Source: Terebella lapidaria (taxonomy: Eukaryota; Annelida; Polychaeta; Terebellida; Terebellidae). Taken from it: a DNA stretch of 64,000 nt. The notes beneath the pieces were generated by a model that was not told the origin of the DNA, searched no databases, and worked only from the letters and a program-made list of their open reading frames with translations. The stretch covers positions 24,039,950 through 24,103,949 of the forward strand of contig OX424569.1 in NCBI GenBank assembly GCA_949152475.1. The letters are read 5' to 3'. The stretch's first letter is position 1. Every line of letters starts with the position of its first letter. Below, piece by piece: positions 1 to 64,000 of this stretch. The position numbers and the translations under genes are program-made.

Positions 1-566
1 CTCCAAATGTCACATAGATTATAGACATCCATCAAGGCAAGAAGTTCTTTTCTGTATTTTATACATGTCATATGCGTAGATGTTCCGCCTTTCTTGTCTA
101 TTTTGGGGTCAATTGCAATGTTGAAGTCTCCACCAATTATGATGTTATGGTCATCGAATTCGGATATTATACTTTTTATTTGCTGCAAAAGGTTTATTTG
201 TTCATTTTCATGTCCTTGAGTTGGCGCGTAGATGTTCACAATGATGTATTTGACTTGGAAGCAATTGATAACGATGCAGATATACCTCCCGTTAGGGTCT
301 ATTATTGTATCATCAATGTTATATTCAAATGATGAAGGTAACATAATTAACGTACCTCTGCTTCTTGAGCTACCGTGTGAAAAAATTAGGTCCCCGTCCC
401 ACTCATTTTTCCAAATGTTTTCTAGCTCAGGTGTACTGTGTGTTTCCTGTAATAGCGCTATTCCTTTTGGTTTAGATTTAAAAAATTCAAAGACCTTTCG
501 CCTTTTTCTGAAATCAGTTTTTAGTCCTCGTACATTAAGAGAATAAATGTTAAGATTGTTATCCAT
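1..566 (-). CDS. LINE ORF2, N-terminal endonuclease domain (partial)
   Basis: The ORF begins with ATG at 566-564 (MDNNLNIYSLNVRGL) and stays open for 188 codons to the window edge. Visible exonuclease/endonuclease/phosphatase landmarks in order are the N-terminal LNVRGL strand, QETHS (the metal-binding Glu), FSHGSSRSRG, NIYAPTQGH and IIGGDFNIAID (the DFN catalytic block). This arrangement is typical of the L1/Tx1 group, in which the endonuclease nicks target DNA to prime reverse transcription. The reverse transcriptase that normally follows would be to the left of the window. The start is chosen because it is the first ATG ahead of the conserved strand. Confidence 0.85.
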   Translation of the reverse strand, partial: MDNNLNIYSLNVRGLKTDFRKRRKVFEFFKSKPKGIALLQETHSTPELENIWKNEWDGDLIFSHGSSRSRGTLIMLPSSFEYNIDDTIIDPNGRYICIVINCFQVKYIIVNIYAPTQGHENEQINLLQQIKSIISEFDDHNIIIGGDFNIAIDPKIDKKGGTSTHMTCIKYRKELLALMDVYNLCDIW

Positions 567-1256
567 AATTGCATAGATTATAATATATCCATAAACCTTT
601 ACACAAGATGAAATGTGATTTGAGCGATAAAACGTACAATAACTGTTCAGTGCAACAAAGTATTTCAAGCATGATTATTACAAAAGAATACATGTGCAAA
701 AACGTGAGCTGTAATATTTCAACTGTGATTTTGGCGACTTGCAGTATGTCTGAGTTTTGATAATTGTTTGCATGTTTTAATTAATCAAGGCATATGTTAT
801 ATACAACTGCATGGACTATAAAATTAATGTTGCATACCATTTACGCGATCTGACTGTATATAAACTACATAAAACTTAAAAGCTTGGTTTGCCTTTTCCG
901 CAATGATACGCAATGAGAAACAGGAACAATACAAGTGACGATACTCTATAAGGCTTGCATAAATTGAATGTTGTATTACATTATTAACTCATTCGGGTGC
1001 ATGATCAGAACATCTCAATCGGAGTCTTCAAGGCCAAGTACAAGCAAAAGCTCACCTGCAATCCCTTCAGACAACGACAGAGGCGCTCAGAGCATGCATC
1101 CGTGTCTATAAAACTGAACACAAATTATACATAATGGACATTGAAACGTCGTTGGTATGAGAGTATTTGTCATCAGAATTAAAACAAGGAGAATATTATC
1201 CACAGTACATGTAGTTCACTTACATTATCTGATAATGTGGAGCATCAAGCACCGCC
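567..1256 (-). other. LINE inter-ORF spacer
   Basis: About 690 bp between the SGNH ORF and the endonuclease ORF. No long frame, tRNA-like motif or other repeat was recognised. It is treated as part of the LINE because of the matching strand and order of the two flanking ORFs. Confidence 0.4.
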
Positions 1257-1913
1257 TTACACACATACGCGTGATTTTAGCCGGATAACCGTTCCGTTGA
1301 AGAATGACTTTAGGGCAGCGGTGCCTTTGAAATTCAAATGTAATCCATCTGCACAAAACATAGATGTATCCAGTGTTTTATCCACAGAGATGAACGGCCT
1401 CCACGTATAGAGAAACTCACAGTTGTGTCGTTTAGCTAGTCGTCGCAGCTTGGTGTTGATCTGTTGTCTCTTGTGGTCATCAGCGATATTGTCCTTAGGT
1501 CGCGGGATAATTGCTGAGATGGCGATTTTTACGAGTGGTTGATGGCTTATGATCACGCGAAGTAGTTTCTCGTATCCAGAGATTATGTCATCTTCCGACT
1601 TCGACTGCAGATCGTTTGTGCCGACATGTAGGATAATACACTTAAAAGTGGATATTTTGGTACGGTTCATTTTTACACTCCATGTCAGAGAATTTATGTT
1701 AGCCCCTGGGTAGGCTTGGACACACATGTGTTTCGTGTTTTTCACAAATTTGCACATGCTGTCGCTTATTAACGTGAAATCGTTTGTTGTTTTCCCTGCC
1801 CATCTATATACATAATGTTTGTATGGACATTTTGGTCCTGTCATTCGTTCATGGATTTCATCGAAAACCGTACGCACTGGACACAATTTAACCTTCAACG
1901 TTTTGCGTGACAT
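1257..1913 (-). CDS. LINE ORF1 with SGNH/GDSL esterase-like domain
   Basis: A 218-residue ORF. Its central part is an SGNH-hydrolase fold of the kind found as ORF1 in many LINEs of aquatic animals. The serine block reads LISDSMCKF near residue 50 (the usual Gly before Asp-Ser is replaced by Ser). The Asn block reads HVGTNDL near residue 97, and the C-terminal Asp/His block reads DGLHLN near residue 190. The putative catalytic Ser, Asp and His are therefore all present. Other family landmarks are VQAYPGANI and ISAIIPRP. Its role in retrotransposition is not well established; RNP or lipid association has been proposed. It lies upstream of, and on the same strand as, the endonuclease ORF2. It is not a host enzyme gene by context. 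Confidence 0.8.
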   Translation of the reverse strand: MSRKTLKVKLCPVRTVFDEIHERMTGPKCPYKHYVYRWAGKTTNDFTLISDSMCKFVKNTKHMCVQAYPGANINSLTWSVKMNRTKISTFKCIILHVGTNDLQSKSEDDIISGYEKLLRVIISHQPLVKIAISAIIPRPKDNIADDHKRQQINTKLRRLAKRHNCEFLYTWRPFISVDKTLDTSMFCADGLHLNFKGTAALKSFFNGTVIRLKSRVCV

Positions 1914-2040
1914 CTTGCTTTTCCTCTCGTTGTTGTTTTAGCGAAGCTCGTATTGTCATAAACTTTAAATTTAGAAATTTTGTAAAACGACACACCGAGT
2001 GACCAAAAATGGTAGTACCTCTAAAAAAAGTTGCCGGCTA

Positions 2041-5000
2041 AGCCAACGAGGGCACAAAGCAGGGGGAACCGCAAAAAGCCACTCTGGCACGTTAACGCAG
2101 CAGCAGGGCTATACTAGCCCTGGTCCTCCTCCATAGGCTGCTCTCCCGTGCCGTCCTTCTTGTCCTTGGACGGTATGGCCCCGTGTTCCTGAAGTGGGGC
2201 AGGGAGCTGGTACTCCACCTGCCCATGGGGCAGACGGGAAAAGCCAGGTGGTGGTGGCATGCCAGGTCCCGGCGGGGCAGCCAGTATGGAGGCCGGAAGA
2301 CCTGCTGCACAGAGTCCTGCGACTGTGGTGAACATGTCTATCTGATCCTGGGTGCGCTCTGGACCGGAAGTGCGCTCTCCCCATTTCTGAACCAAAATGG
2401 GGTAGATCACCCGTTCCAGAGCAGCAACAGACTGCTGTGCCTCGACTTGTGCGAGAGCGGATGACATTGAGTCATCAATGCCCTGTTGCAGACGAGTCTC
2501 AGCAGCTTCGGCATTGCATAAACGATGCTTCAGCTCCTCGTACTTAGCCCGAAGTCGCTGCACCTCAACGGTGGCCTCGTTGGAGACAGAACTCTTCTCG
2601 ACCTCCGCAGCTCGAGCAGCGGCCTTCCCTTCTTCGAAGGCCTGGTGCTCGTAAACAGCTGCGAGAGTCCGGTAGCTTGCAAGGCTCTGCCGGGTACCTT
2701 TCATGTGGCCCTGGTCATATGCCAAGCGGCACGCAACATGAGAGGGCTCGGCACGATACCGGATGAGCCGTTCGAGAGATGGGTGCATCTCCGCCGCGAG
2801 ATACTCAGCGGCACGAGTGAGCCTTCCTCGCTGGTTTAAGGGAAACTCATTTAATGCGCGTGTCAGAGCCCCTATCCCTGCAACCCCCAGGTCAATAATG
2901 GCCTGAGGCACTGGCAGTTCCAGTAGCTCTGCCTCCGTCAGAATGTGGTCCAGCCCTTCACGGTGGTGGTTGGAAGCTCGGCCAACAGACTTGCGGAAAG
3001 TCTCATAGGCCCGGGCAGTCTCAGAACTGTACTGACGGAGTATGTACTCCACAAGATCGATGGTGTCTAAGGCTAAGGTGGCAGTGCTCCGGCAACCCAC
3101 GGCCATGCCGCTTGCTCCTACGGAGGAACTGGACGCTGACCTCGAGAGAGGTGGTGCATGTCCAGAATCGCTTGGCTTCGAAGGAACCGCGCTAGGGACC
3201 TTAGGCTGGGTCCCGGGCGTCGAGCTCGAGGGAGAGGTGATGTCCGCCACCTTACGTCCCCCTGATGGTCCCGAGGGTACCGTCACTTCGAACAGGCATG
3301 GATACGCTTCGTCTGTGAGCGCAGCCGGTGACTGACGAGGGGCCTCTGTCTTTGGAGCTTTTCCAGAAGACGAGCTCTTCCCCGTAGTCCCTGGATGGGT
3401 GCATCGCTTGGGCGAAGCCATGATCTGCAGCATCTCGGACCCCACTGTGGTCTTCCCCTTGTTGGTTGACCGGAGGTTGGCGGATGGCCTCTGTTGCCGA
3501 CGTGTATTCCTCCAGGGTCTGGCTCATCGTAGCCGACAGGTGAGTTCTGTAGCTCGAACCAATCAACACTAAGCCAGACTCTTTTCAAATGTCGTCCATG
3601 ACCCGCTGTGCGAAGCGCCATGGACCATAGTGAAAGATCCGATTCTTCTTCAAGCCTGACATAGTCATGCTCGAAGCCACCTGAGGTGGAATATATCCAA
3701 AATGCGCGCGAAAAATTTAGCATTGTCTCACGCCCAGCAGTTTTGGGCCCACATCGGCCCACAGCCTTTTAGAGGGTGGCTGCATCTAGGAGGGCCGCTG
3801 GTGCTCTCCTGAACCGGACTGTGACCGGACGTGGACTGATCCCTTCTCTTCTTAAAGAGGTTCGTCCAACAGGCCAGAAGAGCATCGTCTGACAGGTTGC
3901 CCTGGTCCACCTCCTGGGCCTGCTTCCAGAGAATAACGAGCTGCAGCTCCTTAGCTGTGGGCCCAGAATTCTCGGAAGACTGTCGTGACGAGTCATCCGC
4001 TGGTTTCTTCCCACTGGAAGTGCCTCCGGGCTGTTTAGCCTGGACGGAGGGCTTGCCAGAGGTAGTCGTTGTTAGCGCACGGACGGGCGACCGTTGTCGG
4101 GGACCGTTGTCTGACCCTGTAGAGGTTCTGCCCGCACCGCCTCCCAAAGGGTTTGGCACCTTAGCACCCTCGGACTGAGCGGGAGTGCTGTCCACACCAA
4201 GAGGGCTGTGAGGGGTCTGGCACATTGGCACCTCCAGTTTTCGGTCCGTAGCCAGGTGAAGAAGCGTGGTGGTGCGAGGCAGAGGCCTTTGAGTGTTTGC
4301 GGTGCTTCATCTTCTTTGTTCCAGTGGAACTGTCCACATCTGCACCGGACATGGACTGGAGATGCCCGTGGTTAGCAGCATCGAGCTCTCGCTGAGCTTC
4401 CTGCTGCTTCTGCAAAACCGCCTTAGCAACTATCTTGGCCCGACCATGAGTGCGCTTGGAGACCAGGGATATGAAGCCTGTCTCCGACGCACCCTGCATG
4501 TCCAAGCCGACTTCCTGGGTGTCCGGGCCGGGTTGGGACGTAGATTGCTCTGTATCAACCTGTTCGGCCCAGGATGCGGAAGTCTTACAGCAAGCAGAAT
4601 CGATTCTGGTGCTGCAGAACTCGAAGGATTCTCGTCGGATATTGTGTTCGACCACCACGGTTATCTGGACGTACTTCTGAACGAGATTCCTCATCCACTA
4701 GGAAAGATGCGGGAATCTTTTCCCGTGGGAAGATCTAGAGATCTACAGCAACGGAACCCCTGACGTCGACATCCATCAGCTCCTCTGTGCTTGGAAGAGC
4801 ATCCAGGAGTAGCAACTGCTTTACACCTAACTGCGCTACGGCGGTGTCGAGCGCGTCGCCAATGGCGCGGTCAATCTTGCTGATTAGAAATCCACACCCT
4901 TTTCCGTGAGGATAGTAAGGGGACACGCGATCTCCGCGAAGCCTCGAATAAACTGGCAGTGGTAGCTCGCGAAGCCCAAGAAAGACCTCACGTCCGCCAC

Positions 5001-7965
5001 GTTGCAAGGCCGGGGCCAGTGCTGTACAGCCTCGATCTTTATGGGGTCTGGTCAGACACCTGTCACCATAAAGCCCAAGTACAAGATTTCTTTGGCTAAG
5101 AGCCCAGACTTGTTAGGCTTCAGTTTAAGGCCTGCACCACGGATGCAATGGAGCACCATCTGAAGAGATAATGGGTGTCTCCTCCTATCCGGAGTTCGCC
5201 GGAACTGAAGTCCGCAATCACCCGGTGGATCTGTAAAAAGTTCATTTCAATGATCCCAGCTACTCCAATATACGTGACGATCGCCTCTGTCATATAGGTT
5301 ACTCCTCCCAGTGTGATTGGGAAGTCAATCAGTCCGTGGATAAGGATGTTGTTGTTACCCGCTCCAAAGAGCTTGTAAAGAGCATCCCCATGGCGACGAG
5401 GGTGACCTCTGAGCCGGAGTCTACAAGGAACCGAACCGGCTCCCGCTCAAAAGGCAAGGGCAGGTACCAGCATGGGTCCCTAACCAGCGTGCACGTCAGA
5501 TGACCGCAGTCACCCGGAGCACTGGGTTCAGCTACAGAGTCTTTGATGTCTGCCTCAGCTGCGGAGGAGCTAGACGTATTCTCAAGGACCACTCCCGAAG
5601 GAGTTATATCTACTGGAGGATCATCCGGTTTGTCATCGGGTGGGGCAGGTTCGGGTGCCACAGGACAACTGTCCCCAGATGCAGTGTTGGTCGCCACAAC
5701 GTCCGGTTTGAAGTTGTCGCTACTGTCCTGGAGGACCTGGACGAAAGGAAGCGTTTCTCCAGTGGGGCTCCGGCAAGCTGCCTTTGTAGCCACACGCTCA
5801 CAAGCGCTCCAGCAACCCCAGACACTGCAACCAGAAGTGGCCCTGTTTTCCGCAGAAGTAGCAGGGCCGATTAGGATTGGGTCAGGAGGTGAAAGCGCAG
5901 CAATCTGCGGGTCTCGGAGTTTTGATCCCAGCGCAGTGTGCAATAATCTCAAATCGTACTCTTTCAAGTCATACTAGTACGAGGGCGAATATGACACAGC
6001 GGAGGTTTTGGCTCACTGGGGGCGACACAGGCGCACCAACCCACTGGGGGTTTGGACCCGAGACAGGTTCCGGGTGAGCCAGGAATGCCCAAGGGACCAC
6101 TTGTGATGCTACCGCAGAAGGAGGCGCAGCAGCCAGCGAGGGAACGGTCGAGGCAGGAGCCCGAGCCGGAGGCATCTGTCATGACCTGACAGCCGCCTCT
6201 ATCGCTAGTGCTGCATTGATAGCCTCTTGCATTGTCGTTTCTTCGTGGGCGGCCAGGGCGTACTATATGTGGTACGGCTGCCCATCTATAAACTGGTCGA
6301 TTAGTATTGGCTCGAACCTACTCGCCGGTTCTTCGGGGTAGGCTCTCCGGCCGAGTATTCGTAGTTGGTTACAGACTCTGTCTTCATGCAGTATCGAGCC
6401 TTGAACTGCTTGTTCGTTGGCAACCTGGTCAAACATCGCGTTCACCGACGGCAGACAGGACATCACCCTGAGAGCTTTGCCCTCCAGGTTGCCTGCGAGG
6501 ATATGGCCAGCTTCCTGCTGGGTCCTCGCTGACAGCGGTTCTCCAGAGCTGGAGGAGGTAGTCCTCCAGGTCAAAGTTATCCCCTTTGAACCGCATATGC
6601 CACGACAACTGGTCTGGCTTTCGGTCACGCGGGGAGCGCTCCCGGGTGTGTGATTCAGATCCAAAGCCGGTGGCGTCAGAAGAGGCAGCCCAAGCGTCAG
6701 CCCTACCCATGGCGGAACCCGCAGAAGCGGATCCATACACCGCGGACGTGGGCAAAAGGTAGCTCGGTGCTGGCAGCAGGTTAGAATCGTAAACATCCCG
6801 CTCTGACTGAGTGCGGAAGGAGCCCCCACCGATCCTAAGGTATACGATGCAATCGATGCAACGCTGCGGACATAACTTGGGGCTGAAGCCGCCGGTTGCC
6901 AGCTTGCTCCCAGAGCACTGTGTGGCGCCTGGAACGCTGGATGGGACATCCTGCGGCAGCCTAGGAAGCCGGGGTCGTCTCCGCGGACTGGTTTCAGTCC
7001 TGGGGATCGTCCGAACGTCCTTGCGGATGACCAGAGTCATCCTGGGTTTGCTTCCGGTCATCATGGGAGCGGGTATGATCGGACACTTTGTCAGTTTCAT
7101 TCATTTTATCGCTTTATCTCTTGAAGGTCCCCGAGGAGCAGGCAGTCCCCAGGGACTAGAGAGCAAAGACACTGTGACGTTAGGCTACAATGGAATGCCG
7201 TCGGACTGATCCTGGTCACGGCACCTATGTAACATTTGACGCCCGCTACCGCGCAGTGGCACGATCATGACGGGCGTCGTGAATACTGAAACTACAACCA
7301 GGCAACAGTACGTCCGCACGAATCCGGCTGTCATACATCACATCATAACACATCATAGACATACGAATACATTATACATCAGTTATGGTAATGTAGCCGT
7401 AAGCGGAGTTTGAGAGCCTGAGCCATGAGAGCGGCACCACAGAACTCCCGCACGTGGGCATGTTGCTGGCCAGCCTCGCTGACGGCACTGCCACAGGGAT
7501 GGAACCCCGGACAGCCCGACGTACTGCCAGAGCCTGTGTCGCACCATCCCAGGGCGAGGGGCCTGCGATCCAGGGACGAGCCCCGAGTCAGCGACGGTCC
7601 CCCTCCGGGACCCCCATTGGAAATTGTCCCCGGGGCCTTACTGGCCCACTAGCTGAAAAGGGATGTGGAGCCCATGGCCGATCTCACTCGTCGTCCTCTC
7701 GCTTTGCTCGCTCTGAAACAACTTCGAGTAAAACAAAGCGGGCCGTCAGCCAAAGAGCACGAGGGATGATGAAAATCATCATTCGGTATAGTGGAGCGAG
7801 AGGATTAGAAAGCGTTGCCACATGCTTCGAACACGAAGCGGCCAAAACAAGAATAGTGTTAACAACAAATCTCCTGCCGAGATCTTTGGGCAAAATCGCC
7901 ACACCTTTATAGGTTATCGAACCAGAGGAGCGCTAACTTAATATTGATCGAATTGTCACTCAGTT
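2041..7965 (-). mobile_element. Decayed Gypsy-like LTR retrotransposon (fossil)
   Basis: A GC-richer tract than its surroundings, with retroelement parts in minus-strand order: one LTR (about 7226-7965), primer-binding region (about 7207-7225), gag-like sequence (about 7100-6263), a retroviral-type aspartic protease region (about 5970-5330, with a DSGSEVTL core), and the end of a Gypsy-type reverse transcriptase (about 5200-4980). A further coding-like tract of unknown function on the same strand runs down to about 2,110, including one long frame at 3445-2114. Much of the usual pol, including integrase, is not recognised. The element is broken in several places and a second LTR was not found at the other end, so it looks old and incomplete. 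Confidence 0.65.
7226..7965 (-). repeat. Single LTR of the Gypsy-like fossil
   Basis: Reading on the minus strand, the LTR ends with ...ATGTTACA. It is followed directly by a primer-binding-like sequence (GGTGCCGTGACC) ahead of the gag-like region. A TATA-type box (CTATAAAGG) lies at about 7913-7905, as expected for an LTR promoter. The outer end near 7,965 is approximate. The matching LTR at the far end of the element was not seen. Confidence 0.45.
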
Positions 7966-9184
7966 CAAATGTTTCTCCCACAGCACAAATGTTTTCCCTG
8001 CACCACAAATGTTCCTGCCCCCATCCTTGTATACCGTGGCGTTTGTGATAAATACAACACTCACCAAAAAGACCGAATTATATTTCAATCTTATTTCAAG
8101 TATACAATTTTGGGACATACATGCAAGTATACAATTTAGGGACTTACATGCGAGTATAAGTCTTGCATTAAAGCTATTTGTACCACACATCTTTTTTTTA
8201 TCGCACTTCTTCATTAGGCCAACAACACAGGTAAAAAGTGCGCACGTTCACATGTAGTTCTGTAATATATATTCAATCACATCTCCCCACACGGTGGTCA
8301 AAATATCTCAAGGAGAACATCGCATGGAATATTTCGAATACACTTCATGTATCGGACAGCTTATTGCATACATGTATCATGCCTACCTCAAAATCGAAGA
8401 AAGATGTGACTTTATTTTGGATGTGAAAACGAAACATCATCGATTTGTGCACAGAGAGTCATCACAGAGGAACATCAGTACATGCACATACACAAACCGG
8501 TCATTTATTTTCTGCGCATGATGACCGATTAAGGTTCATATTGAAAACAAAATTAAACAAACGATCTCAATATGTATAAATTCCGTACCCTTTGCTGCCG
8601 ATAATCAGTTGTCTGATCTGTTCACGACACATGTTTCATGATAATTTTGCTCTAAAAAATAAATAACAAATAAATATGGATTTAACAATGAACATCCTGC
8701 TAGCAGTGTTTTGCATAGTATTACGCGGTGGCCAGAATCGTACATCTGTCTCCAGAATTGAAAGAAAAACCGCTATATATACAATAAATGTCTGAAAAGG
8801 TGGAAATATATAAGAATTTCAGGTGGCTATTGTACAATAATACGGGGAATGGGATTATATATAATAATAGTATACATATGTACTGGCTGGTTGCAATGTA
8901 AACCGTTGCATGTTACATCTATCATGTTACATATATCTGATTCTGTCATGGATAAAGCACGAGAAACAGTGAATTCGTGCTTACGAATTCGTGAACGAAT
9001 TCATTGTTTCGAGTGTTTTATCCGACTTAAAATATTGCTCTTACAATCACAATGCGACCAGCAGATTACTCGTACATATGTATATTGTTTCTGCTAGATC
9101 TATTGCGAGTCAAGCATGACAAAGATGTATTCATAAATAGCCGGCAACCGAGTGAATTTAGATTGCTCAACTCAACACGGTTTT
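7966..9184. other. Gene-free stretch, AT-rich
   Basis: Only short open frames with no recognisable domains. It contains weak local repeats (for example two nearby copies of GCAAGTATACAATTT near 8,103-8,135) and short ATATAT runs. No gene, RNA or transposon end was recognised. Confidence 0.4.
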
Positions 9185-9311
9185 CGGCCCAAGTACTATA
9201 TCTCGCGTGTTCCTCTATATATTCAATAAGGAGTAAAAAGGTGGCACACGGGTTAAATGCATTCATTTAGTGAGCGAGTAGTATTAGGGAGCAGGGTTTG
9301 ATGCGTGGAAC
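9185..9311 (+). mobile_element. MITE family M1, diverged copy
   Basis: Starts with CGGCCCAAGTACTATATC and carries the family core TCAATAAGGAGTAAAAAGGTG...GGTTAAATGCATTCATTTAGTGAG. It matches the clean copy at 43463-43589 along most of its length. The right terminal repeat is heavily altered, so that end is placed by alignment to the 127-bp family length. Confidence 0.6.
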
Positions 9312-9696
9312 GTGTTTCAATGGACATCTCCATTGGATGATGGTGAGTTTTAATATATTGTACTCAAAACACACCGAAACAGTGACCTATACCACACACA
9401 TTCTCGCATTTCTGTTACTGGACATCGACTGGTTGACATTAAATTTCAACATGGCATATAATTGGGACACATTTTTAAATGAAATCGTGGATAGTATGGT
9501 CGCATTTAATGCTGCAAACATTCTGAACGATGTTGGAAATTCAACATTAGATGATCTTGGGATTACTGATTATGAACTTGTGCAACATGACATTACATAC
9601 ATCAGTGATCCAATGAATTCGTATGGGGCAAACGGTGGATTCGTGCGGACGAATCCACTGTTCAGACAATGGTGTGACGTCACAACAATATTTTAA
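9298..9696 (+). CDS. Unrecognised 132-codon open frame
   Basis: An open frame whose second half (from an internal ATG at 9451 with a reasonable context, MAYNWDTFLNEIVDSM) is acidic and protein-like in composition. No family is recognised. Its start overlaps the end of a MITE and it lies just beyond the 3' end of the SLC10 gene on the opposite strand, so it may be chance or part of that gene's antisense. No splice context was established. Kept only as a weak candidate. Confidence 0.15.
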   Translation: MMRGTCFNGHLHWMMVSFNILYSKHTETVTYTTHILAFLLLDIDWLTLNFNMAYNWDTFLNEIVDSMVAFNAANILNDVGNSTLDDLGITDYELVQHDITYISDPMNSYGANGGFVRTNPLFRQWCDVTTIF

Positions 9697-9991
9697 TCAG
9701 TATGACCACAAAATTATATTGCTCCAAATCGTTTCCGTTTGCACCGGGAATACTGGCAAGTCGAATGCGCTGGTGGAAATTAACTGCAAAAGCAGTCACA
9801 ATTCCTCAATGCTGATCAGCATTTGTTTCAAACAACATGAAGACCAGTTAATACAAAACAGCTACACGACACCTTGTGTGAGCACTTATTGGATTCTAAA
9901 ATCACAAAGATATATATCACATCAGAGTTCTGGATAAAACTTATCACACAATAATACCATATAAACATTTGAAATAAAGCCTGGCAAGTAC

Positions 9992-10698
9992 TCATGGCTG
10001 GCGTGTTGTGACTATTGGTGAAGTACTGGTCTCATCCCCCTCTTCCAGCACGACCATCTCATTGGCTGACACCACAAACTTGACTGACGAATCATCACAC
10101 TCCACGTCATCTTTAGTTTCTTCCTGTTCATTTTCCGGCGCATTTTCTCGTTTGTGGGACGTGCAGCCTCTTCTAATGGTCAAAATGACAAGTATCACGA
10201 ATAGAGGTAAAGGAGTAAATATCCCGACTGAGTTTGCCAACGTGGCCGCCAAATCTCCCTCCGGCTGCTGGAAGCTTCTCTGTAGCAGAACGATAGGCAC
10301 CCCGATGTTCTGTATTCCTGTCTCTATGGAGATGGCAATGGCACGGTCACGCCCCTGGCGGGCGGCTAAGGCAAGACATAAGCCGAAGAGGAAGCCGCAC
10401 CATGGCAACAGGATACCGGCCGCTATGGTCAACGGCACTTCGCGCATTATCCGCCACATGTAGAGGTTGACATAGGTCCCAAATGTCAACACCCACAATA
10501 AAAATATGACTGAAAGGGGTTTTATCACTCTTGCAAAATGTTGTGCGAATCTCGCCTTGAATTTGTTGAGAATTATCCCGAGAAAGCACGGTACGACAAA
10601 CAGACAGAGTGTCTTGAATATACTAAGGTAGGGTATCTGAAGATGGTGTGTTCCGAAGTAGATACGGCTGGCAATGAACATCCAGAGAGGCATCATAC
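9992..10698 (-). CDS. SLC10-like transporter, coding exon 3 (membrane helices to C-terminus)
   Basis: Encodes residues 290-524, joined in phase 1 to give ALGMMPLW, a typical SLC10 stretch. About six hydrophobic segments follow. The motif ETGIQN (415-420) corresponds to ETGCQN, the helix-crossover motif near the sodium site in this family. The cytoplasmic tail from about residue 465 is hydrophilic and acidic (NEQEETKDDVECDD). The stop is TGA at 9994-9992. Sequence upstream of the acceptor stays open for a few codons, but TTTTTCAG and the phase agreement place the exon edge at 10698. An ATTAAA at 9699-9694 is a possible but unproved poly(A) signal. Confidence 0.88.
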
Positions 10699-10889
10699 CT
10701 GAAAAACATATCACCAAGGGTGCTGTAGCTTACCGGCAATCATGTGAATTGCGTAGAATACTGAATACATATGAATTGTTACACTGATGTTAAAATCAAT
10801 ATGTTAAAACATCTTCGTAAATGTTGATAGAAACACATTTTCTGTATGGACTATAATATTATAGTTACATCTTGAAAGATTTTTTTCGT

Positions 10890-12572
10890 TAATGACAAAT
10901 TTTCACAGACAGTCGACTCAAAGGCAACAAAACTTATACACATCACAAACGTACATAAGGATAATCTTATATACATGATTTTGAGGAAAACTGTCTGAAT
11001 AGATTTCGATAAAATGACCACCAAAAGCAAAATTCATCGTTTTTTCGAAAAAAAAAGAGTTCGTTTTGACCTTTCAAGGTCATTGAAGGTCAAATTCAAG
11101 GTCACCACTCAAACCGCAATAGATGATTTCCCATTTGAATGTGCCAATACTTAGGCTCTATCTTGAAGTGTTCGATGAGATTACTCTGCATAGCTCCCAT
11201 TATGAAGGAAAACTTGGGTGAAATCCCATGGGGGGTTTTCTAAAAATTAGGCCAAGGGCCAAAGATAGGTTACCGGACAATGTTTAATATTTTAGGTATT
11301 AGCCAGGTCACTGGTTGAATTCAAGGTCAAGAGAATATTCAGCATATATAACATTAAGCATATATCATGTCCACAGTTGATTGCTAAGCTGTAAGTTCAA
11401 TAATCAGAGAGAGATTAGCAATTTTATGCTGTAGCCTTGAAAATGAAGGGGCAAAGGTCAAATTCAAGGTCATCAAAATATTCAGTGTATATCATTTTCT
11501 ATATCATGTATATCATGTCCACAATTGATTCCCAAGCCATACAGTCAATAGAGGAGCAAGATATGAGCCAGTTTGTCCATGGAAATGAGGTCAGAGGTCA
11601 AATTCAAGGTCACGAGAATATTCAGCATATATCATTTCCTATATGTCCACAATTGATTCCTAAGCTGTAAAATCGATAATAAGTGAGATATTAGCCATTT
11701 TGTCCTGTGACCTTGAAAATGAGGTCAAAGGTCAAATTCAAGGTCATGACAATATTCTGCATATATCATTTCCTATATGTTCATAATTGATTGCTAAGCT
11801 GTAAAGTCGATAACAAGCGAGATATTAGCCATTTTGTCCTGTGACCTTGAAAATGAGGTCGAAGGTCAAATTCAAGGTCATCAGAATATTCAGCATATAT
11901 CATTTCCTATATGTCCACAATTGATTCCTAAGCTGTAGAGTCGATAATAAGCGAGATATAAGCCATTTTGTGCTCTGACCTTGAAAGTGAGGTCAGAGGT
12001 CAAATTCAAGGTCACGAGAATATTCAGCATATATCATTTCCTATAGGTCCACAATTGACTCCTAGTCTCTAATCTCAATATCAAGTGAGATATTAGGCAT
12101 AATGTGTCCCATTATAAAGCATAGGAGAATTTAACATGGGAAAGTCCCATTCGAGCCGAGTTTGGGCCAAAATGGCCCACTTCGAGCGATTCAAGCGCAA
12201 CGAAATTTATAGACATCATAGGAGTACATATGAGTAGTGTTATTTATCAAAAAGAAAAAAAGTTACTGAACAGATTTTGAGAAAATGGCCGCCAAAGTCC
12301 AAAATCAGGCATTTTTCGTCGAAAACGGCCGCCATTTTGAAAAAAATGCGAAAATCAAAAAACTAAGAAATACCTCCTTCTTGAATTATTTTTAAGTATT
12401 TTTGTGCAAAATTTCAGAAATATTCGCCCGTAAACAAAAAAGATAAAAATGTGGACGACGACGACGGACGACGCCGGACGCCGACGGACGCCGACGGACG
12501 ACGACGGACGACGGACGCAATGCCATGCCAATAGGTTATCGGACCATAGGTCCGGTAACCTAAAAAATCCAA
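10890..12572 (+). repeat. Hairpin-ended repeat family R1, long copy with internal array
   Basis: The right end is a hairpin (GGTTATCGGACC / GGTCCGGTAACC, with a three-base loop and one weak pair) followed by TAAAAAA. It is preceded by a run of GACGGACGACG-type trinucleotides. The body includes AAAATGGCCGCCAAAGTCC. Near-identical ends occur at about 16,030-16,065, and inverted at 33.4 and 34.35 kb. The segment before the hairpin (about 12,180-12,300) resembles the left part of the repeat (about 10,910-11,030), so the 134-bp array lies between two direct copies. The left boundary is approximate. Confidence 0.6.
11300..12115 (+). repeat. 134-bp tandem array with AGGTCA repeats (about six units)
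   Basis: The phrase AGGTCAAATTCAAGGTCA recurs at 11455, 11595, 11729, 11863 and 11997, so four of the steps are 140, 134, 134 and 134 bp. Each unit also carries CAGCATATATCATTTCC and CCACAATTGATTCCTAAGC. A degraded unit precedes the set. The later units are very similar to each other, so expansion is more recent than the insertion of the surrounding repeat. Confidence 0.85.
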
Positions 12573-12599
12573 GATGGCCACCATTTATACGCGAAATAG

Positions 12600-13010
12600 C
12601 TTAAAATTGAACTAGCGAGTTGTCTACTGCACGTACGTTGGTAATTTAGGTGTCTACCCCCATGTTTTCTGACCCAAGGAATCAGATGGTGGTATTGCTG
12701 AGTTTCTGTGACTGTTGGTTGTTTCAAAATTCGAAATGGCTGCCATTAAATCCTGGTTTCAGATTTTATGTCGGATGAAGGCAAAATGTTAGTGTCTACT
12801 CCTATATAATCTGACCCAAGAAATACAGTGGTGATATCGCCGTATCTCTGTAATTGTTGGTTGCATCAGAAATAAACATGGCTGCCATAAAAATTTGTGA
12901 CAATTTTCGACTATATATCAGCTTCTGTTACAGATAGAAGCACGAATCAGGTGCCTATATTGATGTTTATACACAGGGGAAGGGAAATCAGCACCAGTGG
13001 ACCCATATTC
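12600..13010 (+). repeat. Tandem repeat, about 142-bp unit
   Basis: GGTGTCTACCCCCATGTTTT at 12649 and AGTGTCTACTCCTATATAAT about 142 bp later are followed by matching text (TCTGACCCAAG, GTGGT or GTGAT-ATTGC/ATCGC, CTGTNATTGTTGGTTG, ATGGCTGCCAT). Two clear units and a degraded third. Confidence 0.6.
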
Positions 13011-15815
13011 AACTAATCAACTAACCAACACATAAATGGACTCACTAAAATTTATTGATAAGACATAATGAAAATCACAGTACAGACTTGCCTATTGAAT
13101 TTGCAGGAAAGAAAGTGGAGGGACTGCATGTTAGCAGAGCCATATGCTGGAGGCAGGCAGCTCAGCTTTGTAGTGACTTAGAGTAGCTCTACCTCTCGCA
13201 CTATCATCTGTTTGATAGTAGCTTTGAATAAGTCCACCATTTTGATGAATAATGACTTCCCACGATGCAAGACGGAGTGAACAGAACTGTTATTCGGTGG
13301 TAGCATTGAAACTATGGCAGAAGCAGAAGCAGCAACAGCACCCGCAACCTCATCCCACATTTTGCTGTTTGTTTCTCACTCGCTCGTTTTTGTCAACTTG
13401 GAACTGGTTTTGTTCTCCCAACACACGTTCTCGTGTGGGGAAATCAAGCGCGCCCAATGATTCTCGATTCACAAAGAGGCTTCGTTCAACCACAACTGTG
13501 TGAATGGTGCTTGCTCAGCACAGCAAAGAGTTTTGATAATCCCTTGTCACATTCACAAACAGGAAGACTAGCTTATCCAGTTGTTGTGGCCAGAGAGTTT
13601 TATGCTGATTTATGCGCGGGAATGCATGTCAAAAATCTTGATGGAGCATGCTTACATATACCTCTAAAGCAGAATATGCATGACCAGAACTCTGCCACAA
13701 TCTGAGCTCATCCACATCCACAACTCCCACCCACAATGAAACCATAGGGACTAAACAAGTGGTTCTGTTGGGATCCCTTCAACAACCCGCATGTTCCTGT
13801 AAGTTCAGTTTTGGCATGGCATATATTTTGAGCCACATGGTTTTAGAGGGGAACTACGAGCTTGAAAGTTCCTAAATGTTGGCTCAAATTGATTTACTAT
13901 GATTAACAACATGACATTATATTTTCAAAACAACACGTTTCGTTGTGAAAGGTAATACGACAAGACGTGAAGTAAAAGCAGGTTATGTGGATCATAAATG
14001 TACTTGGGTATTGGTTCCATGTTTCCTGAGCACAGGACGCCAGCATGAGGCAGTCGCAACTTTGTCCAGACGACATCGAGGGCCTTGAAATGGAGCGACT
14101 TGTCACAACTGTGCAATACAGAGAGGTTCCAAAAGAGGCTTCCCTGATCATGATGCCCACACTGTTAAGGAGCCCAACTGCCGACTGCAGTACTTCCTCC
14201 AAGACCTCACGTGAGACAAGCTGGTCGAGCATATATTGTAACAGCTGCCAGCCAATGCAGGGTAGAGTATATCAATGCTACAGACTGTAGGGTCGTAGGA
14301 CCTCCCCTGGCTGAGCTGAGACATGGGCACCGACACCGAGTTAGGGGTGGATAACTGGCGCAACGCCTCCTTGGGAGGACCAAAACGGCTTGGCAAGAAA
14401 GTCCTTCTGGGGAGGTTCAAAGAGGTTCAAAGGCCACCTTGTCCACCGAAGTGGACGTAAAAATACTCTGTACCAGAGTAACCACGAGAAACTGTTCCCT
14501 TGGGTACGAGCCCGGGCTGGAGAGCCTGGCAGCGTCGAAGCAGGGATGACAACAAGCTGCACATGGCTTCCCGTGTTAAACCTGCGGAAAGCAGGAAAAT
14601 ACCGGGCGTAGACACTCTTGTGCAGTCTAGCATGCAACAAGCGATGGGTCATCTGAGTTTTCAGCTACTGACTCATAGAATTGAACATCGTCTGAGGCTG
14701 AAACGTTAGACGAGCGCCGAGGCTCAGCTCCAACTGCCTGAGACCTTTGAGGTAGCTCCTGAGGGTATTGTTGTACCAGATTGAAATCCCATGGAAAGTG
14801 CCTCAGTCAGGAGTCCCACTAAGCGTTCCCAAGGCCAAGGAGAGCCCGAAGGAGAGTTCTAAATCACTCGTTGCAATGGCGGCAGCGAAGACAAGTCTCG
14901 AGGCTGAGACATCATCTGGAAAAGTGGATATTCAACCTACAGGTCCGAAGAATGCAGAATAAGATACATGTATGGAGAAACAATGCCGACAGCATTGGCA
15001 TTGATTGTCCTAATTGAAACCAGGTTCCTATCAGGAGCCAGACAGGGTCAGCCGACCGGCATGAAACCCATTCTGACTCGGTGCTCGAGTTCTTATCGGA
15101 GGCTGGGCCCCAAGAGGGATGATCCTGGTGATTTCAACAATCCCAGTTAGTAAAAAGCAACGAGAAAGACACGAATTATTAGAGATGGTTATAAGTAATG
15201 CTGTTCCGATGAGTAGGAGAATGGGAGAAGTTGAAAGTATGCTGCCATTTCATGACTTTCGGGGGATTAGAATGCCATTTCAGGGGATTAGAATGTTCGA
15301 CAAACAGACAAATTCATAATTCCAAGACCAAGACCAATGAATTTTACAAAATCAGTGTACTTGGTCAAATCAAAGTGATACTAAAGTATCAAGGTCAAAG
15401 CTATGTGAACATCACAGACACCCATCCAGCTGGGCGAGCAATCAGGTGCTTTGTATGAGTGAGGTCATTCCTTGATCTTTCGTATAGGGGGTTTCGCTAT
15501 GTGGGACGCATATTTTAAGTAGGCTGTATGGGTAACCGTCTAATATGTTAATGCACATGTATAGGAGTTGATGTACATGTATAAGAGTAGTTTTGGTGGA
15601 TATATATGCAGCGAAATCGATATAAACACAATGTTCTATTGCAACAAACACGAAATTGTGGCGTTTCGAGAGTGAAAAACTTGAAAAGTTTCACCCTATG
15701 TTTTGGAATGTTCCTGATTTTTTATCTCTTTAGACTTTTAGTATGTTATTTATATGCCCCCAAGGCAAACAATGCCACATGATTTGTTAGTGTTGCAATT
15801 TTTTCCCCGTGAAAC
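13011..15815. other. Gene-free intron stretch with a GC-richer unidentified tract
   Basis: 13.9-15.15 kb has many medium open frames on both strands and a higher GC content, resembling the remains of a coding element. No frame shows a recognisable domain and no ends or terminal repeats were found. 15.2-15.8 kb is AT-rich with nothing recognised apart from short direct duplications such as GGGATTAGAATG. Confidence 0.35.
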
Positions 15816-15819
15816 ACTA

Positions 15820-16066
15820 TATACCCTAGACTATTTTGAGAAAATGGCCACCAAAGTCCAAAATTGGCAATTTTCGTCAAAAATGGCCACCAAATCGGCA
15901 AAAACCATTCAATAAAAAAAACGCTTTTTAGATATTGGCCTAAGGTATGTTCTGACAAATTTATGGGGAAATTCATCATGCCAAAAAAAAGTTACAGACC
16001 CGGACGGACGACGGACGAAAAACCACGATAATAGCTTATCGGCCCAAAGGGCCGGTAAGCTAAAAA
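15820..16066 (+). repeat. Hairpin-ended repeat R1, short copy
   Basis: Contains AAAATGGCCACCAAAGTCC, then GACGGACGACGGACGA. It ends in the hairpin AGCTTATCGGCCCAAAGGGCCGGTAAGCT followed by AAAAATA. It shares the order and end structure of the copy ending at 12,572 but lacks the tandem array. Confidence 0.65.
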
Positions 16067-16468
16067 TACACGAATACGTGCAAAGCACAATCAGGTCGGG
16101 TCAATATATCATGAACTTTATATTGGCTGTAATAAATGAATACATTGAAGAGGAAATTTTAATTTGTATAGTGCTTTTTATTTACAAATGAAATTACCAA
16201 AGAAGTTTCAAAATACATCAAATGTCGAACTGAATGCAAGAATATTGTTGATCATATGTGATATCGGGCTGATATACACTCCACAAAGTAGCCTACTTGA
16301 AATTGAAGCTATTGTATCAAATAATACAAAATTGAAAATACATGTATACTGTAAACGAACTCTTCAGTTTAAACTCGAACCATATCAACCCGTATTTCGT
16401 TCTGAGTTGTACTTCTCTGTATTATATTGTCTGTATATTTTACTTAGACCAACATACGAAATACCTAC

Positions 16469-16640
16469 CCAGCGCCAGTGTGAGACTGATGAAGGTCATG
16501 GTCAGACTGAGGTTGACGTCACCACCTAGCAGTTTGGTCCAGGCATTGCTGGCGCCCCCTCCTGGCGCACATGCGAGTGAAATCAGACCGATGCTGTAGG
16601 AGGGCGCCATACTCAGTCCCTGTGTAATAGCTACGCCGAG
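16469..16640 (-). CDS. SLC10-like transporter, coding exon 2 (CxPGG core)
   Basis: Encodes residues 233 to about 289. It contains the most conserved SLC10 signature, CAPGGGASN (residues 256-264), corresponding to CSPGGNLSN in NTCP. This is followed by GGDVNLSLTMTFISLTLAL, corresponding to the GDMNLSIVMTTCSTFCAL stretch. The spacing from the MPL at the end of exon 1 to the PGG here equals that of NTCP, which supports the acceptor CACAG|CTCGGC. The 172-bp exon starts in phase 0 and ends in phase 1 at G|GTAGGT. It is too broken up by splicing to appear as a simple long open frame. Confidence 0.85.
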
Positions 16641-16836
16641 CTGTGGTAGAGGCGATATGAATATGAAATACTTATGGCATCTCGGTTCTGTTCCATTTGA
16701 TCAAGTATTGTTGTCAAGATACTTCAGGAAGCCAAAAGCATCCAACATAGGTATACCTGTATCTACATAATACCTATGATGACAAGACAAAGATATGAGT
16801 CTTATTGATAGTATTTTACTTCGTATTTCATCTTAC

Positions 16837-17532
16837 CAAAGGCATGAATATGAATTGGCTGCAAAATCCTATCGATGGTGCTAGAGGTTTCTTCAGGTAA
16901 GACTTAACGATGAGCAAGTCCAGTTCACACCCAAATGAAAAGTTTATTATGGCGAGTAGAAATTGTATACCATAATGGAATATCTGATCGTCCAGGCCCA
17001 CATCGCGTATTACCACGACAGGATATACAGTCGGTATTTTAAGCGGTTCCTTGAAACCGACAATGCTACCCTCTGGTGGCGTAAAAGTAGAATCAGAATT
17101 GTTCGGAATGATCGTTATCACTAAATCCGACTTCCCAAGTCTGACTCCAAAAACGTCGATTTTCAATGAAGTTTGTAACTCTTCTCCAACAAAATAATAC
17201 CCGGCGCAATCTGTGATATTTTTCCGGCGTCCTGTAAACGTACGGTGATCCAGATATGGTAGGCCTACTTCGTCTGTCATGTTGAGATCTTGTACTGTGA
17301 CAACACGCTCGTTTGCAGACGACACCGAGATTCTGGATTTCGCGGTTAATTCCAGCGGCAATTTTATTTGTAGACTGGCTGTTGACCCTTCAGTTATGGG
17401 GTCCATGTTCGCTGGAACGAAGAGGACATTGTGGATATTGGATACGTTGCAGGAGTCTTTCATTGAGGTAGCAGCGACCGAAGAGATATCCAATATGAAC
17501 AAAATCCGGAGTAGCAGGCTTGCCTCCATCAT
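16837..17532 (-). CDS. SLC10-like transporter, coding exon 1 (signal peptide, ectodomain, first membrane helix)
   Basis: Encodes residues 1-232. Residues 1 to about 22 form a hydrophobic signal peptide (MMEASLLLRILFILDISS). The next 170 or so residues are a beta-rich extracellular region, with cysteines near 28 and 117 and several Asn-x-Ser/Thr sites. Such an N-terminal domain is characteristic of the P3/SLC10A5 branch. From about residue 188 the SBF membrane domain begins (FHYGIQFLLAIINFSFGCEL, then KPLAPSIGFCSQFIFMPL). The exon ends in phase 0 at TTG|GTAAGA. The ATG is chosen as the first in frame; it is followed at once by a signal sequence. An ATG doublet is present, so the true start could be one codon later. 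Confidence 0.85.
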
Positions 17533-17875
17533 GTCGGTCCGCTGGTCTACATTCCTGAGAGTTCACAGCGTCTGCGAAAACAAAAAATATATCTGTATGT
17601 ACGGTTCATAGATGCTCACTCTTGAAAGCATACTATTCACGACATATACACGGTATAGCATATATACGGTAAAATTAGTTCGGCAAAATTCAACTGTAAT
17701 TGTTAGTGATAACAAATTAGGTAGGCCTAAATCAGGGCTTTTTCTTATTCATGTATCTAAATCGACCACAAATTTATCAGCGACATATCAATTGCAATGA
17801 AGGTCAATTCATGAGAGCCAGTTAGGTATTTTTATAACAAGGTTATTTTTATCCAAACGTAGTTCCACATATGTA
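17533..17875 (-). promoter_or_regulatory. Upstream region of the SLC10-like gene
   Basis: About 340 bp between the ATG and the start of transposon A. It should hold the 5' UTR and possibly a promoter, or an upstream non-coding exon. AT-rich, with no clear TATA or initiator that could be singled out. Listed by position only. Confidence 0.25.
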
Positions 17876-18411
17876 TACTCTGATTTTTCTAGCTCGTTTA
17901 CACCGTTTTTTGCCTTTGTTTCAGTCAAATTACCTCAAGCGACTAGTTAACTGAATATTACATGTCTATGATGCAAACGGCAATAGATTTTCACAAACCT
18001 GGCTTCCAAAACGCTACATGTTTCTTTCAAAACACAAAAGTTCGAGGATTTTCACTGCTGTAGGGCGCTGCCATATTGCCTTACTCATTACGTAATTGAA
18101 GTGGACAAGTCCAAGTTAGGTACTATGGGGGCGTGCGCTGTAGTATTATGTACCAATTACATGCTGGGACGGTCCCATTCCTAACCCGTGCTCCCTGCGT
18201 GAATCATCCGAATAGACTGTTCCGTCACGCGCTCAAAATAAACAATGTCTATTGACATGCAGACGAAAAGTTTTCAGGAGGAATTTATCATTGCAGTAGA
18301 TTACTAACTTTATCAGTTTCATGGATAGAAGTCTGAAAGTTTGCAGAAAATTGCCGTTTGGTCCCAAGGTGAGCTATGTCAAGTTATAACACGATACGAT
18401 TCAGGGTCCGT

Positions 18412-20274
18412 ATTCTCGAACGAGTTACGAAACTTCTTAAGTTACGAAAGTATTCAGTTAAGAAAATTCGCAAGTACGAAATTTCGTAACTTTGTATTCT
18501 GGAAAGATTTGCGAAAATTCTTACTTACGAAATTTCGTAAAATTGCGAAGTTTCGCAAAGAGCGTTTTAATGGATTTGCTTGCGTGTTTTGCCATACTTT
18601 CACTGGAAGTTCGTCTGCTAGATGCCGTGATACTAGTTGTAAAGCTGTAGAATCCATGTTGAATCATACATTTTTGCAATGAATAGGTGACACGGCGTCA
18701 AAATCACGTATTTATTCACTTATATACTTGGCGGATGATTTAGGCTACTTGACGGATTTGGCGGTAGGGAAGAAACCGTCAAATGAAATCTTGTGCCCAA
18801 ATCAAATATAAATTAGGCCCATGCAAATAAAAATTCCATGGTCAAAATAAATCGTGTGAAATATCCATTAACTAAATAGTCAACAATCATACAACTATTA
18901 CATGTATGAACTAGTGTACTAGGCTAAGTGTATACCTACACGCACTAGTACATTATTATATGAGCCACTAATATGAGAAATTGTGTGACTTAGGTCTATT
19001 TCTCGTTCCAACAAGTGTTTTTGTTGTAACCAATGATTACCCTATTGTTACCTGTAATGTAATATGAATATCCTATTTGCGCTGTTGATGTGCATATATT
19101 ATATCTTAGGCCTATAGGTACATAGGCCTACACGTTTTCATTCTGCCATGTATTGTATAAAACACCCCAAAAAAAACTCATAATCTAGGCTACGTTTCAT
19201 CTATTGAATGCTATATCAAAGCCTTCTTGCGCGCTGGGAAAGTTAAATTAAACAATACATGCATCTATTAAGCTATGGTACTGTTTTGTGTACGGTATTG
19301 GGTTTTCCTGGCACAGTCGTCACCTAAAGGTTTAGCCTGGACGAGGTAACTCGTACCGGGAAAAAACCAATACAGCACGCAAACAGTGCCATATGCATAG
19401 CTTACTAGATCCATGTATTGTTTAATGAGATGGGGCACGAGGACATTTTCTTCCTGAATGGGACATCGACGGGACATCGACCATTATTTGTAGTCATAAC
19501 TCGAACGGACAACGTACTCGAATATTAAATATCCCGACCCCCACCAAGTGAATGAATTCGTTTTGTTTGAATCTGGTCATGCTAGTACCATACCATCAAC
19601 TGTTCCCCACTACCGGCAGTAGTCACCGGGAGCCCTCGTTAATAGGCCCGGGCGTATGAAAATGGTTTTGAAAGTACGTCCGCATATTTTCGGAATAAGG
19701 TTTTAAACAAGGAATTGTGGGTGGGAACATAATAATCGAAGACTGCATATGTATTTAAGTTTAATATGCGTCCATGTACAAGTGCGTGCTTGTGATGTCC
19801 ACATAAGTAATGTTATCGCTGTTTATGACGACGCACCAAAATATACGTGAAATATTAGTACGCTCCTGGCGTATTTTCGGGAAGCTATTCCGTATATACG
19901 CCCAAGGGCGTATTATCGGGTGGGCTCATTAACGGGGGCTCCCGGTATGTGTATTCTACCATGTTCAGGTGGGAGTCAAGGCATAAAATCACAATTTTTA
20001 AAATATTTTGCGGGCAAAACCGGGCTATTAAGCAAAATAGCTGCCATGTTCTGCGTATTTTAGCAACGTCTGATGTGTCTTTTGCGATTTTTCGCAAAAT
20101 TTAAGACACCTCCTTCATTTTCGTAACTTTTCTTCGTAAGTTACGAAAAATCTTAGTCGTAATTTTTCGAGAATACCACTTGCGAATTTTCTTAAAAGTT
20201 ACGATTTTTCTTAACATCTTTTTCGCAAATATGAACTTACGAATTTCGTAACTCGTTCGAGAATACGGACCCTG
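18412..20274. mobile_element. TIR transposon B, 1.86 kb, non-autonomous
   Basis: Terminal inverted repeat CAGGGTCCGTATTCTCGAAC...GTTCGAGAATACGGACCCTG, extended by dense subterminal TTACGAAA/TTTCGTAA words on both sides, which look like transposase-binding repeats. It lies at the centre of the inverted arms of transposon A. No transposase frame is visible. A target duplication could not be assigned. Confidence 0.75.
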
Positions 20275-20561
20275 CATCGCAAAAATACGGCAATTTTCTG
20301 CAAACTTTCAGACTTCTATCCATGAAACTGATAAAGTTAGTAATCTACTGCAATGATAAATTCCTCCTGAAAACTTTTTTTTCTGCATGTCAACAGACAT
20401 TGTTTATTTCGAGCGCGTGGTGGAAGAGTCTATTCGGATGATTTACACAGGGAGTGCAGGTTAGGAATGGAACCGTCCCAGCATGTAATTGGTACATATA
20501 CTGCTGCGCACGCCCCCATGCACACGCCCACTGACTTGAACTTGTCCGCTCGAATTACGTA

Positions 20562-21127
20562 TACTCTGATTTTTCTAACTCGTTTACACTGTTTTTCGCT
20601 AATATTTTTGTGATGCTATAAGCTATCGGTCTATACCTTAGCATACTTCACCTGGGAGTCAAACTGCAATTTTCTACCAAATTTCTGACAGCTATCGCGA
20701 AAATTGAAAGAGTCGGCAATCTACCCCAATGTTAAATTTAGCTCTATTTTTTTTTCTGGGCTCGCACACAATTTTGTGCATTTGCTCGGTTTTGTAGCGG
20801 AGCAATGTTTCAAAATCAACATGTTTGTGTAGAATACACCCCAGTGTATCTTCTGGTTCAAATTAACAAGAATATTTCGAATCCTGATGGATGTAAACAG
20901 GACCAATTCCTCGAATATGCTCAGATTCTCGAGATCCCGTTTTGGGCTGAAATTTAACATTGAGGTAGATTGCCAATTTTTTCAATTTTCGAGTTAGCAG
21001 TCTGAAATTTGGTAGAAAATTGCCGTTTGACTCCCAGGTGAAGTATGCCAAGTTATAGAACGATAGCATTTAGCATCACAAAAATATTAGCGAAAAACAG
21101 TGTAAACGAGTTAGAAAAATCCGAGTA
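20562..21127. mobile_element. TIR transposon C (566 bp), same family as A, inserted in A's right arm
   Basis: Ends TACTCTGATTTTTCTAACTC / GAGTTAGAAAAATCCGAGTA, with arms that also share GGTAGATTGCC and ACTTCACCTGGGAGTCAAAC. It is flanked by TA on both sides. A's uninterrupted left arm (inverse ATTACGTAATG) shows the empty site with a single TA, so a TA target duplication is directly supported. Confidence 0.8.
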
Positions 21128-21663
21128 TAATGAAAAAGGCAATATGGCAGCGCCCTACAACAGTGAAAATCCTCGCTTGAATCGAAATTTTGTGTTTTGG
21201 AAGAAACATGTAGCGTTTCGGAAGCCAGATTTGTGAAACTCTATTGCCGTTTGCATCATAGACATGTAATATTTAGATAAATAGTTCGCTTAAAGTAATT
21301 AACTGAAACAACGGCAAAAAACGGTGTAAACGAGTTAGAAAAATCTGAGTATGTTGCAGGCTTGCAGCAGTTCAGAGCCGCTGAAATACAGTTAACTAAA
21401 ATACGTACATACGTCCAAACTTACACGTACGTATCGATTTTGTTTAATATGGAATTCGTTGTTGAACTCGCAAATGAATAGCAGATGTTTTGCTGACAAT
21501 GAGATATGGTTCAAGCCTTTCAACATGTTCAAGGCATTGCCTAATAGATTATCATTTGGTTTGATCACTCAATATTTTAATGAATGCCACCACCGATCAA
21601 CATTATAACTCACCTAAGAATTATATGTCATCCAAGTATGTTAATCCGATAGTCAATAATTAG

Positions 21664-22770
21664 ACGTCAAGGCCTAAAGATGCCTTGGAGGCATTTCGGT
21701 GTTAGGACTAATTCGTAATATTTAAAACGTTAGCGTGGGCTCTACGACACATCGTTTCTTAGATATGGATGAAAATGAAAAATGTCGACTCAGCAAAAAA
21801 AACATTTCAGGTCAAGGTCAAAGTTCATCTGTAATACCCCTTAGACATGTTTTGTCTACAGCCACGAGTCCGAAAACAACGTCCGTTTCGCTCTACAATG
21901 CACCGTTTCCGAGATATCAACGAAAACGAAAAATGCTGACTCGGCAAAACACTTTAAGGTCAAGGTCAAAGTTCATCCATAATACCCCTTAGACATGTTT
22001 GTCTAGGTCGCCGAGTCCAAAAATGACGTCCGTTTCGCTCTACGACTCATCGTTTCCGAGATATGGACGAAAAGGAAAAATGCAGAGTCGGCAAAAAAAT
22101 TTCGGGTCAAGGTCAAAGTTCATCAATAATACCCATTAGACATGTTTGTCTAGGGCGACGAGTCCGAAAATAAACGTCCGTTTCGCTCTACGACGCACCG
22201 TTTCCGAGATATCGACGAAAACGAAAAATGCCGACTCGGCAAAAAAATTTCGGGTCAAGGTCAAAGTTCATCCATAATACCCCTTAGACATGTTTGTCTA
22301 GGGCGACGAGTCCGAAAATAACGTCCGTTTCGCTCTACGACGCACGGTTTCCGAGATATGCAGGAAGCCTCAAGGATGAACCAGCAAAAAATTATTTTGA
22401 CCTCTAGGTCAAAGGTCGTTTGACGGATCGATCCCAAAATCAATAGGGTTCTTCCCTGGTGGCATATGAACCTCCATGCAGAGTTCTGCAACTATTGCAC
22501 AAATATTTTTCCAGTTATCGTCCGGAAACCAAGTCTCAAAATTAGCCTTGATTTCATCCTCACGGACCTCAAGGACCTCGGATCCGGCTAAAAAAGAATA
22601 GGGTTCTTCCACATATCATTTCTGACTTGTGGTGAAAATTTGACGAGGATCCGTCAAGGCAATCAAAAGTTATCGTCCGGAAACCAAAAGTGGCGGAAGA
22701 AGAAGAAGAAGAAAAAAAAAATTCTGCTAAAACCATAAAGGCATTTCTGCCGAAATGCCTTAATTACACG
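21664..22770 (+). repeat. Element R2 built of 148-bp tandem units
   Basis: GTCAAGGTCAAAGTTCAT recurs near 21811, 21959, 22106 and 22254 (steps of 147-148 bp). Each unit also has CATGTTTGTCTAGG, CGAGTCCGAAAATAACGTCC and TTTCCGAGATAT. The left edge has GATGCCTTGGAGGCATTTC. The right edge has GGCATTTCTGCCGAAATGCC after an (AAG)n run at about 22,695. A decayed inverted relative lies at 61.55-62.04 kb. Confidence 0.75.
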
Positions 22771-22799
22771 TAAACGATCCCGGCCTTAGAGCCACAATA

Positions 22800-25700
22800 T
22801 CCCACATGTAAACATAAATAACAAATGTATCAAACGCGATTCAAAGGTCACAGATTGCATCGAACTACGAACATGTTTTGCAATGAAAGAGTGTAATAAA
22901 ATGCATTTGTACATTATCATTTCGAAAACAGGCTTTGGTGCATTGTCCAGCAATATGATATGACAAAGTTATATAAATATGGCAACGTTCTGGGATATTC
23001 CCTATTGGTCACGATACAATAGTGCTGGCTTGCAGAGTAAGCCGAGTGAATGGCCAATCAATACATGGCAATGATATTCAAGGTCGCATTTGTTGCTCAT
23101 CTCGCTGCTTGTAATATTTTATACATGTACCGCAATGTGTAAGCAATTGTAAATTTCTGTCAGAATATACAATGCATGGAAGATTGTCAGTACATAGGGT
23201 TCAGTTACAGTTACAGGGCATTTTTCGTCGTCGTTATCAAGCTATCAATTCGCTGCACTTCCACATGAATGTTTAGCTGCGAACAATGTAGGTTACAGTA
23301 AATAATGTAATGTATGCATCAGTTTCTTGTACTCTTGAAAGCTGACAGCAAACACTAAGGATAGTCTATTTGCTGCGTATACGATATTGAAATCTAATAG
23401 AAATACCCGTACATGTGTACGAAGCAAAATGCAAAAGAAATGGGCCAAAAAACATAAATGTTCTACCATTTATGTTGAAATGTTGGTAATAACAATGAAA
23501 ACCACACGTATCTGATATGCATTCCACATGCAAATATGTGTATGTAGACTGATTTGTTTGACTTATTGACAATGTTCGGATTGCAAATGATCGAATGGAT
23601 ATCTCTTTGGCATAAACCTGGCTCACATTTGTCTTTTGTCCCGTTAAGAAACAATAAGAGGGCCGTTTTCATAAGGACTTCAGCATAAATGGGCGAATTT
23701 AGATTGGGGTAGGCCTGCTCGGTACGTTTGTTCTGAGAATAATGATACTTGTCTATAACTAAGACGTCGAATCAATACCAAGTGTCAAGAATTCCGAGCG
23801 AACAAAACAGGGTCCGTTATCCAACCTCATAGGCCTATACATGTAGTCCGTCTTTGTATGATATTATTTACCTATTCAACTTATAATGTAACCTAAAGGA
23901 AATATATACAAAGCTTCTAAACACAGATGGACCCCTTTTGCATGTATTACCATGGCAAATAATCATACATACTCATGTATCTCCGTTAACGTGCTTACCT
24001 TTTTTGTAGAAAAATCTACATTATAGACCCGTGCACCTTCACCATTTCATCAGTTTATCCACGACTGAACGCACCGTGCAGCGCTTACGACGCTTATCCA
24101 CAAATTAGGAAAGACACTGCACCTGTCGATAAGTTCATTGGTTTATTTACGAGAGGAACAAAATCCTGATCCACAACATCGCCACTGCGAGGCATTTACA
24201 CGACAGAATTCAACACACAAGGGTGTGAATAGCTACAGATCGATGGCTTTATGTATGTCTTCGTGTAAACTAGTATGCTAAATGTCCTATACATAACCAT
24301 ACATGCAGTATGATGTTCTGTCCTTGCGCAATCCAACCGTATCAAATACAGACACAGAAAGAATCCAAACGAGTCACGCATAATGGAGTTTTGAGTATAC
24401 TTAAGAAGACGAAAAGCATTGGTTCACTATTCAAATAGACACCTATATTCACACCAGGGTGTATGTAGAGACGGTGCAATGGTAGGACTATATATAAATA
24501 TTTCTTCATGGGGTACACCCTTTTTTCACTCAAAAATTGCCTCGCGCGCAAATGTCAGACATATTATTGAACTATAATATCGTGCGTATTACAGTAGCAC
24601 TTAGCTGTGTGTTGTATTATAATATTGATCGATAACAATCGTGTTGAATCATCTGTACAAGTTCCATCAGTACGTGTATCACATGGTAATATATCCAGGA
24701 TATCGATATTTTTGGTATATTACCACGCAAATGTGTAATAATAGAATTTGTTTAAAGTCAAGTTCAACACAAAAAATACCTCATATGATATTTGTACATA
24801 ACTTCGTTCAGGATGGTCGGATCAATTTGAAATTTTATTCGTTTGTATTGGGCATCAACCAAAATTTGTTCACCGAGATTCAGACTTCTATGATTGAAAA
24901 TTGAAAAAGTAGGGGATCTACCCCAACGTTATATGCTATTTATGACATCATATTCCCTTGTAGTGTATACGGCACATTACCATGTAAAAAAATACCGTAT
25001 TTCCTCGATTAAACGCCCGGCCGCTCATTTTTTTCGAGCACCTTTTACCCCCGGAGCTCATACGGGGCAGGCGCTCATTCGAGGCCCGGCGCTCATTGTT
25101 ATATCGTAAGTTATCAGAGCGCGAAAAATTTCGTGTCGAACAGACGTCGCCCATCGAAAGTATTCAGGCGAGAAATTGATGCACAGTTTTCACGCAAATT
25201 TGGATAATATATGAAACAACTGTGATACATGTATTGACGCTGATGTACATGTAGTGTGTGTACAAAGTCTCTTTCAGCGATTGTTCGTCATATTATTTCT
25301 TGCATATTTGATAATTACAAGACATTTTCTTGAAGTCGAATGCACTAGATTATGGTACACTACCGTAGTGATCGATGCAATCAGTTAAAGTGGGCTATAT
25401 TGCTATCGGTGGTGCAGAAGTGATCGACAACAATGGAAGCTAATAATATCAATTTTCTGCAGGATGTAAAAAAAGACAGCTGTACCTATCGAACTTATTA
25501 ATGAGCTAATTTTACACGTAAAACACGCTGTTGAACCCTAAAGACTGATACAAATAGGCCTAGTACGTGTGGCTGTGTCAAATACTATTCAAATACTACC
25601 CAGATTGTCTCAGATTGTCCCATTGGTGGCGGCTGGATTTGACAGTGGATGATACTAGTACATATAGAACGCAAATTAACAAGAAAGCACCATTAGTGGA

Positions 25701-28600
25701 ATTAGTGTTTATCCATTAATTTTGCCTTGTTGTAACGTAAATTAAAAAAATATGCAGTTTACTGGGAATGTCAACCATTGACACTCTCATGAGATTTGCT
25801 TGTACACAAATAGATCAGAACATGGTTTTAAAAACATTGTAATATGATACATTACTGTATTTTTGAAAAGTTGGAAGAGATTTTGTGACTTTCAAATCCA
25901 ATCTAGACATCGATTTGAAATGGGTGTGAAGCCCCCTTTAGTTACACAATAATCATTGTCCGTGTCTCCATACCAGACAAATACAAGCGGCGTGATCAAC
26001 AAGCTGAAGAAAGAAATGGAAGTTGTGAAAAACGAAACTCGTGACATTCCATTCATGCTGACCATGTGCTTGAATGTTCATGCTGAAAACCTGTTCATGA
26101 AATTCTTATTTTCTGTTCACTAAAACATCCAATCACCAAGAGCGAAGCCGTCCTTGAGTTGACACATCCGCCAAGACATACAGGGTATGTCAGGATAACA
26201 TAGATTGATTGGTAGAAGTATGAAAGGACCGAGGAAACTTTACTGCATGAGACCAGAAAGATGAAAGCTTTTGTCATGATAAATATTCCATGAAGCACAA
26301 AACCATTATTTCCTCAAATGGATTAGAACTTTATGAACTGTGAATTGGGCTGAAACGAAACAAGAAAGCGTGGAAATATTTACCATACCGGTGCACAGAC
26401 TCAATGAAATTTGACGACTTTATAAATAATTAGAAATAATAAATGATTGGCGACGACTTCTTAGCTAGTACAGTTACACAAACAAAGATGGACTGCACGG
26501 AATACAACGGGAGGAAAATGAGTACAGAAGGTCAAACAAGTGCCTTATAATGATGATGATGTTATGTTCAAGCGTAGCCTAGCGGACTGGATGAAGACAA
26601 CAGTGAGCCATGATTATGATAAAGTACGTATTTTATGGGTAAACTGTGATCGAGCAGGAACGCATAAAATACAGTAACTTGTACATAAAACACTAAGGCA
26701 TTCAATGAAAATAGAATGACTCGTGCAAGCAACAGACCTGGAAATTATTTTGCTCGGCAATGTAAGTGCACTTTACATGTCTGAACTCACATTCATATTC
26801 CCAGAATTTATGCACGAGGAGATCATTTATTATAGCGTGTAAATTTATACGTAGACCAATTCCCCGATACATATCGTTCAAAGTGGAAAAAACACAGGTT
26901 GATAGGTGGAAGACGAGTGAAATTTAAATGTATTTGTTCGAAATTTAAATAAACGACTTGGGGGTGTGTTGGGCCCACAAGTGTAAAAACTTTCACAAAT
27001 GTGAAAACTTTTCTTAATCAATAATCACCAAGAATTTTTTTTTTTCAAAAAATACCCAAAATTGTGAAAACGGTTCTTCTCAATTACCCTCAAATGTGAA
27101 ATATCTTCATAGCAGCTGTATGAGTCACATATATCTAAAAAAAACATTGAAATCGGCAGTTGTTTGATACGTTATCGGGCAATTATGATAATAGAGACGA
27201 TTAGGTAAAAATGCATCTCGCTCAAAATTGGTTGTAGAGGCAAAAGGAGCTAATTTTCAGACTTCATGAAGGAGTTTCAGCGGGTTTCACAGCAACTATC
27301 TACCATTCACGATGATTTTTACCCAAAACTCATGGTAAATGGTATTTTTCATGTGAAATCTTATGTTGCTATAGATTCTCAGATTTATGGATAATTCACA
27401 GTTTCGATGATACATGAATATTTACACTTCCAAATTATTAGCTAATCGAAGAATGTCAAATATTGCTCCAAAAGGTAGTTTGTCCCACAAACAAGCCGTC
27501 CCATAGCACAGAACTGTGGCATTTTGTAGGATGTTCCCCGCGATTCCTGAGGGGACGTGGCTCGTTTTTACATCTGTGGGTGACTTTTTCACATTAGTCA
27601 GTGAATGTGTTTTTGTGGGAGTTGACCTGTTGGAACTCAAAATATCCAAATTTGAATCTTCTGTGTTTGCAGACAATGTCGAAAATGTCAATACATGTCT
27701 TTGTGTTTTTGTTTTGTTTTGTTTTATTTTTGTATGTTCAAACTTCAATTCAAACTTAAACGCAGGATTATTAGAGCGTATTAGAGGGTCTATATTGGTG
27801 TTATTTGTACACTACAGTATCATCGAAAAAATGCTAACCAATTGGTCTGTATGGAATTCCAAGAGCGGATTCTGCCACTTCAAAATTCAAGATGACTTCA
27901 GGGTCCTCGTGTTTCGAAATGAAAACTGTTTTACACAGATTGCTTTTCTGGATGAATTTCAGATCCACACAGATATTAATAGTTAATAATACATAAATGA
28001 AATAGTTAAATGAATGAAATAGAATTGAATAGTTTCCGTAAAATGAAAGAGTGGATGTGATTGCGTACAGTGTGATTATTCTTTATAACTATTTGCTGGT
28101 ATGGATTCATATCAACTGTGCGTTGATGGCAAAGTGATATTTTCACCAGTTTTCCAAAGTGGTCTTGCTCATGTACGTATATTATATGTATACTGTACAT
28201 CAACATGGCTGAATTTTCCGCAACCATGTTAGCTGACATGGTAAAGTGTTGACTTCATGGTGAATATCGATATTTTAAGCTAGCACTCTGTATCATAGCA
28301 AACAAACCCAGATCATACTAGATAGCACAGTAACCTAATTGCCCTGGCACAACAATATATTGCAATGGATCAAGCCACGAGACAACACGGGCAAGGCTGG
28401 CACATGCTGCAACATTCTGCCCAGGGACTCATCCTCCATCCATACAATACCAGTAGTAAACCGTGATTAATTCGGATTTTCCGCTTATGCTGGCGTCGTA
28501 GATTTTCACGAGATTAGAAGGCTAACCACCTGGCAATTGATGGATATTGTACTGATGATCCGTATAGCTTACCTCAATGCACGTAAACAACTCTGTAACT
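22800..28600 (-). repeat. 5-kb repeat family R3, copy 1 (inverted orientation)
   Basis: Matches on the opposite strand to copies at 35.9-43.8 and 49.4-54.9 kb. Landmarks (family orientation, reading leftward) are TACATTGCCGAGCAAAAT (26.75 kb), the CATCCAAA...GAACAGAAAAT block (26.1 kb), GGTAGTATTTGAAT (25.6 kb), the TCTAGTGCATTCGACT region (25.35 kb), GTGGATAA...GCGCTGCACGGT (24.1 kb) and the start of the next unit at 23.0-22.8 kb. A part near 27.29-27.4 kb is in the opposite orientation to the rest, so the copy is a mosaic. No gene is visible. Confidence 0.7.
24985..25135 (+). repeat. Short GC-richer repeat (CCGTATTTCCTCGATTAAACG type)
   Basis: A distinct block in an AT-rich copy of R3. It begins ACCGTATTTCCTCGATTAAA and repeats the words GGCGCTCATT and CGCTCATT...CGAGG three times. 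Elements beginning with this kind of sequence occur as short interspersed repeats in many marine animals. No target duplication was identified. Confidence 0.4.
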
Positions 28601-31576
28601 CCAGAATGTTAGGGATATGAAGACGATGTTTCCAGTTATATATTGTCTATGATGTGCACTGCTCAACAGCCTTGTTTTTTCTGGCCATGCGTCGACAGCT
28701 AGATATGTATTTATAATTTCCGAGCTCTCACTGGCTCACATACATGCCTGCCTTGATTGGTTAGCTGTACTGGAATTCCGGCGCTCGAGGGCAGGGGGGG
28801 GTGCTATATAGGGCGTGATCGTAGGATGGCCAAGCGCTAGGACTGATTGGTCGATACGGCTACGATCCCCCCAGGCGTTTGATTTCAAATCGCTAGATTG
28901 CACTCTCCCAGAAATACATAATGTCTCTCGCTATGTATTTCTGTTTCCCCGTGATACACGATGAAACGTGGTTACGACTGTCCGAGGGTATTGGCCAACA
29001 GTGCCGCGATCAATACAACACGTTCTATATGATTATTTTGTATCCTAGTACTAAATGAACTTACCTGTTCTATCCCAGTCTCCAATAGCTCGCCATTGAT
29101 TCATGTGTTTCCATCATTCACCAGGTGCTTCTTTCGATTGGGTTGCCATTGGGTTCACCCTTCCTCGCGCCGTAAATGACCAATAAACAAACGTACACCA
29201 CTCGCAGTAGCCACCCCTGTTCAGCTGCCGGTGTCATGAGGTATCTCCGTCCTTCCGCATCATCCGCAAAAAACTACCATCGTGGCAGCGTCGCGCTGTC
29301 GTCTCCGACCCGAGCGAATATGAAAGCGTCCTTGATGGTTGTTTCTGCATTGGCCTACACTCTGATAACCGGGCCACTGGGTTTACTTCTCCGGTTCTAT
29401 AGACAGGCCACCGTTTATTGACGCACCGAGCAGGCATGCGAGCCCATAGCCTGGCGACTGGCTGCTGTCACAAAGATATACACCTCGCAATGCAGACCCG
29501 AGGAGTCCACATAATATAGCCATCGTCAAGTGAACGTTGACGTCCTGTTCCGTTAATAATCAGTATGGGCAAATGCATGTGGCCGAATCGTATTTATTTT
29601 CTCGGAAATACTCTAAATAGTTAACACTTGGAAGCTTGTTCGAACTACCCAGAGAAAATAGGAACATTTCAAAGGATGTCTCACGACCCGAAAAAAAAAT
29701 ATAATTTGTCAATACATTTATTTTTTTATTACAGACAGGTAAAAACGAACTGAGACAGTCGCTTTGTATGTTGTGATTGAGAAAAAAAACACACCTGCTG
29801 GGAGCGAGTGTAATTTTTCCGACCATTGGAAAGGATACTATCATGATATATAAACCGAGATAGTCGTAACATTTGTCTCGGTGACAAAACAGAAAGCGAT
29901 GAACATTCACATAACAAGTATCATTTTTACCTTAATCAATGTTCACAGTTCAAGGACTCGTCTGGGCGAGACAATGACAATCATGTATCTGGTGACGGAT
30001 CGATGCAATATAAGAGATATTTCGATATCAAACTCTGCCATGATGGTTTATTCAGGTGTCGTAGTGTGACGAATGTTACAGTGATGTTATCGCAGTAGTT
30101 CTCTTTGTGAGCAGTTTCTAGAGAAATGGGGTTAAAATTTCACCGAAATGAAACATTGCATGATGTTTATAGAAGTTAGTGCTTAGAATGAAGCGGGAAT
30201 TTAAAAAAAAAAGTGACGCTGTACATTTATCTTTCAACCTGTAAATACACGGCAAGTTCCAGGGGCTGTGTTTTTAAAGCAGCTTACTGAAGAAAAAAAT
30301 ACATTCACATTTTGTTTTCGCTTAGGATTTGACTTTTTCTCTGACCTCCTCACAACATTGGAATATAATTGAGTTTTGCCGAATAACCTCCGTTGCTGAT
30401 TAATTCGAAATCTACATTTGCCATTACTGAGATGTTATAATTAAGACAATAAGTTAGCGCCGTAGCTATTAAGTAATTAATATTTTATTTTACTAATTAC
30501 CTCAGCATCCCTACTTAACAGAAGCTTGGCCCTGTTTAGTACAATAATATTGCAAAGTCACCTCAGCAAAAGTATTTGCTGATTTCTAAATTAATTTTGT
30601 TGTGAGCAATAATAAACTTAACCAGTAAATTTCATAGTAAATTATTGACTAAAAGTGAATTATTCACTAAATTAGTCACTAAAAGTAAGTTTACTTAATC
30701 AGTAAATTTGATAGTAATTATTCACTAAAAGTTATCTGTTTTGCCAGAGTCGTCAGGTCCATACTCCTTTACACATCCTGTGTGCCATTTGTTTTCTGAA
30801 TAAGTGAAAACATTAAGTTTGATCATTTATAATCAGTTTTTCAGAAAAAAAATACAATGGGTTTTGTGTCTCGGTATTGCTCAACATGTAAGTTCGATGT
30901 TGTGCTGATTAAATAAATAGTTATAATAATAATGAAGCATAATTAAATACCACTATCCCTAAAGCGCTCACATGCCGTGTGTGTCAAAATGCCTAAGTTA
31001 ATGACTATTTGATAAAATTGCAAAATATGTCGCCAATCGGCCATTTTGTTTGCTATGGCATATGTTATAGTTTCGCCATAGCAGAATTCCACAGAGAAAA
31101 TTAACAAAGTTGGATGAAAATATACACGTGATAATCTCCACTGATATTCGTTCAGGGTATACATTCAGAAAAGGGCACCTTGTTGGGCTTTCCCGGTAAC
31201 CAGAGTGGTGTGCCACAAAGTCCAAACAAAAGCTATGGGCTCCATACCACCTTCACCTTCACGTGTGTTCTGTGCGCGTGTGTTCTGTGGACAATGAATA
31301 CCGGCTGAATTTTCATTGGACATCAGTATTCAAGCTACTGAAATTATTGGGGCATGTTAGGCTCATGTAAAATAACTTGAATGTTCATCACGCATCACGC
31401 ATTATCCAAAATGAGGATAGCCTACCTCATTATGACTAATAGTAATTTACTAGACTACTACACTGTTTGATTGTGTATCTACATTATAACATACATACAT
31501 AACGAAAGAATCGTTGTGTATTTCTGATCATCCACGATTAGGCAGGAGAAATACACATTCCTAATCCAGAATGGCA
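28600..31576. other. Gene-free centre between the inverted R3 arms, left part
   Basis: 28.75-29.55 kb is GC-richer, with G-runs, a TATA-like CTATATAGGG at about 28,803 and a short hairpin (AGAAATACATA...TATGTATTTCT) at 28.91-28.94 kb. The open frames on both strands there show no domain. 29.6-31.5 kb is AT-rich, with a quasi-periodic AGTAAATT/ACTAAAAGT stretch at 30.6-30.75 kb. Nothing else is recognised. Confidence 0.35.
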
Positions 31577-32275
31577 GGGCTAAGTTTAACATAAGGGTGG
31601 ACTGCCGACTTTTCCAGATTTCGTGACAACAGTTTGAAATTCGGTAGAAAATTGTCTTTTGACCTCCACACCCTGCAGCTAGCGGTCGAACGTTATCTGA
31701 CCCAATTGTATTGTGTTGGGATAGATCAGTTCATGTTTATGTTTAACGTTCCGATGCCTGCAAAAGTCCGACATATGGTGTAAACAAGTGGAAAACACAC
31801 AATTTCCAAGTAAGTTACATAAGTTACATAAGACATGTCGCAATGTTGTTTTATACCTAAGATTAGGTACAAAAATACATCGATCATTGAACGATGTTCG
31901 TGGAAATGGGCGAAGTGTCAACATTACATGGCACTTTTCTCAATATTGGGCTATAAAATTAAGACTCAGAGCAATACATACAATTTAGGGTATTCGGGAC
32001 ATGGAATCCACATGTAGTCGATGCACAAGTCCAACAATATGATAAAGAAAGATATATTTTGTTCCCGTATATCGGCATATCTGGTGCAACAGAACGTCAA
32101 CATAAACATGACCTGACCCCCAACACAATAGTATTGAGTCAGATAACGTTCGGCGGCTAGCTGCAGGGTGTTCAGGTGAAGTATGCCAAGTTACATAATT
32201 ATATCATTTAGCGTGGCAAAAATTTCAGCGATCCAAAACCATTTACTGCAGTACCGAAAAATCTGACTCATGGAA
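31577..32275. mobile_element. Partial relative of transposon C interrupted by transposon D
   Basis: Right-arm sequence of the A/C family (GAAATTCGGTAGAAAATTGTC ... AGGTGAAGTATGCCAAGTTA ... CGAAAAATCTGACTCA) is split by a second element at 31669-32170. The left arm of this family member was not found. Confidence 0.6.
31669..32170. mobile_element. TIR transposon D, about 502 bp
   Basis: Terminal inverted repeats CACCCTGCAGCTAGC...GCTAGCTGCAGGGTG, with inverse matches continuing for about 50 bp (GTTATCTGACCCAATTG..., ...GAGTCAGATAACGTT, CAACACAATA). It is inserted into A/C-family sequence, whose uninterrupted form (GACTCCCAGGTGAAG) fixes the junctions. The flanks TCCA/TTCA may be an altered target duplication. 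It has no coding capacity. Confidence 0.75.
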
Positions 32276-33380
32276 GGGCACATTTCTGCCCCCGTGCTAC
32301 CCCCGCACCAAACGGGCAACGGGGGCAGCTGCCAAAAATCACATCCCTACAGAATTGTCTCAAAAGGCGCTTTGTATTGGACACTTGAATTTGAGTACTC
32401 GAGGACACCAAAAGATGGTTACTGTGTGACTCCCTTTATGTACAAAATACAAACATGATCTATATTTCCAGGAGTTGTGTCTTCAAAGACCAATTTACCC
32501 ATTCATCGGTGAACATAATCTCGAAATTAGTTAGACAAGGTCAACTAAGGTTAACTTTAAGGTTACAAAGGGATGCTTTATAACGTCTTACAAGTTAATA
32601 ATACAAACATGAACTCTAACTCCAAGAGTTTTGTTTTCAGAGACCACTTTTTGTGATGGGCATGCATAATCAATCAGTTTCAACATGTAAGGTAGGTCAC
32701 ATTCAAGGTCAAACTGGAGTATGACCATATAATGCTTCCAAAATATTCACGATACAAATTTATATTCTATCTTCTCGTGTCTTGTTTCCATAAGCAAATT
32801 CAGTCACTACCAGTTTGAAATGACCTTGATGTTGACCACTCGTTAAATTTCCATCCCTCCACTATACAAAGTCCGCCTGTATCTGCAACCCTTCAGGATG
32901 TATGAATGAAGTTTCTTAACAGTACTTAACATAACAGTACACATTGTTCTATATCCTTATATTTTTGGTCGTGTTCTTGACAGAAAAAGTTTCGTTTATT
33001 CCCCCCCCCCCCCCCCCCGAAACATGGTTACCGCCTTCAGGGCTTCTTTTCTTCGAAATGCATTGTTTGATTCATATCATGTCAGTTGATATGACAGTGT
33101 GGACTTTTTCATGAAAGTTTTAAATAAATGGATAGTCGTATAGGCCTACATATACAATTTGTATGACATTCTACCTGCAGATGTTATCGGTAGATGTTTT
33201 ATAAAGCAAGATAAATCGAATCCATTAAGTAAAATGGACTGAGATTTATTTGAATCTGGGCCGGGGAACCTGCTCTGTTGTCGTGTTTATAGCATGCTAC
33301 GTAATAATTTTGTCCCACGCGGTTTCTCGACACAAAAGTGGCCTCAAACACTATTCATTCGTGCGGCGTCTATCCGTCGT
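32276..33380. other. Gene-free stretch with weak tandem repeats
   Basis: 32.45-32.85 kb contains two or three diverged units with CAAACATGA...TCCA-GAGTT-TGT and AAGGTCAAC/AAGGTCAAACTGG words. A pure C18 tract lies at 33001-33018. No coding sequence is recognised. Confidence 0.45.
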
Positions 33381-33384
33381 GTAG

Positions 33385-33560
33385 TCTATTTTTTAGATTA
33401 CCGTTCCGTATCGATAAGGTATTGGTATGGCATTGGGCCCGTCCGTCCGTCAACATTTTTATCTTTAAAGTTTACTGGTGAATCTTTCTGAAAATTCGGG
33501 AACAAATGCTTAAAAATAATTAAAGAGGGAGATTTTATTTCAGTTTTTAGGTTACCTGAC
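33385..33560 (-). repeat. Hairpin-ended repeat R1, diverged copy
   Basis: On the minus strand it ends ...GGTAATCTAAAAAATA after a degraded hairpin. It contains GTCCGTCCGTCAAC, ATTTTTATCTTTAAAG and TCTTTCTGAAAATTCGGG, matching other R1 copies. Another R1-like edge (AGGTTACCTGACC) follows at 33,550. Confidence 0.5.
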
Positions 33561-34344
33561 CTGTGATCCAACAAACTATTGGCATCCATCCGTCACAAGT
33601 TCACATTTTTATTTTCAAAACAATTACCTTCGAAAATATGCATTAATTTTTTTTCAAACTTATATTTTACTGCAACACATATAAACACAAGGTAACAAAA
33701 CATGTGTGCAATGATTTTGACGCTCACAATCCGTTCGAATTGTCTTTCCATCCGTTTTAACACAATCTCTATACCAGTTTCGTACATAACATACTAAGTG
33801 TATCCATCAAACCCGAATGTAAACAAATGCCCAAATTTGCCCTCAATTCAAATATCCATATCGAGTACATTTTCAAGTTTGTGTCTGCATATATAGTGTA
33901 GTTATGGAAAAAAATCAGTGATATCCCGTGGTGTGCACATCTTTTATTTGTTCACATTTGTGTGATGAATACAGTTTCTGTATCGACTCGTGAACCGCCT
34001 GATCCAATCTATTACCGACATCGCGGCAATCTATTAACATTTATCCACAATCCCTACCCCTAAAAACACCAATTAACTAAAGATTTCGTCTTCCATGAGG
34101 TAGTTCTCTGGCATCACCAAAATTCAACACTCGGACGCGACCATATTTCGTTTGTTGCAACGGATATATCTGGATTGGCCTCTGGTGCCATGATGCGTGT
34201 ACGTAGACCTCGAGATCATATTTTGGTGACCTTGAGTTTAACCTTTAATTTTATATGTCACAGCAGCAATTTCATAGGAAACGTTTCATATCTAACACTG
34301 CACATTTTCTGGTAACCTTTCTTAACCCATGGGCTATTTATCGC

Positions 34345-34495
34345 GCTTTTAGGTTACCGATCTTTTGGTCCGATGACCTATTGGGATGGCGTTGCGTTCG
34401 TTGTCCGTCGTCGTCGTAGTCATCCACAATTTTATCTTTGAAGATTACGCTCGAATCTTTCTGAACGTTCGCACAAAAATAAGTAAAAATATTTC
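34345..34495 (-). repeat. Hairpin-ended repeat R1, partial copy
   Basis: Contains, on the plus strand, TTAGGTTACCGATCTTTTGG, CCTATTGGGATGGCGTTGC, GTCCGTCGTCGTCG, then TTTATCTTTGAAGATTACGC and TCTTTCTGAACGTTCGCAC. This is the R1 end and adjacent body in inverted orientation. Confidence 0.6.
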
Positions 34496-34589
34496 AAGAA
34501 GTTGGTTTTTTAACAGTAAATTTGTTTTTAATAAATTTTAACAGTAATTTTTTTTCTCTAGTCTTGCATAAGCATGGTATTCTTAGCCA

Positions 34590-35280
34590 TTTGTAAGATG
34601 TATGAAGATATAGGTTTTGAATCGCCCGAAAATTAGGCCCAAAAGACTCAAATTGGCCAAAACTGCACTTCTTTGCACTCATCGAAATCAATTCAGTTTC
34701 TTTATATTCTCACAGTTGGATGAAGATATAGGTTTTGAATCGCCCGAAAATTAGGCCCAAAAGACTCAAATTGGCCAAAACTGCACTTTTTGGCACTCAT
34801 CGAAATCAATCCAGTTTCTTCATATTTTCACAGTTGGATGACATTCAGGACTCTTTAGCTTGTGTGCATGTCTGGATGGTAAGCCTTCAACTGCTCGAAA
34901 AAGCTCGAAATATAAGCCCAGAATAGCCAAAATGGACAAAACTTCACTTTTTGACATTTTGCTCGAAAACTATAGAGAAACTTGCTGTCTAATCTCAAAT
35001 GTGGAATTTATGGGACTGTTTAGCTTGCATGTGGATGAAAAAAAAATCTTGAATTGCTTAACAGGTAAGAAATGTAGGGTCAATAGTTTCAAATGGTCAA
35101 AATCGCATCTTCTCTCTAATTTCAGATGTAGATAGCATTTAGGACTCTTTAGTTTCTGTGATGAAAAATAACGCCTTGAATTGGTAATATACCCAAAAAT
35201 GTGAGCCTAAAAGGCGCCAAATAGCAACAAAATTTCACTTTTCATCACTCCGTTTGAAACACATTCCGTTACGTTCTGTC
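34590..35280 (+). repeat. 118-bp tandem repeat, grading into decayed units
   Basis: The segment from TGAAGATATAGGTTTTGAAT (34603) recurs almost exactly at 34721, a 118-bp step. Later units (from about 34,840 and 35,030) keep GGATGA..., GCTCGAAA, AAGCCCA...AAAATGG and AAAACT-CACTTTT but drift in length. A gradient from recent to old duplication is visible along the array. Confidence 0.75.
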
Positions 35281-37099
35281 GAATTTCACATATTCAAAAT
35301 ATAATGTCTGTTGATTTCATGTAGCGATATGGAATACGTCAAATTGCTTGAAATGCCCGAAATACATGTGTCAAAACGGCTCGGACTGTACAATATAAGT
35401 ATCAATCTATCACAAACAATACAGTCAAATTTTGATGATACCAATAACAAACGTAAACTACAACATTTTGCAAAGAAACAAAGCAGTTGGCCATTGTATA
35501 CAAAACACTTGTAGATACATGCAAGTATTATGGACACATAGCGGTCATACATGTATATAGCGAATCTTTTGATAAGCTTGAGTTTGACCTCCCTGACCTT
35601 GATAAACCTGGGTAAATATCAAGGTCAAGTCCAAATTCAAATGTGTAGTTTGACCTATATACTGCATATTAGATGTTTGCAGATAGAGCTAGGGTCTGTA
35701 TTATGAACGTACGGTATAGGAAGACATAATTGCGTGTCTGGTAGTCTTGCAGTTTACTTCAGATGACCTTGAGTGATGAATCCGAAGCAATCATCTGCCC
35801 TGAAATGTGTGAAATGAACTCTGCATACGAATTGGCTGTAGATGAGGCTTCGGTTTGTATTACGAACATATCGGAAGTCATTGCGAATCTTTCGGTAGTT
35901 TTGAAGTTGACCTCAGACGGCCTTGAGTATCAGGGTTGTCTGCGTGTATTGTGGTAAGCAATAGGGATAAGTAATACAACACCTCTTGATTGCCAGGTGG
36001 TTAGCCTTCTAATCTCGTGAAAATCTACGACGCCAGCACAAGCGGAAAATCCGAATTTATCACGTTTTACTACTGGTATTGTATGGACTGAGGGTGAGTC
36101 CCAGGCCAGAATGTTGCAGCCTGTGCCAGCCTTGCCCGTGTTGTCTCGTGGCTCGATCCACTGCTGTATATTGATGTAGCAGGAAAATTAAGTTACTGTA
36201 CTTTCTGATGAAATTATCTGAGTCTGCTTGTTATGATACACGGTGCATAAAAATATCAAAATTTGCTTTGGAGTGAAAATTTTACCATGTCGGCTGAAGT
36301 GTTTGCGCAATATTCACTTTGAAATAGATATATCGGGATATTTGTCCTGGAAATTTTTACAGTTTGATCTGAGTGATCCGCTCGTGCATATATCCTGGGG
36401 ATATAGACTTGAGCTCAGACGTTTATAGGTGCATACATGTATACATTGCCGAGCAAAATCACCAGATCCGTTGCTTGCATGAGTCATTCTTTTTTCCATT
36501 GAATTACTGTTTCATGTACAATTTATACGGTAAGAAGTTTACTCAGGATTTACATATATTTTATATCTACATTACCTTCATTTTATGATTTCATATGATA
36601 CCGCACGATTAATAAATGATATTACTGCATTTTATACTTTTCTAATCGGTCAGAGCTTACCCAAAAATAAGTACTCGTGTACTTAGTCATCATCATGTGT
36701 ATTGTATTGTATTGTGTCGATCCATTACGCTCCACTTTTTTGCTTACTTCCACAAACAGTCGTCGCTAATCACGAAAAATGGATATTGGTTTCGTTATGT
36801 ATATGAAAGCACTATTAGAACCGAACAAAATGATCTTCACAGTATATTGATATCATGATTCCTTCCAAAGTTATGACACTTTAAACATGTACATATTTAC
36901 ATAATCTGACAACAGAATCTGACATCTAATTAATGTGCAAATTAATGTGCAAATGTGTGCCGTCATTGACAGACAGGTTTTTAATCAGGCATTTTCAAAT
37001 GGAATGATGAGACCGTTTGTATCCATATTTGTTCACCAAAACCCATTTTTATGGTTTTCAGTTCGAATAATCAGTGATTTCATGAAATGCGTGGTTGTC

Positions 37100-37530
37100 A
37101 TCCATGGCAACCAATGGTCTGGCTGGGCCCTTAGCAACCATGGTTGTTAAGGTCAACATATAATTTTAAAAAAAAAAGATATATATACATGTATGAAACC
37201 ATTACAAACAGTAGAGTAATAACAATATATTGAAGAATATATCATCAAAGTGGCTGGACACAACCCTTAGCAACAGATAGAGGTCTGGGAATCCAGCAGT
37301 AGTAGCATCCATTAACTTCCAATGACTCTAAACGTCAGTGGTTTCTCAGGCCTGTTTCGGTTGCTAAGGTGTGTTTTTTTAACATTTTGTTGATCAATTC
37401 CACAAAATATTGTTACTACGCTGTTATCTAAATTGGTTTGATACTTTTATATCGTGTTTTAACTTGAATACCAGCCTTAGCAACCTGGTTGCTAAGCGCC
37501 AAATCAGCCCATTGGTTGCCATGGCAACCA
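37100..37530. promoter_or_regulatory. Cluster of X-box (RFX-type) GTTGCCATGGCAAC-like sites
   Basis: A perfect palindromic X-box, GTTGCCATGGCAAC, lies at 37515-37528 and fits GTHNYYATRRNAAC. Related words nearby include CCATGGCAACCAATGG (about 37,102), TTAGCAACCATGGTTGTTAA (37131-37150), CTTAGCAAC (37,263), GGTTGCTAAGG (37,358) and CTTAGCAACCTGGTTGCTAAG (about 37,474). The recurrence suggests a degenerate repeat rather than a dedicated enhancer. Confidence 0.35.
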
Positions 37531-38360
37531 ACATTTATATGCACTTTATATCCCTGAGTCGGGAGTTAACTAACATAAGTCACTGGCTGGTTGACAACAA
37601 ATTGTCACTCCACCTGGGTAAAACAGAATCAGTCCTGTTCGGTTCGAAGGCTAGGTTAGCCAAAAACAAAACATGCCTAAACATCGAGTGTCATGGTACA
37701 TATATTAAGTCTAAAAGTAATGTAAAATATTTAGGAATGGAAATTGATCAGTATGTATCGGGGGAAAACATGGCATCCAAGGTTATACAGAAGGTCAGTG
37801 CTCGAACAAAATTTCTCGCCAGGAAATCAAAATACTTAGATACTAATACCATGAAAATGTTAGCCTCAGCCTTAGCCCACTCACATCTGGATTATGCATG
37901 TACTTCCTGGTACAGTGGTCTAACTATTCGGTCCCAAAAAAAGTTACAAATATGTCAAAACAAACTGATAAAAACTGTCTTAAAATTGCCAGCAAGAACC
38001 CATCTGTACCATTCCCATTACAAAACTTTGAACTGGTTACCAGTTGACAAACGTGTTACCCAGTTAAAACTCAGTCTTGTACACAAAACATTACATGGCC
38101 AGGCACCGAGCTACTTATCGGATCATTTTATTCCTCATTCTCATAATGGCATAAGAACCCGATCTAGTCAGTCATCTCTCATTGTTCCACGTGTTAATGG
38201 TGTTTTAGCCCAGTCATCACTCAAATACACAGGTGCTATTGAATGGAATACATTGTCAAACTCCATTCAACAAACAACTAGTCACAGTCATTTCAAAAGT
38301 TTTATCAAAAACTTTTTATTAAATAGTGTACATGTGGAGAAAAATAGTGTATATGTATAA
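37410..38360 (+). CDS. LINE reverse transcriptase C-terminal part (CR1/Jockey-group), 5'-truncated
   Basis: A 316-codon frame; the LINE-like part starts about 40 codons in. Visible blocks are the post-palm WLVDNKLSLHLGKTESVLFG, KYLGMEID, the thumb region SKYLDTNTMKMLASALAHSH with LDYACTSWYSGL, KKLQICQNKLIKTVLKLPAR, then LNWLPVDKRVTQLKLSLVHK and a C-terminal tail with TGAIEWNTL. This order is standard for CR1/Jockey-type LINE polymerases after the YxDD motif, which is absent because the copy is 5'-truncated. The frame is intact, so the copy is not ancient. The first 40 residues are flanking sequence. Confidence 0.8.
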   Translation: MLLRCYLNWFDTFISCFNLNTSLSNLVAKRQISPLVAMATNIYMHFISLSRELTNISHWLVDNKLSLHLGKTESVLFGSKARLAKNKTCLNIECHGTYIKSKSNVKYLGMEIDQYVSGENMASKVIQKVSARTKFLARKSKYLDTNTMKMLASALAHSHLDYACTSWYSGLTIRSQKKLQICQNKLIKTVLKLPARTHLYHSHYKTLNWLPVDKRVTQLKLSLVHKTLHGQAPSYLSDHFIPHSHNGIRTRSSQSSLIVPRVNGVLAQSSLKYTGAIEWNTLSNSIQQTTSHSHFKSFIKNFLLNSVHVEKNSVYV

Positions 38361-38726
38361 ACTTACTTTATCTTAGCTTCACCAGTTTTTATAAAATAAT
38401 AATAACAGTCATGATTGTAAACCGGCCTAGTCAATTTATTTTACATGTATGATATTTTGCCTTATTTATTCATATTTTCATGTCTATATATTTTCATTAT
38501 ACACAAATCTATTTATAATTTAGTTCATCAATTTTGCCAACCCAGTTTGTATTATTCAATATTTTTTTAGTTTTTTTAGGATCACAATGGAAATAAGTCT
38601 TTTGACTTTTTGTGTTATCCTCGGTGTTCATTATTTGTATTATATAATATGTGTTTATACATTGTATTTTATTGTGCACATGATGGATTCCTAAATAAAA
38701 ATCAATCAATCAATCAATCAATCAAA
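37535..38726 (+). mobile_element. 5'-truncated CR1/Jockey-like LINE with (AATC)n tail
   Basis: The RT C-terminal frame is followed by a 330-bp AT-rich 3' UTR, an AAATAAAA word at 38,692 and a tail of (AATC) units to about 38,726. The 5' edge near 37,535 is inferred from where LINE-like protein sequence begins; no target duplication was established. It interrupts R3 copy 2. Confidence 0.75.
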
Positions 38727-39240
38727 CTCACTCACTGTTCCTACTGAACGATATATGTTATGAGTTTTAATGACCAAATATGAGCTTAAATGCTTAACTG
38801 TGACATGTTAAATCGCCTAATTAAAAGACTAGCTGTCAATGACGTCACACTAATCAGCTGACAGATTTTTCAAGACTATTTGGAGAAATTTGCCGGATTT
38901 CCATTATTAAAATAGCTATAGCTTTTTAACAAATCAATATATCAACATTCTGTAGAGATTGTTCTTTTCAGCTCAACGAGTGGCTTCAAATAGGCTGACA
39001 CCATATTCTCGTGATATACCCTTTAAAATTTTGTAAAATTTGTGCGTTGGTGAGCAAAATACTTTCACACGCAACTGTGTCGTTTCGGTCTGATTCACAG
39101 CTCATCATGTTCTAATAGTTTGGGGGAAGTGACGGACTCACACAAAATGAAATATCTACCATGACAAAAGTTTTCATCTTCCTGGTCCAGTAGAGTATCC
39201 TTGGTCCTTCTATTTTTCAACCAACCAATCCATATCATCA

Positions 39241-39728
39241 TGACATACTCTATATGTCTTGGCGGATGTGTTGTGCTTTGGATGTTTGAGTGAACAGAAA
39301 ATTAGTATTTCATAAGCAGGTTTTATAGTTTGAACAATGAAGCACATGTTCAGCATGAATCATGACATACTCTATATGTCTTGGCGGATGTGTTGTGCTT
39401 TGGATGTTTGAGTGAACAGAAAATTAGTATTTCATAAGCAGGTTTTATAGTTTGAACAATGAAGCACATGTTCAGCATGAATCATGACATACTCTATATG
39501 TCTTGGCGGATGTGTTGTGCTTTGGATGTTTGAGTGAACAGAAAATTAGTATTTCATAAGCAGGTTTTATAGTTTGAACAATGAAGCACATGTTCAGCAT
39601 GAATCATGACATACTCTATGTGTCTTGGCGGATGTGTTGTGCTTTGGATGTTTGAGTGAACAGAAAATTAGTATTTCATAAGCAGGTTTTATAGTTTGAA
39701 CATTGAAGCACATGTTCAGTATGAATGG
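39241..39728 (+). repeat. 122-bp tandem array, four near-identical units
   Basis: TGACATACTCTATATGTCTT begins at 39241, 39363, 39485 and 39607 (the last with one base changed), giving exactly 122-bp steps. The units differ by only a few bases. The same segment exists as one diverged unit in R3 copy 1 (inverse, about 26.08-26.2 kb) and in copy 3 (about 51.3-51.4 kb), so this is a local, recent expansion. Confidence 0.9.
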
Positions 39729-40152
39729 GATGTCACAAGTTTTTTTTCACAACTTCTATTTCTTTCGTCAGCTTGTTGAACACGAAAGGGTCCTTGTTTT
39801 TTTCTGGACAAGGACAATGTTTTTTGCAGGGGGGCTTCACATCCATTCACATCCAATGTCTAGATTGAATCCGGAATTCGAAGGAATGCTCATTCCGTGA
39901 TTGGATAACTAACATCCCTTCTCTTCCAAGTCTCCAAAATACAGCATCTCGTTTTTAACAACACATTATATTGTTTACAAGTGAATTTTGTGAGAGTGTA
40001 AATGGTCGACATTCCATGTCAACTGCATGAGGTTTGTATATTCGTTACAACAAGGCGAAAGTGTATGGATAAACACTAGTTCTACTACTGGTGCTTTCTC
40101 GTTATTATGCATGTGTTTAGTATCATCCACTGTCAACCCAGACGCCACCAAT

Positions 40153-40856
40153 AGGGCGTGTAAGTGAGATTTGAAACGTCACGTTATTTTACGGGATTTG
40201 ACCTTTCCGGTGACATTTGATTTTCCCGCCAAATTTTTGGGCCATGCGTAAAATTCTACATATTCGAACTCCTGCAACTTACACGGAAATTATCGGAAAA
40301 ATATCGCATGTTCGTACTCTGATCATGACCCGTTCCTACGATCGCTAACGATCTAAATATGCATTTTCCATAAGCATTTCATTCCATTTAAAAGGGATGA
40401 AAATCGAATGTTTTTATGTTCCAAGGTCATGACCTTGACGGGAGTAAAAAGCTCATTCCCTTGAAACTACGTGACTAGTATCCAAACCGTTGATGGCGTT
40501 TGTGACTATATATGATATGACATATGTTCTGCGCACTTTTTGTTATAACATCACAAAAATAATCTTGTTATATTGGAATATGGAGTCCAAAAACATGCTG
40601 TGAAACACAACATGGATCGGGGCAAATTGACCATGAAAAAATATACCCTTATTATTCTAAACAGTGGTATGCTGTAGTTCAGAGCAAGTGTAATAAATTA
40701 AATAATTGATTGTAATAATATTCGTAATCATATTTTCGTATGGTACTTCCAAAATCAAGCGAAATCAGCAAAAATTACCACGTGGCAATGTTTGTCACCA
40801 CTACGTACCTGAATACGTCATTTTACGACATATGAGAAACGAGACTTACAGGCCCT
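40153..40856. mobile_element. TIR element E, copy 1 (704 bp)
   Basis: Ends AGGGCGTGTAAGTGAGATTT / GAGACTTACAGGCCCT, flanked by AT on both sides. R3 copies 1 and 3 lack it, and the uninterrupted text (for example the inverse of CCCATTGGTGGCGG near 25,620) gives the empty site. A second copy is at 58769-59474 with the same ends and flanks. No protein-coding frame is visible. Confidence 0.85.
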
Positions 40857-41587
40857 ATGGGACAATCTGGGTAGTATTTGAATAATTTACATATTCCATA
40901 GAGGCACAGCCCCATGCAATATGTATACCTGTCCTTGGGCTGAACAGATAGCGTCGTTTACGCGTAAAATTAACTCATTAATATTTACTCGTCAGTGCGA
41001 TAGCTACAGCTTGTCGATTTTTTCTGCACCACCACTAGCACTATAACCCACTTTATATGATTACATCGATCACTGTCAAGTTTCCCTTCAACCCCTGGAC
41101 GGTCGCGTACCATATCTAGTGCATTCGACTCCGAGAATATTTCTTGAAGTTATCAAATTATCAAATATGATGAAAACTCGCTGACAGAGACAAGTACATT
41201 TATATTATTTTACATTGTAATACATGTGTGAAATGTGCATATGCTAGACAGTGACTCTCTTTGAACTTTATGCATGTTCTACATGACAAACATATAGCCT
41301 GTGTTATGCGTGTAATGATGGAATTGAACAGATGATTTAACATCACTTTTATCGAAAATATAATGATACAACACACAAAACAGTGCTACTTTAATATTCA
41401 CGATATTGTAGTTCAACAAAATGGCCCCACAAAGAAAAATACCTACCATTGCGTCGTCTGATCCGTCTCAAAATATATACTTTGGTCTGTAGATACCGGT
41501 AGGTGTCTATTTGAATAGTGGATTTATGTGGATATTATAGTTATTATGGAGTAGTCAGCTCACTAGTTTACGTAGTCATACATACAG

Positions 41588-41714
41588 CGGCCCAAGTATC
41601 ATACACTGCCCCTTGATACCACTCTTCCACTAAGCCAATGCCATTTAATTCGTCTGTCACCTTTTTAATCCTCATTGAATGTAGAGAAAGGCGCAGGATA
41701 TGATACTTGGGCCC
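41588..41714 (-). mobile_element. MITE family M1, 127 bp
   Basis: Begins CGGCCCAAGTATCATAC and ends ATGATACTTGGGCCC. The core, inverse of TTAAAAAGGTGACAGACG, matches the copy at 43463. Flanks ATACAG and ATACGG give a 6-bp target duplication with one change. Confidence 0.8.
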
Positions 41715-41799
41715 ATACGGCTATCGATCTGTAGCTATTCACACCAGATAGTGTAATATCAACGAGAGGTCGCACTCTCACAAAAATGCGTGTCGAGCA

Positions 41800-42073
41800 C
41801 TTCTAACTCGAGAAACTCGGGGTGACTTCAATGCTGGGAGGCCGCTCCCTCGCCTGCGAAGGTCTTATTGTTTGCCACCCCCTCGCCTGCGAAGGTGCTA
41901 TTATTATCATTTTTGCGGGCGCTGCTGTCCGTTAACGAAACAATACACCCATGTTATTCACGCAATCGATGACATCAAATAACGTTTTCGGCTACCCAAC
42001 ACAAGACGCGGGCCTCGAATGAAACTGTTCTTCATTCGACGCCAGCGTCTTTCATTCGACGCCCGCGTCTTGT
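41800..42073. repeat. Short direct and inverted repeats
   Basis: CCCTCGCCTGCGAAGGT occurs twice (about 41,849 and 41,880). At 42003-42073 AAGACGCGGGCCTCGAATGA pairs with TCATTCGACGCCCGCGTCTT as a hairpin, with an extra half-copy between the arms. Possibly terminal pieces of small transposons. Confidence 0.5.
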
Positions 42074-42299
42074 AGAACTAGTCCAAACGACTGGGTTTTT
42101 TTTATTTGTAACTGATACCTTATGATCATGATGATAGATACGTTAAAATAGTGCGTCGGAGGGAGTGTGCTATGACCAGAGTGAGAATCAGAGCAATCGG
42201 AACAGTCAAACACAAAATGCAAAATTGAGTCGTCCGTCAAATGCTACACAGGTTTGCTGTCCTTATCAGGTGTTTCAAGTTCTAGTCAGACTATGAAAA

Positions 42300-42495
42300 T
42301 GATAATAATAGTAATAACGATGGTTTGCCAGGCGGTGTGGCGGTTTGAAGGCCCTCCTTGGGTCATTGGACGCCTTTCAGAAATTGTCTGCCCTCGCCAA
42401 GGCTCGGGCAGACAATGACTGTCAGGCGTCCAATGGACCAAGTCGGGCCTTCAAACCGCCACACCGCCTGGCAAACCATCGTTATTGTTATATTG
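42300..42495. mobile_element. Near-perfect palindrome (foldback MITE)
   Basis: AATAACGATGGTTTGCCAGG at left pairs with CCTGGCAAACCATCGTTATT at right. Matching continues through GGCGGTGTGGCGGTTTGAAGG, ATTGGACGCCT and TTGTCTGCCC to a short centre near 42,400. Arms are about 80 bp with few mismatches. It is GC-richer than its surroundings. Confidence 0.75.
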
Positions 42496-42500
42496 TCCTT

Positions 42501-42632
42501 GCGGTCCATGTAGCACAGCTTACTATTTTCTCTAAATTCAATGAAGATTAAAAATGTGCCAGACGGATTAAATATGGTATACATTCAGTGGGTGAGTAGT
42601 ATTAACAGAGTAAGGTGCGCTACTTGGGCCGT
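42501..42632 (+). mobile_element. MITE family M1, diverged copy
   Basis: Right end TGCGCTACTTGGGCC; core AATTCAATGAAGATTAAAAA...CCAGACGGATTAAATATGG...GAGTAGTATTAA. The left terminal repeat is degraded (GCGGTCCATGTAGCACAG). It sits immediately next to the foldback at 42300-42495. Confidence 0.6.
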
Positions 42633-43462
42633 TTTTGCTTGCACATAGGAACATATAGAGAGTTCCGCCTCTTGTTATATTAAACTCTTTGTTCACACCC
42701 TGATGTGTTTGAATGCCTCGCGGTGGCGATGTAAATAATCCACTTAACGCCTCAATAGGTGCATTTCTTTCCCACTTTGTGGATAACTTATGTCGTCAGT
42801 TCAGCACGGTTCGTTCAGTCATGGATTAATTGATTAAATGATGAAATTATTTATGCCTAAGTGGAGACGATGAGGAGACGTTGCCCGAAAAGGCTGGAAT
42901 TTGGCCAATGGCCAGTCACCCTCCGAACGCGGGCCAATTTATTTTCTTGCGGCGACCGATGGAAAAACTGACATCAGTAGTGAATCGCTACCACGCCTAC
43001 CGGCGATCGACCAGAGTCCCTTCTGATGCCCACCAGGTGCCGAGGGGATCGACCAATGTGCATAGCTCACCAGGCGATCACCACAGGATATCCTGCTCGG
43101 CGCCGATGAATATCTAGAAGGTGCCCTTCACATAATCGGCTGATTTGTGCATATCACGCGGTCACCGAGCAGGTATCAATAGGGTATCATGCGGACTTCG
43201 GTAGGACATCGCTGGTTGGTCAGTCGTTGAAAATCTTGAAATTTGAATGGACACGGTGAAGACGCGCGATCGTAGATTAATATAGCGGTCACCGGTGGAG
43301 AATGCCTGGGGTTTCATGACCACTTGAAAAACATGGGAAAGATGCCTGACAAACTATCACCGGGGGCCGGTACATCGGTTAATACCACCAATGTCCCCAC
43401 ATCGGCAAGCGACCTGTGCAACTGTGACTTAGGCATAACGTGCATGAGTTTATAACGTGTAG

Positions 43463-43589
43463 GGGCCCAAGTATCATATCCTGCGCCTTCCTCTATATTC
43501 AATAAGGATTAAAAAGGTGACAGACGGATTAAATGGCAGTCATTTAGTGGACGAGTAGTATTAAGGCACAGTGTACGATACTTGGGCCC
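43463..43589 (+). mobile_element. MITE family M1, best-preserved copy (127 bp)
   Basis: Terminal inverted repeats GGGCCCAAGTATCATA / TACGATACTTGGGCCC enclose TCAATAAGGATTAAAAAGG. It is flanked by a perfect GTGTAG duplication (43457-43462 and 43590-43595). No coding capacity. Confidence 0.85.
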
Positions 43590-45013
43590 GTGTAGGTAAG
43601 CACGTCAACCGAAATACACGAGTATTTATGATTATTTATGATGGTAACAAGGAGGCTTCAGCCGTGTATAAAGCACTGGATATATTGATTTCAGGTTATT
43701 GTGAGGTGAATGGGTAAAAAAATAGCATACACAGACTGTCTGCTATCAAAAGAACGTCGAACCAATATACACGTACACATTTTGTGAACTCAACATATAG
43801 TGTATGGGCCAGAGGGGGTGGTCGGTACCACTTGGGGGGGCAAATGCCCACTATATTTTTTTGAAAGCTATATATCCCTAGATCACGTTTTAGCATGATA
43901 GCCCTCTGGATCTGGTAGCTTAATGGCGTTATCAGGCCAAACGTGGACCCACCCCCCTTCAGTTTTTGTATGTTTGAAAATCTACATTTTGGACAAAAAC
44001 TACAATGTAGGGTCCCAATAAATCAACCTATCATCACAAAACCCATGAGAAATATTGGCAGATATGCAATGTGTTTGGAATAAATGTATTTGAAGTTTTT
44101 TAAAATTTAAAATGGCCGCCAAAATCCAAGATGGCCGCCAAAAATCGTCAATTTACTTCGAAATACTCAACCCTAAAATATGGTATACAAAATAAAACTT
44201 CTTTGCTCTATGTGATCACATTCCCCTCTGGTGCAGCACTTTGTCCATAGTTAGTCAAACATGGCTGCCCAAATTGATATGACATTCACATTTACGTTGA
44301 AATTAGAAAACAAAAATGAATGCGTGCAAATCGACGTTTTGGACAAAAACTACAATGTAGGGTTCCAATAAATCAACCTATCATCACAAAACCCGTAAGT
44401 AATATTGGCAAATATACAATGTGTTTGGAATAAATGTATTTAAAGTTTTTTAAAATTCAAAATGGCCGCCAAAATCCAAAATGGCCACCAAAAATCGTCA
44501 ATTTACTTCGAAATACTCTACACTAAAATATGGTATACAAAATAAAACTTCTTTGCTCTATGTGATCACATTCCCCTCTGGTGCAGCACTTTATCTATAG
44601 TAAGTCAAACATGGCTGCCAAAATTGATATAACATTCACATTTAAGTTGAAATTTGAAAACAAAATTGAATGTGTGCAAAGTATTACAAATCATGAATCG
44701 GTCACACTTTTTTTTTGCAATTTGGCACATCATTCATGTTATTAGCCACTAGTTTGGAATTTGCATGTCAAAATTGGTAGTAGCTCATAGATATACACTT
44801 TTCAAAAATTCACAACAAGCAACTTCCTGTAGCTGTTAAAATGTGCAGATGTGAACATCCAAGATGGCCGCTGCCGAAGTTGGGAATGATGCATTTCAGA
44901 TCTTGTGGATAGATATAAACTTGTATAACATCACGTTTTTGCTTTGGCGTGAATAATATGCCTGCCAACTCAAAAGTTCCCTCTAAATAATAACCTGCCT
45001 GTTTGGATGCCCA

Positions 45014-47700
45014 TGAGTGGAGTGAGCCCTGTTCCAGGTGGCAATGAAGCAATCCTGCCCATTGTTATAAATAATTCACCCCGTGGCCTCTGCAAAATCA
45101 ACGTGTATCTTCTGTTTTGGAGGAACCACTCTTCAGAATGATTTGATGATGTCCTGGACATTCTACAAACCATCATAGACAAAACCATGCCTCAATATAA
45201 CATCATCATCATTGGCGAATTCAATGTATCGTTATTAGAGGACAGAAACAGTAGAGATCAAAGTTACAGAAGTGGTGTAAAACAATGGCATGTTTCCAAC
45301 AAATGACTATCTCAGAGAGCAGGTTCAAGTGATGAGTTCATCTCTGCCACGATTCAGCCCATAGAAAACTTGGACAGATGTGATCGTAGCTTATTATGCC
45401 AGACCATCCTTGAACTCCTTCCTACTATCGATGAGGAACCCTGAAAGGCCTTTTCCGATACTTGTATATCTCAGCTCCCAAAAAAGCAGTGCAAATACAC
45501 CTGCAATGTGCAGTCCCAAAGGCAGTGGCTGCCAACTGAGTAGCCCTCTGTGCCTGGCGTGACGGGTTAATACCTGAATGTAGCTCGGGAGCACTACAGG
45601 AGGATCGTCTCCTTGCAAAGAAGCTACTCTGTCAATCTCAACGACAAACAAATACCGAGAACTGCTCAAAGTTGTACAAAGACGTCACTCAAGAGACACA
45701 AAGCTACTCTAAACCTATCCAGAAACATCGAGCAACTCCCTCCTCAGCTGCTCCAGAACTGCTAGTATTGGGAAATGGAAAACTAATCACAAACAGGAAT
45801 ACAATCCGTGAAGAATGGTCAAAGCACTTTAGTAATTTGACCACTCGAACCACAAGCTCCGACTGAATACTATCTTTGAAGCCTTCGTTAGACATTAAAC
45901 TATTGGGCTGGATGGCCACAAACAATCTCATCACATTCATTCCCATTGACCAATGAGAAGTTGCAAAGGTCCCATATGCACTCACAAATAGGAAAGAGCT
46001 GAACCCTATCCTGCAACATAGTAACCTCCTGTACATCATCATACCGTACTGGCTTTAATAGTGGCACGGTGAGCCAAAGCAGTAGCCCTCCTGCAGCAGC
46101 ACGTGCAAAAAAGAGGTCAAATTCAAGAGAATCACTGAATTATATACCCATAGAATTCAATCCCCTTTATGATTCAAATAACATAAATGTATAGAATGAA
46201 ACACTCTAATAGTTTATTTGAAACATATCAAGTGAATTACAAGGTTATAAAAATCGAACATTTTTGGGGGAAAAGGGGGGGGGGGTGCTCTACTATTAGG
46301 GCGCCTGCCAACATTAGGACCAATACAGTATTCATAGCAAGAGGGATCTGTCGAGAAAACCTTATTGCTGCCTACATCATCATAGAACATAAAAAGGAAA
46401 GAATAAGCTGAGCTCAATTAACTTCAGGGCATCACCATAACGCCGATCGTGGCGAAGGCCCCCGAGCACATGCTGTTTGCCCTTCCGGACTCATCCAGGC
46501 ATCTCTGCAATACATTTTTACGAGAGCCTTGTCCCAGCCCTGGCTTCCCTTACCATTACAGCAGCATAGCAGATGCACCACTGTGTGTTGCGACACTGGA
46601 TGTCCAGAAGACATTTGATGTGGTGGACTACAGCTATCTGCTGAGGAAGCTATATTCTTCCAGATGGTCACATCCAGCTGGATCTATATGTCGAACATTC
46701 TCGACATATAGAAGCAGAGGTCCGCATCAAAATCCAGGGTAAACTCGATGAACCCTTCACCATCAATCAGGGTGCCGGACAAGGCAGAATCATGTTTACA
46801 TAAAACTACAAGACCATTCAGTATTTTTACTTCTTTGGCATAGCTCTCAATGATCTTCATCTGGGTTTGGAGATTGACAATATCTTTGGACATCAGATCT
46901 ATATCGTCTGCATATGACGCTAGTTGTATATGTAGCTGATCCACATAACACCCCGTCAAATCCATGTGTATCAAATACGAGATTGAGGCCTCAGTTCAAC
47001 TCATGATTAACAACGAAGATCTGCGAATTAGATTCATTGACCCGTCTCGGAATGGACTGCTACTCCAAATGCTTTACCTTTGATCTCTCATCTCTCATCC
47101 CGCCAGAAGAACCTCATACTCACTGATGAGTACCAGCTAGCATGGATGGAATGGCATCTCACAAAAGATCACAAAAGATATTTACAGGACATACATACGT
47201 GCTTCGAAGGTTTACCTATGGACTGGAGGTTGTTGTCTTATAAACGAAGCAGATCGAGGGACGGGAGAAACATCATCGAACCACATCATGAGAACTTCAA
47301 TCATTACCGCCAGGGACTATCAAGTGTGCCGTCAAGTGTGTGACTCTGTTGGATCCCGCCGCTAGAGATAATCTTGGTCCTGAACATGGCTACTTTACTC
47401 AATATGGTGGACAAGAACCCTGACGCACCACTAGCTGTCATTGAGCGATACCAGTTCACCAGAAAGAATGAGAAGTCGTCATCGGGGTTTATTTACTGTG
47501 CCAAGCCGCTAGCTTAGTATGGGATGAATGCTGTGCAAATCATGGAGGGAAAACTGAACAAAGAGGAGATACGCAGAACAATTATTGAAAATGAACGCCC
47601 GAAGGTAGCAGCTTGTGCCAAATCCAGTCTGCGTTTCCTCAACATGAAGCTTGCTCGCTATTCAAGTAGGATCCGGTATGGGACACTTTTGACGTAAGGT
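45014..47700 (+). pseudogene. Decayed LINE fragments captured inside element F
   Basis: Plus-strand pieces: an endonuclease remnant near 45,050-45,260 (INVYLLFW, IIIIGEFNVSLLEDR), a linker near 45,780-45,860 (NTIREEWSKHFSNL), a reverse-transcriptase block near 46,590-46,650 (LDVQKTFDVVDYSYLLRKL) and a following FTINQGAGQG block near 46,750-46,790. Many stops and frame changes interrupt it. The YADD block that should follow reads on the minus strand (46,980-46,800, SYADDIDLMSKDI), showing an internal inversion. Sequence from 47,000 to 47,700 is not recognised. Confidence 0.65.
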
Positions 47701-48059
47701 TTTGACCAAGGCTTCTCATTGGAGGTTACACACTTCAGTCCAACAAAGCTGTCTTCAATCAATACCAAGTGAACAAATATTATTCTTTGAAATTGGTCAT
47801 TTGTTCAGATGTAGAGATGTCATTCTGTTTAGTACCCCCTCATTATAAACAGCAGCACAGAATCACCGGAAGACATCCATGAATGATTGAGTGTAAATGT
47901 GATATAGCCAGGACTCATCCAGACAAACCTAATTAATCATAATCTTAGAAACAAAAAAGGGACAGAGCTGGTCTTGAGGAAATCTCCAGATGCTTTGTGT
48001 TCAGCTTGCACTGTAGGAGGCTAAACTTACTCAACGCCCCCTGAACTAAGAGGAGGCAC

Positions 48060-48545
48060 GACTACAAACAACAACATGGCTGCTACCCGTAAATGACTCT
48101 TACCTGATTGAACAATCGATTTGTTTTGTTAATGTAAATCAAAACATGAAAACCCCACAATTAAAATGCCAAATACCATCTTTACAGTTTTATGGCAGCC
48201 AAGCAAAACCAACTCTGGAACGAGTATAATATGCAGTATACTAAAAAGAAGTGACGTTCCATATGGAAATGATATCAAACCAAAGTGACACTCATTTTCC
48301 AAGATCTAAAATATTTGAACAACACAATTTTGATATGTTTCTGAAAATCATGCTAATTATTCTGTGTTGAAAAAGGATGATTGCAGACCAGCCATATAAG
48401 CTTGTTTGTAGTACATTTTTATGTTCATCAGCAGATTTCTCACGCCATAAAACCCATGATTCATCATTAGATAAAAGTATTCGAGATATTTCAATTTTGA
48501 GACGAGTCATTTTCGGGTAGCAGCCATGTTGGATTTCCACTCATG
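48060..48545. mobile_element. Inner foldback inside element F
   Basis: CAACATGGCTGCTACCCG at about 48,073 is the inverse of CGGGTAGCAGCCATGTTG at about 48,516. Further inverse matches follow inward (ATGACTC / GAGTCAT). It appears to be a separate small element at the inner edge of F's right arm. Confidence 0.5.
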
Positions 48546-49416
48546 GGCATCCAAGCAGACAGGTAATTATTTGGAATGAACTATTGAGCTGATATGCATA
48601 CAATGCACGCCCAATCACCTACAAAAAGTTATATTACACAAGTTTATATCCATTCACAAGAATTGCGATGCAACATATCCAATTTCGGCTGCTGCCATTT
48701 TGGATGTTCACATCTGTGCATCATCACAGCTACAGGTTATTGTTGTGACATCTTGAACAGTGTATATCTATGTGCTACTATACTTACCAAATTCAACATC
48801 CAAATTCCAAACCAGTAGCTAATAACGTGCCAAATTGCAAAAAAAAGTGTGACCGATTCATGAATTGTAATGCTCTGCACGCATTAAATTTTGTTTTCTA
48901 ATTTCAATGTAAATGTGATTGTCATATTATTATTGGCAGCCATATTTGACTTTCAATAGACAAAATGCTGCACCAGAGGGGAATGTGATCACTTACAGCA
49001 AAGAAGTTTTGTTTTGTATACCATATTTTAGTGTTGAGTATTTCGAAGTAATTTGACGATTTTTGGCGGCCATCTTGGATTTTGGCGGCCATTTTGAATT
49101 TTAAAAAACTTTAAATACATTTATTCCAAACACATTGCATATTTGCCAATATTTCTCATGGGTTTTGTGATGATAGGTTGATTTATTGGAACCCTACATT
49201 TTAGTTTTTGTCCAAAATGTAGATTTTCAAACATACACAAATTGAAGGGGGGTGGGTCCACGTTTGGCCAGGTACCGCCCTTAAGCTACCAGATCCAGAG
49301 GGCTATCATGCAGAAATGTGCTCTAGGGATATATAGCTTTCAAAAAAATATAGTGGGCATTTGCCCCCCCAAGTGGTACCAATGACCCTAATTTGGTGTG
49401 TCCGGCCCATACACTA

Positions 49417-52400
49417 ATACATTCATTCAAACAATATTGTATCGAGATCCATAATCAATAGGGGATATCCCACAGCTTTGTTATAATAGGCCTATATATT
49501 GCAACTATAATAGGAATTGGTGGAGAATGCACGAAAGCATGTTTTCAAAATAATAAAGTACATATATATGCATTTTATTACACTCTTCTATTCAAAACAA
49601 AGTCATGCTCGTAGTTAGTTGCATCTGTGACCTTTTGATCGCATGTGACACATTTGTTGCTGGCGCATGTGGGAAAGTGCTTTTTTAATGGCCTGGATCT
49701 TTCATGTTAAATTATTCACTATCGGAAGAACATACTTGGAAATAATTGTTAGGTGAGTCAATGTGTTGATCGGTGGTGCAATTCGATTAAAATATTGAGT
49801 GCTCAATCTAATTGATAATCCACTTAGTGAATACCTCATTGTCTGCTATTCATCTGCGAGATCAATAATGAATTCCATATTTTACAAAATGTATATGTAC
49901 TTAAAAGTTTGGACGTATACGTGCTTTAGGTATATGTAAACACATTTAGTATTGACAGGTTTCATTCTCTCGAGTGGTGGGAAGCAGCTTTGAAACGTCG
50001 TCTATCTAGAATACTTCCGAGAAAAATAGATACGAATGAGCCGATGGAAACATGTATGCGACTAGTACATGTAGATGTATTCAACCATGCTGATTATTAA
50101 CAGAAGTGGGCGTCACAACGATCACTTGGTATAACATGTGAAAGAAATGAGATTGTAACCTAAATCAGCGACATTATTGAACTCTCTCCAAGAATGATGC
50201 CATCAAATTGCGACACAAATATCTGAAATATCACAGCAACCATCTACCACTCACGATCATATTTACCCAAAACTCATGTTAAATGGTATTTCTCATGTTA
50301 AATCTTATATTGTTATAGGTTTTCAGATTTGTGAGTAATTGAAAAAAAATCGCTTGCACATTTGTGGCTCAAGTTTTTATTCACATTTGTGGGCGGATTT
50401 TTTTGCCTATCCACATTGTAAGTAGTTAACAAGAACATTTTCAGGATTGTGTGTAATCGTTTTTAGATGTGTGATCGACAAAGTTTGTTTTCCAGTATAG
50501 GACTACTAGTACTCGCGCATCCAAATTTTTAAACACATCCATTTGAACTTCAATCTGAATGTAGTGATTTATGACGAATGTGCCCATTTACATAATATTA
50601 ATGTCTTTCAAAACTCATCCGCGTCTTCCAACTATTGCTTGTTTTTTTATTTCACTTTGAACTAGATGTATAAACTAGATGTTTATATACTGTCCTAATA
50701 ATTTCCTTGTGCACAAATCCTTGGAATGTAAGTGTGAATTCAGACATAAATATGGCATATACATTGCCGAGCAAAATTATATCCAGTTCTGTTACTTGCA
50801 TGGACTAATCTTTTTTTTTGTTCTTGAACGTCTTACTGTTTAAAGTCCAATTATAATAGTTCACATGTACATAGTATCTATATGCATGTATATTATACGT
50901 TCCTGATTGATGACAGCTCACCCATTAACGTGTACGTCGACGTTGTCATGGCTCAGTATTGTCTCTGTCTATTCCGCTAGCTTATATAACACACATCAGA
51001 TGCTTGTTTAACTCGACTTTTTTCCTTACTCCCATGCAGTAAGCTTTCGTTTGTGTACAAGCTAATACGTCATAGTTAATCAGTTATATTTTTAATTATT
51101 TACAATTTCGTCAAATTTCATCGAGTCTATTTGCATTGGCGGGGGAATACGTGCACTTGTTTCATTTCGGCCTAATCCATATGCACATGATGCAGGTCAG
51201 TAGATTCTAACCCATTGGGAGAACTGACGGACTTAATTATGCAAAATGAAATATTCACCTCCACAAAAGCTTTCATCATTCTGGTCCAATGCAGTATAGT
51301 TTCAACGGTCCTTCCATATATACGGTGTTGTTCGACTCAAGGACGGCTTCGCTCTTGGTGATTAGATGTTTTAGCTAAGTATTTCATGAACAGGCTTTCA
51401 TTATGAACATTCAAACACACGGCCAGCACAAGTGGAATAAATGCAATACCCAAGTACAATGTATCCGAGTGAACAAAACCAGTCCGTTTTCAAATTTCGA
51501 AGTTCGGTGTCAGGCAAAATCGATTATGGAACTTTATGAACCCCCATATATGGCCATAGGGGTGTGAAATCAGGTGCTCCCGAAAGAATGAACATTTCCT
51601 GCCCCACATGTGGCACCTCTCATGAAATCCAAAAAAATATATACACGTGTATTATGCAAACAGGCCATGCTGCATACTACTCACAGATTTGGTTCACTTA
51701 TCAACTGGATCGTGATGACGTCCATGACATTTCTTGAACGCAGCTATTAGTCTTGATTAGAAATTAAAAAATTATGTTTCTCTATTAGAAAGACTTATCC
51801 TTGTCGCAGCAGTTTAGAGAGCGAAGCCCTCATATTTGCAACTAGCTCTGGAATAGCGTATAAGTTGTGAGACAACTTATTGTCACGAGTTCCGTTCTTA
51901 CAATTTCCACTTCTTTCTTCAACTTGTTGAACACGGAAGGATCCTTGCCTTGCTTGCTTTCTAAATATCAAGACAAAGATATGGCCTATCGTGGAAGTTC
52001 AATGGAGCTTCATATTCATTTACATTCAGTGTTCAGACCAGGCATGGGTTAATTTAATTTTCAAATTTTTAACTGATTAATTTAATTAACTCAATTAATT
52101 TATTAGATTGCATCAACTATACATTTGATAGTTCACATTGTTAGCGGTAGCCGAACAAAATTCCCCCCCCCCCCCCCACCCTCACACACATACAATAAGG
52201 GCTTCCGTAAAAAATGGACCCCCTCCCCTCAAAACAAAAGCCCATCCTGTAGCTCATCTGGGTGATATAATCTTAGAATCTCAAACCCGGATTCAAAGGC
52301 AGAAAAGTCAGTGATCATAGACAATGGTTAATTGGCCAAGGTTGTCAGGCCAAATGCCAGTACTAACAGTCAGTGGTGTGGTTGTGTAATCTAGATCTGG

Positions 52401-54880
52401 ACAGTATATTGAACTAACATGAGAGATCCTGTAGAGATGCTAGAGATTCCATCATAAAGCATCACACAAACATCTGAACGATATGGAAAAGGGTATATAT
52501 AATTGAAGTGGCCGGGACATCGGGTTCATCTCTTATAAGTTTACTACATATATTTGAAGTTCAGTATGTGCATATGTATTTTCCAAGCCTTAAGCAAATA
52601 TATGGGGGAACTTTTTTTTTATGCCTTTATTCAAATTGTTCAATAGATCGTCTATTGAAAAACATTGGAACTGTGGTGAGACATACGAAACAAAAACACA
52701 TAAAATATGCAATCAAGATATGACACAGACATGTTTTTCAAAAACTTCGCATTTTCAGAATGTTATGCGCAGATACTGAACAAAAACTATAGCATTTACG
52801 GGACTGGTAGATATAGCACATGGATATATATATATTTGTATTTCGATCCAAAACTGCCCTTTTATCGGAAATATTATTGGCTGTATTGGTGGTAATAGAT
52901 TGTTACTTACAATCATACTAAAAAAGCAGGGACACATAGGGCATACATACATTACATACTTTTTAAGGTTGTTAATCCGCATTATTTTTAACGAGGGAAC
53001 TATTACTCAGAACTTTCAGTAATGCAGAAAGTAATTGTTAATTTAAATAATTAATGTGTCATGTAATTGTAATTTAATTAATTAACTTGATGAAGCGTGT
53101 TAATTGTAATTTAATTCAATTGCATGATTTATGATTTAATTGTAATTTAATTATTTAAAAATCCAAGTTAATTGACCCATGCCTGGTTCAGAATGACTTC
53201 GAAAGTCGCAAGAATGTTCCCTCGGTGATTGAATATTGAACAGGAAATCTCTTCAAACTCTTCAAAAATATAGTATATCATTTTGTAATGTTTTAGAACA
53301 CATTATATTGTATACAAATAAATCTCGTGGATAAACACTAATTCTTCAAATGGTGCTTGTATATGCTATAGTCATTTACATGTGTTTAGTATCATCCGCT
53401 GTGAATTCAGCACTCACAAATGAGACAATCTGGGTAGTATTTGAATAATTTACGTATTCCATCGAGGCACAGCCACATGTAATATGTATACCTGTCCTTG
53501 GGGCTAAACAGATAGCGAAGTTTACGTGTAAAATTAACTAATTAATATTTACTCGTCAGTTCGATAGGTACAGCTGTCTGTGTACCAGATCCTCTAGACA
53601 TTCGAAGAGAATCAGCTTCTATTGTTGTCGATTATTCCCGCATCACCACTAGCACTATAACCCATTTTATATGATTACATCGATCACTGTCAAGTTTCCC
53701 TTCAGCCCCTGGACGGTCGCGTACCATATCTAGTGCATTCGACTCCGAGAAAATCGATCCCTTGATATTATCAATTTACAGGAGAAAAACATGATGAACA
53801 TCAGCTGACAGAGGCGAAAATCTGTGTATTATTATCCATGAAAATATATGTGTGGCATGTGCATATGCTAGACAGTGAATATCATAACACTTTATGCGTG
53901 TTCTACATGTCAAACGTATCGCCTAGTTATTTAACCATTTCGTGCGTTCACTGATAGAATTGAACAGATGATTTATAGCATCACTGTTATCGATCTTATT
54001 GATCGATATAAGAATACTATAGACAACACAGGTCTACTGTGATATGAACGATATTAGAGTTCTACAAAATGTGTGTCATGGCCATATTTAATCACCACTC
54101 CGCTAAAAGGTTGTACCCCATAAAGAGAAGGCCTACCATTGCATCGTCTGATTTTTCTCCACATATACACCTTGGTGTGTAGATAGATAGGTGTCTATTT
54201 GTATAGTGAACCTACATGCTTTGGAAATTTATATAATTGTTCTAAATAACCTATTGAACTCATCAACAGGTGCAGTGTCTTGCCTACATGTAGTTTGTGG
54301 ATAACTCATGTCGTCAGCGCTGCACGGTTCGTCCAGTCATGGCTTAATTGATTTAATAATGAAATGGTGAACATGTATGGGCCTATAATGTAGATTGTTG
54401 TATAGCTAAGCACGTCAACTGAAATACATGAGTATGTATGACTATTCACCATGGTAATAAAATGGGTCCATCTGTGTGCATGTATGCAAGCACTATATAT
54501 TTATTTATTTTACGTTAGAGTGTAAGTTGAATAGGTACAAAATAACATACAAAGACATTCACTCCCCGCTTTCAAGAGCACGTGGACAGAATACATAATA
54601 AATATATATTGTAAAGTACATCATTCACAGTTTAAACATTGATAGTGCAGCATTCAAATACATGTAAACAACTACTTGAACGAAATAAGCCCATGGTAAC
54701 TATACCGATAACTGACCGATGTGCACTAACATACTAACATACTAGGCCTATATACATTCTGACAGAAGTAAACAATTGTTAACATGTATAAAATATTACA
54801 AGAGGTAAGATGAGCAGCAATTGTGACCTGGGATATCATTGCCAGTTATTGATTGCAGCTTCACTCGGTTTTCACTGCAG
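49417..54880 (+). repeat. 5-kb repeat family R3, copy 3 (direct)
   Basis: Follows element F directly. Landmarks are GGGGATATCCCACAG (49.46 kb), TACATTGCCGAGCAAAAT (50.76 kb), GGGAGAACTGACGGAC (51.22 kb), ACAATCTGGGTAGTATTTGA (53.42 kb), TCTAGTGCATTCGACTCC (53.73 kb), GTGGATAACTCATGTCGTCA (54.3 kb) and AAGCACGTCAACTGAAATAC (54.4 kb). At 54,880 the start landmark (GATAGGGGGTATCCCAGCAC) recurs, so the next unit begins head to tail. No gene is visible. Confidence 0.75.
52039..53185. mobile_element. hAT-like non-autonomous TIR element H (1,147 bp)
   Basis: Ends CAGGCATGGGTTAATTTAAT / AGTTAATTGACCCATGCCTG. Flanks GTTCAGAC (52031-52038) and GTTCAGAA (53186-53193) form an 8-bp target duplication with one change, as hAT transposases make. 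The matching place in R3 copy 2 (AATGTCTAGATTGAATCC) is uninterrupted. The subterminal regions are strongly AT-rich (AATTTAATTAA words). There is a C-tract at 52,162. No transposase frame. Confidence 0.8.
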
Positions 54881-56100
54881 GCAAGGACAATAATGTGTCA
54901 TGATCGATAGGGGGTATCCCAGCACATGGTCATATTATTCTGTACCTATAGCAGGAATTGATTAAGAATACAAGAAAGCCTGTTTTCGAAATAATAATGT
55001 ATAAATACATTTTCTTTATTGCAGAATATAATATGACCTTTGTGACCTTTGAATCGCATATGATACATTTTTTCGTTGACGCATGTGGGAAAGTGTGGTT
55101 TAATGACCTAGATTTTTTACGTTCAATTATGCACTATCGGATGAACGCAATTGGAAAATAACTGTTAGGAGTCAATGTGTCGATCCATGGTGCCAATCAA
55201 TTAAATTTTGAAGTGTTCAATTTAACTTTTGCGAAATATCCACAACCGTCTGTCATTCATTATGATTGTAAGTATCCATCTATTACCACCAATTCAGTGA
55301 TGATGATGCCAATAACAAACGTAAAATACAACATTGTGGAATAGAAACAAAACCGGACCAAATAGTTTATCCAAAGACACACTGGCGTCATCAGAGGCAG
55401 AGAGTGTGTTAAATGTAGTTGTTTCTACTGTACACCTGACGGAATTAGTACACAAATGTCCAACAAGCTATAAAAATAATTATATTTACTCAAAATTCAC
55501 ATTAAATTGCATTTTTCATGTTAAATGTTATATGTTATGAAATTTCCAATGTGTGGATAATTGGCGAAAATTATTTTCACATTTGTGTGTAAATATCTCA
55601 CATTTTTTTGTAATTGAAAAAATTTTGTTTTTTCATGTTTATGAATTTTCACATTTGTGGATCCAACATACGCCCAACTCGCGTATTCAAACTTTCGAAC
55701 AAATCCATTTGAACTTCAATATGAATGTAGTTAATTTATGCACCCATTACATAACATTAATGTCCACCCGTATACAACCTATTACCTTGCATTTTCTACT
55801 TTGAAGTAGATGTATCGGGATATTGGTTTTCATAGATTTACATAATGTCCTAAATTATATTCTCGAGCATAAATCCTAGGAATATAAATGTGAGTACAGA
55901 CATGTGAAGTATATACATTGCCGAGCAAAATCATTTCCAGCTCTGTTGCTTTGCATGAGTAATTTTTTTCGTTGAATGGCTCACTGTTTTATGTAAATAT
56001 TATATTAGCAGTTTCTGCAGGATATAGTTTCATGCTTTGATATGATACGATATAGTTTAAATGGTAATAATGTACTTTATACGTTTTGGATTGATGGCAG
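54880..56100 (+). repeat. 5-kb repeat family R3, copy 4 (first quarter only)
   Basis: Repeats the start of copy 3: GATAGGGGGTATCCCAG, GTGACCTTTGAATCGCATATGA (compare GTGACCTTTTGATCGCATGTGA at 49.63 kb), GTCAATGTGTCGATCCATGGTG, then ACTTCAATATGAATGTAGTTA and TACATTGCCGAGCAAAATC at 55.91 kb. Similarity is lost near 56.1 kb. Confidence 0.7.
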
Positions 56101-57830
56101 CATGACCATACAAAAAGTGATGTTTGGGAGAAAGTGTATGGAAAATGTATGAAATTTGTAAGTAAACCTGCCATCTACCACCAAAGATCCGTATGTACCA
56201 CTCAACTACAGAGGAATTTCCTTGCTTTCTTGCTTTCTTGTTTCTTGTTTCTAAAGCATATATATGGGCCGCCATGACCGCCAAAAATACAGTGATTACA
56301 AATGGTCAAATGTACATTCACATCAAGTGGTTATCCTTCACAAAATGGACAGGTCATTCGTGAAATGGACAAGACAAATATCAATCCATTAGCTCATACG
56401 GCCAACAGTCAATTCAACTTTCATTTAATCAGTTGTTCAGTTGCAAATGAACAGTTCATTATGCGAATCATCAATGCAAAACACGGGAGAACGACAGCAA
56501 ACACGATCAGACAAGTAAATGATTACCATCCTATTAGTATTATTACGAACTGGACACATATAATTCAATTTAAACAGTTCCTTTTAACATTAATTACTTT
56601 AAACTTTAATTGGACAAGTGTCAGATTTCCAATCAAACAAAACTATTTGTAATTAAACGAATCAATCACCAAAATGATCAAATCGATAGCCAAAAATGCA
56701 ATTTTCAAACAATCAAATGTACTTCCACTCAAATAGTCATCTATCGCCAATTGGACAGTACGTTCATCAAATGGACGAGCGCAACGTTAAACGATGAGTT
56801 CAAAATGCATACAGACAGGTTATCTTTTGCAGAATTATTTGATCAATAATTGTGCGGCGTTAGCCGTACTATATCTGTTAGTGTAATTTTGACCCCATGG
56901 TACCACTGGTGAGGAGCTTGTCCATGCGTGGACTTATTGCTACCGAATTAAGTAAGCGATGACATTATCCATATTTTATGTCACAATCTCAGATTACAAC
57001 AAAGTTAAGTAGCAAATATTGAACAAAGAAAACATACACCTTGGTCGTTTGTGGAAAGTGCAACTAAAACACATTTTGGCAAGAATAATGGACGAATCGA
57101 CAAACAAATGCGAGTAATAATCAATTTTCGCATGGACAAGCTCTGCACCAGTATTGGAGGTATTATGGTAGTGTAAGACCATTTACGAGAATTGTTCTCT
57201 GTGAGAGGGAAGTAGAGAGTTATTACAATACGAGTTCGAGTTACAATACGATTCGAGTTCATTGTTTCATATTGTTATCAACAAGACCCACAATATTTTG
57301 TTTGGTTGTTTAACCAAGAAATGAGTTTCGTGTCTACTTATCCTTGATTTTTTTCGTATTCACTCAGCCTCGAGTACTGGTTCTACTCTCCTTTGTCCCT
57401 GTGGCCGCACACGTAACCTCAAGTTCTGCTGTTGTGATGCTTGTGGAATGAACAGTTAATGTTAAAAATAGACAGTACAAAAGACATATGAATCTGTGTG
57501 ATCACAAACGAACAAGCAACAAGACGCCATTCGATTACTCATAGCATGGATTGGACACTTGCGAATCGAATTAAACAGTAGTAGGCCCCTATTCATTATT
57601 CATTACATTTAGTTCAAACCTAACAAATGCTCATTTCCAAACGATCAGTACAAAAATCCGAAAGAGTGAGACAATATTTTAATAAACCAGTTAGTTTGCG
57701 AACCAAATAACCACACACAATTCAATCATCATGTCAGTGTCCAACGGACAAGACAATGAGCGCGTTATGACACATTCCTCGAACGATCGATGCTACCTCC
57801 GAATGAACAAGACAACAACGCCGAACGGTC
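56101..57830. other. Gene-free stretch with an inverted repeat and quasi-periodic words
   Basis: 56.3-56.85 and 57.48-57.83 kb are peppered with AAATGGACAAG / AACGGACAAGAC / AAATGGTCAAATG words at irregular spacing, giving long but low-complexity open frames. ACCACTGGTGAGGAGCTTGT (about 56,902) pairs with GACAAGCTCTGCACCAGT (about 57,134), a small foldback. Nothing protein-like is convincing. Confidence 0.4.
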
Positions 57831-57916
57831 ATGCATCGAATAGACAGCAGATGGCGCCGCGGTAAGCGCGTGCTCCGTGGCGCGTGCACGTGCAGATTTG
57901 TGTTTAGTCATACGGC
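57831..57916 (+). promoter_or_regulatory. Possible promoter/5' UTR of the E3-like gene
   Basis: A local CpG-rich patch (GGCGCCGCGG, GCGCGTGCACGTG) in otherwise AT-rich DNA, directly upstream of the proposed first coding exon. No TATA box was singled out. Inferred from composition and position. Confidence 0.3.
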
Positions 57917-57937
57917 ATGGCGATGGAAAGGGACAAG
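57917..57937 (+). CDS. E3-like gene, proposed first coding exon (7 codons)
   Basis: ATGGCGATGGAAAGGGACAAG followed by GTGATG: MAMERDK in phase 0. It is proposed because the next exon has a strong acceptor (TTTCCTCCAACAG) inside what looks like a longer frame, because phase 0 matches, and because the upstream DNA is CpG-rich. A start at 60261 without this exon is the alternative. No transcript evidence is available. Confidence 0.35.
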
Positions 57938-58181
57938 GTGATGTACATTTGTAGATCTAGTAATATATGTAAGCCTTCTAGATCTATTATCAAATTAGAA
58001 TATTCGAATATGCGTACTGGCTGAACGGCCTAGACTAGATCAAGAGTCGACTGAGAATGAACTTTCAGAAAAATTGGATGCGAAGCAAAAAAGTTGGCCT
58101 GTCATTGTGTGTGTGTCACACTCACAGTCACACTGTCACTCAGCTGTCTAGATCTATATCTAGTCTGATCTTATCTAGGTA

Positions 58182-58600
58182 TAGTCGGAGTCATTGGTCT
58201 GTGAGCGGTGGGTTTTCGGCGATTACTCAGTCAATATTTGAGATAATCCGATGAAATTTTGAGAGGTATGTTATCTTATGACCGCCTGACCAAGGATGCA
58301 TTTTCGAGAAGATTGGAGGCAAAGCAAAAAAGTTGGCCTATCTCGGCCATAGTAAAAATCTGGTGAAATCAACCGTGGACCGCCCCCGATCAGCGTAGCA
58401 TTTCTATTGACGTTTTCCTATTTCGTTATATATAGGCCAAATGGGCTAACTTTTCTGTTTACACACCAATCTCTCCGAAAATTTATACCCTATTAGGCGA
58501 GTATAAAATAACACTCCTGCCAAAATTTCATCGAAATATACGAATTATTGATGGAATAATCGTGAAAAAACCACCGCTCACAGATCAGTGACACCCACTA
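58182..58600. mobile_element. Foldback TIR element in intron 1 (419 bp)
   Basis: TAGTCGGAGTCATTGGTCTG at left pairs with CTGATCTG-type inverse at right (...CAGATCAGTGACACCCACTA). Arms continue through GAGCGGTGG, CGATGAAATTTTG and AAAAGTTGGCC / inverse for about 160 bp. TA lies on both sides, suggesting a Tc1/mariner-type target. Confidence 0.7.
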
Positions 58601-58644
58601 TAGGCCCCTAGATGATGAGAATGAGATCCAGCCTGAGCAACGCA

Positions 58645-58697
58645 GAGGGGGAGGGGGGCGCTAGGGGCGGATTTTATTGGAGGGGGGGGGGGGGCGG
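58645..58697 (+). other. G-rich tract with quadruplex potential
   Basis: Successive runs of G (GGGGGAGGGGGGCG, GGGGCGG, then G13 interrupted only by its neighbours) on the plus (sense) strand of intron 1. Four or more G-runs with short loops are present. Confidence 0.5.
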
Positions 58698-58768
58698 ATC
58701 TCAGGCCGGATGAGAAAGTTACCCTATGAAATTGACGAAGTTACCCACCCTATTGATATACCCGTAAT

Positions 58769-59474
58769 AGGGCGTGTAAGTGAGATTTGAAACGTCACGT
58801 TATTTTACGTGATTTGACCTTTCTGGTGACATTTGATTTTCCCGCCAAATTTTTGGGCCAATTCGTAAAATTCTACATATTCGAACTCCTGCAACTTACA
58901 CGGAAATTGTTGGAAAATTATCGCATGTTCGTACTTTGATCATGACCAGTTCCTACGATCGCTAACGATCTAAATATGCATTTTTCATAAGCATTTCATT
59001 CGATTTAAAAGGTATGAAAAACGTATGTTTTTATGTTCCAAGGTCATGACCTTGACGGGAGAAAAAAACTCATTCTCTTGAAACTACGTGACTAGTATCC
59101 AAACCGACGGTGGTGTTTGTGACTATATATGATGTGGCATATGTTCTGTGCACTTTTTGTTATAACATCACAGAAATAATCTTGTTATATTGGAATATGG
59201 AGTCCAAAAACATGCTGTGAAACACAACATAGATCGGGGGCAAATTGACCATGAAAAAATATTCATTCATTATTATAAACATTGGTATGTTGTAGTTCGG
59301 AGCAAATGTAATTAAGAAAAAAATGAATTGTAACAATATTCTTAATAATATTTTTGTATGGTGCTTCTAAAGTCAAGCAAAATCAGCAAAAATGACCACG
59401 TGGCATTGTTTGTCACCACTACGTACCTAAATACGTCATTTTACGACATATATGAAACGAGACTTACAGGCCCT
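58769..59474. mobile_element. TIR element E, copy 2 (706 bp)
   Basis: Same ends as copy 1 (AGGGCGTGTAAGTGAGATTT / GAGACTTACAGGCCCT) and again flanked by AT on both sides. Internal text is largely the same (TTTCCCGCCAAATTTTTGGG, AAGGTCATGACCTTGACGGG). It is located in intron 1 of the E3-like gene, abutting the next TIR element. Confidence 0.85.
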
Positions 59475-59475
59475 A

Positions 59476-60140
59476 TACCGGGATTTTCCCGTAGGCCTAA
59501 TATGGCCCACCCGATGTATGACCCAAAAAATTTTGGTGATGTGATTTTTTCTATAGGGTATTTTCGATGAAAATGTAAACGATTTATTGAACATGGATGT
59601 ATTCCATCAAACATGTGTCAATTTTCACATCATGACACTGTCGCAGGGGCGTCAAAATCACAATGGGGTGACTTTTACGCTTATTGGCTTGAAATAGGGA
59701 CGTCAAAATCTCAATTCAATGTGAGGAGTAACTTGCACCGCAGAATGTTTCAAGTAAAAACATTATTCTAAACTACTATATATGTACAGGTAATGGTATT
59801 ACTTGTATTATAATATTTCGTGTGAACGAAATAATTATGTACCGTAACTGGAATAATTAAAGAGCTTAATGGTATACCAAGGTGTGTATATTTTCATATT
59901 AGAGGCACCGATGCGCAATTTTTATCTATCGGTGAGATTTCTTTTTCTATTGCCTGATGTTCCTCTGATATAGAAATGCATTTCAAAACTAAACATATAT
60001 CCGTCATAATATATTCAGTATTTTGGCGATGTATTGGTGGAAAACGGTTTTTCCGAAAGATAGTTCGGATTTGATTTTTATTCGGTGAGATGCTATTTTC
60101 CGACAGATCGCCCAGGGCCATATTACGGGAAACCCCGGTA
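59476..60140. mobile_element. TIR element I (about 665 bp)
   Basis: TACCGGGATTTTCCCGTA followed by ATATGGCCC at left is inverse to GGGCCATATTACGGGAAACCCCGGTA at right. The interior is AT-rich without coding capacity. Element E copy 2 sits at its left edge, so the left flank is that element rather than unique DNA. Confidence 0.65.
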
Positions 60141-60290
60141 GGATCCCTGCTCAAACCCCTAATAGATCTATGTGGTTCGTTCAGGCCAATTAATAAAAAA
60201 ATCGACACGAAAAACTATGGTTCCGGTGAGGATGAACTGTGAAGTGGAACAAATGGACTTATGAACACAATGCACACTTTCCTCCAACAG

Positions 60291-60446
60291 GAAGCTATTG
60301 AGCGCCTCCGAGCAAGTTTGTCGGAGATGGAGCGTTCATTAGAGGCATCAACAAACATACCGTCGATGTCTTCTGCGTCCACCCAGCAACAAGGTGCACG
60401 TGTCAGTGTCGTGGATGAGCACCGACGACTGTTTTCAAGGGCTCAG
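60291..60446 (+). CDS. E3-like gene, exon 2
   Basis: EAIERLRASLSEMERSLEAS followed by a Ser/Gln-rich linker and VVDEHRRLFSRAQ. The N-terminal part is a short amphipathic helix typical of the family's beginning. Acceptor CTCCAACAG at 60,290; donor CAG|GTAACT. Phase 0 at both ends. The frame is open leftward to an ATG at 60261, which would be the start if exon 1 is wrong. Confidence 0.65.
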
Positions 60447-60842
60447 GTAACTACAGTAGCCTACACTTGATTTATATTTGTATGGATGAAGAATACTCTG
60501 AGAGTTCAACTGAGAAGCAGAGACTGTACAAAAATACTAGTAACTTGGTATTGTCAGACAACATAGTTATGACAGCCATCATTTTCCTGTTCATTACTGT
60601 TCACTCTATGGGAAAAAAATTATACCTGTAATGTATGGTATTTTTATGGATTTATGAGAAAAATTGAGTCGGGTGTTGATCATGAGTTTGACAGTAGCTG
60701 GTGGCATTACCCTAGATTCTACCCCCACATCATTGTCTTGCATTTATAGTGTTTATACATGTATTTTTGTTTTTAGTTATTTTCTGTATACATGTATTAC
60801 TTGAACAGCTGTTGAAAATGAAAACATTTCATTTTACGGCAG

Positions 60843-60888
60843 CGATTCAGCCCGTATGTTCGACCAGCAAATCGTGCAAAGAGGCAAG
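60843..60888 (+). CDS. E3-like gene, exon 3
   Basis: A 46-bp exon, RFSPYVRPANRAKRQ plus one base, between TTTTACGGCAG and GTATGT. It continues the FSRAQ end of exon 2 in phase 0 and leaves phase 1. The basic, Pro-containing peptide resembles the family's short linker before the cysteine block. Too short to be seen as an open frame. Confidence 0.6.
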
Positions 60889-61128
60889 GTATGTATTTCT
60901 CAAAACCGTTTTTGGAATATATTTAACATAGCATTCAATGGGAAGTCATATAGCGATTTGTATGTTGACCTTGGATTTGACACTCTATTACTTCGATGAG
61001 ACATGATATAATTATCAAACTTTTAGAAGTCTCGAAGTCATGTGCATGTAAAAAGTAAACCTTATCGATAATAGAACCATGGCCTAAATTTATGTGCGAC
61101 AACACCAAATGATATTCATTATTCACAG

Positions 61129-61291
61129 GAAGAACAGTGACACGGCTTTTTTGTTGCTTGAGTGAGAGAGACCAAAACCGGGTTCCCAAACTTCCAGAGA
61201 AAAGGCACCTAACGGCGAACGGGTTAGGCGAGAAAAGGGTGGTGCTTCCTTTTGATGGCAATGCTGCTCAGATGAAAGCAGCGCTGCTTAC
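61129..61291 (+). CDS. E3-like gene, exon 4
   Basis: Joined in phase 1 it reads GRTVTRLFCCLSERDQNRVP, then KRHLTANGLGEKRVVLPFDG and NAAQMKAALLT. The GLGEKRVxFPFDG-type block is the clearest family signature in the gene. Acceptor TTATTCACAG. The donor is taken as AC|GTGTGTAT, which leaves phase 2 and yields LLTTFPQL with the next exon; two GT alternatives lie 2 and 4 bp downstream but break the frame. Confidence 0.7.
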
Positions 61292-61480
61292 GTGTGTATT
61301 CAGTCATTTGTGTATATTTCATAATGTACCATACTACCATATTGTCTAAGTTGTAGCCGAACTTTGTTCGGGGGATACAATTATATGCACTGGGTCTGAA
61401 ACCAGGGAGTTAGTAGTGGATAAATTTTACGTATGAGATTAAATTATGGTGGTATTTTATGATGTAAACACTGACAATAG

Positions 61481-61545
61481 GGTGTCGGAACATTGAGGTG
61501 TCGGAACAATGGGGTGTCGGAACAGTGGGGTGTCGGAATATAGGG
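61481..61545 (+). repeat. 16-bp minisatellite, four units
   Basis: GGTGTCGGAA recurs at 61481, 61497, 61513 and 61529 in exact 16-bp steps, in the intron between exons 4 and 5 of the E3-like gene. Confidence 0.85.
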
Positions 61546-61554
61546 TAGACCCCA

Positions 61555-62045
61555 TAATGGGGATGACCTTTGACCTTGACCTTAAATTTTTTCGCTGAGT
61601 CTGCATATCTCAGAGCGAAACGAACATATTTTCTGACTCGTCACCTAGACAAACATGCCTAGGAGGTATTAGGGCCTTGACATTGATTTTTTTTGCTGAG
61701 GTCGGCATTTTTTGTTTTCATCGATATCTCGGAAACCGTGTGTCCTACTAGAGCGAACGGACGTTATTTTCGGACTCTTCGCCCTAGACCAACATGCCTA
61801 GGGGCTATTTATGATGATTCATCCTTGAGGCTTTCATGCATATCTCAGAAACGAAACGGACTTTATTTTCGGACTCGTCACCCCAGACAAACACGCCAAG
61901 TGGGTATTAGAGATGGCCTTCGACCTTGACATTTTTTTTTTCGCTGAGTAGACATATTTCGTCAATATCACGAAAACGGTGGGTCCAAGAGCGAAACAGA
62001 CATTTTTTTTAGACTTGTCACCCTAGACACATTTTTTATTTTCGA
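61555..62045 (-). repeat. Decayed copy of tandem element R2
   Basis: Inverse of the 148-bp units at 21.7-22.4 kb: GACCTTTGACCTTGACCTTA, TATCTCGGAAACCGT, GAGCGAACGGACGTTATTTTC, CCTAGAC-AACATGCCTAGG. About three units, more diverged than the copy at 21.7 kb. Confidence 0.65.
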
Positions 62046-62189
62046 TAATATGTTTGCAGATGCATCACATGATTTATGATTTTTATTCATCTGAGTCTTG
62101 CCAAAGTATTTCATGGACTTATTTTTCACAATGTGTGCACTGTGCAAGGAATAAAATGTACAAAACAAGGCATCATTTTTCTCCAACAG

Positions 62190-62457
62190 TACATTCCCCC
62201 AACTGGCGAACTGTGGGGGTTTTGAAATGATGTCAGTGGCGAGTGGATCGAGGAGTTCCTTAGAGACTGTGAAGTACGGAACATGTTCTACAGGAGAGCT
62301 CGCAGCGTTTGGCACTGGCCGCATCTATCTGCGACCTATACAGCAAGACATACAGCTCACTGAAGTTGAGGAAACATCAAATGTTCAAGAACCCTGCCTT
62401 TGGTGCAATGCTTCAATACAACTGTTTGCCATGCGTGAACATATTGAACGATGTGAG
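62190..62457 (+). CDS. E3-like gene, exon 5 (zinc-knuckle-like motif)
   Basis: Entered in phase 2 after TTTCTCCAACAG, reading TFPQLANCGGFEMM, then a variable segment, IYLRPIQQDIQLTEVEE and EPCLWCNASIQLFAMREHIE followed by RCE. The C-x2-C...H-x3-C spacing suggests a UBZ/C2HC-type zinc site. Donor GAG|GTAATT in phase 0. The exon carries the two C-terminal family landmarks of the N-terminal region. Confidence 0.75.
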
Positions 62458-62657
62458 GTAATTAATGGGTTCAACTAGATAGATTAAAGAAGTATTGTAA
62501 TACACATGTATAGATAAAACCCCGTTCGGATCCAGACAAGATTAGTGTGTTCCCACTACCTTTGGCTGGGGACTAACCCATAGTTCTTATACAAGTTTAA
62601 TTGTGAGAAAATAGCTGTGACATGTAACCAATTTGTGAACGTGTTTGATTTTTCCAG

Positions 62658-62716
62658 AAGTACAAAGAAGCTGGAGAAGAAGCAACAGCGAGCAGTGACA
62701 GTGACTCAGCAACCAG
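62658..62716 (+). CDS. E3-like gene, exon 6
   Basis: KYKEAGEEATASSDSDSAT plus two bases, between TTTTTCCAG and GTACCT. An acidic, serine-rich linker, as expected between the zinc-like motif and later domains. Phase 0 in, phase 2 out. Confidence 0.6.
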
Positions 62717-62784
62717 GTACCTCATTGCTGGTCATTACAGGAAATCATTACTGGTGTAATATATCATTTTTGTTTGATTTTTAA

Positions 62785-63125
62785 GGTAGCAGACCTTAAT
62801 GTAATACCTATTGGCAGGGTGATGTTTCCCTCCGTCCACCGTCCACATTTTTAGCTTTAAAATCTTTCTGACATTTTGCACGAAAATTCCTAGAAGTACA
62901 TGTATCCCCAAAAAACCTTTTTAGGTGGTTTGATAACATTGCCATGGCATTACGTTCGTTGTTGTCGTCGAATGTAATGTCATGGAGGTACATATATTTT
63001 TAACTTTTTAAACTTTCGCATTTTTTTTTCAAAATGGCCACCGTTTTCAACAGAAAAGCGCAATTTTGGACTTTGCCTGCCATTTTCTCGAGAAAACTGT
63101 TCAGACAGTTTTTAGGAATCTCGAC
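62785..63125 (-). repeat. Hairpin-ended repeat R1, diverged copy
   Basis: Contains CCTATTGGCAGGG, TCCGTCCACCGTCC, TTTAGCTTTAAAATCTTTCT, TTGCCATGGCATTACGTTCG and AAAATGGCCACCG, the R1 words in inverted order. It lies in the intron between exons 6 and 7. Confidence 0.5.
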
Positions 63126-63222
63126 CAATTTCGATTAACATTATTTTTGCTAGGGTTTAGGGGGATACACCCACGTGGTCGTCAGCGACCGGAGAGCGTC
63201 TAGTTGCAATAGAGCGTCTGAA

Positions 63223-63582
63223 TTGTGGTTATTCCTTCATGGTAACTACCGCGAAAATTTGTCCCACGAAATTGTTGGGCACAAGCGTCCATCTTACTGT
63301 CGCTTGACGATGCCGCCAATACCGCCGGTTAGAACTGTCCATGTTACCGTCGCTCGACGATGCCGCAACTAACCGGCGATATTGGCAGCATCGTCGAGCG
63401 ACGGTAAGGGAGACACTACTAACCGGTATTGGCGGCATCGTCGAGCGACGGTAACATGGACAGTTCTAACCGGCGCTATTGGCGGCATCGTCGAGCGACG
63501 GTAAGAGCGACGCTCCGTGGGGAAAAAAGATTGGGGGACTGATAAATTTCGTGGAGGTTACCATGAAGGGGTAACCTGAATT
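63223..63582. mobile_element. CpG-rich foldback element
   Basis: CCTTCATGGTAACTACCGCG at left pairs with CGTGGAGGTTACCATGAAGG at right. The interior has several copies, in both orientations, of GGCGGCATCGTCGAGCGACG and TAACATGGACAGTTCTAACC, so the strand can fold into nested hairpins. It is very CpG-rich against AT-rich intron DNA. Confidence 0.7.
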
Positions 63583-63643
63583 GTTTTATCCAACGACATG
63601 TATGTGTGTGCATTCAACAAATGCACATTCTGTATGTTATCAG

Positions 63644-63772
63644 GTCCCTACAACATGATGGACATAATGATGTGGTTGACCTCACAAACTCAGAAATGAA
63701 TGCAGACATCACTGGTTCATCGTCACCCATCCGAGTTGGAATAGTTCGTCTTCGGTCACGCTTGACTAACAG
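63644..63772 (+). CDS. E3-like gene, exon 7
   Basis: Joined in phase 2 it reads RSLQHDGHNDVVDLTNSE, then MNADITGSSSPIRVGIVRLR and SRLTN, with the donor AACAG|GTACAT leaving phase 2. VVDLTNSE resembles a SUMO-interacting-type acidic patch, but that is only a suggestion. No further exon is visible before the window ends. Confidence 0.6.
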
Positions 63773-64000
63773 GTACATACATGTGTATGATTAACATGTA
63801 ATGTCAGAATAAATCATCAAGTTAGTTGCCTTACATAAGGTTATGATCATTACCCTTGCCCCTGCTGGGGATGTTGCTTCCGGGTCTGTCTATCTGTTAC
63901 CCGATGGTTTTCACTAAATTTCCGTACAAAAAAGCCTACTAGTGTATCATCAAATCTCTATCTCTGCCAATTTGGGAAATAGCAAAACTAACAGAATGTA

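Follow-up and report, generated by a model that had tools for sequence, protein, structure and literature searches.

A probable ancient low-copy segmental duplication with one inverted unit in the genome of Terebella lapidaria

Introduction

What kind of sequence makes up a genomic domain in which a unit of about 5 kb recurs in both orientations? This question is raised by a stretch of 64,000 bp from Terebella lapidaria (hereafter the window; C16:24039950-24103949 in an assembly of 761.6 Mb and 438 contigs), for which a sequence-only reading had proposed either a macrosatellite or a large non-autonomous element. Macrosatellites of the D4Z4/DXZ4 type consist of many homogenised head-to-tail copies, while segmental duplications are usually catalogued when they are at least 90% identical over at least 1 kb. 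At the level of titles, a literature search whose terms did not include the species returned nothing on this locus.

Results and Discussion

Arrangement of the Repeat Units

We compared the window with itself on both strands and the copies with each other, once with the strand fixed to the expected sense and once on both strands. These comparisons gave collinear chains rather than merely scattered short matches, and they define a unit of about 5 kb that is present in three copies and a partial fourth one (Table 1). Read in the direction of copies 2 and 3, the blocks of the unit (the letters are our own) follow each other in the order K-A-B-C-D-E-F-G-H-I-J. Copies 2, 3, and 4 lie head to tail and copy 1 is turned round, just as the sequence-only reading had described. 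Three of the four landmarks quoted in that reading were searched for as exact words, and all of them were found in the expected copies and strands: TACATTGCCGAGC at 36442, 50760, and 55914 (+) and at 26752 (-), GGGTAGTATTTGAAT at 40869 and 53432 (+) and at 25587 (-), and TCTAGTGCATTCGACT at 41115 and 53729 (+) and at 25334 (-). At the TACATTGCCGAGC landmark, all four copies share an identical word of 18 bases.

The limits of two copies had to be redrawn. Copy 1 extends beyond the limits first given to it, to about 21.4 kb on the left and about 29.7 kb on the right, and the tail of copy 2 is found at 49.43-49.94 kb, beyond a 5.6-kb element; this displaced end aligns with positions 23024-22745 and 21670-21387 of copy 1 and with 54899-55225 of copy 3. 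Copies 1 and 2 had also been taken for the arms of a palindrome. Its 7.3-kb centre is recovered if one measures from block A, for which an alignment was obtained between copies 1 and 2 alone (28604-28210 and 35922-36316; 81% identity over 398 columns), but the arms are not near-identical. At an identity of 73%, palindromic behaviour of the arms is now improbable.

A match in opposite sense between 50231-50340 and 27287-27396 overlaps a dispersed short repeat and was therefore not read as an inversion inside the unit. Counted over 264 kb, there are 29 chains of at least four blocks, a figure that says little on rarity because dispersed repeats, as well as an open frame of 5,927 codons with repetitive sequence (see below), contribute to it.

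Table 1. Repeat copies and interrupting sequences, in positions of the window.
Feature	Position	Strand	Basis or remark
Copy 1, inverted	21387-29672	-	self-comparison, copy comparisons, joint alignment
Copy 1 blocks, first half	29672-29527, 28604-28210, 27114-26641, 26412-25267	-	alignments
Copy 1 blocks, second half	24743-24413, 24150-23845, 23342-22745, 21670-21387	-	alignments
Copy 2, main part	35396-43796	+	self-comparison, copy comparisons, joint alignment
Copy 2 blocks	35396-35482, 35922-36552, 39026-40155, 40858-41520, 42731-42847, 43590-43796	+	alignments
Interrupting sequence in copy 2	36690-39010		genome search, Pfam
Dispersed element in copy 2	40153-40856		ends AGGGC..GCCCT, AT flanks on both sides
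Dispersed element of 5.6 kb, long inverted repeats	43800-49414		TA flanks on both sides
Copy 2 end (I/J), displaced by the 5.6-kb insertion	49432-49938	+	copy comparisons
Copy 3	49952-55225	+	copy comparisons, joint alignment
Short dispersed repeat near copy 3 start	50226-50492		overlaps opposite-sense match to 27287-27396
Dispersed element in copy 3	52038-53186		ends CCAGGCATGG/CCATGCCTGG
Copy 4, unit start only	55269-56118	+	copy comparisons, joint alignment

Confinement to One Locus

Seven queries that cover most of the unit were run against the whole assembly and yielded no dispersed copies. All genome matches lay within the window for queries 53420-54208 (four matches), 39640-40155 (eight), 54243-55240 (six), and 28210-28604 (two), while query 25600-26930 gave nine matches in the window and a tenth one on another contig (C7:14407289-14407491). 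Among the 40 of 621 candidates scored for query 36000-37000, its first 317 bases matched only copy 1 besides themselves, and query 49730-50600 had, outside its bases 497-763, only local matches among the 40 of 57 candidates that were scored. The search skips very common words; it found local copies down to 64% identity. Those parts of the domain that were seen to recur throughout the genome are the sequences interrupting the copies.

The match on the other contig belongs to an orphan piece of about 215 bp (C7:14407289-14407503) that is 77% identical to copy 1. Used as a query, this piece matched nothing in the genome beyond itself and copies 1 and 3. The piece of the unit that is also present as this orphan is overlapped in copy 2 by an array (39237-39726) of tandem repeats that are each about 122 bp long and 97.6-99.2% alike.

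In the 100 kb on either side, no further copy of the unit was found by blastn, which returned seven short matches of 78-362 columns that we read as repeat pieces and not as unit copies, nor by three sequence profiles, whose matches outside the known places, the orphan aside, had E-values of 0.044 or weaker. Taken together, these data strongly indicate that the unit is confined to its home locus apart from a single orphan; it therefore fits neither of the identities first proposed for it, being no high-copy macrosatellite and no dispersed non-autonomous element. The array resembles a macrosatellite in its multi-kb unit and its head-to-tail copies but differs from it in comprising three copies and a fragment at about 75% identity, one of them inverted, with at most local homogenisation. 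With a large non-autonomous transposon it shares the multi-kb unit lacking a coding signature; the unit was, however, not found dispersed, and no transposon ends were recognised.

One might still regard the array as the remnant of a large mobile element or a macrosatellite of old age, the other copies of which were lost or have diverged too far to be found, and the orphan would fit such a history. We hold this to be very improbable, since no other copy turned up genome-wide at a sensitivity that sufficed for local copies of 64% identity and since the copy comparisons revealed no recognisable terminal repeats or target duplications around the unit, whose ends are blurred by decay.

Dispersed Elements That Interrupt the Copies

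The site of the element in copy 2 at 40153-40856 is empty and intact in copies 1 and 3, and the family of this element occurs in at least 39 other places at 92-95% identity (40 of 707 candidates scored). The element in copy 3 at 52038-53186 is flanked by a target duplication of 6-7 bp (TTCAGA), copies 1 and 2 both have an empty site there, and its sequence recurs genome-wide with at least 77 matches (40 of 251 candidates scored). A hAT-like label considered for the latter was dropped because its target duplication is not 7-8 bp long. Since the corresponding sites in the sister copies are empty, the array is older than both insertions. Most likely, it also predates the insertion of the 5.6-kb element, which sits near the end of copy 2 and splits block H from block I.

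Among the 80 listed matches to the end sequence of this 5.6-kb element (40 of 170 candidates scored) are 12 opposite-facing pairs elsewhere in the genome that span 3.9-7.4 kb. The left arm of the element carries a tandem duplication of 364 bp, and its interior contains short frames resembling reverse transcriptase, with a weak RVT_1 match (46687-46995, -; E 0.014) that stays below the cut-off. It may be a case in which long inverted repeats and a reverse transcriptase occur in one element.

Within the interruption of copy 2 at 36690-39010, positions 36769-37000 (bases 770-1001 of query 36000-37000) are found in at least 38 other places (40 of 621 candidates scored). An open reading frame in the same interruption (37383-38357), which we take to resemble the C-terminal part of a LINE polymerase, matched no Pfam family. 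Query 49730-50600 had at least 50 matches (40 of 57 candidates scored), 45 of which lie elsewhere in the genome; these 45 all fall within its bases 497-763, the short repeat near the start of copy 3.

Coding Tests

Gene families typically form local tandem copies, and the units could accordingly be seen as a degenerate family of protein genes with small exons. In a codon-similarity test on 141 ungapped runs from five copy pairs, 15 runs had p<0.05 (about 7 expected) and two had p<0.01, an excess of about twofold in the direction of such a family. Against it, multiples of three make up 74 of the 284 indels of up to 30 bp, and the substitutions have no three-base periodicity (p = 0.86, 0.77, and 0.65). 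The three copies contain 149 ATG-started open reading frames of at least 20 codons, and two starts are common to all three. From one of these, unlike peptides of 32, 29, and 26 amino acids are read. The other, in minus sense in block E, yields similar short peptides (23, 42, and 31 amino acids) with an in-frame gap of 24 bp in copy 1, as a gene family might; its stops, however, differ among the copies, and its differences at codon positions 1, 2, and 3 number 5, 4, and 3 between copies 1 and 2 (76 sites), 6, 5, and 4 between copies 1 and 3 (76 sites), and 3, 2, and 1 between copies 2 and 3 (100 sites). These differences lack a third-position bias, contrary to what protein constraint would produce.

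Ten stop-free frames from the region had no Pfam match above the curated cut-off. Three weak matches (E 0.045, 0.11, and 0.13), one of them, in copy 1, to the piRNA factor Maelstrom, are all below this cut-off and were taken as chance. A coding frame at the 18-base word shared by all four copies was likewise discarded, the surrounding frame being shifted or broken between copies. The unit thus carries no coding signature, and the conserved reading frame that marks a tandem family of protein genes was not found; we consider descent from such a family highly improbable. As far as these tests reach, the earlier statement on the absence of an encoded protein is upheld for the unit.

Divergence Between the Copies

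In the joint alignment, copies 1 and 2 are 73.3% identical (3,212 columns), copies 1 and 3 71.4% (3,284 columns), and copies 2 and 3 70.2% (2,761 columns). Copy 4 is 61, 58, and 65% identical to copies 1, 2, and 3 over 791, 558, and 837 columns, values that include poorly aligned stretches. After inspection of the joint alignment, we picked 1,797 well-aligned columns from the 2,602 in which all three copies are present. In these, identities are 76.3, 75.3, and 76.9% and Kimura two-parameter (K2P) distances are 0.287, 0.303, and 0.281 for pairs 1-2, 1-3, and 2-3. Copies 1-3 are thus about equally distant from each other (K2P 0.28-0.30).

Such similarity is well above chance. The best match in 100 first-order Markov simulations of both regions reached at most 35.4 bits, whereas the real pair has 28 matches above this value, which amount to 7,513 aligned columns, run in the sense of the unit in 26 of the 28 cases, and may in a few cases be dispersed repeats rather than the unit.

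Copies 2 and 3 are 88% identical in alignment columns 3200-3600, where the other pairs stand at 80 and 78%. Because this exceeds the overall identity of about 77%, a tract of about 330 bp was probably homogenised between these two copies by gene conversion. A test for conversion clusters on the 2,602 three-way columns was extreme for pairs 1-2 and 2-3 (0 of 2,000 permutations each) and less so for pair 1-3 (16 of 2,000), but it takes in the poorly aligned columns at the left end, and only the tract of copies 2 and 3 was retained as a suggestion.

RNA Tests and the Question of Constraint

Rfam returned nothing for the region, either at the gathering cut-off or at E-values up to 1. A tRNA scan with a program that uses the bacterial code likewise gave no support for reading the unit as RNA genes. 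When folding of copies 1-3 was scanned over alignment columns 1900-5450, z was below -3 in 12 of 450 windows, and at no position was this so in all three copies (best mean z, -2.1).

Invariant sites are clustered in the 1,797 well-aligned columns, their variance being about twice that of permutations (0 of 2,000 as high). Several runs of 14-24 columns are identical across the three copies, among them two runs of 24 columns; the longest run in permutations had a median of 16, a 95% limit of 22, and a maximum of 34. This clustering leaves room for constrained blocks, but gene conversion or alignment error could cause it as well.

These invariant runs, and the retention of three alignable copies despite their age, are what one would expect of tandem noncoding RNA genes or regulatory units (an lncRNA or an enhancer array) kept by selection, with the conserved blocks as their working parts. 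We judge this explanation to be unlikely: most 100-column bins of the well-aligned part are at about 70-85% identity, no Rfam family was recognised, and no fold was common to the three copies in the columns scanned. Quite unlikely, too, is a more specific proposal in which the units would form a lineage-specific noncoding locus, an RNA or regulatory array upstream of an SLC10-like gene, under patchy constraint and with the similarity of its copies maintained by occasional gene conversion. The pattern of divergence points instead to mostly neutral decay.

Origin and Age of the Array

The explanation that we favour, with a probability of roughly 0.8, is an ancient low-copy segmental duplication at a single locus, in tandem and with one inversion, followed by mostly neutral decay. 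Like low-copy intrachromosomal segmental duplications, the array has few copies at one locus, an otherwise unique unit with at least two long collinear copies and one orphan of about 215 bp elsewhere, and later insertions of elements. It differs from the catalogued ones in being far more diverged (about 25%); with 75-77% identity in well-aligned columns it falls below the usual 90%, a threshold that would overlook it, and by segmental duplication we mean here an older duplication of the same kind and not the catalogue class.

The standard route to such arrays combines an inversion with tandem duplication, the latter through unequal exchange or template switching. The starting point would have been about 5 kb of single-copy intergenic DNA that lay upstream of the SLC10-like gene. 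Its tandem duplication, with one unit ending up inverted, would account for the observed order, orientation, and confinement of the copies; the duplications probably came about through unequal exchange or a switch of replication template, and the inversion may have occurred independently or in the course of a duplication-inversion. The copies have since diverged to about 75% identity, with the 330-bp tract of copies 2 and 3 probably converted, and dispersed elements later entered individual copies, as is shown by target duplications and, in two cases, by empty sister sites. Which route was taken at this locus cannot be told because the junctions have decayed. According to PMC3449122, non-allelic recombination leads to duplications and deletions between directly oriented paralogues and to inversions between inverted ones.

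Age and neutrality are judged here from within-genome data alone. The neutral rate assumed for marine invertebrates is a few times 1e-9 per site per year, and the distances between the copies would at this rate mean tens of millions of years.

The locus illustrates that collinearity can still reveal a duplication whose identity is far lower than the usual cut-off, and that insertions with empty sister sites can place a duplication in relative order; otherwise, its history is an ordinary one for a genome. If the invariant blocks proved to be constrained in relatives, the array would be a duplicated noncoding locus that has been kept in several copies.

Genomic Neighbourhood

Positions 9995-10729 (-) encode part of a sodium/bile acid symporter (Pfam SBF, E 4.5e-11). 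An open reading frame at 16831-17562 (-) had no Pfam family and is presumably the N-terminal part of this SLC10-like symporter; if so, about 4 kb separate the gene from the repeat, which lies upstream of it. Positions 11305-12112 hold tandem repeats of roughly 134 bp each, a length estimated from offsets, and this array recurs on the contig that carries the orphan. About 66-84 kb to the right of the window lies the single repetitive open frame of 5,927 codons mentioned above (130202-147982 in coordinates extended from the window), and about 15 kb to the right is a gene for a linker histone H1 (L016:5256-5918, -; Pfam E 8.2e-22).
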